NCBI GenBank assembly: GCA_947044365.1
Contig: OX345636.1
Span: forward strand, 35,035,212-35,099,211
DNA: 64,000 nucleotides
DNA from: Petrosia ficiformis
Taxonomy: Eukaryota > Porifera > Demospongiae > Haplosclerida > Petrosiidae
Direction: 5' to 3'
Part shown: positions 1 to 64,000 of the stretch, piece after piece
Numbering within the stretch: the stretch's first letter is position 1
Layout of the letters: every line of letters begins with the position of its first letter
The notes under the pieces: generated by a model
Told to the model about the DNA's origin: nothing
What the model saw: only the letters and a program-made list of their open reading frames with translations
The model's database searches: none
Made by a program: the position numbers and the translations under genes

Positions 1-131
1 ATCATTATGATGTAATCTTAATGATGAAGTGGTATCTAATATGGCTTTCTTATGAATGGTCTTCTCTATTGCTAAGTTACAGTCTGAAAATCTTACAATT
101 AATGAAAATAAATAATTATATAGACAGTAAC

Positions 132-791
132 CTGTAAACAGAGATATAAAGCAAGATTTCCAAATGAGAAACAGTCTAACTTAAGATTGTAAACAGGATG
201 ACTTCCAAATGTTTCTGGAGGCATGTAATCATAATCTCCTGGAATTTCTGTTAACTGGCCCAATTGTCTTTTATCAACAAATCGTGAGACAAAAAGACTG
301 GCAACTTTAGCACGCAAGTCAGAGGATAACAGCACAGTTCCACCACTGAGATTACAATGAATGATACCTTTTGAATGTAAGTGACTAACTCCGCAAGCAA
401 TATCTGTAAGTATCTTCAATTTAACTTCCATTGGGACTACTTGCTCCGCATTTGCTGCAATAAAATTTTCCAGATCAACATCTAACTTTTCCATCACTAA
501 GCATATATCACGTGGATCCCCACTCAACTTATAGATGCCTAGAAATTGGACAATGTTTGGGTGCCTTTGTTGACTAAGTAGCGCTATTTCTTTACGAAAA
601 CTTTGAACTAACGTCCTCCATTGAACCATAGACACACGAACAGGATCATATAATTTCTTTACCGCACATGGAGCCCCATTTATTGTTGAACGATATACTA
701 CACCAAAACTTCCAGCTCCAATCTTATATTTATCCACAGAATGGTCATCTAATCGTACGAGAAACTGCTCAAAATCACCATAATCATCCAT
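132..791 (-). CDS. TKL-like protein pseudokinase, first exon (partial gene)
   Basis: This exon encodes about 220 residues of a protein kinase fold; the gene continues off the left edge. The start at 791 is chosen because the kinase N-lobe follows directly (MDDYGDFEQF). The frame stays open upstream to 1022, but that part resembles nothing. Visible parts are the glycine loop GAGSFGVVY (residues 25-33), the ATP-anchoring lysine in CAVKKL (K45), the alpha-C glutamate (E69) and the segment PPETF in the APE position (191-195). The catalytic HRD is HCN (145-147), so the proton-accepting Asp is Asn. The DFG position reads ASLF, so the metal-binding Asp is missing. These changes predict no or very weak phosphotransfer and probably a scaffold or allosteric role. 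The donor site CAG|GTTACT ends the exon at 132 in phase 0. A decayed gene copy cannot be excluded, but no stop or frameshift is present. Confidence 0.75.
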
Positions 792-1268
792 TTTTACTTC
801 CACACCCAATGCATGTTTACGGTACAAATTATTGGTACTAGGGAGTGGGCGGATGCGACTCCAATCAGTTTCAAAATGGAATATTATATAATATGACACT
901 AAATACCAACTTTCATATCTTCTGATCAGCTTTATATTGGCCTGTAATTGAGGAAACAAGGCTAAAATCTCTATTTTTCCAATCACAATAAGTACAAAAC
1001 CAAAAAAAGCCACGCCCACCAATCATGGCGTTCACCAAGACTGACCAAGTACAATGCATTTTGAGAAAACAAAAAGAGCCATTTTCTAAAAATTCATTTT
1101 TATAGTTACAAGAGGCTGAAGAAAGCTGAATTCTGTAGCTTTTCAGTGAAACCATAAAATTTACCTTTCTAGGCACTATCAAACTCCGATCTGTCTCAGA
1201 GAGAAACTACAGTTACCCTGCCAGGGTTTTCCACCCACCTCCACCACCCGTAGTGTGTTTCTGACAAT
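792..1268. other. Upstream flank of the pseudokinase exon
   Basis: This stretch lies 5' of the minus-strand kinase exon. It holds an open but featureless reading frame up to 1022 and an AT-rich leader. I see no recognisable exon, TATA box or repeat. It may carry the promoter or 5' UTR of the kinase gene. Confidence 0.4.
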
Positions 1269-1688
1269 CAGGGGCGTATATACCTGGAAAAAAATTGATG
1301 GTAGGGCCCCCGGAAGTGGGCGTGTTCAGTTTGTTATTAATAGTTATAATTTTATACAAAGTAAGACAACATGATTGTTCTGTTTTTGTCTTTTCCTTCG
1401 AATTCTGTTACTACATCGTCCAAACAAATACTGTCCCTTAGATTATTCTCGATGGATAAAAGTGTGATGTCCGTGAGTCTCTTCTCAGTCATTGTTGTTC
1501 TCAAATAAGTTTTAATTCTCTTTAACGCGGAAAACGATCGCTCACATGGTTTGGTTGGTTAATGGTTATTACAAGTATGCATAATTATTAGTTATGAATA
1601 TAATTATTATACAAAACAATTAATAATGAATATAATTATCAATTATCAGTTTGATCATTGATGCCCGGGCCCAGGTACACCACTGCTG
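1269..1688 (-). mobile_element. hAT transposon remnant with C-terminal dimerisation fragment
   Basis: The left end reads CAGGGGCGTATATACCTGG. The right end, read inward, is CAGCAGTGGTGTACCTGGGC. These are hAT-type imperfect terminal inverted repeats. Between them, minus strand about 1370-1545, a short frame reads ERSFSALKRIKTYLR and then MTEKRLTDITLLSIE. This is the conserved C-terminal dimerisation region of hAT transposases. The rest of the transposase is missing, so the element is internally deleted and non-autonomous. No clean 8-bp target duplication is visible. Confidence 0.7.
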
Positions 1689-2351
1689 AAAATACAAAAC
1701 ATTTAGGCCCGTAGTGTGTTTCTGAAAATAAATCAGTGAAAATATTTAGGCCCAATAATTGTACCCCCGGGTGGGTGTGGCTTCCAAAAAATACAACCAC
1801 ATTGTATGCAGCAAGAAGCTTGCAAAATTAGAAACTGATTGGAGTAGCATCCGCCCACGGAAAAGACTACAACCTTAATAGCTCATCCATTCTGCTAGCT
1901 CTGAGCTGTCATTTGTGTTAATTCATCTGAAATATTTCTTATTTTGGACCATGAATCCCAAATACCATATGCCCATTTTGCAAGGTTTTCTGCTTGCATT
2001 ATATCATCTTTTGTTACAGTATAATTTGTCCTTTCAAGCCATACTAGTTAACTTATTTAGCCATATAGGCATTATCATTAGAGTATAATTATTTAACAAT
2101 AAAACATGTAAGAAGGCAAACTATTTTCCTACAGAATGAGCCTCATAATTACGCTTTTGCTGCAAAAATCAATGTTTTAATTTTATAAAAATAACTGGAA
2201 CAAGAATAATACAAAGCATTTGAAAAAATGAAAGAGTATGTATGGATATGAATACCTAAAAAGCACAGAAAACAAATTGGGGTGGTACATATACATTAGC
2301 AACAAATTAAACAAACACCTTGCACACAGCAAGACTACTTGAGTATAGCAT
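1689..2351. other. AT-rich intergenic stretch with a short repeated phrase
   Basis: The phrase GTAGTGTGTTTCTGA occurs near 1248 and again near 1711, on both sides of the hAT remnant. It is followed by ATTTAGGCCC twice (about 1700 and 1746), suggesting a small local duplication. No exon or RNA gene is recognisable. Confidence 0.4.
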
Positions 2352-5300
2352 TTGAAAAAAAAAAAAATGGTGGTATCACATGGTGAATCAAACCTTTCGC
2401 AATCCGCAACTGATACTCCTCTATCCTCCACAGATTGGTTTAATATTGACTCCCAGTTCAAAGATATCTCTTTACCTATCAGACTATCGCTAAATAGTGA
2501 TGAATTAGATATTATCGAGGCTAGTGAGTTATTTTCCTTTGCCCTATATCAACATCTGGAAACTAGCAACGTGGTGAAACCTAAGCAACAGGGCATGTGC
2601 TTTACTGGTTTACATAAGGAACGGGCTATTGAGAAGCTAACTCATCGACTTGCTGAATTGAAGAACAGGGCGAGAAAGTTCTTCAAAAAAGTCCCAACTA
2701 CTTTTCTCAATGGAGTACGTACACACAACAAAGCTGTTAAAGCCAAACGTCAACAGCTGCTTCAACGATCTACCAAATGGCAAAAAAGAGCCTTTAAATC
2801 CAACCCCTGGCTGTTTGCAAAATCTATCTGTAGTTCTCCAAATCCGCCTATAACACCTCAATTTCCTAAGGAATCTTGTCGAAACTATTTCCAATCAATC
2901 TTATCCAACAACCACGAATTTTATTCAGGCCTCCCTGATTGGGTTTCTGATGTTATGCCTCCCCCAGACCCTGAAATCGATTTCGACCTTTCGCATATCA
3001 CCCCTGGCCTTATTAAATCCACTCTAAAGAAGTGTTTGTCAAAGTCCTCCCTTGGCGCTGACAGAATAACTTACCACCATCTTAAGAAACTTCCGAGTAC
3101 CCACCTTTTCCTGGCCAACTTATTCTCAAAGATACTTTCGTCGTCAAATAAATGTCCTCCTTTTTGGTGTTCCGCTAAGTCTATCCTTATTCACAAGAAA
3201 GGGGACCCAAATCTTCCCAGTAATTTTCATCCGATTGCCCTTACCAGCTGTGTTGGTTTATTGTTTCATAAGATCATTGCCAATCGTTTGCAATCGTTTC
3301 TCATCGATAATGGAATTATCGACACCAGCTGTCAAAAGGGTTTCATCTCAGGTTTTAACGGTGTAATGAAACACATTCTGACTCTAAATGCATGATGGAG
3401 GACTGCAAATCTCTTGAAAAGAATATGGCCAGTACCTTTATCGATTTGAAGAATGCTTTTGGATCAGTATCCCACACCTTCCTGTTGGATATGTTGTTTC
3501 ACCTAAAGATCCCCTTACAAATCATAAGGTATATCAAAGATATGTATTCTAATCCATCAACTTACTTCTCTACAAAAACCTGGTCTACGGAGCCTATTGC
3601 TGTAACTCGTGGTATCTACCAAGGGGACATGTTATCACCTATTCTATTTTTACTAGCTTTTAGCCCAGTTATTGAATATATTAAATCTCTTCCAATCAGG
3701 GGCTATAGAATTTCATTGAAAGTTCCTAAAGGAGTTGGTCTACCACCTGTTGGGGCCAGTCTCTACATTGAATGGTCGGAAGCTGATTCTATAGAGCCTC
3801 ATGGTTGGTACCTTTGTTACTTGAACGCTTATGTAAGTGACGGCAGAGCTGAAATCATCTATAAAAATAGCGATAGAGAATAACAACTGTGAGATGGTAT
3901 TTGACGAGGAAGAATAGTAAACCATACCTTTCTTTCTCAATCACTCCCCCATACTTTCCATTAAAACAAATGAGATCTCTACTTAATGAAGAAAAATACA
4001 CTGACTCACATCCTCATAAAACCAAGGCTTATGCTGATGATTTAACCTACATTACTACTACTAAAGTTGACCATCAGAAAGGCTTGTCAGCGATAAACTC
4101 TAAATGTGAGTCATTAGATCTACAGATTCGTCCTGATAAGTGTTATTCATTATATATAAAGAATGGTAAAGTTCTCCCTTCTGAATTTTCAATATCTGGA
4201 TGTCTTACAAAGTGTATTAAATCAAATCCCACAAAATTTCTCGGACAAATTGTCTCTATGTTGAACAATACTACCTGTCAACTCTCAGCCTCAGCACTTT
4301 CTTCTACCATTAATGATTCCCTGCAAAGAATCAACAACAGCCCCATCAGAGGAGACTATAAGATTTGGATATATAGGAACTATTTAGTCCCTTCAATTTT
4401 TTTTCAACTATCAGTAAATAAATACACCAAGTCCTTCATTTCCAAAACTTCAAGCTAAGATTACGAAGCTTCTTAAGTCATGGCTTCGCTTGCCACGCAG
4501 TTCAACTTTGTCCATTTTATATCATCCAGATGTGTTGAAACTCCCCTATATTCCACATAGTTTAGAAAAGGCTAAACTGAAATGCCCATCTACAATTACA
4601 TCTTCGTTAGATCCAGCTGTTTCTGAATTACAAAATTGTGCAGACATTGTTCGAAATAGCCTCTTGGTTCCAAACACCTGCTTAGAGGTATTCACTTCTA
4701 TCGTTGAATCTGTCTCTAAAGATACCCCACATTATAGCCGACATATCAATAGATCATGTAAATTTGAACTAACAGAACGCCATCAAAACTTATGGAATTC
4801 ACATCTGAATTCACTTCAAGTACAATCAAAATTCTGTGATATTGTGAAGTTAGAGCAGGATAACCACGTCTGGAATAGAATTATCACTGGTCTTCCTTCT
4901 GGTCAACTATCTTTTATTTTAAGGGCTGGTTCAGACTGTTTGCCCACACCCTTAAACCTAAAACGATTATCAAGTTTCAGCCAGTTGCCCTTTATGTTCC
5001 AATCGCTTCCCAACTACCAAACACATTCTAAGTGTATGTCCAACTGCTCTGGAACAGGGTCGATTTACCTGGCGTCATGATTCTATTTTTAACCATCTGT
5101 TAATGTTTATTGATAAACATCTTACTCCTGATCACAAAGTGTATGCTGACCTCCCTAATCAATTGGCGAACACTTCACCACCAACTACCATCCCAGTAAA
5201 CATATCTACATGTTCTGACCGACCCGATCTGGTAATTATTTCCCCAACAAACGCAATCAGTATTCTCGAATTGACTGTACCTCATAATTCCCTGGATAGT

Positions 5301-5593
5301 ATATCCTCAGCCAGATGTCGAAAACTTCAAAAGTATGCCCACCTAATTTCCGACCTCGAACACAGAAATCTGCCCTTCTTGTTTCCCTAGAAATCGGGTC
5401 TCTAGGCCACTTTACACATGATGCCATCAGATCACTCCAGAAATTGTTACCTTCACTATCAAAACGTCGAACGAAAGACCTTTTATTCTCACTAGCAAAA
5501 ATTTCCATCAGTTGTTCTAGTTTTATTTTCAATTCAAGAAATTTCCAATCATGGACTTTATCTGATTTATATACTTTGCCTTTAGCTAATTAA
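2352..5593 (+). mobile_element. Decayed R2/NeSL-like non-LTR retrotransposon (RT plus PD-(D/E)XK-type nuclease)
   Basis: One polyprotein is spread over at least six reading-frame segments (2352-3395, 3392-3883, 3889-4458, 4490-5080, 5103-5390, 5315-5593), so it carries about five frame breaks and is not functional. Reverse transcriptase motifs appear in order: SLGADRITY near 3050, SILIHKKGDP near 3182, FIDLKNAFGSVSH near 3440, GIYQGDMLSPILFLL near 3612 and the catalytic YADD near 4030. The C-terminal part has RPDLVIISPTNAISILELT (about 5220-5277), which fits the PD...(D/E)XK nuclease layout of R2-type elements. No N-terminal APE endonuclease is present. A half-copy of an interspersed repeat follows immediately at 5606. 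Confidence 0.8.
3739..3888 (+). other. Inserted GWY-containing module between RT motif B and YADD
   Basis: In the decayed retrotransposon, about 50 residues separate the conserved GIYQGDMLSP region from the YADD-containing segment. They read like a small beta-barrel module: LYIEWSEADS, then PHGWYLCYLNAYVSDGRAE, then IIYKNSD. The pattern of acidic residues, GWY, tyrosine and DG resembles SH3/Tudor-like folds. It is not part of the canonical RT fingers-palm. Assignment as a folded domain is inference. Confidence 0.45.
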
Positions 5594-5605
5594 TATATTT
5601 TATTT

Positions 5606-6045
5606 TTATGGCCCGTAGGGCCATCCCTATGATTGCTTTCCCACGGGTTCGAACTATATATATATATTTATATGTTTGTGTCACTTACGCGAGTATGCGT
5701 TGTATACGTAGTTAAGGAAGTTACATCATTCCCGGGGGCTCGGTCAATTAATGGGCGTGGTGCGTAAAAGAACGCGCGCTCAAGCTCTACAGACCAGCAG
5801 AAAGAAAGCTGTGTAGCTTACGTAGAAACTAGAACTAATAGCTAGCTATTCTACCTGAAATATTTTCTTAAAGTTCTACAAGGTTCTTTAAAAGGTAAAC
5901 AGAGTAGATAATCAAAATAATAACTATAATAGGCTGATGTGTTTCAGGCATCATAAAGTTAGCCATGATTACTGAATGCTGGACACCACAAAGCAATCAT
6001 AGGGATACTTTTTTCTCTATATATCTTGTTAGTTTTTATTCTCTA
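5606..6045 (+). repeat. Half-copy of an interspersed foldback repeat family
   Basis: It begins TATGGCCCGTAGGGCCATCC and ends CTCTATATATCTTGTT. A shared core, GTCAATTAATGGGCGTGG followed by CGTAAAAGAACG and CAAGCTCTACAGACCA, sits at about 5744-5795. The same sequence recurs at 48235-48672 and, as head-to-head inverted pairs, at 18056-18855 and 30955-31500. No coding capacity is visible. It could be a foldback DNA element or a 3' UTR fragment of the preceding LINE. Confidence 0.65.
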
Positions 6046-6499
6046 CCTTGCCAAGGTCTATACTTTTGAATTATTTCATTCTGTCTTGTTTCCCTTGTGT
6101 CCGAGGTTATTATTATTATTATTTATTATCATTCAGTATATCATGCATAACTTTATTTTCTAATGAATAAAGTGTTTTTACTACTTTGTGTTTTATTTTC
6201 ACTCTATATAATAACTACATTGCATTTTACTGTTCATGAATAATGTATGTAACTATGTATGTATGTATATGCGTATGTATGTATTATGTGTATGTGTATA
6301 TATGTATTTACATATGTATGCATGTATGTATGTGCGTTTATGTACATGTATGTATGTACGTATGTATGAATATTTTTTTTCTATTTGGTATAATTATAGC
6401 ACATTTAATTCATAATTTTATACATATATAATTATAATATATATATATATTTATGTATTTGCATATTTGTATTATACACATAATTATAATAATGTATCA
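6046..6499. repeat. AT-rich spacer with TATG microsatellite
   Basis: About 6243-6370 is an imperfect tetranucleotide array of TATG/GTAT with TACG variants. It is followed by AT-rich sequence including a short TA run near 6440. Small open frames here, rich in Tyr, Met, Val and Cys, are by-products of the repeat. Confidence 0.75.
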
Positions 6500-7320
6500 T
6501 AATTATCTATTACAATAGGTCTTAATTTCTTTGTTGTGCAATAAAAGTTTGATCATATGATTTGTGGACCTCAAGCTCCATGCATGATGTAGTGTGTGAT
6601 TTGGTCCTTCACACACTACATATTGAAGTTTAAAAGTGATATTTACAAAACAATTACATAACAATAATTTTATTCTCACAATCAATGTTTTCAATAAAAC
6701 ACACGTTATGAGGATTTTGGAATAAATAGTCTGTTATTTTTAAAATGAAACATAAATGTGACAATCATAAACAATAACAGCTTGTGCATGTGTAGTCATA
6801 TGTTAATGGAAGTACAATAGCTTATTATTATCGGTACATATAGAATGATTCAAATATTCTCAAGTAGTTTATTCAAAATTAAAAACTGTTCACTAAAATG
6901 TTTCAATGTTTATGTATTTCAATTCAACTTACTAGTCCATTGTTGTATTTCAAAATATGGAATTTTTTCATCCTACATATTATATATATTATATATATAT
7001 ATATGCATGTTAATACGTGTGTACATATGTATGTATATATGTATGTATATATGTATGTATATATGCATGTGTGTAACTAACGATTTAACTGTTAAAATAA
7101 TAATATAATGCATAAATATAGATACATACATACATACATACATACATACATACATACATACATTAAAATAGTACTTACAATAGATGTGTTCAGAGGTTTA
7201 TGTTGATATAACTCCTTGTCCTTGTGGGCTTCGAGTTATATCCACTTCCACAGCAGGTGTTATATCTGGCATGCCAGCCTCCTAACCATGCTTTATATAT
7301 TACAAATAATATCTATTATT
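6500..7320. repeat. Interspersed repeat unit, copy A
   Basis: Several phrases match copies B (15040-15790) and C (15790-16530): CAATAAAACACACGTTATGA, GACAATCATAAACAATAACA, and TTATATCTGGCATGCCAGCC near 7260. TATG/CATA arrays lie inside it (7020-7070 and 7122-7165). The unit has no coding potential. It is probably a non-autonomous transposable element whose terminal or internal microsatellites have expanded. Confidence 0.65.
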
Positions 7321-7686
7321 AATTATTATGTTCCAGTTAACAATTATTTATGATTTATATTTATTAATTACTTTTAAAGTATGTGTTGAAACTGAAAATG
7401 ATAAACTATTTAAATAATTATTATAAGAAACGTTATATATTGTGTATGTATAAACATGAATTGAAAAATTTCGTTTGATTAAATTCGTGTACGAGAAAAA
7501 AACAATGCGTATGAATGAACAATATCTATTGATATAGCATCAATAATAATATGTATTACACAATTCCACAAGTGTTTTTAATTTATTGAAGGACAGTATG
7601 TTTAGAGATATAAACTTAATACAAACTATCTACATAATCATTGTGTATATAAAATGGATTACTGAAATTAAATTGTATTTAATACT
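7321..7686 (-). other. 3' flank and probable 3' UTR of the receptor-like gene
   Basis: AT-rich sequence follows the stop codon at 7687. A canonical minus-strand AATAAA lies at 7582-7587, about 100 bp past the stop, and is a suitable polyadenylation signal. No other feature is visible. Confidence 0.5.
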
Positions 7687-10600
7687 TTAGTCATCATCAG
7701 TCAGTCTCTCAAGTAGATCATCATATTCTCGGTATTCTTTTTGGAATTTGCATGCAAATTTTTCTTTTTTCTTTTTCAAACAATCTCTAATCTTCCTTCC
7801 AACTTTATATCTGGTCATGTACCTCATAAAATGCCAACCCATCAGTAAAATTAGTATTAGTAATACTAATAACATCAATACTGATATATATGGTTCTATT
7901 ATTGACACGTCTCCTTTGAGTTGACCATACAATGTTATGAATTCCAACAGAAGAAGATCAAGGAGCGTAACACACTCAAATATATTAACCCACTTGCCTC
8001 TGTAAGGTTTACAACACACCTGTATGAATGTGAATGGAGCTAGGAACACAAGATGAAGTAGCAATAGTAGACTAGGATTGTTACCTCGGAGAAGAGCATA
8101 ACTTATGTATGAACATACAAGAAGCCAGAGTCGAGCTCCAAACCACCAACCCCAACCATCTCTATACTGACCTTGATAAGCATCAATCAGGTTACGTCTT
8201 TTCTTTATCCACCTCAATCTACGCGCCAAAAGAGAACCACATGTGGTCCACAATAGGAATGGTAAGAGATAACATATTGATGTGATGATAGCAGTAATGA
8301 ATAATGCAACATGTCCACTGTTCCTTAAGTATGGTAAATTACCATCAACATACCATACTGTAAACTCTCCATGTGGTGTCTGTACATTGACTGGAATAAA
8401 AATGTCAATAGCTGTAAGTAACAGTTTAGCAAATGACAGATAGAACAAGGTAGCCATTACTTGTATTGATGAGTGTACAGTTAGGTTAGCAAAAAAACTT
8501 GAGCGCTTGCTTATGGTAACTAACACCAAAATTATAAGCCATAAGTACACAGGGAAGATGAATTGTAGAGCTGTTTTAATCAGTGCATTAAGTCCATTGT
8601 ATAAACACACACTAAATCCTAGTTCAAGATTCAGTAGTGAGAAGATGACATTAAGAATAAACCCATAAGTGTGTTGATGTAAGACAACTGTCCTTAAACT
8701 AACTTCAGTCATGTTGACATAGAAGATAATACCAGCCAATAACTGATTAGAGATTGTCATGCGAAGACAGAACAGAATTATTACCAGCACAATTCCTGAT
8801 GCAGCAAATACCAGTACCATTAAGAGCCAGAGATTTGAGTTACAGATCTGACACTCATCAGGGCCCAATACTAAAGAGTACCCATTCTCACATCCTCCAC
8901 ATAATACTCCAGTCCTGTGATGTTGACAGAGAGAATCTTGTTCAGTCATGTTGACTTCAGCAATTCCTGCTTTACAGTAACCAGTAGGACAAACAGGAGC
9001 AAAACCAAATGTATTATTACCATCACAAGAAGATGGATAGAGAATTGACGTGTTTTGATTTACTGTAACAACTCCCAGCCATGTTGTGTGTGGTATTGTA
9101 ATACTAGTAGTATCAATATTACAATCAGTAATTTTATAAGTGAATAAAAGCTTGTCACACACACATTCTCCATTCATATGAAAACCTATGGGACAGGTAT
9201 GTTGTTCAACATCGATGGTCAATGATAGCAGGTACTCTGGATTATAAATAACTAAAGTACCATAATCAATAGTGGAAAAATCTTGAGAAAAATGTGTATC
9301 AATTGAAGTGCATTTGTTTTCATCCAATATTTGTGAACTAGATGTGATAATACGCTGGCCAGCACCACGATGTAGAACCACATAAACTATTATTGAAACT
9401 GGTTTATGTTCAAAATCTGATGCAAAAAGTGATATATATTTTTGTCCAGGATAAAACGAAAGTGTAGATGGAAAAGAAGAAAGACAAGTCATATTCTCTC
9501 CACACAGACATAATGCAGTTGGTGGTGAAGAAAAAAGTGGTGCTGAACACCCGGATTGATGAATGTACTTTGTGAAATAAGTTTTATTACATTCGCTGAA
9601 TGCATCTGAGTAAATGAAATAGTTTCCACTGTAGTATCCCAAATTTGGGACATTTAATATTATGCTGTTCTGCTTTAGGTTAGTAAAAAATTGTAAAGGA
9701 CAAGTATTGTAGCTACCACTTGAAAATCCTAAAGCTACAATTAAACCAGATGATTGGAAAACACGATTTGTTAGAAATGTGATATTTGTTGGTGCCTGAA
9801 TTATCAAAAGTGACCCTTTTGTCAAAACAAAACATGATCCAATTTTTGCCCGGTTTCGAATAAAATGTACATTACCACTCACTGTTATGTAACTACTAGT
9901 AGCAACTATAACAGATCCTACATTATGTACGTAATAACCTCCTTTGACTAAAACTGATAGATTACCAACAAACTCTATTATAGACCCTGTATACAGACTT
10001 AATTTATTTATTCGTTTCTCTTCTTTGCCATTACGATAAAAGTATGCATTAATTATTCTCACATATGTATCAGATCTAGATTTTAATGATACAGATTTTC
10101 CTTCTTGTATCGTAATGTAGATTGCACTCCCCCCTATAACTGCCTTATTCTGATTAAAAAATGTCACTCCACTAAATGTAATATTTGTTGCAAGTAAACC
10201 TATAATAGGAACTGATATGTACACACCACCTCCATAGTCTACATTACTATTGTTAACGAATGCAATTTGTCCATCCAGAGTGATATTAAGAATACCTCTT
10301 TCATATGTTCTCTTGATAACCTCTATGGAAAGACAGCCTCCTTTTCCTCCACTTAAGAGTGGTTGATTGCTATAGCAATGGAAATTCTTTTTCATGTAAA
10401 CAGATGGTAAGTATAAACCTCTTATATCAATGTAAGTAATCAAAATCCCTCCAACAAAGCTACCTCTATTATCATGAACTTCACAATACTCCATAATCAC
10501 CTGTCCACCTTGATATCCATTACCAATAAACAGCATAGTCAACCCTCCTGCACCAAATATTGGTACAGTATCCATTCCATATTGTAACATGTCAATTGGA

Positions 10601-11352
10601 TTACCTGCACTAGCTGAAGTGTAATGGTTGATATTATGTATTAAAGTAATGTTCTGTAGAAACAATACACTGTTATTACTTGTACTGTGTATGTCCATGA
10701 ACAAAAATAATAGCCCACTTCCTGAGCATATGATATCTTGTGAGTCTTGTTCCTCACTCAAACAGCTAAAAGCATTTGATACTAATACATCAGTCATATG
10801 AGTTCTTCCAAATGCATTGACTATGATCATAGCATAACCGAAATACCATCCATTAATGTTCAGGTTAGAGAGTGTGATATTGTTACTTTGGCTGATGAAT
10901 AGAACAGCAGTCTGACCCATTGGGAAGTAGACACGTGACTGATTTGTTGAAGAGACAGCAGTAGGAGTTAGTATTCCACCACAGTGTTCAATATGGAGGT
11001 TATGTAAGGTGAGTCCTGTTGTGTTTAGGAATCCAAATCCTCTGGTAGGTTGAGTGACATTATCACAAATGATGCGAGCAGGATTAGAATCACTAGAAGT
11101 CATCACAATATTTACGAGATGCTGAAGAAGACAAAAGGGACCAGGAGTAATGAGGTGGATGGAAGAGCAGAGGGAGAGAGTAATATCTGACTTTAGATAA
11201 TGAGAACCATTTCCACACATGTAGTACTGGAGTGATCCGTAATTACTGGCATTATGAATATTACTACCAGGAATGAATATAGTAGAATTCTTTACAGCTG
11301 AGTTTAAACTGATTAATACAAGTAGCCACGTTATGAGATATAGTACCTTCAT
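7687..11352 (-). CDS. Intronless beta-helix ectodomain plus multi-pass membrane receptor-like protein, 1221 aa
   Basis: A single uninterrupted exon encodes 1221 residues. The first 19 or so residues form a signal peptide (MKVLYLITWLLVLISLNSA). Residues about 30-560 consist of repeating short hydrophobic strands with many N-x-S/T sites and phrases such as NITFSGVTFFNQN and YGGGVYISVP, typical of a parallel beta-helix ectodomain. A Cys-rich stalk follows (about 640-836), including CPIGFHMNGECVC and CGGCENGYSLVLGPDEC. From about residue 838 there are roughly eight to ten hydrophobic segments and an Arg/Lys-rich loop (RRLRWIKKRR). The tail is charged and acidic, ending LERLTDDD. I do not recognise a named family. 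The architecture suggests a cell-surface adhesion or sensing protein. A polyadenylation signal lies about 100 bp downstream. Confidence 0.85.
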   Translation of the reverse strand: MKVLYLITWLLVLISLNSAVKNSTIFIPGSNIHNASNYGSLQYYMCGNGSHYLKSDITLSLCSSIHLITPGPFCLLQHLVNIVMTSSDSNPARIICDNVTQPTRGFGFLNTTGLTLHNLHIEHCGGILTPTAVSSTNQSRVYFPMGQTAVLFISQSNNITLSNLNINGWYFGYAMIIVNAFGRTHMTDVLVSNAFSCLSEEQDSQDIICSGSGLLFLFMDIHSTSNNSVLFLQNITLIHNINHYTSASAGNPIDMLQYGMDTVPIFGAGGLTMLFIGNGYQGGQVIMEYCEVHDNRGSFVGGILITYIDIRGLYLPSVYMKKNFHCYSNQPLLSGGKGGCLSIEVIKRTYERGILNITLDGQIAFVNNSNVDYGGGVYISVPIIGLLATNITFSGVTFFNQNKAVIGGSAIYITIQEGKSVSLKSRSDTYVRIINAYFYRNGKEEKRINKLSLYTGSIIEFVGNLSVLVKGGYYVHNVGSVIVATSSYITVSGNVHFIRNRAKIGSCFVLTKGSLLIIQAPTNITFLTNRVFQSSGLIVALGFSSGSYNTCPLQFFTNLKQNSIILNVPNLGYYSGNYFIYSDAFSECNKTYFTKYIHQSGCSAPLFSSPPTALCLCGENMTCLSSFPSTLSFYPGQKYISLFASDFEHKPVSIIVYVVLHRGAGQRIITSSSQILDENKCTSIDTHFSQDFSTIDYGTLVIYNPEYLLSLTIDVEQHTCPIGFHMNGECVCDKLLFTYKITDCNIDTTSITIPHTTWLGVVTVNQNTSILYPSSCDGNNTFGFAPVCPTGYCKAGIAEVNMTEQDSLCQHHRTGVLCGGCENGYSLVLGPDECQICNSNLWLLMVLVFAASGIVLVIILFCLRMTISNQLLAGIIFYVNMTEVSLRTVVLHQHTYGFILNVIFSLLNLELGFSVCLYNGLNALIKTALQFIFPVYLWLIILVLVTISKRSSFFANLTVHSSIQVMATLFYLSFAKLLLTAIDIFIPVNVQTPHGEFTVWYVDGNLPYLRNSGHVALFITAIITSICYLLPFLLWTTCGSLLARRLRWIKKRRNLIDAYQGQYRDGWGWWFGARLWLLVCSYISYALLRGNNPSLLLLLHLVFLAPFTFIQVCCKPYRGKWVNIFECVTLLDLLLLEFITLYGQLKGDVSIIEPYISVLMLLVLLILILLMGWHFMRYMTRYKVGRKIRDCLKKKKEKFACKFQKEYREYDDLLERLTDDD

Positions 11353-11439
11353 TCTAGTTAGTGAATAATGCTCTCAATGTTTTAACACAAATTTTATGTT
11401 GAACACTCATTCAGTTTATATGCTTTCCCTCGAAAGTGG

Positions 11440-11774
11440 AGTGGGTTCGCACGGTCAATTAATAATGGGCGTGTCGCGTAAAAGAACGCTCGCTCGAGCT
11501 ACAGACCAGCGCTGCAGGCAGCCGGGAAGAATCTAAAGCTACACTATTAACTGTTGTGTATAGTAAGGAAACAGTTTAAAGATGATGTAGGAATCTTTAA
11601 CAAGTAAGTATAATAAGTCTTTTAATCATTTCGAAACTTGAAGGCTGTTTCTATGCACTTAGACTGCACTGAGTTACACTTACTTTTTCAGCTAGGTCTC
11701 AGTTCTCGAGAACACAGAAAGGTAGAGACACTAGTGCCATCAGTAATGATTGTCATTGCAAAGCAATTATAGGG

Positions 11775-11778
<4 letters not shown>
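11440..11778. repeat. Copy of the GTCAATTAATGGGCG repeat module, upstream of the receptor-like gene
   Basis: It contains CGGTCAATTAATAATGGGCG, then CGCGTAAAAGAACGCTCGCT and CTACAGACCAG, and ends with GCAAAGCAATTATAGGGATA. This is a diverged relative of the repeat at 5606-6045. It begins about 90 bp upstream of the minus-strand start codon at 11352, so it may overlap that gene's promoter. A regulatory role is speculation. Confidence 0.55.
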
Positions 11779-11779
<1 letters not shown>

Positions 11780-11827
<48 letters not shown>

Positions 11828-11868
11828 TACATATATATAATATAATTATATATAAATATAAATATATA
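11780..11868. repeat. TA dinucleotide-rich microsatellite
   Basis: Nearly pure TA repeats run up to the left end of the pogo-like element, which uses TA as its target site. The right flank near 14804 is also TA-rich, consistent with insertion into a TA tract. Confidence 0.85.
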
Positions 11869-14803
11869 GCTAACCGGGGCTATTCCGTTTCCTATACAAA
11901 CTCAACCCCGCCTACCTCATCTTACTAAACGCTTTATAACTCCAAAACTGTGTGAGATATAGGTCTCAGACCTCTACCATTGGATCCGGGATAGATTTAG
12001 CAAAATACAGATACCAAAAAAGCAGAGCTTGTGAGCGTAGCGCGCTAAAAAAAATCATTTCATTAGCAGAAGCAATAAAATTACTCATATTGCACATGTT
12101 TTGTTCTCTCTAAATTCTCTCCCAGTGATCTCTGTTTCTTTCTAATTTCCTCCAGGCAAGTAGTATAGTAATTTCATTAATGTTATAATATAATATGAAA
12201 TAAATATATTAATTTTTTTAACAATAAATAATTATTATTTATTTATATAATACTTTATTACTAATAAATAGAATGGTACGTCACTACAAAAAAAAGGAAA
12301 AGACTATGAAATGGTCTGAAGAAGATATGGAGAAAGCTATAGATTATGCACGCACACACAAAAACATCACAGCAGCAGCAAAACAATTTAAAATACCCGT
12401 AAGTACGTTGAAGGACCATATCCGTGGAAAATCATGCAAAGGTAAGAAACCAGGCCATCCCACTGTTCTTACTATGCAACAAGAGCAAGAGATTGTTGAT
12501 ACTTGTACAGTCTTTGCTGAATGGGGCTTTGGTCTAGGAAGAAGGGAGATTGAATCGATCATTCAAAATTACTTGAAATCAACAAAACAACCACACCCAT
12601 TTCACAACAGTGTACCAGGAGAAGGGTGGTGGAGTGGGTTTATAAGACGACATAATGGTCTATGCAAACGAAAACCACAGCATTTACAAATGGTGAGAGC
12701 TAAGGCGACCACAAAACCAGTAATAGACCACTGGTTTAACAACTGCTTAAAGCAATCATTAGAAGATCTAGATTTATTTAACAAACCAGAGCAGATTTTC
12801 AATGTCGATGAATCTGGTTTTCCATTAGGTTGGACACCTAAAACCATATTGGCAAAACGTGGTCAAAAATCTCCTCAGGCTTTGCTTGCTGGATCAGGAC
12901 GAGAAAATATCACTGTCCAGATGTGTGTATCTGCTACTGGTAAATTACTTCCACCATACATTGTGTATAAAGGTGAACGTCTTATGTCTGACTGTACATA
13001 TGGTGGCCCCCTTGCAACACGATTTGCTGTGTCACACAATGGCTGGATGACCGAGGAAACCTTCATTGACTGGATGCGCTCTCTATTCATTCCTTCTCTT
13101 CCAGATGAACGTCCAATTCTTCTTATCTTAGATGGTCATAGTTCCCATGTTTCATATGAAATTCGTGTACTAGCCATAGAAAATCAAATTCATCTTCTTA
13201 AACTTCCTCCACATACCACACATGCTCTTCAACCACTTGATGTTGGTGTACTTAACCACCTGAAAGGTATTTGGCAAAACATTGTTGGAGATTTTACTCG
13301 TCGAGAAAGGCGAATTATTACAAAACGAGATTTTCCATCTTTGTTAGATGGAGTATGGAAACAATACAAACCACAGTGGGCTAAAGGTGGATTTTGTAAG
13401 TGTGGTATTGTTCCATTCAAGCCAGAAAGTGTTCCCGATTCTCTGTTTTCATACTCAGACCCATTTTCCACTTCTCAAGTATCTGACAAGTCTCCTACAG
13501 CTTCAGATGAAAACAGTTTAGTAGCAGTTTTGCAATCTGAAACCGAGAATGATGACATAACATCAGGTGTACAAATAGTGCAAATAGTACCATCAACAAC
13601 CAATTCTTCAAGCACACTATCATCAACAATTAATTTATCTACTTCTACACCACCATCACTACAATCACCTTTGCCAATATCAACACATCTGTCTTCTCCA
13701 CCAACACCGCCATCTTTACCACCATCATCTTTACAATCACTACAATCATCTCCACCACCAGCATCAACAGGAATACCATCAACTCTATCATCATCTACAA
13801 CACAATCCTCTAGACCACCATCTTTACCAATGTCAACACCAATACTATCACCAACAACACAATCTTCTCCACCACCACCAGTATCAACATCAATAAAATC
13901 ATCTTCTAACTCACTTCGAGACTTTTTTGCAGACCTGCTGAAGTCAAAAACCCCTACAAGGAACAGTAAAACTCAAGTTCGGAAAAGGTTGTCAGGTCTT
14001 GGGGAAAGTTTGACTTCAAATGAAGCTATTGAAAGAGTGAGAATGGCTCAAGAAAAAAAGGAACAGAAAGAAAGAGAAAAAATAGAAAGAACACAAGAAC
14101 GTAAAAGGAAGAAGGAAGAGAAAGAGAAAGAAAAACAGGAAAAACAGAAAAATAAACAGAAAGTGACAGGTAAATCCAACAAAAAAAAACCCAAGAGACC
14201 AAATAAATCGCCCACCCCACCCAGCACTAGCAATACTAAAACGTGTCCTACCTGTGGTGCACCGTACGATGAGGATGATGAACTCTGGCTTCAATGTGAG
14301 CAGTGCGATGCATGGAGTCATATGGATTGTGCTGGATATTCAAGATGGTCTGAAGAAGATTTAGCTTCAGAAGTTTATGTGTGTGAAATTTGCACTCTAT
14401 AATAATAAATAGTTGTTGAAATGTATCAATATATACTACATACACATTTATCCAACATACCATGTATATTCCATGATTGATTAAACTTGTAGCAGGACAA
14501 TAAAACCATCAATTAGCTACTAATCCGTAAATGTCCGTTAATTGTCCAAATATTCCGTACACGTCTCCGTTGGAATAGCCCCGGTGCAACGGAAATAGCC
14601 GGACTTCACAAAATTTGAAACAATTTCGAAATAGTTTATGATAGTCTTGTAAAGTTTTTACCATCATACGCAAAATTGAACGTAAATTTCAAAAATGTGA
14701 GTTACAAATTATTATTTTGTTCGTACAAGAAGTTATGCGCTTATGAATATTAAATTTTACAGTAACGACCAAATGCAACGGAATAAGCTTAGCCCCGGTT
14801 GAC
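11869..14803 (+). mobile_element. Pogo/Tigger-like DNA transposon, apparently complete
   Basis: The left end reads GCTAACCGGGGCTATTCCGT. The right end, read inward, is GTCAACCGGGGCTAAGCTTA. They share the core AACCGGGGCTA and an ATTCCGT phrase, and both ends are bounded by TA. A further copy of the end motif (GGAATAGCCCCGG) lies inside at about 14571-14583. The element is about 2.9 kb and carries one intact transposase gene. Matching ends and an open reading frame suggest fairly recent insertion. Confidence 0.85.
12273..14402 (+). CDS. Pogo-family transposase with C-terminal PHD finger, 709 aa
   Basis: The protein should bind the element ends and catalyse cut-and-paste transposition into TA. 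Residues about 11-55 form a psq-type helix-turn-helix (ITAAAKQFKIPVSTLKDHI). Residues about 65-145 fit a CENP-B-type DNA-binding domain (GWWSGFIRRHNGL). The DDE/D core shows NVDESG (D179), LDGHSSH (D287) and HALQPLDVG (D323), with 35 residues between the second and third aspartates, and the full triad is present. Residues about 440-545 are low-complexity Ser/Thr/Pro. A Lys/Glu-rich helix follows. The C-terminus is a PHD zinc finger with CPTCGAPYDEDD, CEQCDAWSHMDC and CEIC. The ORF has no break. A PHD finger suggests chromatin-directed targeting, which is inference. Confidence 0.9.
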   Translation: MVRHYKKKEKTMKWSEEDMEKAIDYARTHKNITAAAKQFKIPVSTLKDHIRGKSCKGKKPGHPTVLTMQQEQEIVDTCTVFAEWGFGLGRREIESIIQNYLKSTKQPHPFHNSVPGEGWWSGFIRRHNGLCKRKPQHLQMVRAKATTKPVIDHWFNNCLKQSLEDLDLFNKPEQIFNVDESGFPLGWTPKTILAKRGQKSPQALLAGSGRENITVQMCVSATGKLLPPYIVYKGERLMSDCTYGGPLATRFAVSHNGWMTEETFIDWMRSLFIPSLPDERPILLILDGHSSHVSYEIRVLAIENQIHLLKLPPHTTHALQPLDVGVLNHLKGIWQNIVGDFTRRERRIITKRDFPSLLDGVWKQYKPQWAKGGFCKCGIVPFKPESVPDSLFSYSDPFSTSQVSDKSPTASDENSLVAVLQSETENDDITSGVQIVQIVPSTTNSSSTLSSTINLSTSTPPSLQSPLPISTHLSSPPTPPSLPPSSLQSLQSSPPPASTGIPSTLSSSTTQSSRPPSLPMSTPILSPTTQSSPPPPVSTSIKSSSNSLRDFFADLLKSKTPTRNSKTQVRKRLSGLGESLTSNEAIERVRMAQEKKEQKEREKIERTQERKRKKEEKEKEKQEKQKNKQKVTGKSNKKKPKRPNKSPTPPSTSNTKTCPTCGAPYDEDDELWLQCEQCDAWSHMDCAGYSRWSEEDLASEVYVCEICTL

Positions 14804-15040
14804 TATATATATAATATATATTATATATCTTGTTATTGTCAGCTGGTGAGTTGTCTATAATTATATATATATATAATTATATATATATATATAATAGTCT
14901 GTGCTATTATTACTAACGATGTACAAACGTCTGACTATCTTTTTGTGTATGTGTATGTATGTATCTATGTATGTATGTGTTTATGTGTATGTATGTATGT
15001 ATGTATGTATGTATGTATCTAATAGGTCCTATATATATTT
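14804..15040. repeat. TA-rich flank and TATG microsatellite
   Basis: TA-rich sequence follows the pogo right end. An imperfect TATG array at about 14945-15018 then leads into repeat copy B. No gene is visible. Confidence 0.7.
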
Positions 15041-15790
15041 TGTATATAGATCTACAATGTAGGACTTGTTGTCTAATAAAACATTTCATCATATGATTTG
15101 TATCTCCATGCACGATGCAGTATGTGCTTTTAGCATTCAGACATTGAAAATATATAGAAGTTAAAAAATGATATTTGCAAAACATTCACATAACAGTAAT
15201 TCTATTCTCACAATCAATATTTTCAATAAAACACACATGTTATGAACGTTTTGGGATAAACAGTCTGTTATTTTTTAAATGAAACATAAATGTGACAATC
15301 ATAAACAATAACAGCTTGTGCATGTGTAGTCATATGTCAATGGAAGTACAATAGCTTATAATTATCTGTGCATCTAAATAATTCAAGTATTCTCAATTAT
15401 TCAAAAAGTAGTTTATTCAAAATTAAAAACTATTTAACTAAAAATGTTGTATTACCAAATATGGAATTTTTCATCCTATATATTATGAATCAAGTACAGT
15501 ATTTTAATGTATGTATGTATGTACATATATATGCATGTTAAGCTATGTATGTACGTACGTTTGTAGATAAATACGTACATACGTATGTTAATGTATATAT
15601 GTACGTATGTACATAATATGTATGTATGCATGTATGTATGTATGTATGAATGTATGTATGTATGTATATAATCCATTAACTGATGATTTAGCTGTTGATG
15701 AATGCATAGAGAAGTAACATAATATATTGCACATACAGACATACATACAAGCATATACACACACATTAAAAATTATATTGAAATGGTACT
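15040..15790. repeat. Interspersed repeat unit, copy B
   Basis: This stretch matches copy A (6500-7320) through phrases such as CATCATATGATTTGT, TCAATAAAACACACATGTTA and GACAATCATAAACAATAACA. It contains a TATG array at about 15505-15670. It lies in tandem with copy C, so the unit was duplicated here. Confidence 0.7.
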
Positions 15791-16530
15791 GTTAAAAACA
15801 TTTACGTAGTAATAACAGTAATTCTATTGTCGCAATCAATATTTTCAATAACACACACATGTTATGAACGTTTTGGGATAAATAGTCTGTTATTTTTTAG
15901 ATGAAACATAAATGTGACAATCATAAACAATAACAGTTTGTGCATGTGTAGTCATATGTCAATGGAAATATAATAGCTTATTATTATCTGTACATACAGA
16001 ATGATTCTTAATTAATTTTAGTTTATTCAAAATTTAAAACTTTTCACTAAAATGTTTCAATGTTTATGTAAGGGAAATTCAATTTAACATATTAATGAGT
16101 TGTTGTATTTCCCAAATATGAAATTTTTTCATCCTATATAATTATGATTGTATTTCAATGTATGTATGTATGTATGTATGTATGTATGTATGTATGTATG
16201 TATGTATGCATGTATGTTGATATATGTACGTACATAGATATGCACATATATATGTACAAACATACATACATATGTATGTGCGTATGTATGTATGTGTGTA
16301 TGCAATCCATTAACTGACAATTTAACTGTTGCATAAAGAAGTAACATAACATATTGCCCATACATACATACATACATATATGCATGCACACATACATTAA
16401 AATAAAACTCACAATAAATGTGTTCAGAGGTTTATGTTGATATAACTCCTTGGCCTTGTTGGGCTTCAGGGTGTTATATCTGGCATGCCAGCCTTCTAAC
16501 AATGCTTTATATATTACAAATAATATATAT
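15791..16530. repeat. Interspersed repeat unit, copy C
   Basis: It repeats the copy B sequence from TCAATATTTTCAATAACACA (15836) onward and carries a TATG array at about 16160-16300. It ends with the same segment as copy A: CAGAGGTTTATGTTGATATA and then CTGGCATGCCAGCC. No coding potential is visible. Confidence 0.7.
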
Positions 16531-16555
16531 TAATAAGAATAGGTTTACACCAAGG

Positions 16556-16624
16556 TATAGTTTCTACTGGATCTATCAAACTGAGGGCCGAAGGCACAAG
16601 GTTTGATAAATCAGTAGAAACTGT
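16556..16624. repeat. Short hairpin (foldback) element
   Basis: AGTTTCTACTGGATCTATCA on the left pairs with TTGATAAATCAGTAGAAACT on the right, around a short centre containing GAGGGCCGAAGGC. This gives an imperfect stem of about 25 bp. It is probably a miniature inverted-repeat element. Confidence 0.65.
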
Positions 16625-17721
16625 AACGAGCTATATATATAACCAACCGTCTTCTACCATGAAACGTGTGTGAAATACAGTAACTAATTTCACTAATCTA
16701 GTATGGATTTCTGTGACTCTTTAGATAAGTAACTGTCTGACTGATCAACAGCTCAGTCGCAAATGACAGAAGGAGCTCCTACTTTACTCTACATGAGGGG
16801 CACTTTTTTTCATTACAGATTATGCTTTGCTTATGATTTGAATTATAATTAATATAACACTAAACTATTGTCTTAAAAAAGTGGGGGGTGCCATAGCCTC
16901 CTAGTTCCAACACCTGTGATACTGATACTAATAGCAATTCTGTCAGTACTTCTTATCCTAGGTTTCTTGATTAGTTTTACTTGCTGAAGCACTGCAAACC
17001 ATGGTTTGAACCAGGAGAAACTTGATATTTTAGTTTTGAAATTTTGTAATATATATAATTGACTCTTATCCTAGTATCGATGATAAAACTATTAAAGTAT
17101 TATTTTAGAACACCATCGCATTCATTAGCCATAATAGCTACCATTACTTAATTAAGAATGGACATCTGTCATTAAATTACATAAACGTTCCTTATTGTGT
17201 TTTCAGTATCCATAATGATTTTCTTTGAATGATATAAACTATAGCTAAAACACTACTACACTCTACACTGTTACAATTGGGGTGCTCAAATGCTACCTAG
17301 GGGCTGGTATTATATTCTGCATATATCTATGGAACCTCTGATCTTTTGGAAGGTGACAAGGGTGTATTAGACTTTACTGTACATATTATTCACCCATACC
17401 AATGTCTACATCAAAACCATTTGTTTCAAAAAGATCACAGGTTTCCACAGTTACACAATTTAATACCCTAGGGCATGACATTTAAAGGCTCATTCTTTTA
17501 AACATTGTATACTGGGAATATATATCATATGCATATGGGATCTGGATCTCTCACTGACACAATAAAACAAATTGCTTTGCATTATTGAAATCTTTGAACT
17601 AATGACCTCCTGTCATGTTCTTGTGGCTGGAAACTATAGGTCTGGAACATTTTGATTTCCTCCAAAACGTCAGAAATCAAGTAACTTCTTCACACAAAAA
17701 GCAGAACACTATAGCATCTAC
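16625..17721. other. Intergenic stretch downstream of the minus-strand dynein-tail gene
   Basis: This AT-rich sequence lies between repeat copy C and the probable last exon of the minus-strand gene. I recognise no exon, RNA gene or inverted repeat. It would hold the 3' UTR of that gene if the terminal exon at 17722-17790 is correct. Confidence 0.4.
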
Positions 17722-20700
17722 TCACTGCAGGGGGTCATCCAGGAACTGATTCAAATCAAAGTAGTCAGCTATTTTCATACTCATAATATACTCATAAACA
17801 AATAACAAAAAGGTACAAAAAGGTACAAATTTAACAGAAAATATAATTTATAGCTTTTCGAAGTACACCTTTTGTGATTTCAATATTGAGAGCCAGCAGA
17901 CACACCCTTTATAAAATATAAACAGACTGATAAGTTCAATGAAAATTAATATACTAATAAAAATTATTGTCTTATCACAGTAATTATATCACCACCTTAA
18001 TTGAAATAAAACTAACAATTGGGTTTCCTTACATACTCAATTGACCCTTTCCGTTAAGAATAAATCCAGAAGAAACAAGATATATTGAGAAAAAGTATCC
18101 CTATTATTGTTTTGTAGTGTCAATGTCTAATATTCAGTAATGATGTCTGACATTCTCATGTCTGAAACACAACATAGTATTATAGTGATTGCCTACTCTT
18201 CTGAGGTCCTTGTAGAACTTTATGAAGGTATTGTATCTAGAACAACTATTCCTGCTGGTCAGTAAAGTTTGATTGAGTACATGTTCTATTACGTACCACG
18301 TCTATTAATTGTCCAAGTGCCCCGAAATGATGCAACTTCCTTAACTAAATATACAATGCATACTCACATAAGTGAGACAAACATATATAGAAACATACAT
18401 CGAACCCATGGGAAAGCAATCATAGGGATGGCCCTACGGGGTGGGGGCGCAGTCAATTAATGGGTGTGGCACATAATAGAACTATATACATATACATGTA
18501 TATTCTTGTGTCACTTACGTAAATATGCATTGTATACATAGTTAAGGAAGTTGCATCATATACGTAGTTAAGTTGCGTCATTCGGGGGGCAACAGTCAAT
18601 TAATGGGCATTGCGTGTAATAGAATGCAGTCAAGCTCTACAGACAAAAGCTACTTGTAGCTTACGAAGAAAATGGAACTAATACCTATATAGCTACTCTA
18701 CCTGAAATGTATTCCTAAAGTTCTACAAGGTCTTTTAAAAGGTATAATCAAAATAATAACTATAATAGGCTGTTGTGTTTCAGGCATGACAAAGTCAGCC
18801 ACGATTACTGAATGCTGGACATAGGGATACTTTTTTCTCTATATATCTTGTTATGATTTTATCATGTACATTACATGTGCATTCAAATGCCAGAATAATT
18901 TTTAAACCGGTCCAAGCAAAAATACAGAGATGAAGACATCGCCTTAATCAATCATCATGTAGAATGCAATAAATATTCATGACCCATAGTACAAATGAAG
19001 AATCTAATTATATCAATAGAGATGATAATTTTACCTCTGCTAGTCTTTGTACATACAAAATGGCTTCCTTGCTTTCCCAAAGTAGTTGCTAGATAAAGTA
19101 TATAAACAATAATATACATTAAAGGTTGACATGAATTTAACTTTCTTTCCTAATTCCCATTTTGAAGATTACTAGATCATAAAATTAATGTTTGTGTAGA
19201 AATAGCTTACCTGCTGGTGTCTAAATTCAGGAGCTAATATCTGCGTTACAGACTGCAATTTAGACAATGGTACATTTAATCTCGTTTTACCTTGGAACAG
19301 ACGATGTTCTAGATCAGCAATGTGATTCAATAATACCCTTTTTTCCTACATTGTGGGGTGGTGGTTCATAATGACAATAGAATATGCATAACTTTAACTA
19401 AAACAATTATTATAAATACTAATGCAATTTTAGAACTGTGCTGGTTACCCCATGTTAGGAATGAGAAATATAACTGGCTCTAGGTAAATCAGTACTTTCA
19501 TATTCATTTTGTGAAGCAACACTGTCTCTTAAAATTCTTGTTATTTTAGCCTATTAGCTAAACATATTTGTTATGCCAGAAGACTATTAAGTGCATTTCC
19601 AAATAGTTTGTTTGTTGGATTACTGGTACAAATATGGCAAAAAGCAAGCACTCAAATAGAGGGCATTACCTCGCAGATCAAAAAGTGGTTGTACTGAGAT
19701 TCCCAGAGTTGATAACATATTGAATATTAATGAATTTTTTAACTAACTGGATTTTGTTTCTTCATTTGTTCTATTAGTGAAGTATTTTCGGAGTGGAGAA
19801 CCTGAAGAAATGAAATGAAAATGACCCCAGGATGACAGCAGCATTACATCTTTGGATGGTCCCCGATTTCTTTTGTAACACTCAACAAAATAATTATTTT
19901 AATAAGTTGATCATGAATTTACTATGATTATAATTATATAGGAGTGATGTAAACAGGAAGAAGCGAGTGTGGAGTGATACAATAGTAATCATGCAGGTAT
20001 TTTGAGGACTGAAATATTGGTGCAGGACTAAAGAATGGGTATTTTGCTTTATTTACTTTACTGGTTAATATTATTTGTTTGTTGATACTTTTGGTTATCA
20101 TACACAAACCAACAAAATTTACTTGGCTGAGCTTCCAGAAGGCTATAAAAACTTTGTTCTTCATTTAGGACACAAATAATGATGTACATGTATAATTATG
20201 GGAAATATTTAATTGTGAAATGAATAAAGAAAGTGACTAAAATTAATCAAACTGAGGGTAATAATTGTACTTCGCTACTATGCAAACACAATTACATTTA
20301 TTACATACTGTGTGGATGGAATTTGGATGGAATTATATTTGCTTGTTTTGACACTATCCATTGTAAATTAAAAAAAGGTGCCAGTTTCAGAAAAAGCTAT
20401 CTTTTATTCAAATGTTCGAATGATCAAAACTATAACTATGGATATTATTTGACAGAATGTTTTTTGGAGGTGTTTCAACTAATCTACCAAACTACATGAA
20501 ATAATTAACAACCAAACATTCTGGTCATATTTTATAGTCATTGTATATAATCTAATTATTACCCTCGCGTGTAGCGTTGACGAAAGGGTATGGTAATTGT
20601 TTTGTCTGTGTGTCTGTGTGTTAGCAATTTATCTGAAAAATAAAAGTATTGGTAGATTCAAATTATACAAGGAAAAAAATAACGTAGGAATACTTCTAAA

Positions 20701-23700
20701 ACCTTTTGGTTTTAATGTTATGACAATTTTTATAACTCCCAGTTATCGTTTCACGACTTTAAGATGAAACGAGGTCAATAACAAGAGTAAGTATTAACAC
20801 ACAAAATACAATTGATCCTGTTTCATTGCTATCGCTAGCCAAGAAACAATTCAAACCCAAAACAATCAAGGTAATGGTTGCTACTAATCTCCTTTGATGC
20901 AAGATATGGAGAGCTAGCTAGCTCCACTTACAGGTATGTGCACATGCATGCTTGCAAAGCGTCATGTACTAAACGCATGATAGAGGTGATTCAATGTTTT
21001 CACACGCTGGAGACTTTAGAGGTAGACCTGAGAACTTCTACATTGTTTTTCGAATGAAAACAGAGAATAAGATGTAAGATATATATATACAAATTATACA
21101 CTTCTTTCATTGATATTCTTATTCTTCTTAGTTTTAATGCCATAATTGTGTTTCAAATTATATGTGTATTCCATGTAACAAAAGTATTGTTTGTTTCATA
21201 CACAAACTTTATTACTTTGCCACTGTGGCGAGGGTCCCGCCCTGGTGGCATTCGTTTATAGAAGCATAGTGTTAACTACTAAACAAAACAACTTACCACA
21301 TATGAAATCCTCAATTTCTTCATCTCTACATTAGTATCATGAGATATTTGTCTCTGTACTTGTATTTCCTATGAATAGAATAATGATAATAATATTTTAT
21401 GAAATCAAGGATATTAAGAAGTAAAAGGAATCCCTATGATTATATTCATGTTACATTGAATTTGCTGAGATGACTCTTTCTTTGTCTGAAATACAATCTA
21501 TTGTATTCTCGAAGTAGGGGCAAAATCGTAATGCACCCTCTCGGGTGGATGTGCATACCAGTAGATCTATACATACACTACCCACACTTATTAGTAGGGA
21601 ATTAGATAGGTTGGCAGTTGATGTTGCAGCACTGAGTGAGATGAGGTTACTTGATAAGGGTAAGCTACATGTAGATACCACTTTCTATACTCAGGTGATC
21701 CTCTAGGTGAGAAACGACAACATGGAGTGGCAATAGCTATAATATCGATTCAGCATTGGCATGCTGTGAATGCAAGGATTGTAACAGCTAGAATTAATCT
21801 AAGGAAAGGGAGATCTCTCATAGTAATTAGTGCAAATGTGCCTACATTAACTCTGAATAATCTAAATCAATGTTTTATGAAGATTTGGAGAATGTTATTG
21901 CACAGATACACCCAAGGGATTTTGTTATACTGTTAGGAGTCTTCAATGCTAGAGTTGGGAAGGATTACACTGTTTGGCCCAGTGTTATAGGTCATCATGA
22001 GCTATGTAGAATGAATGATAATGGTACACAGCATAATCTTACATGGCAACACCCCCGGTCAAAAATGTGGCATATGATTGACCACATAATTGACTACATA
22101 ATTGTTAGAAGGAGCTAGTTGGCCAAGTCAAAAATACAAGAGTGTTTAGAAGTGCAGACAGTTGGTCTGACCAACATATGTAATGTAGTGACATATGTAT
22201 TAATACCATGTGCAAAAGAAGAGTTCAAGCTACCCCAAAATCTAAGAAATTGTAAATAGGTTAAAGGATTCTAAGGATTTAGCAGGTAGCACACATACAA
22301 AAGGTTTTTACGTTATAGCACTTTAATATAGGGGAGTCGGGTAGACGAGGGTTGCATGTAGTGAAGTCCATAACTGGAGAAATGATTGCTGATCCAGTGG
22401 ATGTTCTGGATAGGTGGAGTGTACATTTTGAAAGTGTGCTTAAAAGAGATTCAGTGGTGTTACCAGAGACGATAGGAGCTGCCCTTCAGTTATGAATAAG
22501 AGATGAGCTAGTGGATGTGCCATTAGTGGATGAGATGTGGAGGAGTGTTGTGAAGCTAAAGAATGATAAGTCTGCAGGGATGGATGAGATACCTGGGGAA
22601 ATCTGTAAGTACAGTGGAGAGGTATTAGTAAATAGTTTACATACTCTTACTGTGGATGTTTGGGAATGTGAGAAAGTACCTAAGGAGTGGCGAGATGGTA
22701 TTTTCATACTCCCACATAAGAAGGGAGATAAATCAATCTGTTATCATTAAGGGGAATATCACTCCTTAGTGTAGCTGGTAAAGTGCTTAGCCAGGTTATG
22801 ATGCGTTTACAACTGGTTCTTGATGAGATCCTACCAGAAACATAGTGTGGTTTCCGTAAAACTGATCATGTATGGATATGACTTTTGCTGCTAGGCAACT
22901 TCAGGAAAAGAGTGTGGAACAACGAAGGCTGATCTACTTGATCTAACTAAAGCATATGATACAGTGAACAGGTGGGCCCTTTGGCAGTTACTAGAGAAAT
23001 ATGGTGTTTCAATTAAGTTGTTGAATATTATTAAAGATCTGCACATAGGCACGAAGGGAACAGTTGGGCTGAATGAATGGTGAGTATTCAAAGCCTTTTG
23101 GGGTTAAAAACGGGCTCCGTCAGTTTTAAATTTGTTCTTTGCTAGGGTGATAGCCGTGGCAGTGGAACGAGCTAGTGGGCTTGGAATAAGGTTCAAGATT
23201 ATTGGTAAGCTGTTTGACCCACAGATCTAGGAGAGCAACAGAATTGCTTGTGAGGGAGTTTGTGTTTGCAGATGATGCAGCCATAGTTTGTGATAATCCA
23301 TCACGTTTCCAGGAAATAATGGATTGTTTAGTCCAGTCAATCTCTGAATGGGATCTTACCCTGAGCATTGAAAAAACAAAGATGTTGTACCAACCTGCCC
23401 CTGGCGATCAGAGTGAGTCATTAAATTTTGTAGTAGGTGATAATACTCTTGAAAATGTTACCAAGTTTGGAAGTGTGCTATCTCCTGACAACACTCTGGA
23501 TGAGGAAATAAAGAATAGGCTTTCACGTGCAAACTGTTCGTTTGGTAGGTTAGCCAAGAAAGTTTGGTTCAAGAGGCATGTTTCTCCACGTACTAAAGTT
23601 AAGGTATACGAGGCTTTTGTAATTATATGTCACTTGTATGGGTGTCAATCTTGGTATAATATACATGTATGCTTATTAATTGAAGCCAACAGAAGTCGTT

Positions 23701-26700
23701 AAAAAATCACAAATGAAAGTATGTTGGTGATTTAACTAAAGTATAAGCTCAAAGGCTGTTGTGTATTACAACATCTATGATCAACCATACAGAAGGAAGT
23801 GAGTGCTATAAAAAAAAATATTTAAAAGCTCACTATTTGGCTTTTATTGCACTCCTTTACAAAATGGCTGAATAGTGAGCATTAAATGTATTTGCTCAGT
23901 AGCATTTGTTGACAGTCCAAAGTAGTTATTACACACCAAAAATCATACCTGCTCTATATCACATAGTTTTCTTTGCAAATCTTCATTTTTCTTAATCAAA
24001 CTCTAACCGATAATACAATACAATATTATGACTATAGTGGTAACAATTGAATGATTGTTTTAATTTTGCTTGTACTCAATTAAATCATAATTAACAACAT
24101 GCTATTGGGACTAGCTCTTTTGGTGTTCAGATATTCCTTTAGTTTAATGAGCAAATATCTGTACGTTCACTTGCTTTCATAAAAATGTTATTATAATTTA
24201 TTTCCAGTGATGTATCGAATATCAGACACAACAAATATATTCAAATATAAGCCAATATTTGAACAAAACAAATATTTGTTGAAACGATACATATATGAGC
24301 AACATTAATTAAAAGAATATTATATACCTTTTCTCTCTGATCAACAGTTGATTCCAACTTTGTAATCACTTTTTGTAATTCTTTATTATCTCTTTGTAAT
24401 TCTTCATTATTATTAGTAATTTCAGATACTTCATACTGTTTAATATAAAATAACAAGAAAATAAAACAACTTTAATAATTTTAATGTATTGTATAATATA
24501 ATTATGACCTAATTTTCGACACTTTCCTGGTAAATAATTTTGAGAAATACTTAGCTTCAATCGCTCGTCATTCCACATTGACATCCGGTACAAAATGGTG
24601 CAATGATGAGCAATTACGTAAGTATTTAGTCAGAAGTATTTTCCAGGAAAGTGTCCCTTATCAAAACTTTGGTCACACAATTATGTATAATTATATTATA
24701 GTATGTTTACTATGTTACCATAGCGACCAGGGGTGCTTTATCACAATTGAAAAGCATGTGCTTTAATTCTGATAAAGCACAAAGCTGCCAAATTGTGTTG
24801 TTATAGTGAGTTTACATTCCATAGAATGAATATTATTACCAGTCATACACTGAGTTTTCCAGTTTCAGTATTAACTCTATAGAGTGTTTAAAAACTAATG
24901 GGCAGAGGCCCCAAGCCATTGATTACATTGCCACTTTCAAATTACTTTGGCAAAAAGTAGAATCTGATGTCTTTGAATGGAAAAAAAGTATGTATTTTGA
25001 CTGGTATTCAAAATTGCAAAGTTGAGCAAAACTACTGCTGATCAAGTTATCAATTCCCCCAAGAGTATTTTTTGATGTGATGGAAGTTATTATTTCCAAT
25101 AGCCATGCATCTTTCTCCCCCATATAACAAGACAAACAAGCATAGTTTCAAGCCCAAATTAAAGAGGAATTTAAAAGAAAAGTGAATCACTGAATAATTA
25201 AAGAGACCACAACACTTCACCAGACATAACGTCATCCAGTGGAGTGATGGACTCAATTAAAATCGTGAATCATTCCATAAACTTATATACTCCACAAGGT
25301 TTTCCCATACTCATATGTGGTAATATAATTGCAGGCATTACGACAGAACTCAATATCGTGTCCAAAAAATATCAGTTTAAAAGGGATAAATGGTTGCCAT
25401 GGTAGCATATGTTATGTCAGTTTGTTTCGCTCATTATTCGGAAATTTTTTATAGGAACTAACATAATATGGTATCTAAGAATATTAATGATAGCTCATCC
25501 TGGATACTAAATTCCATTCCTGTACAAAATGGCAAAATGGCAGGTGATTGAAGGTGTATGTGTTAGATACATGTGGGAGTCTTTTTCATCACATTATATA
25601 ATATAATTATGGTCATGCATGGTCTTAATATTACCTATAGCAAGTTAAATTTTAATGTTTCACAAGAAAAGAGTTGTGAAAAAAAATTTCTGAAAGCAAG
25701 TAAATGCATATTTGGATATTCACAATAAGTAAACAAATATTTGAAAAGCAGAATTAGTTTTAGCTTTAAAAATATTGAAATACATATATATATATATATT
25801 ATATATATATATATATATATCAATAGATATACTTATCAATTCAACAAGCCATCTTTTCAGTAGATAGTTTTTCCTAAAACATATAATTATATGTGTACAT
25901 GTAATTTTGACAACTCTCTAAACTATAATAATTATGTGTCTATTACAACATTTTCTGCCAAATTATTACATTTCAACTAACATATTTTAAACTATACAAG
26001 GAAAAAGCAACTGTAATTATAGGCTTTTCTAAAATTATGTGTAGTTGGTTATAAAGTTATGACAATTTCTATAACTAACATTTACCACTTCTCAACATGG
26101 AGAAGGTGTCTGATAACAAATAAACACATGGAAAAATACATGTAACTTGGTTAACGACTGCTGGTTAAGCACTGCTTGAAACCAAGTACAGTAATGAGGC
26201 AGTTGGCTGCTACAACACCCGAAATAGCTCAAAGCTTTCTGTCATGACGGTCATTAGTTCTACCTATTCATAATATTGTGCATGTGACTCAAGCACATTT
26301 TTTGTAGACGTGCATGGGTGTTCTTGTTTCTTTGTACTCATCTTACACTCAAATTTGGTGAGTTTAACGTCATGTAAGTCAAGGCTTCTGCACATTGCGT
26401 ACATTCATCTTTATTCAAGATCTAACCAGATGTTTTATTAAGAATATGAATTTGTTAAAAAATTGCAATGATCACATACATTTATGAATAATTTGATGGG
26501 TGAAGCATTCCACTTAACAATCAGATTATCAGAGATATAGTGATGATGGAAGTAGAATGTATCCAAAACAATAAATGTGACAAACACAGATCACAATGTA
26601 TATATGTATAATGTGATATGGTAAATATAACAAGAAAGAAGGTAACAACAGATGGCACTGAGTATGTAACCATTACCCTGTCAATGATTCTTAAGAGAAA

Positions 26701-26908
26701 CTGTACTAATGGTACTAGAGTAAGGCATGCTACAACATTATACAATCTAGTTGTATAAATTAGTGAACTATATAAACAATACAATTAGATCAACCTTGAC
26801 ATGATAGAGACGTTTCTGTACTGCAGCAATTTCCTCTTGCAATTGAGATCTGTGAATTTCCAACTGTTTATTCAGAGTAGCCAACCTTTCCATCTCATTT
26901 CGGTAATA
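17722..26908 (-). CDS. Minus-arm coiled-coil exons 20-27
   Basis: Phase-0 exons continue the coil: 26795-26908 ([17 protein letters not shown]), 24328-24435 ([20 protein letters not shown]), 23949-24002 ([18 protein letters not shown]), 21297-21368 ([19 protein letters not shown]), 19748-19801 ([18 protein letters not shown]), 19211-19345 ([19 protein letters not shown], then [17 protein letters not shown]) and 19035-19088 ([18 protein letters not shown]). Each has GT/AG boundaries and a length divisible by three. A probable last exon at 17722-17790 reads [20 protein letters not shown] and stops after LQ. That one is less certain because its acceptor is weak. Confidence 0.7.
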
Positions 26909-29900
26909 CTAAGAAAAAATACAAAATATAAATTAATGCATGCATGTTGTAAAAATGAAATTTTTTATTAATCCTAATAAATCATAATTCTAAATAGATC
27001 CTCAAAGGAGGTTGCTATCTTTGCAATTAAGCAGACTGTTATAATTTTATAGATAATAAATAGTAATATTTTTAATGATAATTATATTGCAGATAAATAG
27101 TATTGTTTTTGTCACATCCAAAGGGTATGCACATACTACATGTATCACAGGAGACATTTATCATTAATAATTAAGAAATTGTCAATTTTGTAGCTCTTCA
27201 CTATGACTCAAACTTAATTTTAGTACTCTCTTTAGGTTTAACTATCAAGTTCAGCTGTTCCCTAATTTCTAAAAAAAAATAGATGTACCTGAATCTGCTC
27301 AATTGGCTTTTCTTTTTGCTTTAGTTGGAGCTCATATTGTACTTCCTTCTGTTTCAAATCACTTTGTAATTTTTCAATTCGTACTACTGCTGCATTATTC
27401 ACTTCCTGTTGCTCTTTGTTAAGTTTTTCCTCTAATTCCATCCTTTTCCTCTCAAAGTCCTCCTTCCATATTTTTTCGGTTTGCTCTTTGACATTGGCTA
27501 CACGAATTGCAAGTTTGAGATTCTCTTCTTTCTTCTCCTGCAGTTCCCTTGTAATTCTATCAAACTCATTACATTTTCGATCTATTTCTGCTTTTCTAAT
27601 CAGAAGCTTCTCGTCTTTCTTTTTGTTTTCTTCATTAAGTTCTTGTTCTTTGAGCTGAAGGGATTGAATGCACTCATCCTTCTCTTTCAAACTGATTTGG
27701 TGTTTCTGGAGTTGAATGTTTGCAGCTGTTTTCGTCTCTTTTATTCTCTCGTTCAGTTCTCCAATTGTTATATCTTTTAGTTTCATTTCCTCTTGTGCTA
27801 TAGCTAACTCTGTTTCTAATTTTTCAACTGTCTTTTGTTGTTCATCAAACTGAGCTTGAACACGAATGAACTGCTTTTCTACAGCTAGTTTTGATGATGC
27901 AACTTCTCTTTCTGCTTTAGTCCACTGTTGCTGAACCGAAGCCAGTTTCTCTTTTAATTCTAATTTTGATTGTAGGAGTTCTTTCTTTGTGTCACTAAGT
28001 TTGAGACTTACATCATCTTTTTGTTTTGTCAAGTTCTCTACTCTGTTTCGTAGCATGTGATTCTCTTCTTTCAAAACAATTTGCTGAGTCTTGCTGTGAT
28101 CTTGTGCTGTTGATAATTCTGTTTGTAATTGTTCAATTCTCTTTTGTTGCTCATCATATTGATCCTGAAAATGAATAAACTGCTGTTCCATAGCTACATT
28201 TGATTCTTTATCTGCTTTAGTCAACTCTTGTTCAATAGAAACCAGCTTCTCTTTCAATTCCATTTCTTTGGCGTACCAATACTCTTTGTCTTTCTCCAGC
28301 TCTCTTTTTGCTGCTTCAACAGTTTGAATATCAAGCTCAAGCTTAGCAACAAGTTTAGCATGTTTTGTTTTTACTGCTGAAAGCACATTTGATGTATCTT
28401 TCTTTAGGTTCACCATGTTCTCCTTTGTCTGTTGTAATTCTTTTTTCGTACAACTAAGTTCCACACTTGAATCTTCTTTCTGTTTCTTCATGTTGTATAC
28501 TGTGTTTTCTAGAAAAACAAGCTGTTTGCGTAAACCGATACATTGAGCTAACTGAGTATCAAATATACTCTTTTTAGTAGATAAATGAAATTCCAAGCAG
28601 GCATTTCTTTTTTTTAATTTTGTGAGTTGATCTTGTAGGTATGTGTTCCCCACTATTGAAAACACACATTGAGCATGAGAGCTTACAGTGGTATGTACTA
28701 CCTTCTGAAAAAAATTGAAAAAAAAGACAGTATTATTATGCATAGTTACATACACTATACATATACTATAATAGTTAGTGTTGGGCAATATTGAAAATTA
28801 CGTTTTGCGATTATTGCCTAAAGGTGACTTACAATATTGCCACTACTCATTGATACTGTGTATGATAGCAAAAGCAAGCTCAATTTTTAAACAATGACAC
28901 TTCTGATCCTTGTTTTGAGAGCATATGGCTCAAGACTATAATATAGTACTCTTCAACTACATATATTATCACGAATTGCAGTAAGATAATATTTTGCCAT
29001 TTCGATATATTCGATATATCGATTATTGCTCAACCCTAATAGTAGTGAGCAAAATGTTTTGGTGAGTGACTAGAATGTTAACGCACATTTCTAAATTTAG
29101 TTGTCAAACATAATTATTAAGGAAAGTAATTGTTTGCTGGTTAATGTTAGGCTGGGCTTGACAAGAAATGTGACTATCAGACATACATGTACTAGGCAGC
29201 ATTAATTAGTACTTATCAGTGTTTCTTCAAAATTGTAATCAGTACTAATCAGTACTTCTTTTGCACGTGTAGTCAATGATTGCCAGCTCCTTTTATAAGA
29301 GTAGGTGCTTAGTGTAGCTCAAGCCTTGCACATCATGTGTAACAAACTTAAGTTTACAGCAGCTCTATACTTCTTTTCTTTGTTTGTGAGTTGCATTATG
29401 CATTATAGTTACATACTTGTTATATAAACATACTATTTATATTATTATTATTACCCTCGCGGAGTAGCATAGGCGGAAGGGTACGGTAATCATTTTGTCT
29501 GTGTGTCTGTGTGTTAGCAAAAAACATTGACATTTCAAACGGGGTACTGGTAGACTTCGAGGAAAAAGAATAACGTAGGAATTCTTTTAAAACCTTTTGG
29601 TTCTAAAGTTATGACAATACGTGAGAGGTGATTCAATACGTTTTCACACGTTAGAGGCTTTAGAGGTAGACTTGAGAACTTCTTCATTGTTTTTCGAAGG
29701 AAAACTGAGAATAAGATGTAAGATATGTACAAATTACACATTTCTTTCATTGATATTCTTATTTTGTCTTTTAGGATATAAAGTTATAACAGTTTTAATG
29801 CCCATAAATGTTTTCAAATTTATATGTGTAGTCCATGTAACAAATGTTTCATACACAAACTTTATTATATTTTGAAAAAATGATAGTGCTTTGTGTTACT

Positions 29901-32900
29901 TTGCCACATAGGCGAAGGTCCCATCCCGATGGCGCTCGTTATTATATGGATACTGGGGTACTCAGATTATTATTTTACTGTTATTGCTATTTTATTGAAC
30001 ATTCCTGAGTGGGGAGAGTTGGCTTGCCATCAAAGATCTTTAACCCACCATTCCCGGTTCTCAAGACTGAACAGTTCCATTTTTACTTTTCAAAGCCATT
30101 GTGGCTGCTTATTTTCTTAGCCATTGCAGCTGCTTGTTTGCTTGTTGTGTTTGTTAATCATTTCTACGTCTATTGCTGGCATGCAAAGCACATGCATTTT
30201 TATGTAGCTATATCAGTAGCATAGTAGTAGTTGTTGTGATTCTATGCAATAATATAGATTATAGAAAGTATCAAAATTAATATTTATATCTATTGTGTAA
30301 TATCAGACATCCAATATCCCTATTTGCTTGGCAAAAAATAGCACAAGTATTTATTTACCTTGGATACAGCATCTTGGTCAAAAAGTGGTTCAAAATCACC
30401 AACAATCTTTTTATACCAATAATCATGTTTCAAATTAACCTTTGATTGTACCTAAAACAAAAATCGTGTTATCACAATATTGTCATTAAATCACTATACT
30501 TTGTTAACTTATTAACTAACCTCTCCATAATGAATCACAACAGGACCAAACTTTCTCATAGTGTCTGCTGTAATAAATTTACGTTGTGATTTCCTAAGGA
30601 ATGTTCAATAAAATAATAATCTGAGTACCCAAAATTAATTAGTTATAGAGATTCATTATTATTAATGGTTGTTCAGATAGAGGGATGGATGTATGTTATC
30701 ACAGCTAGTAACATTCAAACATGACTTACATTATATCGAATAATAGTTTCTGCCACAGGTTTAAATTTCCTCTCAATTTAGAGGTAATGTTACTGAACTC
30801 CATATCCCACAGACTCTGATACTTCAGCCACTCCTATTATTTATAAAATAAACTTACTAATAAATTGCATATGCATATTTAAAAAGGAACATTTTTATGT
30901 GAATTGTTATATTCTTACAACAAAATGGACATGCTCACGAACACCAAAAGTAACAGAAACAAGATATTATGGAGAAAAAAGGAATCCCCGATTGCTTTGT
31001 GGTGTCCAGTATTTAGTAATCATGGCTGACTATCATGCTGAAACACAACAGCCGATAAAGAATCTTGTAGAACTTTAGAAATATATTTCAGCTAGAACAG
31101 CTATTAGTTCCAGTTTCTATGTAAGTTACAAGCAGCTTTCTTCCTGCTGGTCTGTAGAGCTTGAGTGCGCATTCTATTACACACCACACCCCTTAATTAA
31201 TCTAGGCCCCTGGAATGATGTAATAACACATAGTCACGTATGTGACACAAACATATATAAGATATAAATAAATAAATATTTATAATTATATGTTAAATCT
31301 CGTGAAAAGAATTCATAGGGATGGCCCTGTGGGTCATAAAAATAGCCTATCCCTATAATTGCTTTTGATGGGATGAATCTATGTATATATAATTATGTAT
31401 ACTCCTGTCTATATGTGTCGCATAAAGGAAATTGTGCTATTTGGGGGGCTCAGTCAATTATTGGGTGTAGTATGTAAAACAACTACTGTGTTCTGCACCT
31501 TTGATCAGTGCGACTAATTTGATAACGCTAGGGTTTCAATACGTTACAGTATGAACAATCATTAAACAGTGTGAGCTGTTGAATTGTTCTTTGACTCCCA
31601 AAGTCTTGTCGGGATCCAACAACATATATTAAAACTGTTATAACTTTCAAACCAAAAGTCTTTGGAAAATTCTTTATACATTCATTGTTCCAGTCTATTG
31701 ATAACTAGATGAGAGTTTTAGCATTTTTAGTTTTGCCTATTAGATTTATGATTGATATATAAAGTTTGGAATGTGTTGCTAGGAATATGAAGTGCTCCAA
31801 ATGTCTGTAATTGGTGTCAGGAAAAAGCCCATGAAAATGACTAAAAAAGCTGATAGTTTTTCAGACGGCCCTTTGCCCTAAACTTTGAGTACAGGGGGAA
31901 ATTTAAACAGGGTGTCCCCCCCTTACTGGGAGTTTGAAGGGGGTGCAGCCCCCTCACTGCACACAAAATTTAAAGATTCAGTGACTCCGCCCACTTAGTC
32001 TGGTGAGTAGCTAAGACTTTTCCTTTGGTATAAAACCCAATATCTTGGGTGTAGCTGGTACCAGACCCCACCCACTCAATCTGGTGGATAGCTTAGACTT
32101 TTTCCTTGGTGTAAAACCTGATATCATGGGTGTAGCTCGTGCCAACATGTAATGGGGTCATTTTGTTTGCCTCAGTTGCAGTCAAAAGTTGGAGAGCACT
32201 GCATTTGAATCAGTCCTATAAAGTGCTTGGGGTTGTTCAATTACTGGTAAGCAAGTTGGTAGAAGTACTACTCCATGTCGCAAAAGGAGCTAAGTTTGGG
32301 GTGGAGAAAGTAAACAGAGGCAAACATATATGCAGCAGATTCGCCAGTGTTGGAAACGAGAAGAATGTTGAAAAACAAGCTCAGTCCCCTAAGGGTTAAT
32401 TAAAGTTAAACTATTGTAACCCTTTTTTTATGCATGGCGGGGGTTAATAACTATAATAGGCATTGAGTTTTTGACATGAGAAACTAATGTCAAATTACTA
32501 CAAAACAATATCTGTCGGGACGGGACCCTCGCCTACGTGTCAAAGTAATATTACACATGTGTAAAACAAACAATAATTATTTATAACTTAATACACCAAA
32601 AGATTACAATAATTATGTATTATGTTTATATTATTGCTCATTTGTATGGGTCTGAGTCTTGAAAATACGAAAAGAGTAACTTCAGATTGTTTAATGCATA
32701 CAAAAGTTATATAGCAAGGATGGAGATTCTGAAATAAAACTATGAAGGACTGAGTGGCTGCTATCAATTGAACTCAATTGTATTTTAAATACGAAAAGTA
32801 TATGAAAAATACGTGTATTTTATCTCTATAGGTCTTACATTATAGTCTCCGCTTTATTCCAAAATGAAAGAAAGGTCCTCATGAATCCTGTGAAACACTC

Positions 32901-34374
32901 TACAAAGAGAAAATGCTTACACGTGTGCGAATCACGTGCACAGCACATGAATTGAAATAGGTGGAACTAGAAAGTAACTTAAGAATGCTTGGAGCAATTG
33001 CTTGATGTTTTAGCCAGGACTACCTCAATTGTGTTTGATTTCATGCACCGCTTTGCTAGCGATAGCCATGACACAGTAGCAGTTATGTTTAGATGTGTCT
33101 AGTTGTCCCAAAACGTCTTCTCAAGTCTGGAAACAGTAACCGTGAGTAATATAATATTGTCATAAATTTGTAACCAAATGGTTTTAGCAAAAGCCTGTTA
33201 TTTTAGCTTTGATTCTAACAACAGAGCAAAAAAAACCTCTCTGAAACTAAAGTTAGCTCTTTTCTCCTCAACAGGAAAGTCATCTTAGATTCCTCACATA
33301 TGCACATATTAAATGTGTTATTTAACTATACTCCCCTACCTATTGTGACTGAAACTCCCAATATATTTACCTTCACAAATGAATCAATTTCTTGGAGAAG
33401 ATCTTCAATAGCTCTGTAAGCAGTAACCAAAGGTTGAGAATTTTTATGCATCAATTTACCAAGTAAAGAACGATATGTTGGTTCGGTTTCTTCTCGTTCA
33501 ATCTAAATACAAATAATTAATTATCAAGATTTACTTTTATTGTGTTTCAATTACCTGATATCTGGTGCTCTGAATACGTTGTAATCCAGTAATTTTACTG
33601 ATCCATTTGTGTAGTTCAGTTATTAGATGACATCTTGATAGTTCAAGAGGTGGTTGTAAATACATTACCTGATTAGTGATATGTAGCTCATGATGACTAG
33701 TCTCCATTTGTGGTGTTCCACCTGATTTCAACTGTACTTGTGGACTAGTAATCATTGTTGTGTCAACTATAAAATGATCATCATTAATCTGATCCACTAA
33801 ACAATCTCTCCAAGTATTAATAGCAGTTGATAATCTCTTCATCAAATGAGATTCAACCTGCAAATAATTATAATGAAACAATTATTAATCCTCGCCTTGG
33901 CCTGGATAGGCGGAGCGAAGGGTTACTGTAATCATAGTGTCTGTCTGTCTGTTCCCAAAATTCCAGCGAACCTATCAATATTAACACTTTGAAAATACTG
34001 CCAGCAGACTTAAAATCATGTGAATTCAAAACTAACAACAGCTAAACCTTTCTGTTTTAAAGTTATAACAATTTTTGTAACTCATGGTCGCCATTTAACA
34101 ACTTTCAGAAGATGTTCACTGAAACACAGCTCATCTTGCTTGAAGCCTATCACTGTCTAATCACAGCTTTAAATTAAGTACAATTGAAGTAGTGGCTGCA
34201 AGAACTTCAAGCTAGCTCTAATTTGCTGTCAATTTCTAGCTCCACCCATTTGATTTCATCCATGTAGTTGAAGCCACAAAACTGTTTTCTAATTTCTTGA
34301 TTTTAACACTGCGCTTCTTATACTAGGAATTATGTACTCTTAGTAGGATTTGGAGTGTAAGTTGCAAAACACAG

Positions 34375-34420
<46 letters not shown>

Positions 34421-37400
34421 CGTATAAAAATAATTATTACAGTCAAAATTATATTGTCTGCAGTTATTTTCTTGTCAGTGACTGAATCATTCTTGTTTTC
34501 CAAATCACATTTGTGGCAAGGGTTCAGCACTGCAATTGAATTCATTACTTTATGTAAATATTTTTTTCTTAATTATATATTTTAATTAAATTATCATTGA
34601 ACACAGCAAAAGAAGATGACATGATGTGTTGAATGAAAAGCATAATGCTTTGATAATTGGCTTACTGTACAAATTATTGTTTGAATATTGTTTAACTTAA
34701 CTTTCACTCAAATTATTGCAAACACATCAAATATGCTGAAGAGAAACAACAACCTTACTCTTAATTGCACACTATTTAGTAAGACTGGGATGATGTAATT
34801 GATTAATCAATCAATATTGAAATCTTCCAGATTATAAGTCTGTGATATCGATTATGCTAAATACTTGAAACCAGTTCAAGCATGCAACAGCATGCGAATA
34901 ATGTACAATATGGAAGTAACAGAAAGCCTTCAAATGAGAAGCGTTTTCTGCATTAATTGACTCAACTGGCCTAATTACTTCCATTGATTTTAATTGATTA
35001 TCAATCAATTTAAAGTTAGTGATAATAAACTTCAGAAACTCAGCTAGCCATGTTTCATAGAAAACTAATCAAATTTGGTATACATTTAGAGCTATCAATT
35101 ATAGATACTTTGTTTCCTGTACAAAATGGCCAAAAGTGAGCATTTGCGCAAAATTGTTCGGTATTTTCTGTACGGATAATTACATAACAACTAAAATTAC
35201 ATGTATAATACATACCACTTCATTTAGTTCGGTAACCCATCTTGAGAGGTTTGTGTACAATCTGAGGTTTAAATAATCAACTAGATTTTGTACATCATCT
35301 AGTATTTTTGTGAATACACTGTAATCATATTCGCAAGATTCCAGTTTGTTTACAAGGTACCCAATTTGTTCAGTATAGTGAATAGCTGCATCAACCTGAA
35401 TCAATGAAATAACAGAATGTACAGGAACAAAAAAAGAAAGTCATTACCTTTTCCTGGAAATTCAAAATACATTCAGAGAATTTGAGTGTAAACTGTTGTA
35501 ATCTGTATCCCTCCCATGTCAAGTTAATAAACTGTAATAAAGATCATGATAACATACACACACACACATAATATACATGTAGGTAAACACACCCACCTCT
35601 TTAATAAATTCTTGTACATCTATTTTTAATCCAGCTACAAGAGGCGCAACAAATGAACTATCAGTAACCTACAGTGTACAAAAATATAATAAGAATACAC
35701 AAATATCCATGATTGAATTACCTTTTGACATGTCAATTCGTACGTTTTAATACTTTCCTTCAGACATACTGCATAAGGATATAGTTGATTAGCTTGTGTA
35801 GCAAGTGAAGAAATACTGAATGGGATTCTGAAACCCATACCACGAAGATAACGTGTCTGACAGGATAAATTTAGTAATAAATTAATAGCTGACAGCATTT
35901 TTACATTATCTCACCTCTTTATATAACCATAAGTTATCTGTATTGAAATTGACAGCAAGTCTGGGTTGAGGTCCACTTCTTGTTATGATACTAAATATCT
36001 TTCCTTGAACGACACAAACTTCTGAATCAACCTACATAACAGAATCATAAGTTGTTATGTATTATGGTGGGGCTATATTGACATTTACCTCATACTATAA
36101 TTGCGTTATGTAAATGTTGTGATTACTGCAATTATTGCATATGATTATGTATCCTTAATGTGAGGTAATAGTTATTTCAAATAAGCACAAACTGAAATTA
36201 CACACTTAGTTGCCATTGTTCTTTCTTCGCCTCAATAGTGCTCATGAAAGCTAATTTATATATTAAATGCAGTAAAATCCCAATAATATTTTGTTTATAA
36301 TATTGCGATATCCTACACAATGTGACGATATGTTTAGTTGTGACATAAATATATATAAATGTGATGTGGTATTACAATACCCTCTTCTTCCATTCTTCAA
36401 ACAGTTGTGAAGGATTCAATTTTTGTCTGAAGAGCTCTCCATCAGATTTCAGCTGGTGCCCTTCTATATGGGTACCCCAGTCAACACCTAGAACAGCTTC
36501 AACTCGTTCCAGACATAAGTCTAGCTGATGTTCAATCTAAGTCAAAGTGGTAAGAGAGAGTATCTAAAGGAACATGAAGGAATTTACTTGTCTAGCCCAC
36601 ATTATTGATGAAGATATTGGTGGAATATCCAACATGGTACACATTGCATTTGTAGGAGTTTTGTCATATGGCATCTGTTGATAATAGATAAAACGTAATA
36701 ATTATATCATATAGTACTCCTTGGGACGGAATTAAATTCCAGAGTTAAATTGTTACTATTTACCCATGATTTCAGTAATATATTACCGCTAAATTTTAGT
36801 ACTGAGTTCAAAGGTGAGTATAAAGAACTAATATTTTTCTCCAAGGGGATAGTGAATTTTCATCTGGTGCATGTTTGAAGTTACAAGGGGTATCATAGTT
36901 GTGGAGGATAAGTAAGGAAGGTATTTCTTAACACTGATACCCTTTAAATCTGGTAGGCAAATAAAGATAGTATCTTGTTTGATAAAAAAAAAAAAACATG
37001 GAAATGAAGTTTTATCTGGTACTAACCTGACCGAGAAGAAATTCATGACGAATCATTCAACAAAGATGGAACACAGTGTTCAACTTCAGCGATTATTACT
37101 TATTTCTGTTATAATGGTACTGGATGCTTATTTTAGAAAAGGTTTAAATAATCTTGTAATAATTATAAGAGCAGCCATTTTTTCATCTGTTCCCTACACA
37201 GAGAGTACCACTGTACTCTCTAATAACTGCTAATGGACACTATTGTCATGCTATAATTATATATATAATACCTCGAATTTCTTTTGTAGGCTTTCAATAT
37301 CCTCTTTCACTCTCTGTATCAATTGTGGCTTATACTCTGTAATAACTCCTCTTATATGAGGTCTCACAAATAGAGGATTGTAACAAGAGAAAATTCTGAA

Positions 37401-40400
37401 CATCTCCTTGGCATTCCTAGCTGATCCTAACTGATTTCTTAAATGACCTGCAATACCAGCCTCAACCCAATCAATTCTCTCTTCATACCTACATATCAAA
37501 TACATTAATGATAACTACAAATCTACACTACAGACAGACAGAGGTGCATGTATACCTTTTAATAGCTGCCTCCCATGCAGCTGATCCATCATTAGACACA
37601 TCCAGACAATCTACGAACTTCACATTATCATATGCCAAATGAACTTCCTTTACAGATAATAACTTGTCTTTATCCAGTAACTGTTCTTCAACCATCTCCT
37701 GTCATGTGATTAAAAGTAATATCACGTAATTTAGGAAATCATAGTAACTGACGATGGTAGTGTGTGTGATAGTACGAGACTTCTTCGTTTGGTGAGATAG
37801 TTTCAGAACACGATTCATTACCATTTGCAATTGTTCATGTTGTAATCTGAATCTGACAATAAATGAATAGGAATTAGAATTTATTTCTTAATTATGATTT
37901 GAAACACTTACGACTTCATTTGTGAGAGTCTATTCCATAACTTCTTATGATTGAACTTGATATGGAATTTATGAGTTTCTCCTTTCTTTTTTGATAGCTC
38001 TCGTAGCTGAGAGGCAAACCTATCAAACTCTTCATCCCAAGTGTGAAACACTTTGTTTGAAGCTCCAAAGACTACCTCGAATTCTGTAAATGTGATGCTC
38101 ATTAACTGGTATGTACTCAAAACTTTAACAAGCTGAGTAAGGACATCATGAGATATGGCTTCTACTAAACCTATAGCTCTATCGGTTGGGTATAATGTGC
38201 AATGAATCTTCTTTAGGTGAGAAAATATATTCAAAATAGCTAGGGTAATTGCCTCCAAGGAATTTGATGTAAGTAACTCTTTAATAGGGAAGTCCTTCAT
38301 TAACACCCTGTAATCTAGGACTTTATCTTGCATGTCCTTGAGGCCTGTATTGGAATCAAAACTAATCGTTGATCCAAATCTCTTTCCTGCCTTCAATACT
38401 TCGAGAGTGAGGAGTATTTCTGGACTGTCCCTCTTTGCTCTAAGCTGGTAAAGAGCACTTTCCATACTACCCCAAAAACTGATCTCTTGTAAAGTAGTAC
38501 CAGAGTACACATCTCTCTCCATTGTAGTGACCTGGAGAATACAAACTGATGTAATTACAAGAACTGAAAAAAATGAATTTCTAAATACTTGTACATATTA
38601 TTATATAATTATACTGTTGATGAGTAAGATACACTTACTTTACGAATCTCTGTGGTCCAGTTTATGACTTGTTTCTGTAAAGCATTTAGAAATGTAGTAT
38701 CAGAAATGTTGTTTCCTATGTCTTCAATTGTTGGCTTTCGGTCTTCTCTTGATGCTAATGCTACTGCATCTTGAATTATTGGGTGTATTGGCAAGCTAAT
38801 CTCTGGTATAGGTATGTTCTGTTGTAAATGAAGAAGATTAACAGCTAGTTCATTAATATGTTTTTGCACAGTGGATGCTAACTGGTCTCCTTCACTGAAA
38901 AAAAGGGATATTAACAATGACAAAGGAATGTGAATAGTTATAACAGCCTCAACACATATTACATAAAGTAACAAATTATACATTTTATGCAAGGAGTCTG
39001 TAACTACTGGAATAAACCGGACTGCTGCATGGACTGACCATTCTCAAAACACAGTAGAACATACTTTAAAAAGAAAAGCAACCTATATAGTACTAAACAT
39101 AATGAATAAATGCACTCATAGCGCAGAACCCTCGTCACAAGAGTGATTGGGAAACAAGAATGATTACTGATAAGATAATAATTGCAGACAATACTCGACT
39201 GTAATAATAAGTATTATACTGAGATTATACTATATATTATGTGTGTTACAACGTATACTCCAAATCCTTCTAAGAATACATAACTCCTAGTATAAGAAGC
39301 GTAGTGCTAAAATCAAGTAAAAAACAGTTTCTGTGGGACGTGAATGAAATGAAATAGTTGGAGTCAAAAACTAACAAAAGCTTAGAGTCAGCTGGATGTT
39401 GTAGTAGCCACTATCTCCATTGTTCTTGATGTCAATCTGCAATTCGACAGTGATAACCTTCAAACAAGATGAATTGTGTTTCATGTACTCTTTCACTACC
39501 AACACCTGGGCTCAGCTCTGCCTACACTGGAAAGGGTTAATTATTTTACCGCTAAAGGTGAAAAGTTAAATGTCAATGTCATTATCTGATGCATATATCA
39601 AGGCCAAATTAAAGAGCTGAAGAATTGAAATTGTTTAATGTTCACAAATACAGTAGATATATTTGAGCAAGCAATAGTACTATTAGTGTCATTTTTCAAG
39701 AGGATGGTGTTAATGAATGAATGATCCTATATATAAAAGCACCTAAACAGTACTCAACAAATGTTTTGGAACTGTAGATTATTGTTGTCTTGTATGGCTG
39801 ACATTCACTGCACCCTTATTCATCCTTAAGGTGGCTCAGCGCACAGTCAATCAGTGGGCATGGTGCATAAAAGAATGAAGCACCTTTGGTGTGTGGCCTC
39901 GCCACTTTAGCTTAAGGATAGGTTGCAATTGCAACAATTAAATAAATGAGATGCAAGAGAGAAAGTAACAAGCTTAAATTTGAATTTGTTGTTTATATAA
40001 ATTTGAAAGTTGGTTGATAAAGGTTTTTGTGGCTAGACTGATTTCTGATAAATATAAAAACACATGGAAGATGACTAAGAATGATTCTCCATCAGCTATA
40101 CTGCTTTGTACTAGTATAATAACTATATTACTTACAGTCAAATTACATAATATACTCTTCCAACAAATATTCATTACCTCATTCATTACTGTGACCAAAA
40201 TATCTATGCCACAACTGTCAGTTACTAAAGATAATTATCCTATAATGAATTGTACATTGTTACAACTACAATGAGCAAAAACATTGAACTTACAGTTCAA
40301 ATATATGTAATTTGAAAGTCAAACAAAAGTTCAATAATAGCAGAAAGGAAGGTATTGCTCTAAACTGACCTCCACGTTTGATCTCACGTGATCACACTGG

Positions 40401-42221
40401 GTGTGGCTGAGGGTGTGGGTTATTGCAAGTAAATGGCAGAAACTGGAGAGCTTACAGAGATAGAATGTATGAGTCTGCAACTTGCTAAAACAATGTCTGT
40501 GGCAAATCTCTTTTCAATACGATTTTGATAAACTTCTTTCTCTACTCTATTAAATCGACGCTTAAAGCATCTGGCTGGGATATGTAGTGAATTTAGCATT
40601 TTCCATTCTAAGTAACTTTTCATACAGTTTACTTTGTTATACAAACAACAGAGCAATAGAAGACCATGTTTTTGAACAGATCAGAAAGTTTGGCGGCTGT
40701 AGGAGGTATGCGTTTGAAGTTATAACTGTTAAAAGTAAAAAAAGTTGGGAAGGAATGAATGAATAACTTGCTAAAACAATGTCTGTGGCAAATCTTTTTT
40801 CAATACGATTTTGATAAACTTCTTTCTCTACTCTATGAAGTCTTTAAATCGACGATTAAATTAAAAAAGTGGGGACAGAATGAATGAATGAATGAAGGAA
40901 TGAATGACAGAATAACAACCAAAGTGCTAATACTCGCCCACGCGTAGGTGCGGCGAGTCAACTATCACTCTCTATAGTATAGATGTAGTAACATAATACA
41001 TATACCGCTACTGCATTGTAGTGTTATTTGAATTAAAAATTTATATTTTTTATTAAAACCTGCATTGACTATAAAAAGGTGTGGTCGATTATTAATCAAA
41101 CAGTATGGCCAAGTTAATTGAATACAAAAAACATCAGTCCAGCAACTATGAGAGACGAGACTTGGTTTATGACTAGGTTAGATGTTGTTACAACAGATGG
41201 TACAGTAGCCATATATCTCCAGCACATATATAGAAAGTACAGATAGCTGTCATAAATATATTAATTTCTTTGATCTTACATTGGGACGAATTTTATTTTT
41301 GCAAGCTTCTAACACAGAGACTAGGCAAGTTATTGCTATGAAACTTGCTGTGCAGGCATTAAACTTAGTATACTTGCCTACTATAGTCTATATTTTTGAG
41401 TTGCAGTTGCATAAGCATCTGAAAATGGATGGTGTCTGATTATTGACCTTTTACTCTAAATCATCATGGAACATCCTATTATCGATGATTATATGAGTGG
41501 CAAAGTCACAAAATAGTTCTAACAGTGTTCACCCAGACTGTTTATTTTAATTCAGAAAATTCACTATTCAGTTGAGTTTAAGTGGGCATGCAACAATGGA
41601 CACATTTTATTATACCTGCCTATAATTATAGATTGACAGTCTGGTAAGTACAGACATACTGTAATTGGACACCTCTTTACGACTTTAAAGGTCAAAAGCT
41701 AATGCTATTAAATATATTGTTACTCACATTTTTTCCATATGAAACTGAACACAAGATGTAAACAATGGAATAACAGCATCTTGTAGATAGGCATGAAGAG
41801 TTTCAACGGGTGAGTCATCTGATTGTGTCATATTAATTATTCTTAATTGGCTGTGAATCAATTTGTCTGCCTCAAGAATTGCCGATTGTTTGATGAAAAC
41901 CACACCCATACATCTTTGTCTCTGGTAATGAACTCCCAGAAGTATTTCATACCAGGGACTAAATATATTTGTTTCTAAACCTTCCTTTTCTTTAACTTCA
42001 GACTGCAAGGTTCGTACAACAGAAAGTGTGCGTTCTTGATAATCTTCAATAAATCGTTTCATCTTTGCTTCTGAGTCTTGCAGAATACGTTCAAAGTTTA
42101 CAAACTTTTTGTGCGGATCATCTTCTGCCAGAAGAACTGGAACAACTTTCAGCAAATATCTACTAAGGGTATTCACTTCTGCTGGTCGACTAACAGATGA
42201 CAGACGTTGAGAAGCAGCCAT
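17722..42221 (-). CDS. DYNC1H1-like: Dynein-1 heavy chain tail fused to a coiled coil, minus-arm gene (about 1813 aa, 27 exons)
   Basis: The start codon at 42221 (ATGGCTGC, A at -3 and G at +4) opens a gene of 26 well-supported exons plus a probable terminal exon. Exons 1-18 give about 1122 residues that I recognise as the N-terminal tail of cytoplasmic dynein 1 heavy chain. They include the dimerisation region and the helical bundles that in other animals bind intermediate and light-intermediate chains. Exon 18 ends just before where the linker and motor would begin. Exons 19-26 add about 669 residues of coiled coil in the same frame. Every junction has GT/AG and preserves frame. No AAA+ Walker motifs or stalk follow. 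The gene is head to head with a paralogue starting at 42261. The join of tail and coil needs transcript support, but the phase-0 junction is the same in both arms. Confidence 0.8.
18056..18855. repeat. Palindromic foldback element (two head-to-head half-copies)
   Basis: The left end AACAAGATATATTGAG with AAAAGTATCCCTA is mirrored at the right end by TAGGGATACTTTTTTCTCTA and TATATCTTGTT. The axis lies near 18,430, in ATCATAGGGATGGCCCTACG. Each arm matches the half-copies at 5606-6045 and 48235-48672. There is no coding sequence. It lies in the intron before the putative last exon of the minus-arm gene. Confidence 0.7.
20553..21262. repeat. Interspersed repeat, ACCCTCGC...GGGTCCCGCC family, copy 1
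   Basis: It opens with TATTACCCTCGCGTGTAGCG and the phrase TTTGTCTGTGTGTCTGTGTG. It holds AAAACCTTTTGGTTTTAATG and closes with CCACTGTGGCGAGGGTCCCG. A close relative lies at 29447-29945, and diverged copies lie at 32515-33240, 33886-34345 and 52380-53145. It sits in an intron of the minus-arm gene. Non-coding. Confidence 0.65.
21500..23710 (+). mobile_element. Decayed APE-type non-LTR retrotransposon, antisense in an intron
   Basis: Fragments in several frames give an endonuclease/exonuclease/phosphatase domain and a reverse transcriptase. From left to right they are [18 protein letters not shown] (about 21595-21650), [16 protein letters not shown] (about 21917-21970), [20 protein letters not shown] (about 22555-22615), [18 protein letters not shown] (about 22676-22730) and the catalytic region [12 protein letters not shown] (about 23260-23297). 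C-terminal sequences follow to about 23700. Multiple stops and frame changes make it a dead copy. It lies between exons 22 and 23 of the minus-arm gene, on the opposite strand. Confidence 0.8.
25786..25822. repeat. TA microsatellite
   Basis: A short TA-rich dinucleotide tract lies within an intron of the minus-arm gene. No other feature is visible beside it. Confidence 0.8.
27289..28704 (-). CDS. Minus-arm exon 19, large coiled-coil exon (472 codons)
   Basis: The exon starts after TTTCAG with [12 protein letters not shown] and stays open for 1416 bp to the donor CAG|GTACAT. Its composition is rich in Glu, Lys, Gln and Leu with heptad spacing. Examples are [20 protein letters not shown] and [20 protein letters not shown]. 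It is a long parallel coiled coil without a recognisable enzyme domain. It follows dynein exon 18 in phase 0. Compared with the plus-arm exon (533 codons) it lacks about 61 codons, corresponding to a second unit of an internal repeat. General resemblance to golgin- or myosin-type coils is compositional only. Confidence 0.85.
28775..29041. mobile_element. Small hAT-like non-autonomous element
   Basis: The left end reads TTAGTGTTGGGCAATATTGA. The right end, read inward, is TTAGGGTTGAGCAATAATCG. The inverted ends share TTAG.GTTG.GCAATA and enclose about 230 bp without coding capacity. It lies in the intron between dynein exon 18 and coiled-coil exon 19 of the minus arm. I could not identify a clean target duplication. 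Confidence 0.6.
29447..29945. repeat. Interspersed repeat, ACCCTCGC...GGGTCCC family, copy 2
   Basis: It opens with TTATTACCCTCGCGGAGTAG and TTTGTCTGTGTGTCTGTGTG and closes with CCACATAGGCGAAGGTCCCA. It contains AAAACCTTTTGGTTCTAAAG and TTTAGAGGTAGACTTGAGAA, shared with the copy at 20553-21262. It lies between exons 18 and 19 of the minus-arm gene. The small open frames inside are not genes. Confidence 0.65.
30359..42221 (-). CDS. DYNC1H1-like: Minus-arm dynein tail exons 1-18
   Basis: Exons are 41728-42221, 38639-38894, 37912-38531, 37753-37852, 37556-37698, 37272-37488, 36588-36674, 36381-36536, 35915-36031, 35722-35856, 35597-35668, 35448-35531, 35216-35395, 33555-33857, 33371-33502, 30730-30833, 30521-30593 and 30359-30451. 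Diagnostic dynein-1 tail phrases are [19 protein letters not shown] (exon 2), [20 protein letters not shown] (exon 3), [20 protein letters not shown] and [20 protein letters not shown] (exon 6), [11 protein letters not shown] with [19 protein letters not shown] (exon 10), and [18 protein letters not shown] (exon 14). Family knowledge places these in DHC_N1. The exon 4 donor (GTCAGT at 37752) is the least certain boundary. Intron 1 is 2.8 kb against 0.45 kb in the other arm because of inserted repeats. Confidence 0.9.
30955..31500. repeat. Second palindromic foldback element, right arm truncated
   Basis: It begins AACAAGATATTATGGAG and GAATCCCCGATTGCTTTG. The arm runs through TGGTCTGTAGAGCTTGAGTG to the centre near 31,330-31,350 (CATAGGGATGGCCCTGTGGG). 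Sequence then turns outward through CCCTATAATTGC and CTCAGTCAATTATTGGGTGT. The right arm stops near 31,500. It is related to 18056-18855. No counterpart is visible at the same place in the plus arm. Confidence 0.6.
31790..32420 (+). repeat. Repeat with a conserved 86-codon open frame, minus-arm copy
   Basis: An open frame at 32139-32399 starts [20 protein letters not shown] and ends [14 protein letters not shown]. It is preceded by GGGTGTAGCT-containing tandem phrases (about 32048 and 32128). The mirror copy is at 53262-53522 on the minus strand, with only about three residue changes, and a third decayed copy lies near 55,010-55,568. The product is unrecognised. It is more likely repeat sequence than a host gene. 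Confidence 0.6.
32515..33240. repeat. Interspersed repeat of the GGGTCCC family in intron 15 (minus arm)
   Basis: It begins GTCGGGACGGGACCCTCGCC and contains CAAATGGTTTTAGCAAAAGC. The sequence is mirrored almost base for base at 52380-53145 in the other arm. It was therefore present before the inverted duplication or has been homogenised since. Confidence 0.65.
33886..34345. repeat. Diverged interspersed repeat in intron 13 (minus arm)
   Basis: It opens TTAATCCTCGCCTTGGCC and GAAGGGTTACTGTAATCA, then GTGTCTGTCTGTCTG. It ends with CACTGCGCTTCTTATACTAG. A reverse-oriented relative lies at about 39,240-39,560 (CTAGTATAAGAAGCGTAGTG). Non-coding. Confidence 0.5.
34376..34421. repeat. Compound AC/AT microsatellite
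   Basis: A run of AC dinucleotides passes into a run of AT dinucleotides within intron 13 of the minus-arm gene. Confidence 0.9.
39240..39900. repeat. Repeat fragments in intron 1 of the minus-arm gene
   Basis: About 39,240-39,560 is a reverse-oriented relative of the repeat at 33886-34345. About 39,845-39,900 (CACAGTCAATCAGTGGGCAT then GTGCATAAAAGAATGAAGC) is a diverged copy of the GTCAATTAATGGGCG module seen at 5744, 11455, 18594 and 48388. No exon is visible. Confidence 0.5.
40480..40860. repeat. Direct repeat of about 85 bp
   Basis: CTTGCTAAAACAATGTCTGT through AAACTTCTTTCTCTACTCTA occurs at about 40,480-40,550 and again at about 40,769-40,840, roughly 288 bp apart and almost unchanged. 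A GAATGAATGAATGAA tract follows near 40,880. This duplication lies in the expanded intron 1 of the minus arm and is absent from the short plus-arm intron 1. Confidence 0.75.
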
Positions 42222-42260
42222 AATACAAAAGGGGAGGTGTACGGAAACTCCCACGGATAT
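42222..42260. promoter_or_regulatory. 39-bp spacer between two divergent start codons (candidate bidirectional promoter/5' leader)
   Basis: The minus-arm start codon occupies 42219-42221 and the plus-arm start codon 42261-42263, so only 39 bp separate them. The spacer contains GGGAG (42232-42236) and CTCCC (42248-42252), an inverted repeat centred within a base or two of the symmetry axis. No TATA box is visible. Each transcript must either have a very short leader or start inside the other gene's first exon. Regulatory function is inferred from position only. Confidence 0.5.
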
Positions 42261-45200
42261 ATGGCTACATCTTCACCTTTATCGTCTATTGTTGGTCAAC
42301 CAGCAGAAGTGAATATCCTTGGTAGATATTTGCTGAAAGTTGTTCCAGTTATTCTGGCAGAACATGATCAACGCAGGCTCGTGAACTTTGAAAGTATTCT
42401 GCATGACTCAGAAGGAAAGCTGAAACGTTTTATTGAAGATTATCAAGAGCACACACTTTCTATTATACGAACCTTGCAGCCTGATATTAAAGAGGGGGAA
42501 GGTTCAGAAACAAATGTATCTACTACCAAGTATGAGATACTTTTGGGAGTTCATTACCAGACACAAAGATGTACGGGTGTGGTTTTCATCAAGCGATCTG
42601 CAATTATTGAGGCAGACAGATTGATTCAGAGTCAATTAAGAATAATTAATATATTGCAATCAGATGACTCACCATTTGAAACTCTTCATGCCTACATACA
42701 AGATGCTGTTAGTCCATTGTTTACATCTTACATGATTCAACAGCCTCCTAGTGAGGTGGAAAGGTAAGCATCATAATAGCAGGAGCTTTTGAGTAGTGAA
42801 AGTTCTGAAAAGTGTCAAACAACTTTATTTTTGCTGTTACCAGACTTTATTGTTGTTTGGCTATATATATAGACAGATATAATAGATCATGTGTGGTTCA
42901 TCCACACCATCCTTTTGAAAAATATAATAATTGCATTTAGCACTAGATTGCTTTTCTTATGATACATCCTTTTCTTTGTAGAGTACATGTATGTTTTACT
43001 CTGTTCTTTAAATAACAATGGTAAATCAAAGACATTAATTATCTATATTTAACTAATTAATGTCAATTCATGCAGTAGTCCGGTGGTCTATTCCAGTAAT
43101 TGCAGTCTCCCCAAATAAAATGTATAATTTGTTACTTTATGTAACATGTGTTGAGGCTGTTATAACTATTCACATTCCTTTGTCATTGTTAATATCCCTT
43201 TTTTTCAGTGAAGGAGACCAGTTAGCATCCACTGTGCAAAAACATATTAATGAACTAGCTGTTAATCTTCTTCATTTACAACAGAACATAGCTATACCAG
43301 AGATTAGCTTACCAATACACCCAATAATTCAAGATGCAGTAGCATTAGCATCAAGAGAAGACCGAAAGCCAACAATTGAAGACATAGGAAACAACATCTC
43401 TGATACTACAATTCTAAATGCTTTACAGAAACAAGTCATAAACTGGACCACAGAGATTCGTAAAGTAAGTGTATCTTACTCATCAACAGTATAATTATAT
43501 AATAATATGTACAAGTATTTAGAAATTCATTTTTTTCAGTTCTTATAATTATATCAGTTTGTATTCTCCAGGTCACTACAATGGAGAGAGATGTGTACTC
43601 TGGTACTGCTTTACAAGAGATCAGTTTTTGGGGTAGTATGGAAAGTGCTCTTTACCAGCTTAGAGCAAAGAGGGACAGTCCAGAAATACTCCTCACTCTC
43701 GAAGTATTGAAGGCAAGAAAAAAATTTGGATCAGTGGTTGTTTTTAATTCTGATACTGGCCTCAAAGACATGCAAGATAAAGTCCTAGATTACAGGGTGT
43801 TAATGAAGGACTTCCCTATTAAAGAGTTACTTACATCAAATTCCTTGGAGGCAATTACCCTAGCTATTTTGAATATATTTTCTCACCTAAAGAAGATTCG
43901 TAACACACAATACCCAACCGATAGAGCTATAGGTTTAGTAGAAGCCATATCTCATGATATTCTTACTCAGCTTGTTAAAGTTTTGAGTACATACCAGTTG
44001 ATGAACATCACATTTACAGAATTCGAGGTAGTCTTTGGAGCTTCAAACAAAGTGTTTCACACTTGGGATGAAGAGTTTGATAGGTTTGCCTCTCAGCTAC
44101 TACAGCTATCAACAAAGAGAAGAGAAACTCATAAATTCCATATCAAGTTCAATCTGGCTCATAAGAAATTATGGAATAGACTCTCACAAATGGAGTCGTA
44201 AGTGTTTGCAATCATAAATAGGGAATAAATTAAAATTCCTATTCATTTATTATCAGATTCAGATTACAACATGAACAATTGCAAATGGTAATGAATCGTG
44301 TTCTGAAACTATCTCACCAAACAAAGAAGTCTCGGACTATCACATCCACTACCATTGTCAGTTACTATGATTTCCTTAATCACGTGATATTACTTTTAAT
44401 CACATGACAGGAAATTATTGAAGAACAGTTACTGGATAAAGACGAGTTATTATCTGTAAAGGAAGTTCATCTGGCATATGATAATGTGAAGTTCGTAGAT
44501 TGTCTGGATGTATCTAATGATGGATCAGCTGCATGGGAGGCAGCTATTAAAAGGTATACATGCACCTCTGTCTGTCTGTAGTGTAGATTTGTAGTTATCA
44601 TTAATGTATTTGATATGTAGGTATGAAGAGAGAATTGATTGGGTTGAGGCTGGTATTGCAGGTCATTTAAGAAATCAGTTAGGATCAGCTAGGAATGCCA
44701 AGGAGATGTTCAGAATTTTCTCTTGTTACAATCCTCTATTTGTGAGACCTCATATAAGAGGAGCTATTACAGAGTATAAGACCCAACTGATACAGAGAGT
44801 GAAAGAGGATATTGAAAGCCTTCACAAGAAATTCAAGGTATTTGTGCTGTATAATAATTACCATGTTATTGTAGTATGACCATAGTAAGGACTTGTGGTT
44901 AAAAGAGAGTACAGTAGTATTCTTTAGACCAGAAAAATGGCTGCTTTATGTTTCAACTGCTAGCAAAAACCCAGCATCCATATAAATACTGTATACATAA
45001 TGGTATTTTATGTAACTTACATGCAACTCCGGATTTTAATTCTGTCCCAAGGAGTACTAGTTAGTATAATAATAACATGTTTTTTTATCTATTATCAACA
45101 GATGCCATATGACAAAACTCCTACAAATGCAATGTGTACCATGTTGGATATTCCACCAATATCTTCATCAATAATGTGGGCTAGACAAGTAAATTCCTTC

Positions 45201-46856
45201 ATGTTTCTTTAGATATTCTCTCTTACCACTTTGACTTAGATTGAACATCAGCTAGACTTATGTCTGGAACGAGTTGAAGCTGTTCTAGGTGTTGACTGGG
45301 GTACTCATATAGAAGGGCACCAGCTGAAATCTGATGGAGAGCTCTTTAGACAAAAATTGAATCCTTCACAACTGTTTGAAACATGGAAGAAGAGGGTATT
45401 GTAATATATTGTCTGTAATGCATATTATGGTTCAGTTATATTCCCACATCATATTTATGTCACAACTAAACATATCGTCACATTGTTTAGATTATTGCAA
45501 ACGAAATATTGTTGCAATTTTTTTGCATGTAAAAAAAAAATTAGCTTTCATGAGTACTATTGACGCTGTCTGTTAGGAAGAGAAACGACAGCAACTAAGT
45601 GTAATTTCAGTTTCTGTTCTGTTTGTACTTATTTGAAGTAACTATCACCTCACATTGAAGATACATACTCATATGCAATAATCACAATCCATAATTAATG
45701 CAACATCAAGTAACCCAACCCTATAACATAACATCATATGGTTCTGTTATGTACATGTAGGTGGATTCAAATGTTAATGTTGTACAAGGAAGAATATTTA
45801 GTATGATAACACAGAGAACAAAAAGTGGACCTCAACTCAGACTTACTGTCAATTTCAATACAAATATCATATCGTTATATAAAGAGGTGAGATAATGTAC
45901 AATGCTGCTAGCTGTTAATCCATTACTAATTTTATCCTGTCAGACACGTTATGTTCGTAATATGGGTTTCAGAATCCCATTCAGTATTTCTTCACTTGCT
46001 GCACAAGCTAATCAACTATATCCTCATGCAGTATGTCTGAAGGAAAGTATTAAAACATACGAATTGACATGTCAAAAGGTAATTCAATCATGGATATTTG
46101 TGTATTCTTATTATATTTTTGTACACTGTAGGTTACTGATAATTCAGTTGTTGCACCTCTTGTAGCTGGATTAAAAATAGATGTACAAGAATTTATTAAA
46201 GAGGTTTGTGTGTCTACGTATATATGTGTATATATTCAAGAATAATAGAAATAAAAATGAAAGATGTAGGGATGTCAAAACCCATAAAGCATGCAAACAA
46301 GGTTGGGAGGCTAACATAGGACCCAAAATTAAACAAATCACTTCCATATAACCCTACATAAGTACTTACACCATTATAAAGCAAAATACAAAGAGCTGTA
46401 CTTATGTAGAATTATATGGATGTGGTTTGTTTAATTTTGGTTTTTTTTATTGAAAACGTTTATTATTCTTGTTTCCATTGTTGTTTTTTTTTGCTGAATG
46501 GTGTGAATATTTTGTGTAGATTGCAGAAATACTGGTGTAAGTTATATCATATGAAATCATACAATCATGCATTTGTTTGTAAATTCATTATACAATGGCT
46601 TTAATATTAATAATTGTTATTCATCAGAGAGTACGGTAGTACTCTCTATGTAGGGATGGCACGGAAAAAAATGGCCGCCCATACATTTCAATTGCAAGTG
46701 ATAAGCTGAAATCTCTGGTAATATTATACATATAAGCTTTAATACACACATACCTATTCATATCTATTGTTTTTATGACTACCAACACCGTCTAGATGGC
46801 CAAAGATTGTCGTTAAGGTAGAGAACTGCCGAGTGGCAAAACTGGCAAAATCTGAT

Positions 46857-46887
<31 letters not shown>

Positions 46888-49800
46888 CATTTTCCAGACA
46901 AATCATTTTTTTTGTTTGTTGAACTATCACAATGATTCTATCACAATTCCAATCGCATTCTTTGTAAAATTCTGGTCTACAAGTATCGAGATGATATGTT
47001 CAGATGCAATGAAAGAAGACAGTCTCAATGATAGCAAAAATCTGATCTCAAGTTGGACGCCATTTGTATAAGTGTATTCATTAATTTAGCAACGTGGAAT
47101 TAATTGCTCATGCGCATTTGTGTCCTCAGAACATGAAAACTGTTTACTGAAACTGCTTGCTACGTTGGAATCAGAAGAATAGTAATAAAGTTTGTGAGCA
47201 AATTCATTCTTAAAATGATGAGTATAATATTAAAACCATGGTATACTGATAAAATAATATTATATACTATGATAAGCACTGGAATCCCGAATGGTTGACT
47301 CAGAGACTAGCACTACTTCTTGTTGCAAAGCTGTAAGTGAAATATAAAATAGGCAGTCTCATCTGTAAGTGAAAAAGAATGATAATCAATTCATAAATAA
47401 TGGATATAATTATACAAAAGTCTGACCTTCAATGAAGATCAAGCCTCATAGCAATCTACATAAAATATTCACAAACCATCTACCATTCAGAAAAATACAA
47501 TGGAAACAAAAATCATAAAAACATTTTCAATAAAAATGAAGGAAGATGTATGGACGTCAAAATCCAAAAAGCATGCGAACAAGGTTGGGAGGTTAACGTA
47601 GGACCTAAAATTAAACAAGCCACTTCCATATAACCCTACATAAGTACAGCTCTTTGTAGTTTGGTTTATAGTGGTGTAAGTACTTATGTAGGGTTATATG
47701 GAAGTGGTTTGTTTAATTTTAGGTCCTATGTTAACCTCCCAACCTTGTTTGCATGCTTTTTGGGTTTTGACGTCCCTACATCTTCCTTCATTTTTATTGA
47801 AAATGTTTTTATGATTCTTTGAATTTATTTGCTCACAAATGTTATTGCTATGCTTATGAATCCAATGCAACAATCACTTTCTCCTTTTCAGCTTCCATGC
47901 TCGAGTATACAAATGCGGATGCGTAATTAATTCCACATATTACAAGTACAAAGTTTGTGGAATTCGTCAACAAATACTTTTGTTCTCCACAGATAATTGA
48001 ATGAGAATTTACAATAAACCTCACAAGCATAATATTTATTATCAACAGCATTGAAGCTCCTGTAACCAAATAAGGGTTAAAATAACCAGTTCATTTTGAC
48101 AAGAAAAAGTAAAATGGTTTAGTTACTGTACTAATTAAAGTTTTATTGCAATGATTTAGTTCTAATACAAATTGAAGTTGTTAACAAAATATTTGTTTTA
48201 GTTCTAGTACCAATTCCAGTTCTTGACAAAATATTTTTATGGCCTGTTGGGCCATCCCTATGATTGGTTTTCCACGGGTTCGATGTATGTTTATATATAA
48301 TTATATATAATTATAATCATGTTTTTTTCACTTACGTGAGTATGCGTTGTATATGTAGTTAAGGAAGTATGTCATTCCGGGGGGCTCAGTCAATTAATGG
48401 ACGTGGCGCGTAAAAGAACACACATTCAAGCTCTACAGACAAGCAGAAAGAAGCTGTATAGCTTACGTAGAAACTGGAACTAATAGCTAGCTATTCTACC
48501 TGAAATATAATCCTAAAGTTCTACAAAGTCTTTTAAAAGGTAGATAATCAAATAATAACTATAGTAGGCTGTTGTGTTTCAGGCATGATAAAGTTAGCCA
48601 TGATTACTGAATGATGGACACCACAAAGCAGTCATAGGGATACTTATTTTCTCTATATATCTTGTTTTTTCTAGTACCAATTCCAGTTCTTAACAAAATA
48701 TTTTTAAATTCTAGTACCAATTCTAGCTCTTGGTGCTAGAACTAAAATAAAAGGGCTAAAATTATATTAGTTCTAGTACCCAAGAACTAGAACAACACTA
48801 ATGGCTGGCCATGTTTTTTCCGTGCCATCCCTGCATAGAGAGTACTACCGTACTCTCTGATATATGTGTGTGTGTATTTTATTATGATCATTATTATAGG
48901 GTATTAACTTGACGTGGGAGAGATACAGATTAGAATTGTTTGTGCATAAATTCTCAGAATGTAGTTTGAATTTCCAGGAAAAGGTAAATGACTTTTTGTT
49001 GCTGTACTTTATGTTCCTGTACGTTCTCTTATTTCTTTGATTCAGGTTGATGCAGCTATTCACCATACTGAACAAATTGGGTACCTTGTAAACCAACTTG
49101 AATCTTGTGAATATGATCACAGTGTATTCAAACAAATACTAGACGATATACAAAATCTAGTCGGTAATTTAAACCTTAGATCTTACACTAACCTCTCAAG
49201 ATGGGTTGCCGAACTAAATCAAGTGGTATGTATCATATTTGTATTTCTTATAATTATTAATTAAAAATTATAGTGGTGCACCTATACCGATATTAGCATT
49301 GGTATTGATGTAATAATTGCAAGATCAATAAGTATCGTTACTGGTTATTAAAAATTGAAGTTACTGATACTAGTTGTTCTAATTAAAGCACACCTCCTCC
49401 CACTTTAAACTCTGGCATGCAAGTACAAGTCAGTGTCATTTCAAGCTGAGATGCAGAAGACAGGTGAGAGAGCTCTCAGAATACCAAAGAGAGAAAGAAG
49501 AACATTATAGTGATAAGACAAAAGCTAACTTGCAAAGCATCTAACACTAGTAACCTCTGTAAACATTTGCAAGGACATCCAGACAGATATAATGAGTTTG
49601 TTGAGAAGGAAAGTAACAAAGAACAACTTCAATCTAACAAGAAAAAGGATAATCACAAGTAGGTGATGCTTGAAGCTCTGGCAGAAAGGCAAAAGCCTTA
49701 CTCATCCACGAGCGAAGACCATCACATATTTTATTGCTTCCGGAAAAAAGCTGAAATGCTGCTCTTTTTGAAGAAGAACCTACAATTCATCCATATTCTT

Positions 49801-52800
49801 TTCTGCAATGCTATTACATTTAATACTGCAAACCTGATACTACATATAATTATTTGTAATGAAATGTTTCTACCATATCTGTATCAGCTAATTAACGTTG
49901 ATATCAATAATCGATATCGGTTTCAATATTGTAGTATTGGTGCACCACTTGACTTCCTGTAAGATAATAACTAAATAGTGTCCTAGTAGTGTTTATTTCT
50001 TCTTGGCATATTTGTTGCATATGTAATTGTTTCAAATGCTCGCATATAACGACACTGCATGTGAACAACTGGACAAGACCTTTTCAGGGTTTGCTGAGCA
50101 CAAGTGTGCGAACATATTTGGTATTATTCATGATAAGTGCGGTCGCTTTTGCCTATAATAGAATTAAATGTGTCTAAACCAGATTATATATGTAGCTTAT
50201 ATTCTTCATGAAATAACGGCTTTTTTTCTTCTTTCTGAGTAAGGCAATGAGGAAGAGGAATCATTCAATTTGTCAACCACTAAATGTTGTTTCTGTCCTG
50301 TACAAATAGCTAAATATCAAGTATTAATTTAATGATAAACAATTTGATTTATTGAGAAATATTGTCTACTTCACAGTTAAAATCAAATACAGTTTGTAAG
50401 CTGATTATAAACTTTAGACAACATATACAAGTTTGCCTATTAATGCAGTTACTTACAGAGGCCATCTAGAAACATTTTCTTCAAAATTTTCCATAACTGC
50501 TGTAGTGTGCAGCACAATATGAGCACACTCTATCGGAATGTTGTAACTTTGGAACTTTTGTCCACCTTCTAGTTAGTTATCCAGTAAAGAAAATGTCTCT
50601 GAGTCATCCTTGCTATAGTTATTAGAAGATCAAAAGTATTGACACTTTTGGACAATTGTGTTTCCTTTGGATAAAAATTTTCTCCAGGCTGTAAAATGTT
50701 CGATGTGATATAAATTCACCATTAGAGCATCTTTAGACTTTGTGTTTTTGCTTATTACTCTTATTTAATCGATTTCAGTAACAATTTTTGAAGTTTTATT
50801 ACTTATTGTATCTTATTAATTATTCATAATACTCTCAAATTTCACCTTAAAGAACAACAAAGTAGGCTTGCCTTGAAGTCAGAGCAGGAGCTTCTTCCCA
50901 AAAAATCATGATACCTCACCAAACAATACCCTATATTTCATGGCAAAGCATCTATGCAGATCTCTAAAAAACAGGGGAATGATGCCTCCCATTCAGAACA
51001 TTACCCCTGTTTTTAACTGACCTGGTTAGGAAGATCACCTACTTCAAGAGTGCTGCACTTTATAATTATATTAATAGTTAAAAGCTAAAGAGACATGATG
51101 AGTTGAGATACCTAAACCAGACAACTAAAAAACCCAACACTACCTCAGGTGCATACAGTGGTGACAACAACCAGTTTTATACCAGTGGAAAAGGAGATAG
51201 ATACCAGAGACACCACTAATGTAAGAGTGTCTGTAGACCAAAGAAGCCAGGAGAAACTAAGAGTCAATAGCACTACTCAAGAGCCCTATAGAAATTATTT
51301 GTCAAACCATATGCAATCACAAAATACCCGGAGGTCTTTTACAAAAAAGGAGTAGTTTGCATAGTCGTAATGAAATTCTCTGTAATACTAATGTATTTCA
51401 GAAGGTTCGGATTGTTTTAACAAAAACTCCTGGGTCATCATATGGCTGTGCAATAGAGGTGCTTGATTTGCTGAAATTTCAGAAGAAGCTCGAAACTTTG
51501 TCTTTACGGTGGCACAAATCTGACAAGACACATGACTCCTTGTTCAGCAAATGAATCGGTTGGACAGTAAAAGGGATGCAGATCCCATTTCAGGCAATGT
51601 TCATGTAAATTGGATTTCTTAGTAATTTTCTTACAGATCCCTCAATTATTAAATCATATATGCTTCTCAGTCACAATGGAGTATTCTTCAATAAAATTGC
51701 TAAATAGTTGTGTGTAATGATATTAAATTAATTAATATATTAGTCAGAGAATAAAATAGCCACATCCAAAATAAATTTATTATTATTGTAATTAACTGCA
51801 GGTTGAATCTCATTTGATGAAGAGATTATCAACTGCTATTAATACATGGAGAGATTGTTTAGTGGATCAGAGTAATGATGATCATTTCATAGTTGACACA
51901 ACAATGGATACTAGTCCACAAGTACAGTTGAAATCAGGTGGAACACCACAAATGGAGACTAGTCATCATGAGCTACATATCACTAATCAGGCAATGTGTT
52001 TACAACCACCTCTAGAACTATCAAGATGTCATCTAATAACTGAACTACACAAATGGATCAGTAAAGTTACTGGATTACAACGTATTCAGAGCACCAGATA
52101 TCAGGTAATTGAAACATAATAAAAGTAAATCTTGATAATTAATTATTTGTATTTAGATTGAACGAGAAGAAACCGAACCAACATATCGTTCTTTACTTGG
52201 TAAACTAATGCATAAAAATTCTCAACCTTTGGTTGCTGCTTACAGAGCTATTGAAAATCTTCTCCAAGAAATTGAATCATTTGTGAAGGTAAATATATTG
52301 GGAGTTTCAGTCACAATAGGTAGGGGAGTATAGTTAAATAACACATTTAATATGTGCATATGTGAGGAATCTAAGATGACTTTCCTGTTGAAGAGAAAAG
52401 AGCTAACTTTAGTTTCAGAGAGGTTTTTTTTGCTCTGTTGTTAGAAACAAAGCTAAAATAACAGGCTTTTGCTAAAACCATTTGGTTACAAATTTATGAC
52501 AATATATATTACTCACGGTTACTGTTTCCAGACTTGAGAAGATGTTTTGGGACAACTAGACACATCTAAACATAACTGCTACTGTATCATGGCTATTGCT
52601 AGCAAAGCGGTGCATGAAATCAAACACAATTGAGGTAGTCCTGGCTAAAACATCAAGCAATTGCTCCAAGCATTCTTAAGTTACTTTCTAGTTCCACCTA
52701 TTTCAATTCATGTGCTGTGCATGTGATTCGCACACGTGTAAGCATTTTCTCTTTGTAGAGTGTTTCACAGGATTCATGAGGACCTTTCTTTCATTTTGGA

Positions 52801-54621
52801 ATAAAGCGGAGACTATAATGTAAGACATATAGAGATAAAATACACGTATTTTTCATATACTTTTCGTATTTAAAATACAATTGAGTTCAATTGATAGCAG
52901 CCACTCAGTCCTTCATAGTTTTATTTCAGAATCTCCATCCTTGCTTTATAACTTTTGTATGCATTAAACAATCTGAAGTTAATCTTTTCGTATTTTCAAG
53001 ACTCAGACCCATACAAATGAGCAATAATATAAACATAATACATAATTATTGTAATCTTTTGGTGTATTAAGTTATAAATAATTATTGTTTGTTTTACACA
53101 TGTGTAATATTACTTTGACACGTAGGCGAGGGTCCCGTCCCGACAGATATCATTGTTTTGTGGTAATTAGACATTAGTTTCTCATGTCAAAAACTCAATG
53201 CCTATTATAGTTATTAACCCCCGCCATGCATAAAAAAAGGGTTACAATAGTTTAACTTTAATTAACCCTTAGGGGACTGAGCTTGTTTTTCAACATTCTT
53301 CTCGTTTCCAACACTGGCGAATCTGCTGCATATATGTTTGCCTCTGTTTACTTTCTCCACCCCAAACTTAGCTCCTTTTTCGACATGGAGTGGTACTTCT
53401 ACCAACTTGCTTACCAGTAATTGAACAACCCCAAGCAATTTGTAGGACTGATTCAAATGCAGTGCTCTCCAACTTTTGACTGCAACTGAGGCAAACAAAA
53501 TGACCCCATTACATGTTGGCACGAGCTACACCCATGATATCAGGTTTTACACCAAGGAAAAAGTCTAAGCTATCCACCAGATTGAGTGGGTGGGGTCTGG
53601 TACCAGCTACACCCAAGATATTGGGTTTTATACCAAAGGAAAAGTCTTAGCTACCCACCAGACTAAGTGGGCGGAGTCACTGAATCTTTAAAGTTTGCGT
53701 GCAGTGAGGGGCTGCACCCCCTTCAAACTCCCAGTAAGGGGGGGACACCCTGTTTAAATTTCCCCCTGTACTCAAAGTTTAGGGTAAAGGGCCGGCTGAA
53801 AAACCATCAGCTTAAATAAATATATTGAGAGATTCAGTCGCAATAAATAGACAAGTAGATAATAATCACATTATTTTTCTTAATAATTTGTGTATGTGGT
53901 CCATAATTACTTTCCTGTTAAAGAGAAAATCTGGTTTAGCTACATGTAGCTTCAGATTCTGAAAGTTGTGTTGGGTCACACTTTTTTTAATGCTTGGGTG
54001 AACGTAGTTACATGTAGAATGAATTATGACTATTTTGTAAATAATAGGGTTGGCTAAAGTACCAGAGCCTATGGGATATGGAGCTCAGTAATATTACCTC
54101 TAAACTTGGAGAAGATTTAAACCTGTGGCAGAAACTATTATTGGATATAATGTAAGTCATGTTTGAATGTTGCTAGCTGTGATAACATACATCCATCTCT
54201 CTATCTGAACAATCAATTGATGATAATGAATATTTATAACTAATTAAGTTTGCGTACTCAAATTGTTATTGTTTATTTTACTGCTATTGCTATTTTATTG
54301 TACATTCTCTAGGAACTCGCAACGTACATTTGTTACAGCAGACACTATGAGACGTTTTGGACCTGTTGAGATTCATTATGGAGAAGTTAGTTAATAACCT
54401 AATAAAGTATAGTGATGTAATGACAGTAGAGGGATAACAACATTCAACCCTGTTGTCTGATTAATTATGTCCATAACTTTGATTAATTTATGATTTGGCC
54501 TTTTATCTCATCTTTGTTGTACATGTAGGTACAATCAGAGATTAATTTGAAACATGATTATTGGTATGGAAAGATTGTTGGTCAGTTTGAACTACTTGTT
54601 GACCAAGAGACTGTATCCAAG
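42261..54621 (+). CDS. DYNC1H1-like: Plus-arm dynein tail exons 1-18
   Basis: Exons are 42261-42763, 43209-43464, 43572-44197, 44257-44356, 44411-44553, 44621-44837, 45102-45188, 45240-45395, 45761-45886, 45944-46078, 46132-46203, 48900-48983, 49046-49225, 51802-52104, 52157-52288, 54048-54151, 54313-54385 and 54529-54621. Landmark phrases are [20 protein letters not shown] (exon 1), [19 protein letters not shown] (exon 2), [20 protein letters not shown] (exon 3), [20 protein letters not shown] (exon 6), [17 protein letters not shown] (exon 10) and [20 protein letters not shown] (exon 18). Several introns are very short (54-68 bp). Introns 11, 13 and 15 are enlarged by transposons. The exon 4 donor is inferred from frame and from agreement with the other arm. 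Confidence 0.9.
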
Positions 54622-57600
54622 GTAATATACACACATTATATGTTTTGTCTATAGTACTTTCTTTTACTATTGCAAGGCTATTTAAGCATCCCTGTTTTAC
54701 ATGACAATTGCTCTTTTGATTTTTGTGGTTTGTTACTTACTTATACAGAAATTATTTGTGAAGAAAGTTTTGTATGTATCAGTCATGGAAAATGTATCTT
54801 GTTATCTGTGTTTGTGATAACCGCATATGGCACATCATTGGCCTAAAGAGTTTCTTATTTGGCACTGCACAGTTCTCTCTTAGAGCCAGTGGCGCCGTTA
54901 ATTATGATTGTATTGTCACTAATAGCAACCCTTAGAGGACTGATGTCACATACAATGTATATATGTGACATTTGACCCCTATGTGGTTTGGAGTGGGTTC
55001 CAAGCATTACGAAGCACTCCGAATGCTTGTAATTGGTATCAGGGACAAACCCATGAAAATGGCTAAAGAAGTTGATGGTTTTTCAGCCCCCCTTTGGCCT
55101 AAATAATGAGTATGAGGGAATTTTAAAGGGGGGTGTCCCCCTGTTAATGGGGGTTCGAAGGGGTGTTCCCTTGTTAATAGGTTCGAAGCGAGCTGTGCCA
55201 TCTAGCCGCCTACGCAATTTGCGGTTTGCCGTTTGCACTAATGCACTCTGGTGGGTACCTAAGGCATTTCCCTTGCTGGAAAACCTGAAATTGTGGGTGT
55301 AGCTGGGCGCCAACATGCAGTGGGGTCATTTGTTTGCCCCAGTTGCAGTCAAAAGAGAGAGAGCATTGCATTTGATTTAATCCTACAAAGCACTTGGGGA
55401 GTTTCGAGTCCCGGTAAGCAAGTTGGTAGAAGTAGTAATCCATGTTGGAAAAGGAACCAGGTTTGGGGTAAAGAAAATTAAGTGGCCAAAATATTTGCAA
55501 TAGAGACAGACGCCAGTGTTGGAAATCGGAAGAATTTTGAAAAACAAGCTCAGTCCTCTAAGGGTTAAATCATTGGCTCAAGATGTATTCCCAATGGTAC
55601 ACACACTAACCATTGTTAAGCCAATTTGACCCATGGTTCAAAATGTATCAAACACTCTGCTTGTTATCATTTGCTATATAGTCATCATTCGAAGGTTCGT
55701 TCATGTGTGTCTTCAACCCAACTTACTCTTTTAATAGATATTTGTTTCCCAACTTTAAGGATTGTATGTAACTTTTGAAGTGACAATAAAAAGTCTGGAA
55801 GTCACCTTTTTATCACAAATCATGTACCACACCCATGCAGTAGTGTTTTTATCATTGAAATGATGTCATGACAGTCATGCACTCACTATAAATACATGTA
55901 AATAAATATACTTTAGCTTTGAAGCAATCATAGTGATTGTTCTTCAGTCAATACAAATTTGTGTTTATTAAATCATCTGCGTACTGCTTCTCTTTGTTGT
56001 CAAAAGTGAGCACTGATGACCAACAAATAATCACCTTGTTAAATGATCACTTTGTAAGAAACCAACTTACCTTCATGATATCTGGTACTTCCTGAGTACA
56101 AAATGGGCATAGTCTGATAAAAATCACAACAGGTTTCTCAGGACATACTTACTAACAGCAAATACCACATCAAGTACATTTATCAACTCTTGTCCCAGGC
56201 TTAGTATGCTCATATGTAGTACTTGTATATACATTGTATGTATATATATATGTAGTTGTGTAAGTGTTTTCATACTGTATAATATATATTTTCTTTTTGT
56301 CAATTTCTTTCAGAAGGTAGTACATACCACTGTAATGTCTCATCCTCAATGTACGTTTTCAATGGTGGAAAACACATACCTCCTACAAGATCAACTCACA
56401 AAATTGAAAGAAAGAAATGCTAGCTTGGAATTTAATTTATCCGCTAAGAAGAGTATTTTTGATACTCAGTTAGCTCAGTGTATCAGTTTACGCAAACAGA
56501 TTGTTTTTCTAGAAAACACAGTAAACAACATGAAGAAACAGAAAGAAGATTCAAGTGTGGAACTTAGTTGTACGAAAAAAGAATTACAACAGACGAAGGA
56601 GAACATGGTGAACCAAAAGAAAGATGCGTGGAATGTGCTTTCAGCAGTAAAAACAAAACATGCTAAACTTGTTGCTAAGCTTGAGCTTGATATTCAAACT
56701 GTTGAAGCAGCAAAAAGAGAGCTGGAGAAAGACAAAGAGTATTGGTGCTCTAAAGAAATGGAATTAAAAGAGAAACTGGCTTCTATTCAACGAGAATTGA
56801 CTAAAGCAGATAAAACAGCCACAACGTCAAATGTAGCTATGGAACAGCAGTTTATTCATTTTCAGGATCAATATGATGAGCAACAAAAGAGAATTGAACA
56901 ATTAGAAACAGAATTATCAACAGCACAAGATCACAGCGAGACTCAGCAAATTGTTTTGAAAGAAAAGAATTACATGCTACAAAACAGAGTAGAGAACTTG
57001 ACGAAACAAAAGGATGATGTAAGTCTCGAACTTAGTGCCACAAAGAAAGAACTCCTACATGTCAAGGAGGACATGGAAAAACAAAAGAAAGATGCACTTT
57101 ATGTAGTTAAGACAGAGAATGCTAAACTCGTTGCTAAACTTGAGCTTGATGTTCAAACTGCTGAAGCAGCTAAAAGAGAGCTACAGAAAGACAAAGAGCA
57201 TTTAGCAAAATCTCAATTCTCCAAAGAAATGGAATTAATTGAGAAAATTGCTTCTGTTCAACAAGAGTGGTCTATAGCAGAAAAAGAAGTGACAGCATCA
57301 AAAATAGCTTTAGAAAAACAGTTTATTCATGTTCAGGCTCAATACAATGAACAAGAAAAGAGAGTTGAAAAGTTACAAACAGAGGTAGCTGCATTACGAG
57401 AGGAAATGGAACTGAGAAATAGAACCATTGGAGAATTGAATGAGAGAATAAAAGACATGACAACAGCTGCAAACATTCAACTTGAGGAAAATCAAGTGAG
57501 TATGAAGGAGAAGGAAGAGTGTATTCAATCCCTTCAGCTCAGAAAACAAGAACTTAATGAAGAAAACAATAGGAAAGACAGGGAGCATCTGATTAGAAAA

Positions 57601-60600
57601 GCAGAATTTGACCAACTGAAGAATGTGTTCGATAGAATTACAAAGGAACTACAGGAGAAAGAAGCAGAGAATCTCAAACTAGCCATTGATACAGTTGATA
57701 TCAAAGAGCAAACTGAAAAAATATGGAAGGAGGACTTTGAGAGAAAAAAGACGGAATTCGAGGAAAAACTTAATCAAAATCAACATGAAGTGAATAATGC
57801 AGCAGTAGTACGAATTGAAGAATTACAAAGTGATTTGAAACAGAAGGAAGAAATAATTGCACAATATGAGCTGCAACTAAAGCAAAAAGAGGGGACAATT
57901 GAACAGATTCAGGTACATCTATTCTTTTCAGAAAGCTCAAGTGAATAGTTAAACAGATTCCCAAAAGGAAGTTTGAATCATAGTGAAGAGCCACAATTTC
58001 ATTAATGAATTTTCATGATACATGATATGCTTTGCCATTAATCCACCTCATTTTGAGGTGCTAATGCATTTAGAATTATGATTAATTTTATTACATAATA
58101 ATATTATACTTCATTATGCATGTATTATATATTTTGTATATTTTCCCAGTATTACCAAAATGAGATGGAAAGGTTGGCTACTCTGAATAAACAGCTAGAA
58201 GTTCACAGATCTCAATTGCAAGAGGAAATTGCTGCAGTACAGAAAGGTCTCTATCATGTCAAGGTTGATCTAATTGTATTGTTTATATAGTTCACTAATT
58301 TATACAACTAGATGATATAATGTCGTAGCATGCCTTACTCTAGTACCATATTAGAACAGTTTCTCTTAAGAATCAGTGAACAGGGTAATGGTTACATACT
58401 CAGTGCCATCTGTTGTAGACTTCTTCTGATTATCTTCACCATATCACAATATACATATTTATAGTACGTTTGCAATAGTAACATGTCAGTTAAAGCATGG
58501 TACTGTATAGTCATAGTAACATGCATTAACTGACAGTGATAAAGCACGTTACTATATACTGTTAAATTTTGTTTAACACAAACAAATTCAATTGATAATG
58601 AAATTGTTAGTAAACATCAGTATTAATTAGTTTCAAATCTATAAAATACTGCATTTAGTAGAGATTTTGGACAACAATGAAAGCTGACAGTTAAGTAATT
58701 TGCCTATGTATAGACCTAGAGGTAATCTTTCACTGCTAGGTATACAGATAGAGGTAATTTGTCACTGGTAGAGTCTAAGTATTGAGGTAATTCATCTAGG
58801 TATGTACAGATATAGAGGTAATCTTTCACTGCTATGTATACAGCTACTCAGCTAAAGGTAATTTTTTCACTAAACTGTCACCCTAATGCATTGTAGAGTT
58901 TAGGAAAACAACCTTACTCTTTCCCTTAAACTCCTTTCAATTCCAGCAATTATACTACGAAGAGACTAGGCCTGGGCGATAACTTCAATATTTCGATATA
59001 TCATGATAATATTTTTCTACGGCGATAACAATATGTCAAATTATTTATCAAAAACATCTGCGCATGCGCAAACGTTGAGCACGTTGTACAAAGTTGCAAA
59101 AAATGGCCAGTACTGATTTTGATCTTTTAGCTTTGGAAGGTACAAAAAGTAATGTATGGCGTTACTTTGGCTTTCCAGCCAGGGAAGGTGAATATATTGA
59201 GCCAGTCAAGAAACTGCGAAAGTATGTTTACTGTCAAATATGCACTGTAAAAAATAATAGGTTATTTCAACCTTCAATTGGTTACAGGAGTTTCATTGCA
59301 ATCAGATTTCACTTCATGCTGATTTATATATTTTCTGTTAGGTAATATTTACAAGTCATGCACAGTTCATAAGTGACTGAGTGACTGATATAGCAGCTTC
59401 CTTATACGGCAAGGTAAATATGATCCTGCCCTCCTTATAGCAGCCAGTTTAGCTAGGCACTTATGACGTACACTTTGTATGTGCAACTTCCAGTCAAGAT
59501 ATACTTATTTATTCGAACACCGAGATATTTCACACATTCTTGCTTCACTAACACATCACCACCAATCCTGACTTCAACACTCTGTGCCTTCCACTGATTT
59601 CTCCTTCTATGAAGAACCATTAGCTGAGTCTTGGCTACATTCATCTTCAGTCTGTTTGCATTAATCTATGTTACTACCCTCCTGAGGTCTCCTTCGAGCT
59701 TGGTACTAACACCGCAAGGATCTTTGTCTGAGGTGTAGATAGCTGAATCATCAGCATAGAGATTGACTGTGCACTGTTCTACAGTGTCAGGTAAGTCATT
59801 TACAAATATTGTAAATAACAGAGGGCCTAGAATTGATCCCTGAGGAACCCCTTTCACAATATCTTTCCAAACAGACAAGACTCCATCCATCACCACCCTT
59901 TGTTTTCTGCCACTCAGATAATCGGTGAACCATTTCAACTCTGATCCTCTGACTCCATAAGCATCTAACTTTTTTAGAAGTAAGGGATGATCTATTATGT
60001 CAAAAGCCTTGCTAAGGTCAATCATAACTGTTCCAACAATCTCTCCTTGATCAAGAGCAATCTTCCAGTCATCAACAGTTCTATGTAACACATCTTGGGT
60101 GCACCTATTAGGTCTAAACCCAATTGAGCATCATTCAGCAGCGAATTTGTTTCCAGATAATGATATAACTGATGGTGAACAAGTGACTCGAATATTTTGG
60201 CTAGGACCGGAATTACCGAAACTGGCCAATAGTTGGATACATCATCTTTGTCCCCTGACTGTGGGACTGGTGTAATAGGACCACTAGCTTTCCGCTCATC
60301 CAGTGATGAGAACATTTTAAGCATCAGCTCCTCATCAATTAAAAAGAACTTGAACATGTTTGTTGGTGATACAGTGAGTAACTGATAACTAATGGTAGTG
60401 GAGAATGAAGAGGGAAGATTGCTGAAATGATTAATAAATGTGTTTACAATGTCCTCATCCCTAGTTATTATCTTTTTGCCTTCAAATCTTAGAGAGGATA
60501 TTCGCTTAGACTTGCTTTGTCCAAGTATAGAGTTCAGATGGCTCCAGGTTGCTCTTGGTTGATGATTAATATCTTTACATATTGCTTCATTGTAGTCCTT

Positions 60601-62776
60601 TTTTGAAGATCACATCCGATGGTTTACTTCATTCCTTAGTGCTCGGAACCTATCCCAGTCGTCTTGATTATGAGTTTTGTAATGCTTCCTTCTATAGTAA
60701 TTTCTCCATCTCATTAGCTCCCTCAGATTTTCATCTATCCATTCATCTTGCTTCCCATTCCTATTCTTGACTTTAATCACTGGAGCATGCTTATCAAGTA
60801 TGCTAAAAAAGAGAAACTTCCAGTAGCTCCATTTATCATCTATGTGCTCAAAGATTTGCCAAGAGCATCATGCAGGTCAGATAGTAGGTCCTCAGTTCTG
60901 CATGACTTATAGCTCCTAACATTACTTACACCCACATGAGGTCCACTTAACCTTCCAGTGCATTCACCATAGATCATCAGGTGATCACTATTAGTTAAAC
61001 TAATAGTACCAGTAGCTGAAAACATATCTGGGTTTGAATTAAAAAATACATCTATGAGTGACCTCGAATGATTTGTTATACGAGTTGGCTCACTGATTAG
61101 TTGCAATAGGTTGTGATCTCCAGTTAGTAGGAGCAACTCATCAACATGGGGAGAGGAGGACATCAAGTTACAATTCAGATCCCCCATGAGAACAACTTCC
61201 TTTCTTTCAGCTGTTACCCTCTCAAGCATAGACCCAAGGGCCTCTATGATAACACTATCAGCTCTAGGTGGCCTATAGATGTTTCCTAGAAGAAATACTC
61301 TTTTTCTCATATGCGGTTCCAACCAGACAATCTCAACTTCCTCCTCCTCTAGATCAGGTCTTTGCCTACAACGACACCTATCTGGAACATAAACCATCAC
61401 ATCTACTCCTCTTCCATCACGGTCCTTCCTGTATGTATTGTATTTTGAAATAGAGATCTCAGCATCCAGCACAGTACTATTCAACCATGTCTCACTAACA
61501 CCAAGGATCACAGGTCTCTTTGTGTCGTTCAAGACAGCTCTTAATTCATCCATCTTTGGCAGTAGGCTCTGCACATTGAGGTGACAGAAAATAGGAGAGA
61601 TTGTACAGACATCAAGAGGTGAGACATCAGGCTGACATAAGGTGTCAATTAAGTCATTGGAGGAGAAATCAATATCCTCAACCAGCTCTGTATCACATTC
61701 CTTCAAAGAACACAATGGACATTCCCAGTGACTGTCAGACATGCCTAACTGCTCATATTCTTCACTACCAATACCACAGCACCTAGAATGAATCCACTAG
61801 TCACAGGTGTCACAACATATTCCTTGCTGATTACTTGTCACAGACTTACAACACACACTACACGTATACCTCACAGGGCCAGAATTAGTTTGAACATCCC
61901 CAGACAACAGTAGTAGCCAGTAATGGAAGGAAAAAAACAATCTACCTTTAGAACACTTCGGTGCAAGGTGTGAATGTCTTCTCCAGATCAATATCGAAGC
62001 TGTACCATAGCCATCACTAGGTAGAAGTCTCTCGGGAGCAAGCAATACATTCCCTACACAAACATCAACATTTGGACCGTCAGGTGGCGTATGAATAACT
62101 TTAGAAACCACCAAACAAAAACACAAACACTAGACCAGAAATGTATGCCTGCACACCATTTTTGAATTACGTTAAGTTAGAAAGGGATGCTAAAATGTCA
62201 CTACACTATCAGAAACTAAAATGTACAGCTACCTAAAGTAATGTTTAAAAGCTAGAATCTTTCTCTTACAGAAATCACATTAAAAAAATGTATAAACGCT
62301 TAGCACAATAAATTATCACCGTTAAAATACCAACCAAGCTAGGTTGCTTGTACTTCATGCTATGTTACTAAGTGGTGTGAATTAGATAATAGTTTAACAG
62401 TATGCAGTATCACTCCGCCTTTGAAGATCGGTATTTAAGCTTAATTATCATTTTACATGTGATTGTAGAGTTTAAATATCAGCATACACACATACCTCAT
62501 TGTCTCAGTGTAGATTTAACCTTCTATATGTGACAGGCTGTATAGTTTAGCTAGGTTGTTTATATATGGTTGCTTGCACTAAAGGTGAATATGTGCTTCA
62601 TAAACGTCAATTTTTGCCACATAGATTATTTTCCTGTCCATATCTGCTTAAATTTTCGAGTGTTTACTGTATTTTATGCAAATTTGTACTGGTGTAAATT
62701 GACATCAAAGGTATATATCATATTTATTTATAGATGAAAAGAATTTTAACTGTGTGTGATATGCACATGTATGTAG

Positions 62777-62839
<63 letters not shown>

Positions 62840-63822
62840 TATATATATATATATATATTCAATGGAACTTGATTAGTAAATACTAATTATAGTACGTACA
62901 CTTGCATAGTCCGTAAAAACATTGCATAACATAATACCAAAGTAGTAGGACACCATACATTACATACCTGTTAATGCATACACTGCTAATACCTATTTTC
63001 TCATTAAACATACAAAATATAGTAAAGACAACTGTATATATCATTTGGGGAAGTAGGGAGACCTTGAAGCGTAACATGGGGTTGTCTGATTTTACCTCGA
63101 GTAACAAACAATTTCGTCCCTCACTAAATTATTGCTTATCAGAACGTGGAAATTCAAACCTCATAGCATGTTAAATCACTTATTGCCATGAGTTATTTAC
63201 ACACTTACTGCTCATGAGTATTTTAATGTATTTCAGGTAGACTCCACAAAGCACTTCATTGCTAATGTATTGTTATAATATAGTGTCGACCTTTATTGAC
63301 TCCACCCTCATGCCACATTAAAATGCTCAATACACTACAAAGGTGTTATAACTATAATACCGTATTTCCTTGAATAAGAGCCCCCCTTGAATAATGACCG
63401 CCCTCGAATGGTAGCCTCCCCCTCGAGAGTCGCCTGTTGAAATAGTAGCCGCGGCTCTTGTTCAAGGAAATACGGTAATGATCAATTGTTTTCCTCTCCC
63501 AAGCAAATCCTGTATGAAAACGTTTATAGCATTATATGTAATTATACATACTAAATTACTATTATTATATTTATAATTTATATATAATTAATTATATATA
63601 TATAACATTGAAATTATTAAAGTTATTTTATGATCAATTTTCAGCCATTCTGAAATCTTTTTTCTAGCCAAAAGGCTATAGTTCAGGGTATAATTTTTTT
63701 GTTATTTTATACAGTATGAAGTATCTGAAATTACTGAAAATAATGAAGAATTACAAAGGGATAATAAAGAATTACAAAAAGTGATTAAAGAGTTAGAATC
63801 AACTGCTGATCAAAAAGAAGAG
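42261..63822 (+). CDS. DYNC1H1-like: Dynein-1 heavy chain tail fused to a coiled coil, plus-arm gene (at least 1737 aa, 3' end outside window)
   Basis: The start at 42261 gives [18 protein letters not shown] and matches the minus-arm protein from its first residues. Exons 1-18 encode about 1130 residues of cytoplasmic dynein 1 heavy chain tail. Exons 19-21 add 607 residues of coiled coil. Frame is preserved at every GT/AG junction, and no stop interrupts any exon. As in the other arm, sequence equivalent to linker, AAA+ ring, stalk and microtubule-binding domain is absent. Knowledge of the family predicts a dimeric, subunit-binding tail. Its use as a cargo scaffold or as a competitor of true dynein is inference. 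Further exons probably follow beyond 64,000, since the minus-arm gene has at least five more. Confidence 0.8.
44838..45101 (+). other. Intron 6 with remnant of a GAGAGTAC element
   Basis: GAGAGTACAGTAGTATTCTT and CAGAAAAATGGCTGC (about 44,906-44,945) resemble the ends of the composite element at 46,620-48,865. A comparable remnant lies in the minus-arm intron 6 (about 37,175-37,225, AGAGAGTACCACTGTACTCT). The insertion is therefore probably older than the duplication. No exon lies here. Confidence 0.45.
46255..46450. repeat. Diverged foldback element in intron 11 (plus arm)
   Basis: AAATGAAAGATGTAGGGATG and CAAGGTTGGGAGGCTAACAT match the left arm of the hairpin at 47522-47806. The right arm is shortened: TACTTATGTAGAATTATATG, then GGTTTGTTTAATTTTGG. 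Non-coding. Confidence 0.65.
46859..46887. repeat. TTA/ATT trinucleotide microsatellite
   Basis: A run of ATT repeats of about 29 bp lies inside the composite element in intron 11. Confidence 0.85.
47522..47806. repeat. Long near-perfect hairpin (foldback element)
   Basis: The left arm begins CATTTTCAATAAAAATGAAG and includes AAGCATGCGAACAAGGTTGG and ATATAACCCTACATAAGTA. The right arm is its reverse complement: TACTTATGTAGGGTTATATG, CCAACCTTGTTTGCATGCTT, ATTTTTATTGAAAATG. Arms are about 120 bp with few mismatches, around a spacer of roughly 45 bp near 47,645-47,690. A transcript through it would form a long double-stranded stem. Confidence 0.8.
48235..48672 (+). repeat. Half-copy of the foldback repeat family
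   Basis: It begins TTTTTATGGCCTGTTGGGCC and passes through CTCAGTCAATTAATGGACGT and CAAGCTCTACAGACAAGCAG. It ends CTCTATATATCTTGTT. It closely matches 5606-6045 and sits inside the composite element of intron 11. Non-coding. Confidence 0.7.
49271..49949. mobile_element. hAT-like non-autonomous element in intron 13 (plus arm)
   Basis: The left end TAGTGGTGCACCTATACCGA and the right end, read inward (AAGTGGTGCACCAATACTAC), share AGTGGTGCACC, a typical hAT terminus. The 650-bp interior holds only a 99-codon open frame with no recognised domain. The corresponding minus-arm intron lacks it. No convincing 8-bp duplication is visible. Confidence 0.6.
49950..51801. other. Remainder of intron 13 (plus arm), unclassified sequence
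   Basis: No splice-competent exon or known transposon protein is recognisable. Two open frames (51149-51355 and 51357-51554) are adjacent and of unusual, hydrophilic composition. They may be remains of an inserted transposon or retrocopy. The minus-arm intron 13 (33858-35215) is unrelated here, so this is an arm-specific insertion. Confidence 0.35.
52380..53145. repeat. Interspersed repeat of the GGGTCCC family in intron 15 (plus arm)
   Basis: This is the mirror image of 32515-33240. It ends GACACGTAGGCGAGGGTCCC and includes GCTTTTGCTAAAACCATTTG. Near-identity with the opposite arm contrasts with the much larger divergence of exon 1. Confidence 0.65.
53250..53815 (-). repeat. Repeat with the conserved 86-codon open frame, plus-arm copy
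   Basis: The open frame at 53262-53522 (minus strand) starts [20 protein letters not shown]. It differs from the mirror copy at 32139-32399 at about three of 86 positions (for example YKLLG against YKVLG, and VPLHVEKGA against VLLHVAKGA). It lies in intron 15. Product unrecognised. Confidence 0.6.
55005..55568 (+). repeat. Third, decayed copy of the 86-codon-frame repeat
   Basis: TTGTGGGTGTAGCTGGGCGC, GCCAACATGCAGTGGGGTCA and GTCCTCTAAGGGTTAA match the copies at 31790-32420 and 53250-53815, but the frame is broken. It lies between exons 18 and 19 of the plus gene, in inverted orientation to the neighbouring copy. Confidence 0.6.
56314..57912 (+). CDS. Plus-arm exon 19, large coiled-coil exon (533 codons)
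   Basis: This exon starts after TTTCTTTCAG with [12 protein letters not shown] and runs 1599 bp to CAG|GTACAT. It is heptad-rich throughout and has no recognisable enzymatic motif. It contains an internal duplication: [20 protein letters not shown] (near 56650) and [20 protein letters not shown] (near 57110), each followed by KREL.KDKE and EMEL.EK. The minus-arm exon keeps one unit and lacks about 61 codons of the second. Exon 18 of the dynein tail ends in phase 0, so the two join without a shift. Confidence 0.85.
58150..63822 (+). CDS. Plus-arm coiled-coil exons 20 and 21
   Basis: Exon 20 (58150-58263) reads [19 protein letters not shown] and exon 21 (63715-63822) reads [20 protein letters not shown]. 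Both have GT/AG borders and whole-codon lengths, and both match exons 20 and 21 of the minus arm (26795-26908, 24328-24435). The intron between them is about 5.4 kb because a hAT fragment and an antisense LINE lie inside it. Confidence 0.85.
58967..59345 (+). mobile_element. 5' end of a hAT transposon with BED zinc finger
   Basis: It starts TAGGCCTGGGCGATAACTTC, a hAT-like terminus. From 59103 an open frame begins [20 protein letters not shown] and continues YFGFP. It then has [16 protein letters not shown], the first half of a BED-type zinc finger used for DNA binding by hAT transposases. The frame ends at 59345 without the catalytic domain, and an antisense LINE starts soon after. It is a truncated fragment. 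Confidence 0.65.
59450..62130 (-). mobile_element. Decayed CR1/L2-like non-LTR retrotransposon with PHD-like finger, EEP endonuclease and RT
   Basis: Reading on the minus strand: a Cys-rich start ([18 protein letters not shown]) and [13 protein letters not shown] form a PHD-like finger, interrupted by one TAG at about 61,797-61,799. The endonuclease domain (60840-61742) shows [25 protein letters not shown] and NSDHL, so its catalytic set is intact. Reverse transcriptase follows in fragments: 60022-60357, then 59666-60091 with [26 protein letters not shown] and LYADDSAIY, then 59453-59644. Frame breaks lie between about 60,840 and 60,357 and near 59,650. It sits antisense in the intron between exons 20 and 21. 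Confidence 0.85.
62131..62775. other. AT-rich intron sequence without recognised feature
   Basis: This stretch lies 5' of the antisense LINE and is probably partly its promoter or leader. No exon of the plus gene and no inverted repeat is visible. Confidence 0.35.
62776..62860. repeat. TA microsatellite
   Basis: TA dinucleotides with rare interruptions, about 85 bp, inside the intron between exons 20 and 21 of the plus gene. Confidence 0.9.
63358..63477. mobile_element. 120-bp MITE with TACCGTATTTCC ends
   Basis: The left end TACCGTATTTCCTTGAATAA is the reverse complement of the right end TTGTTCAAGGAAATACGGTA with few mismatches. The body repeats phrases about AATAGTAGCC and GAATGGTAGCC. 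TA bounds each side, as expected of Tc1/mariner-type miniature elements. It is non-coding and lies about 240 bp upstream of exon 21. Confidence 0.8.
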
Positions 63823-64000
63823 GTATATAATATTCTTTTAAGTAATGTTGCTCATAGAATGTATGGATTCAACAAATATTTGCTCCATTCGAATATTGGC
63901 TTACATTTGAATGTTTTTGTTGTGTCTAATATTTGATAGAAATAAGTTATAACAACATTTTTATGAAAGCAAGTGAACGTACAGATATTTGCTCATTAAA

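Follow-up and report, generated by a model that had tools for sequence, protein, structure and literature searches.

Two sponge genes predicted to join a dynein-1 tail without a motor in frame to a long coiled coil

In Agaricomycetes the dynein heavy chain is split between two genes, dhc1 for the tail and dhc2 for the motor, with the cut at amino acid 1180, shortly after the SIEG motif. The available text of that study describes Dhc1 and Dhc2 as potentially co-localising and reversion to an unsplit gene as not seen (PMC4540427). In Chlamydomonas, the outer-arm heavy chains of oda4-s7 and oda2-t lack the motor and the arms still assemble via the N-terminal part, according to the accessible portion of the source (PMC12338079). 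DNHD1 is a 'ghost' dynein-related gene that, in the available passages, is suggested to have been retained perhaps because a truncated form might act as a poison of dimerisation and prove lethal (PMC8754002).

The window, the whole 64-kb stretch of sponge DNA analysed here, holds two head-to-head genes, each consisting of dynein-1 heavy chain exons 1–18, a phase-0 junction and then coiled-coil exons. They start at 42261 (plus arm, + strand) and 42221 (minus arm, − strand), and a 39-bp centre (42222..42260) lies between their start codons; a promoter common to both, if any, would have to sit in this centre or within the partner's exon 1. The plus-arm tail (42261..54621, +; 1130 codons) comprises exons 1–6 at 42261-42763, 43209-43464, 43572-44197, 44257-44356, 44411-44553 and 44621-44837, exons 7–12 at 45102-45188, 45240-45395, 45761-45886, 45944-46078, 46132-46203 and 48900-48983, and exons 13–18 at 49046-49225, 51802-52104, 52157-52288, 54048-54151, 54313-54385 and 54529-54621. 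The minus-arm tail (30359..42221, −; 1122 codons) comprises exons 1–6 at 42221-41728, 38894-38639, 38531-37912, 37852-37753, 37698-37556 and 37488-37272, exons 7–12 at 36674-36588, 36536-36381, 36031-35915, 35856-35722, 35668-35597 and 35531-35448, and exons 13–18 at 35395-35216, 33857-33555, 33502-33371, 30833-30730, 30593-30521 and 30451-30359. Both tails read in a single open frame with no stops and no net frame-breaking indel, and all 18 exons have GT..AG borders. The initial annotation's description of 18 dynein-1 tail exons that end in a phase-0 donor is confirmed.

The donors close exon 18 after 54621 (+) and 30359 (−), and intron 18 (54622..56313, +; 28705..30358, −) leads to coil exon 19, which opens at a phase-0 acceptor at 56314 (+) and 28704 (−) and is open in both arms, with 533 codons and no stops at 56314..57912 (+) and 472 codons at 27289..28704 (−). 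The coil had been placed correctly at both junctions and in phase, but the locus was given as 27289..57912, an extent that does not stand: the coil runs on through exons 20–27, eight exons that had been missed. In the plus arm these are exon 20 (58150..58263; 95.6% identity with its minus-arm counterpart), exon 21 (63715..63822) and exons 22–27 at extended coordinates 64142-66201, outside the window, so that the gene ends at ~66.2 kb. Exons 21–27 all have lengths that are multiples of three, in phase 0 and flanked by AG and GT, except that the last reads to a stop. The minus arm carries exons 20 (26795..26908), 21 (24328..24435), 22 (23949..24002), 24 (21297..21368), 25 (19748..19801), 26 (19211..19345) and 27 (19011..19088), the last reading into a stop at a gene end of ~19.0 kb; its counterpart of the 10-codon exon 23 has no GT after it.

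The tail belongs to cytoplasmic dynein-1. PF08385 matches the plus-arm tail at E 1.3e-103, residues 9–1122 of the plus-arm protein, used as the query, align with residues 19–1134 of human DYNC1H1, and its best matches are DYNC1H1 (1042 bits), with 29.6 bits for the lone axonemal-type match among those listed. No linker, AAA or stalk sequence was matched by tblastn (P0001, P0108, P0007) in the window, 18.8 kb downstream and 20 kb upstream, which upholds the earlier statement that no motor follows the tail, and none of the 83 scored genome matches to PF12774 (AAA1) lies within 2 Mb of the locus. A separate DYNC1H1 is found in the same genome: a motor-bearing gene on contig C4, at 113.5 to about 134.2 kb (tblastn), with an uninterrupted series of tail exons and motor exons and with PF12774 at C4:121908-123528. 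Of the tail matches scored genome-wide, all 44 fall in this gene or in the two arms. Every one of the 18 arm tail exons was located in C4 at an equivalent intron place, 13 with equal length, and the arm tails stop where intron 18 of C4 begins; phase agreement was a condition of the exon search. DNA similarity between the arms and C4 covers exons 1–18 and none of the later dynein exons. A split dynein, with the arm tail as half of a motor, is rejected because C4 holds tail and motor in one gene.

With moderate confidence, we propose that the spliced product is a motorless dynein tail carrying a long rod, which likely binds dynein subunits together with dynactin and acts as a scaffold that does not move, or as a competitor. 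Joining of exon 18 to coil exon 19 would yield a tail-rod protein without a motor, which may dimerise via the retained N-terminal domain. In the human dynein tail the intermediate chains sit on bundles 4–5 and the light intermediate chains on bundles 6–7, according to the available text (PMC5473941). Both sites are taken to fall in the retained sponge tail, where the binding regions appear to be kept in sequence. The assembly could then be recruited to dynactin, and two short PF12455 (dynactin p150) matches that exceed the threshold of the family point to the presence of dynactin in the genome. The coil would extend the assembly as a spacer or tether where the motor would otherwise be, and a motor-free assembly would occupy dynein's partners. 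The roles of scaffold, adaptor or competitor put forward at the outset are what this architecture would allow.

A rather unlikely alternative is that the fusion pairs with the motor-bearing heavy chain through their common dimerisation domain, giving a one-headed dynein with altered motility. The fusion keeps the N-terminal region and the same genome encodes a motor-bearing partner, but exon 1, which encodes the larger part of the dimerisation region, ranks with the less conserved exons, with 71% (plus arm) and 67% (minus arm) identity to C4, a divergence that would favour self-pairing of the fusion proteins.

Past its first 13 residues coil exon 19 is predicted to be nearly all helix, with a mean pLDDT of 72 and a pTM of 0.34 that support helix and not a fold. 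Four coil paralogs lie on C1 without a dynein tail nearby, and three of them own an exon 1 whose length is a multiple of three, with GT after it, ahead of a phase-0 coil acceptor. No copy of this family exon 1 is present in the window or in the 18.8 kb after and the 20 kb ahead of it. No Pfam family matches fused coil exons 19–20 at E 0.001, and paralog A1 has matches only below the cut-off; among known dynein adaptor domains (BICD, HOOK and others), Pfam finds none in coil exons 19–20 or A1. Protein searches with the coil return 'ena' entries only (8 of 8; 15 of 15), and both coil types are open in other assemblies, where they form two supported clades. An origin of the coil from GM130/golgin was considered. 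A match to PF15070 sets the genome's GM130-like gene at C4:4.035 Mb, and tblastn of the coil, A1 and A1 exon 1 gives no match to it at E 0.1, so this origin is rejected. Downstream of each arm, and also of A1, there is a kinase ORF. In the plus arm it starts with an ATG of its own, in the minus arm ~18 kb separate it from the final coil exon and, by eye, no acceptor is kept between the plus arm and A1; on these grounds it is provisionally treated as a separate gene and not as a C-terminal domain of the fusion.

A splice model whose training set was limited to the dynein gene of C4 and a single unfused coil gene ranks the exon-19 acceptor first of 94 AGs (plus arm) and of 92 AGs (minus arm), in line with the initial annotation, and the exon-18 donor second of 134 GTs and first of 88 GTs, respectively. 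The architecture itself, two genes in which a motorless dynein-1 tail continues in frame as a coiled coil, has good support; that exon 18 is spliced to exon 19 we infer from splice-site rank, frame and gene family. It is improbable that tail and coil are instead transcribed separately, from a truncated tail gene that stops within intron 18 and a neighbouring coil gene that starts on its own. The plus-arm coil exon does have an ATG at codon 8 and a frame open for 67 codons upstream of the acceptor, but the minus arm lacks this ATG, its first in-frame internal ATG being codon 72, and the junction sites rank among the best in both arms. Significant alignment between the arms in intron 18 is limited to the last 70 bp before the acceptor, and 54959-55568 of the plus-arm intron is similar to sequence repeated in the neighbouring C1 stretch. 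Because the arms are otherwise unrelated there, no conserved first exon is seen in intron 18, and, with the family exon 1 also missing, transcription of the coil solely from its own promoter appears unlikely.

Functionless, decaying duplicates are very improbable. Random scatter of the observed 245 differences gives a mean of 10.9 stops and leaves the frame open in none of 2000 runs, against the zero stops and intact tail frames observed, and the open frames of both coil types in other assemblies tell against decay too. Omega is 0.595 for the tail, arm against arm (bootstrap 0.454-0.792), 0.176 and 0.183 for the two arm tails against C4, and 0.457 for coil exons 19–20, arm against arm (0.328-0.645), with no value at or above 1 in 1000 bootstraps of each comparison. 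On these ratios both gene copies are under purifying yet relaxed selection. The signs that would fit decay are the tail omega of about 0.6 between arms, the missing donor at the minus-arm exon 23 counterpart and the faster change of the tails: of the 616 sites at which P0001 and tick agree, 49 are changed in both arms but kept by C4 and 11 are changed in C4 only, a count on which the arm tails evolve faster than the C4 gene. In exons 17–18, 22 of 47 conserved sites are changed in each arm, against 65 of 559 (plus arm, p 1.9e-8) and 73 of 559 (minus arm, p 1.2e-7) in exons 2–16, a split picked after the per-exon table was known; a coarser split, exons 15–18 against 1–14, gives p 7e-5 and 1.5e-4. 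By this measure constraint is lowered in the two dynein exons adjoining the coil, the expected outcome of losing the link to a motor. The arm tails were not found to track, exon by exon, the constraint profile expected of motor-bearing dynein (Spearman of identity to C4 against conservation -0.008, p 0.97, for P0001; 0.087, p 0.73, for tick). This mismatch, the faster change of the tails, the low conservation of exon 1 and the lack of a Pfam match in coil exons 19–20 count against the proposed motor-free assembly.

The fusion looks like a DNA-level exon replacement that was later duplicated as a palindrome, an order of events that we infer. Replacement is suggested because the fused coil lacks the exon 1 that three paralogs own, and the tail shares the intron places of C4. 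An assembly artefact, a hairpin or haplotype join, can be set aside as highly improbable: artefacts of this sort do take the form of a palindrome, here around a 39-bp centre, but aligned arm blocks differ by 2-17% with unlike insertions, arm homology runs out on the right at extended coordinate 71669 and on the left 1350 bp outside the window and is absent from the next 11 kb (right) and 18.6 kb (left) read, and P0130 and P0134, from other assemblies and with one coil type each, lie on contigs of equal reported size.

More tentatively, an animal lineage may keep a natural motor-free dynein-1, in which two diverged genes encode tail-rod proteins that assemble dynein partners and dock on dynactin unmoving, serving as a heritable dominant-negative factor or tether that adjusts the dose of dynein or holds cargo in place. 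If so, a truncated dynein-1 heavy chain, although considered probably poisonous, can be turned into a regulated cellular component. Two retained truncated and fused tails beside a motor-bearing gene form a natural test of the poisoning idea raised in the available text on DNHD1 (PMC8754002). The locus also offers a ready-made motorless tail with which the action of the tail by itself on dynactin could be studied, and would illustrate how a replaced exon can go on to be duplicated as a palindrome.

Against the C4 DYNC1H1, the tail is homologous throughout with introns at equal places, while the fusion lacks the linker, AAA ring and stalk. The dynein-1 tail entries 6f1u (1186 aa) and 6f38 (1455 aa) in the PDB, which we take to be recombinant laboratory constructs, hold a nearly identical heavy-chain stretch and are not natural fusions. 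A protein search with the fusion (exons 1–20) was confined to the 7993 candidates sharing most words and, within these, to lengths of 0.55-1.75 times that of the query; of its 148 matches, the 120 listed include no related fusion, and the best has 51% identity across 72% of the query; many basidiomycete proteins of 1130-1250 aa with PF08385 only are among those matches. The literature covered on motorless, truncated or fused dynein, with subscription journals mostly outside it, likewise held no such gene. The initial annotation's view that no gene of this architecture is described needs a qualification, as a tail-only heavy-chain gene is already known in Agaricomycetes (PMC4540427). As far as their sources are accessible, oda4-s7 and oda2-t are motorless like the fusion, but are laboratory mutants of an axonemal dynein. 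DNHD1 is a heavy-chain relative kept without a known role, likened to the fusion by description alone; its truncation is thought harmful, whereas truncated dynein versions exist in this genome with open frames. On the available description, the closest known system is Agaricomycete Dhc1, a dynein-1 tail gene without a motor, like the tail of the fusion. By eye, the fusion is cut about a dozen residues before Dhc1, at the intron after an exon ending near P0001 residue 1195. Dhc1 and Dhc2, however, are described as two halves of a working motor, whereas the sponge genome has an unsplit motor-bearing gene and, beside it, a tail joined to a coiled coil.

The window (C1:35035212-35099211 of a 191 Mb genome in 29 contigs) contains a large inverted repeat with one gene per arm, both read outward from a 39-bp centre. 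The start codons lie at 42221 (minus strand) and 42261 (plus strand), and because only 39 bp (42222-42260) separate them, each 5' leader is either shorter than 39 bp or antisense through the partner's first coding exon. The 18 dynein-1 tail exons that the initial annotation assigned to each arm are present, with GT..AG borders and a single open frame of 1130 codons in the plus arm and 1122 codons in the minus arm. Residues 9-1122 of the plus-arm protein align with residues 19-1134 of human DYNC1H1 (1042 bits), and DHC_N1 is its sole Pfam domain. Where exons of the two arms differ by indels, the indel lengths are divisible by three, except for a compensating pair of one-base gaps in the exon-16 alignment.

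In both arms the exon 18 donor is in phase 0 and the exon that follows, a coiled coil of 533 or 472 codons, has a phase-0 acceptor, which is the junction that had been proposed. A splice model trained on 26 donors and 25 acceptors from other genes (the motor-bearing DYNC1H1 gene on contig C4 and A1, an unfused paralog of the coil on C1) ranks the exon 19 acceptor first in both arms, among 94 AGs (plus) and 92 AGs (minus); the exon 18 donor ranks second among 134 GTs (plus) and first among 88 (minus). Intron 18 measures 1692 bp (plus) and 1654 bp (minus). The two introns show no significant likeness except in the 70 bp just before the acceptor, and no exon common to both that could give the coil its own start was seen in them. 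A segment of the plus-arm intron matches a sequence recurring in the neighbouring C1 stretch.

The coil had been thought to end at 27289 and 57912; instead, eight further exons follow, 20 to 27. All of these in the plus arm have lengths divisible by three and are in phase 0, with exon 27 read as far as a stop. The minus-arm counterpart of exon 23 lacks a donor, and exon 27 there runs into a stop. The plus-arm coil totals 774 letters including the stop, 34% of them charged, with four prolines and four glycines. For exon 19, structure prediction gives a 13-residue non-helical start and then three long helices (mean pLDDT 72). Two stretches of the plus-arm exon 19 (56314-57912) match overlapping parts of A1, and the exon seems to be internally duplicated relative to that paralog.

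Homology between the arms extends past the coil to a protein kinase ORF, ending at extended coordinate 71669 (numbered on past the window's right end) and, on the left, 1350 bp outside the window. Identity is patchy, reaching 97.8% over 2 kb (51785-53813 with 33874-31847, intron 15 included) and 83-95% in the other long tail and coil blocks, and for this reason gene conversion between the arms is likely. The kinase ORFs, at 99-1022 (minus strand, with a PF00069 match) and from extended coordinate 66733 onward (plus strand), are 80% alike; another lies downstream of A1, with stops and frame changes. Other ORFs include a 1228-aa open frame at 7687-11373 (minus), which has stretches that look membrane-like by eye and matches no Pfam family above cut-off, and a DDE_1 superfamily transposase with a C-terminal PHD finger at 12228-14402 (plus). 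Those at 2349-5080 and 59666-61796 we take, by eye, to be reverse-transcriptase-like, of non-LTR type.

The only other dynein-1 tail in the genome lies at C4:113501-118670, where all 18 exons were found by an exon finder that required matching phase, 13 of them identical in length to the arm exons. With two long heavy chains as queries, tblastn traces this gene onward to about C4:134.2 kb, passing linker, AAA modules and stalk in the direction of the C-terminus. All 44 tail matches scored in the genome search fall in the C4 gene or the two arms. Of the 83 AAA1 matches scored genome-wide, none lies on C1 at less than 2 Mb from the window, in keeping with the claimed absence of a motor. DNA likeness between the arms and the C4 gene takes in exons 1-18 and none of the dynein exons after them. 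Four more copies of the coil exon lie on C1, none of them close to a dynein tail: two upstream of the window, at distances of about 76 and 103 kb, and two near C1 23.6 Mb; the latter are a tandem duplication (C1:23578146 and C1:23606979, about 29 kb apart). In three of the four, coil exon 1 (MATGS..NPY..) has a length divisible by three and is followed by a GT and then by a phase-0 coil acceptor; in the fourth it was not found in 14 kb upstream. This family exon 1 is absent from the window, from 18.8 kb beyond it and from 20 kb before it. In the simplest history, exons 1-18 of the dynein gene, copied as DNA together with their introns, would have replaced exon 1 of one coil gene, and a palindromic duplication of the fused gene would have followed.

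Both parts are open reading frames with dN/dS below 1. dN/dS between the arms is 0.595 for the tail (bootstrap 0.454-0.792) and 0.457 for coil exons 19-20, against the C4 gene it is 0.18 for each tail, and in no comparison did any of 1000 bootstraps reach 1. With the observed differences placed at random, the tail would be expected to carry about 11 stops and the coil 8; both in fact have none, and none of 2000 such runs was free of stops. Coil exons of both arm types are in the database from other assemblies. In a 13-row tree P0129 and P0130 join the plus arm (100/98), and P0131-P0134 join the minus arm (98/96) in a group that contains one unresolved fork. P0130 and P0134, one of each type, come from contigs of equal reported length, so a second genome probably has both arms. 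The fused tails nevertheless change faster than the C4 gene, with 49 changes against 11 at 616 sites on which two outgroups agree, which counts against strong constraint. Their per-exon identity to the C4 gene does not correlate with that of motor-bearing dynein. Where the C4 gene agrees with P0001, a motor-bearing relative, 22 of 47 sites in exons 17-18 are changed in each arm, compared with 65 (plus) and 73 (minus) of 559 in exons 2-16 (p = 1.9e-8 and 1.2e-7, for an exon grouping picked after the data were seen). Exon 18, too, falls six codons short of its C4 counterpart. Constraint has thus been released in the part nearest the former motor, and the part before it is better kept.

Given this gene structure, open frames with dN/dS below 1, the missing motor and a motor-bearing dynein elsewhere in the genome, we propose that tail and coil form one spliced product. 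In human dynein the first 200 residues mediate dimerisation, bundles 4-5 carry the intermediate chain and bundles 6-7 carry the light intermediate chain (PMC5473941). The fusion would likely dimerise, take up dynein subunits and meet dynactin, the presence of which is suggested by two short p150 matches in the genome. Such a complex would assemble without movement, and the coil rod may serve as a tether or spacer. The strongest alternative is that the fusion pairs with the motor-bearing chain, the heterodimer being a one-headed dynein.

The literature searched yielded no description of a naturally occurring motorless dynein-1 joined to another gene. Comparable parts are known from other systems. 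In Chlamydomonas mutants, motorless axonemal chains still assemble (PMC12338079), and human DNHD1 is discussed as perhaps kept since truncation might yield a product that poisons dimerisation (PMC8754002). In mushroom fungi the tail gene Dhc1 is separate from the motor, and reversion to an unsplit heavy-chain gene is reported as not seen; the cut, at aa 1180, is close to where the tail ends in the arms (PMC4540427).
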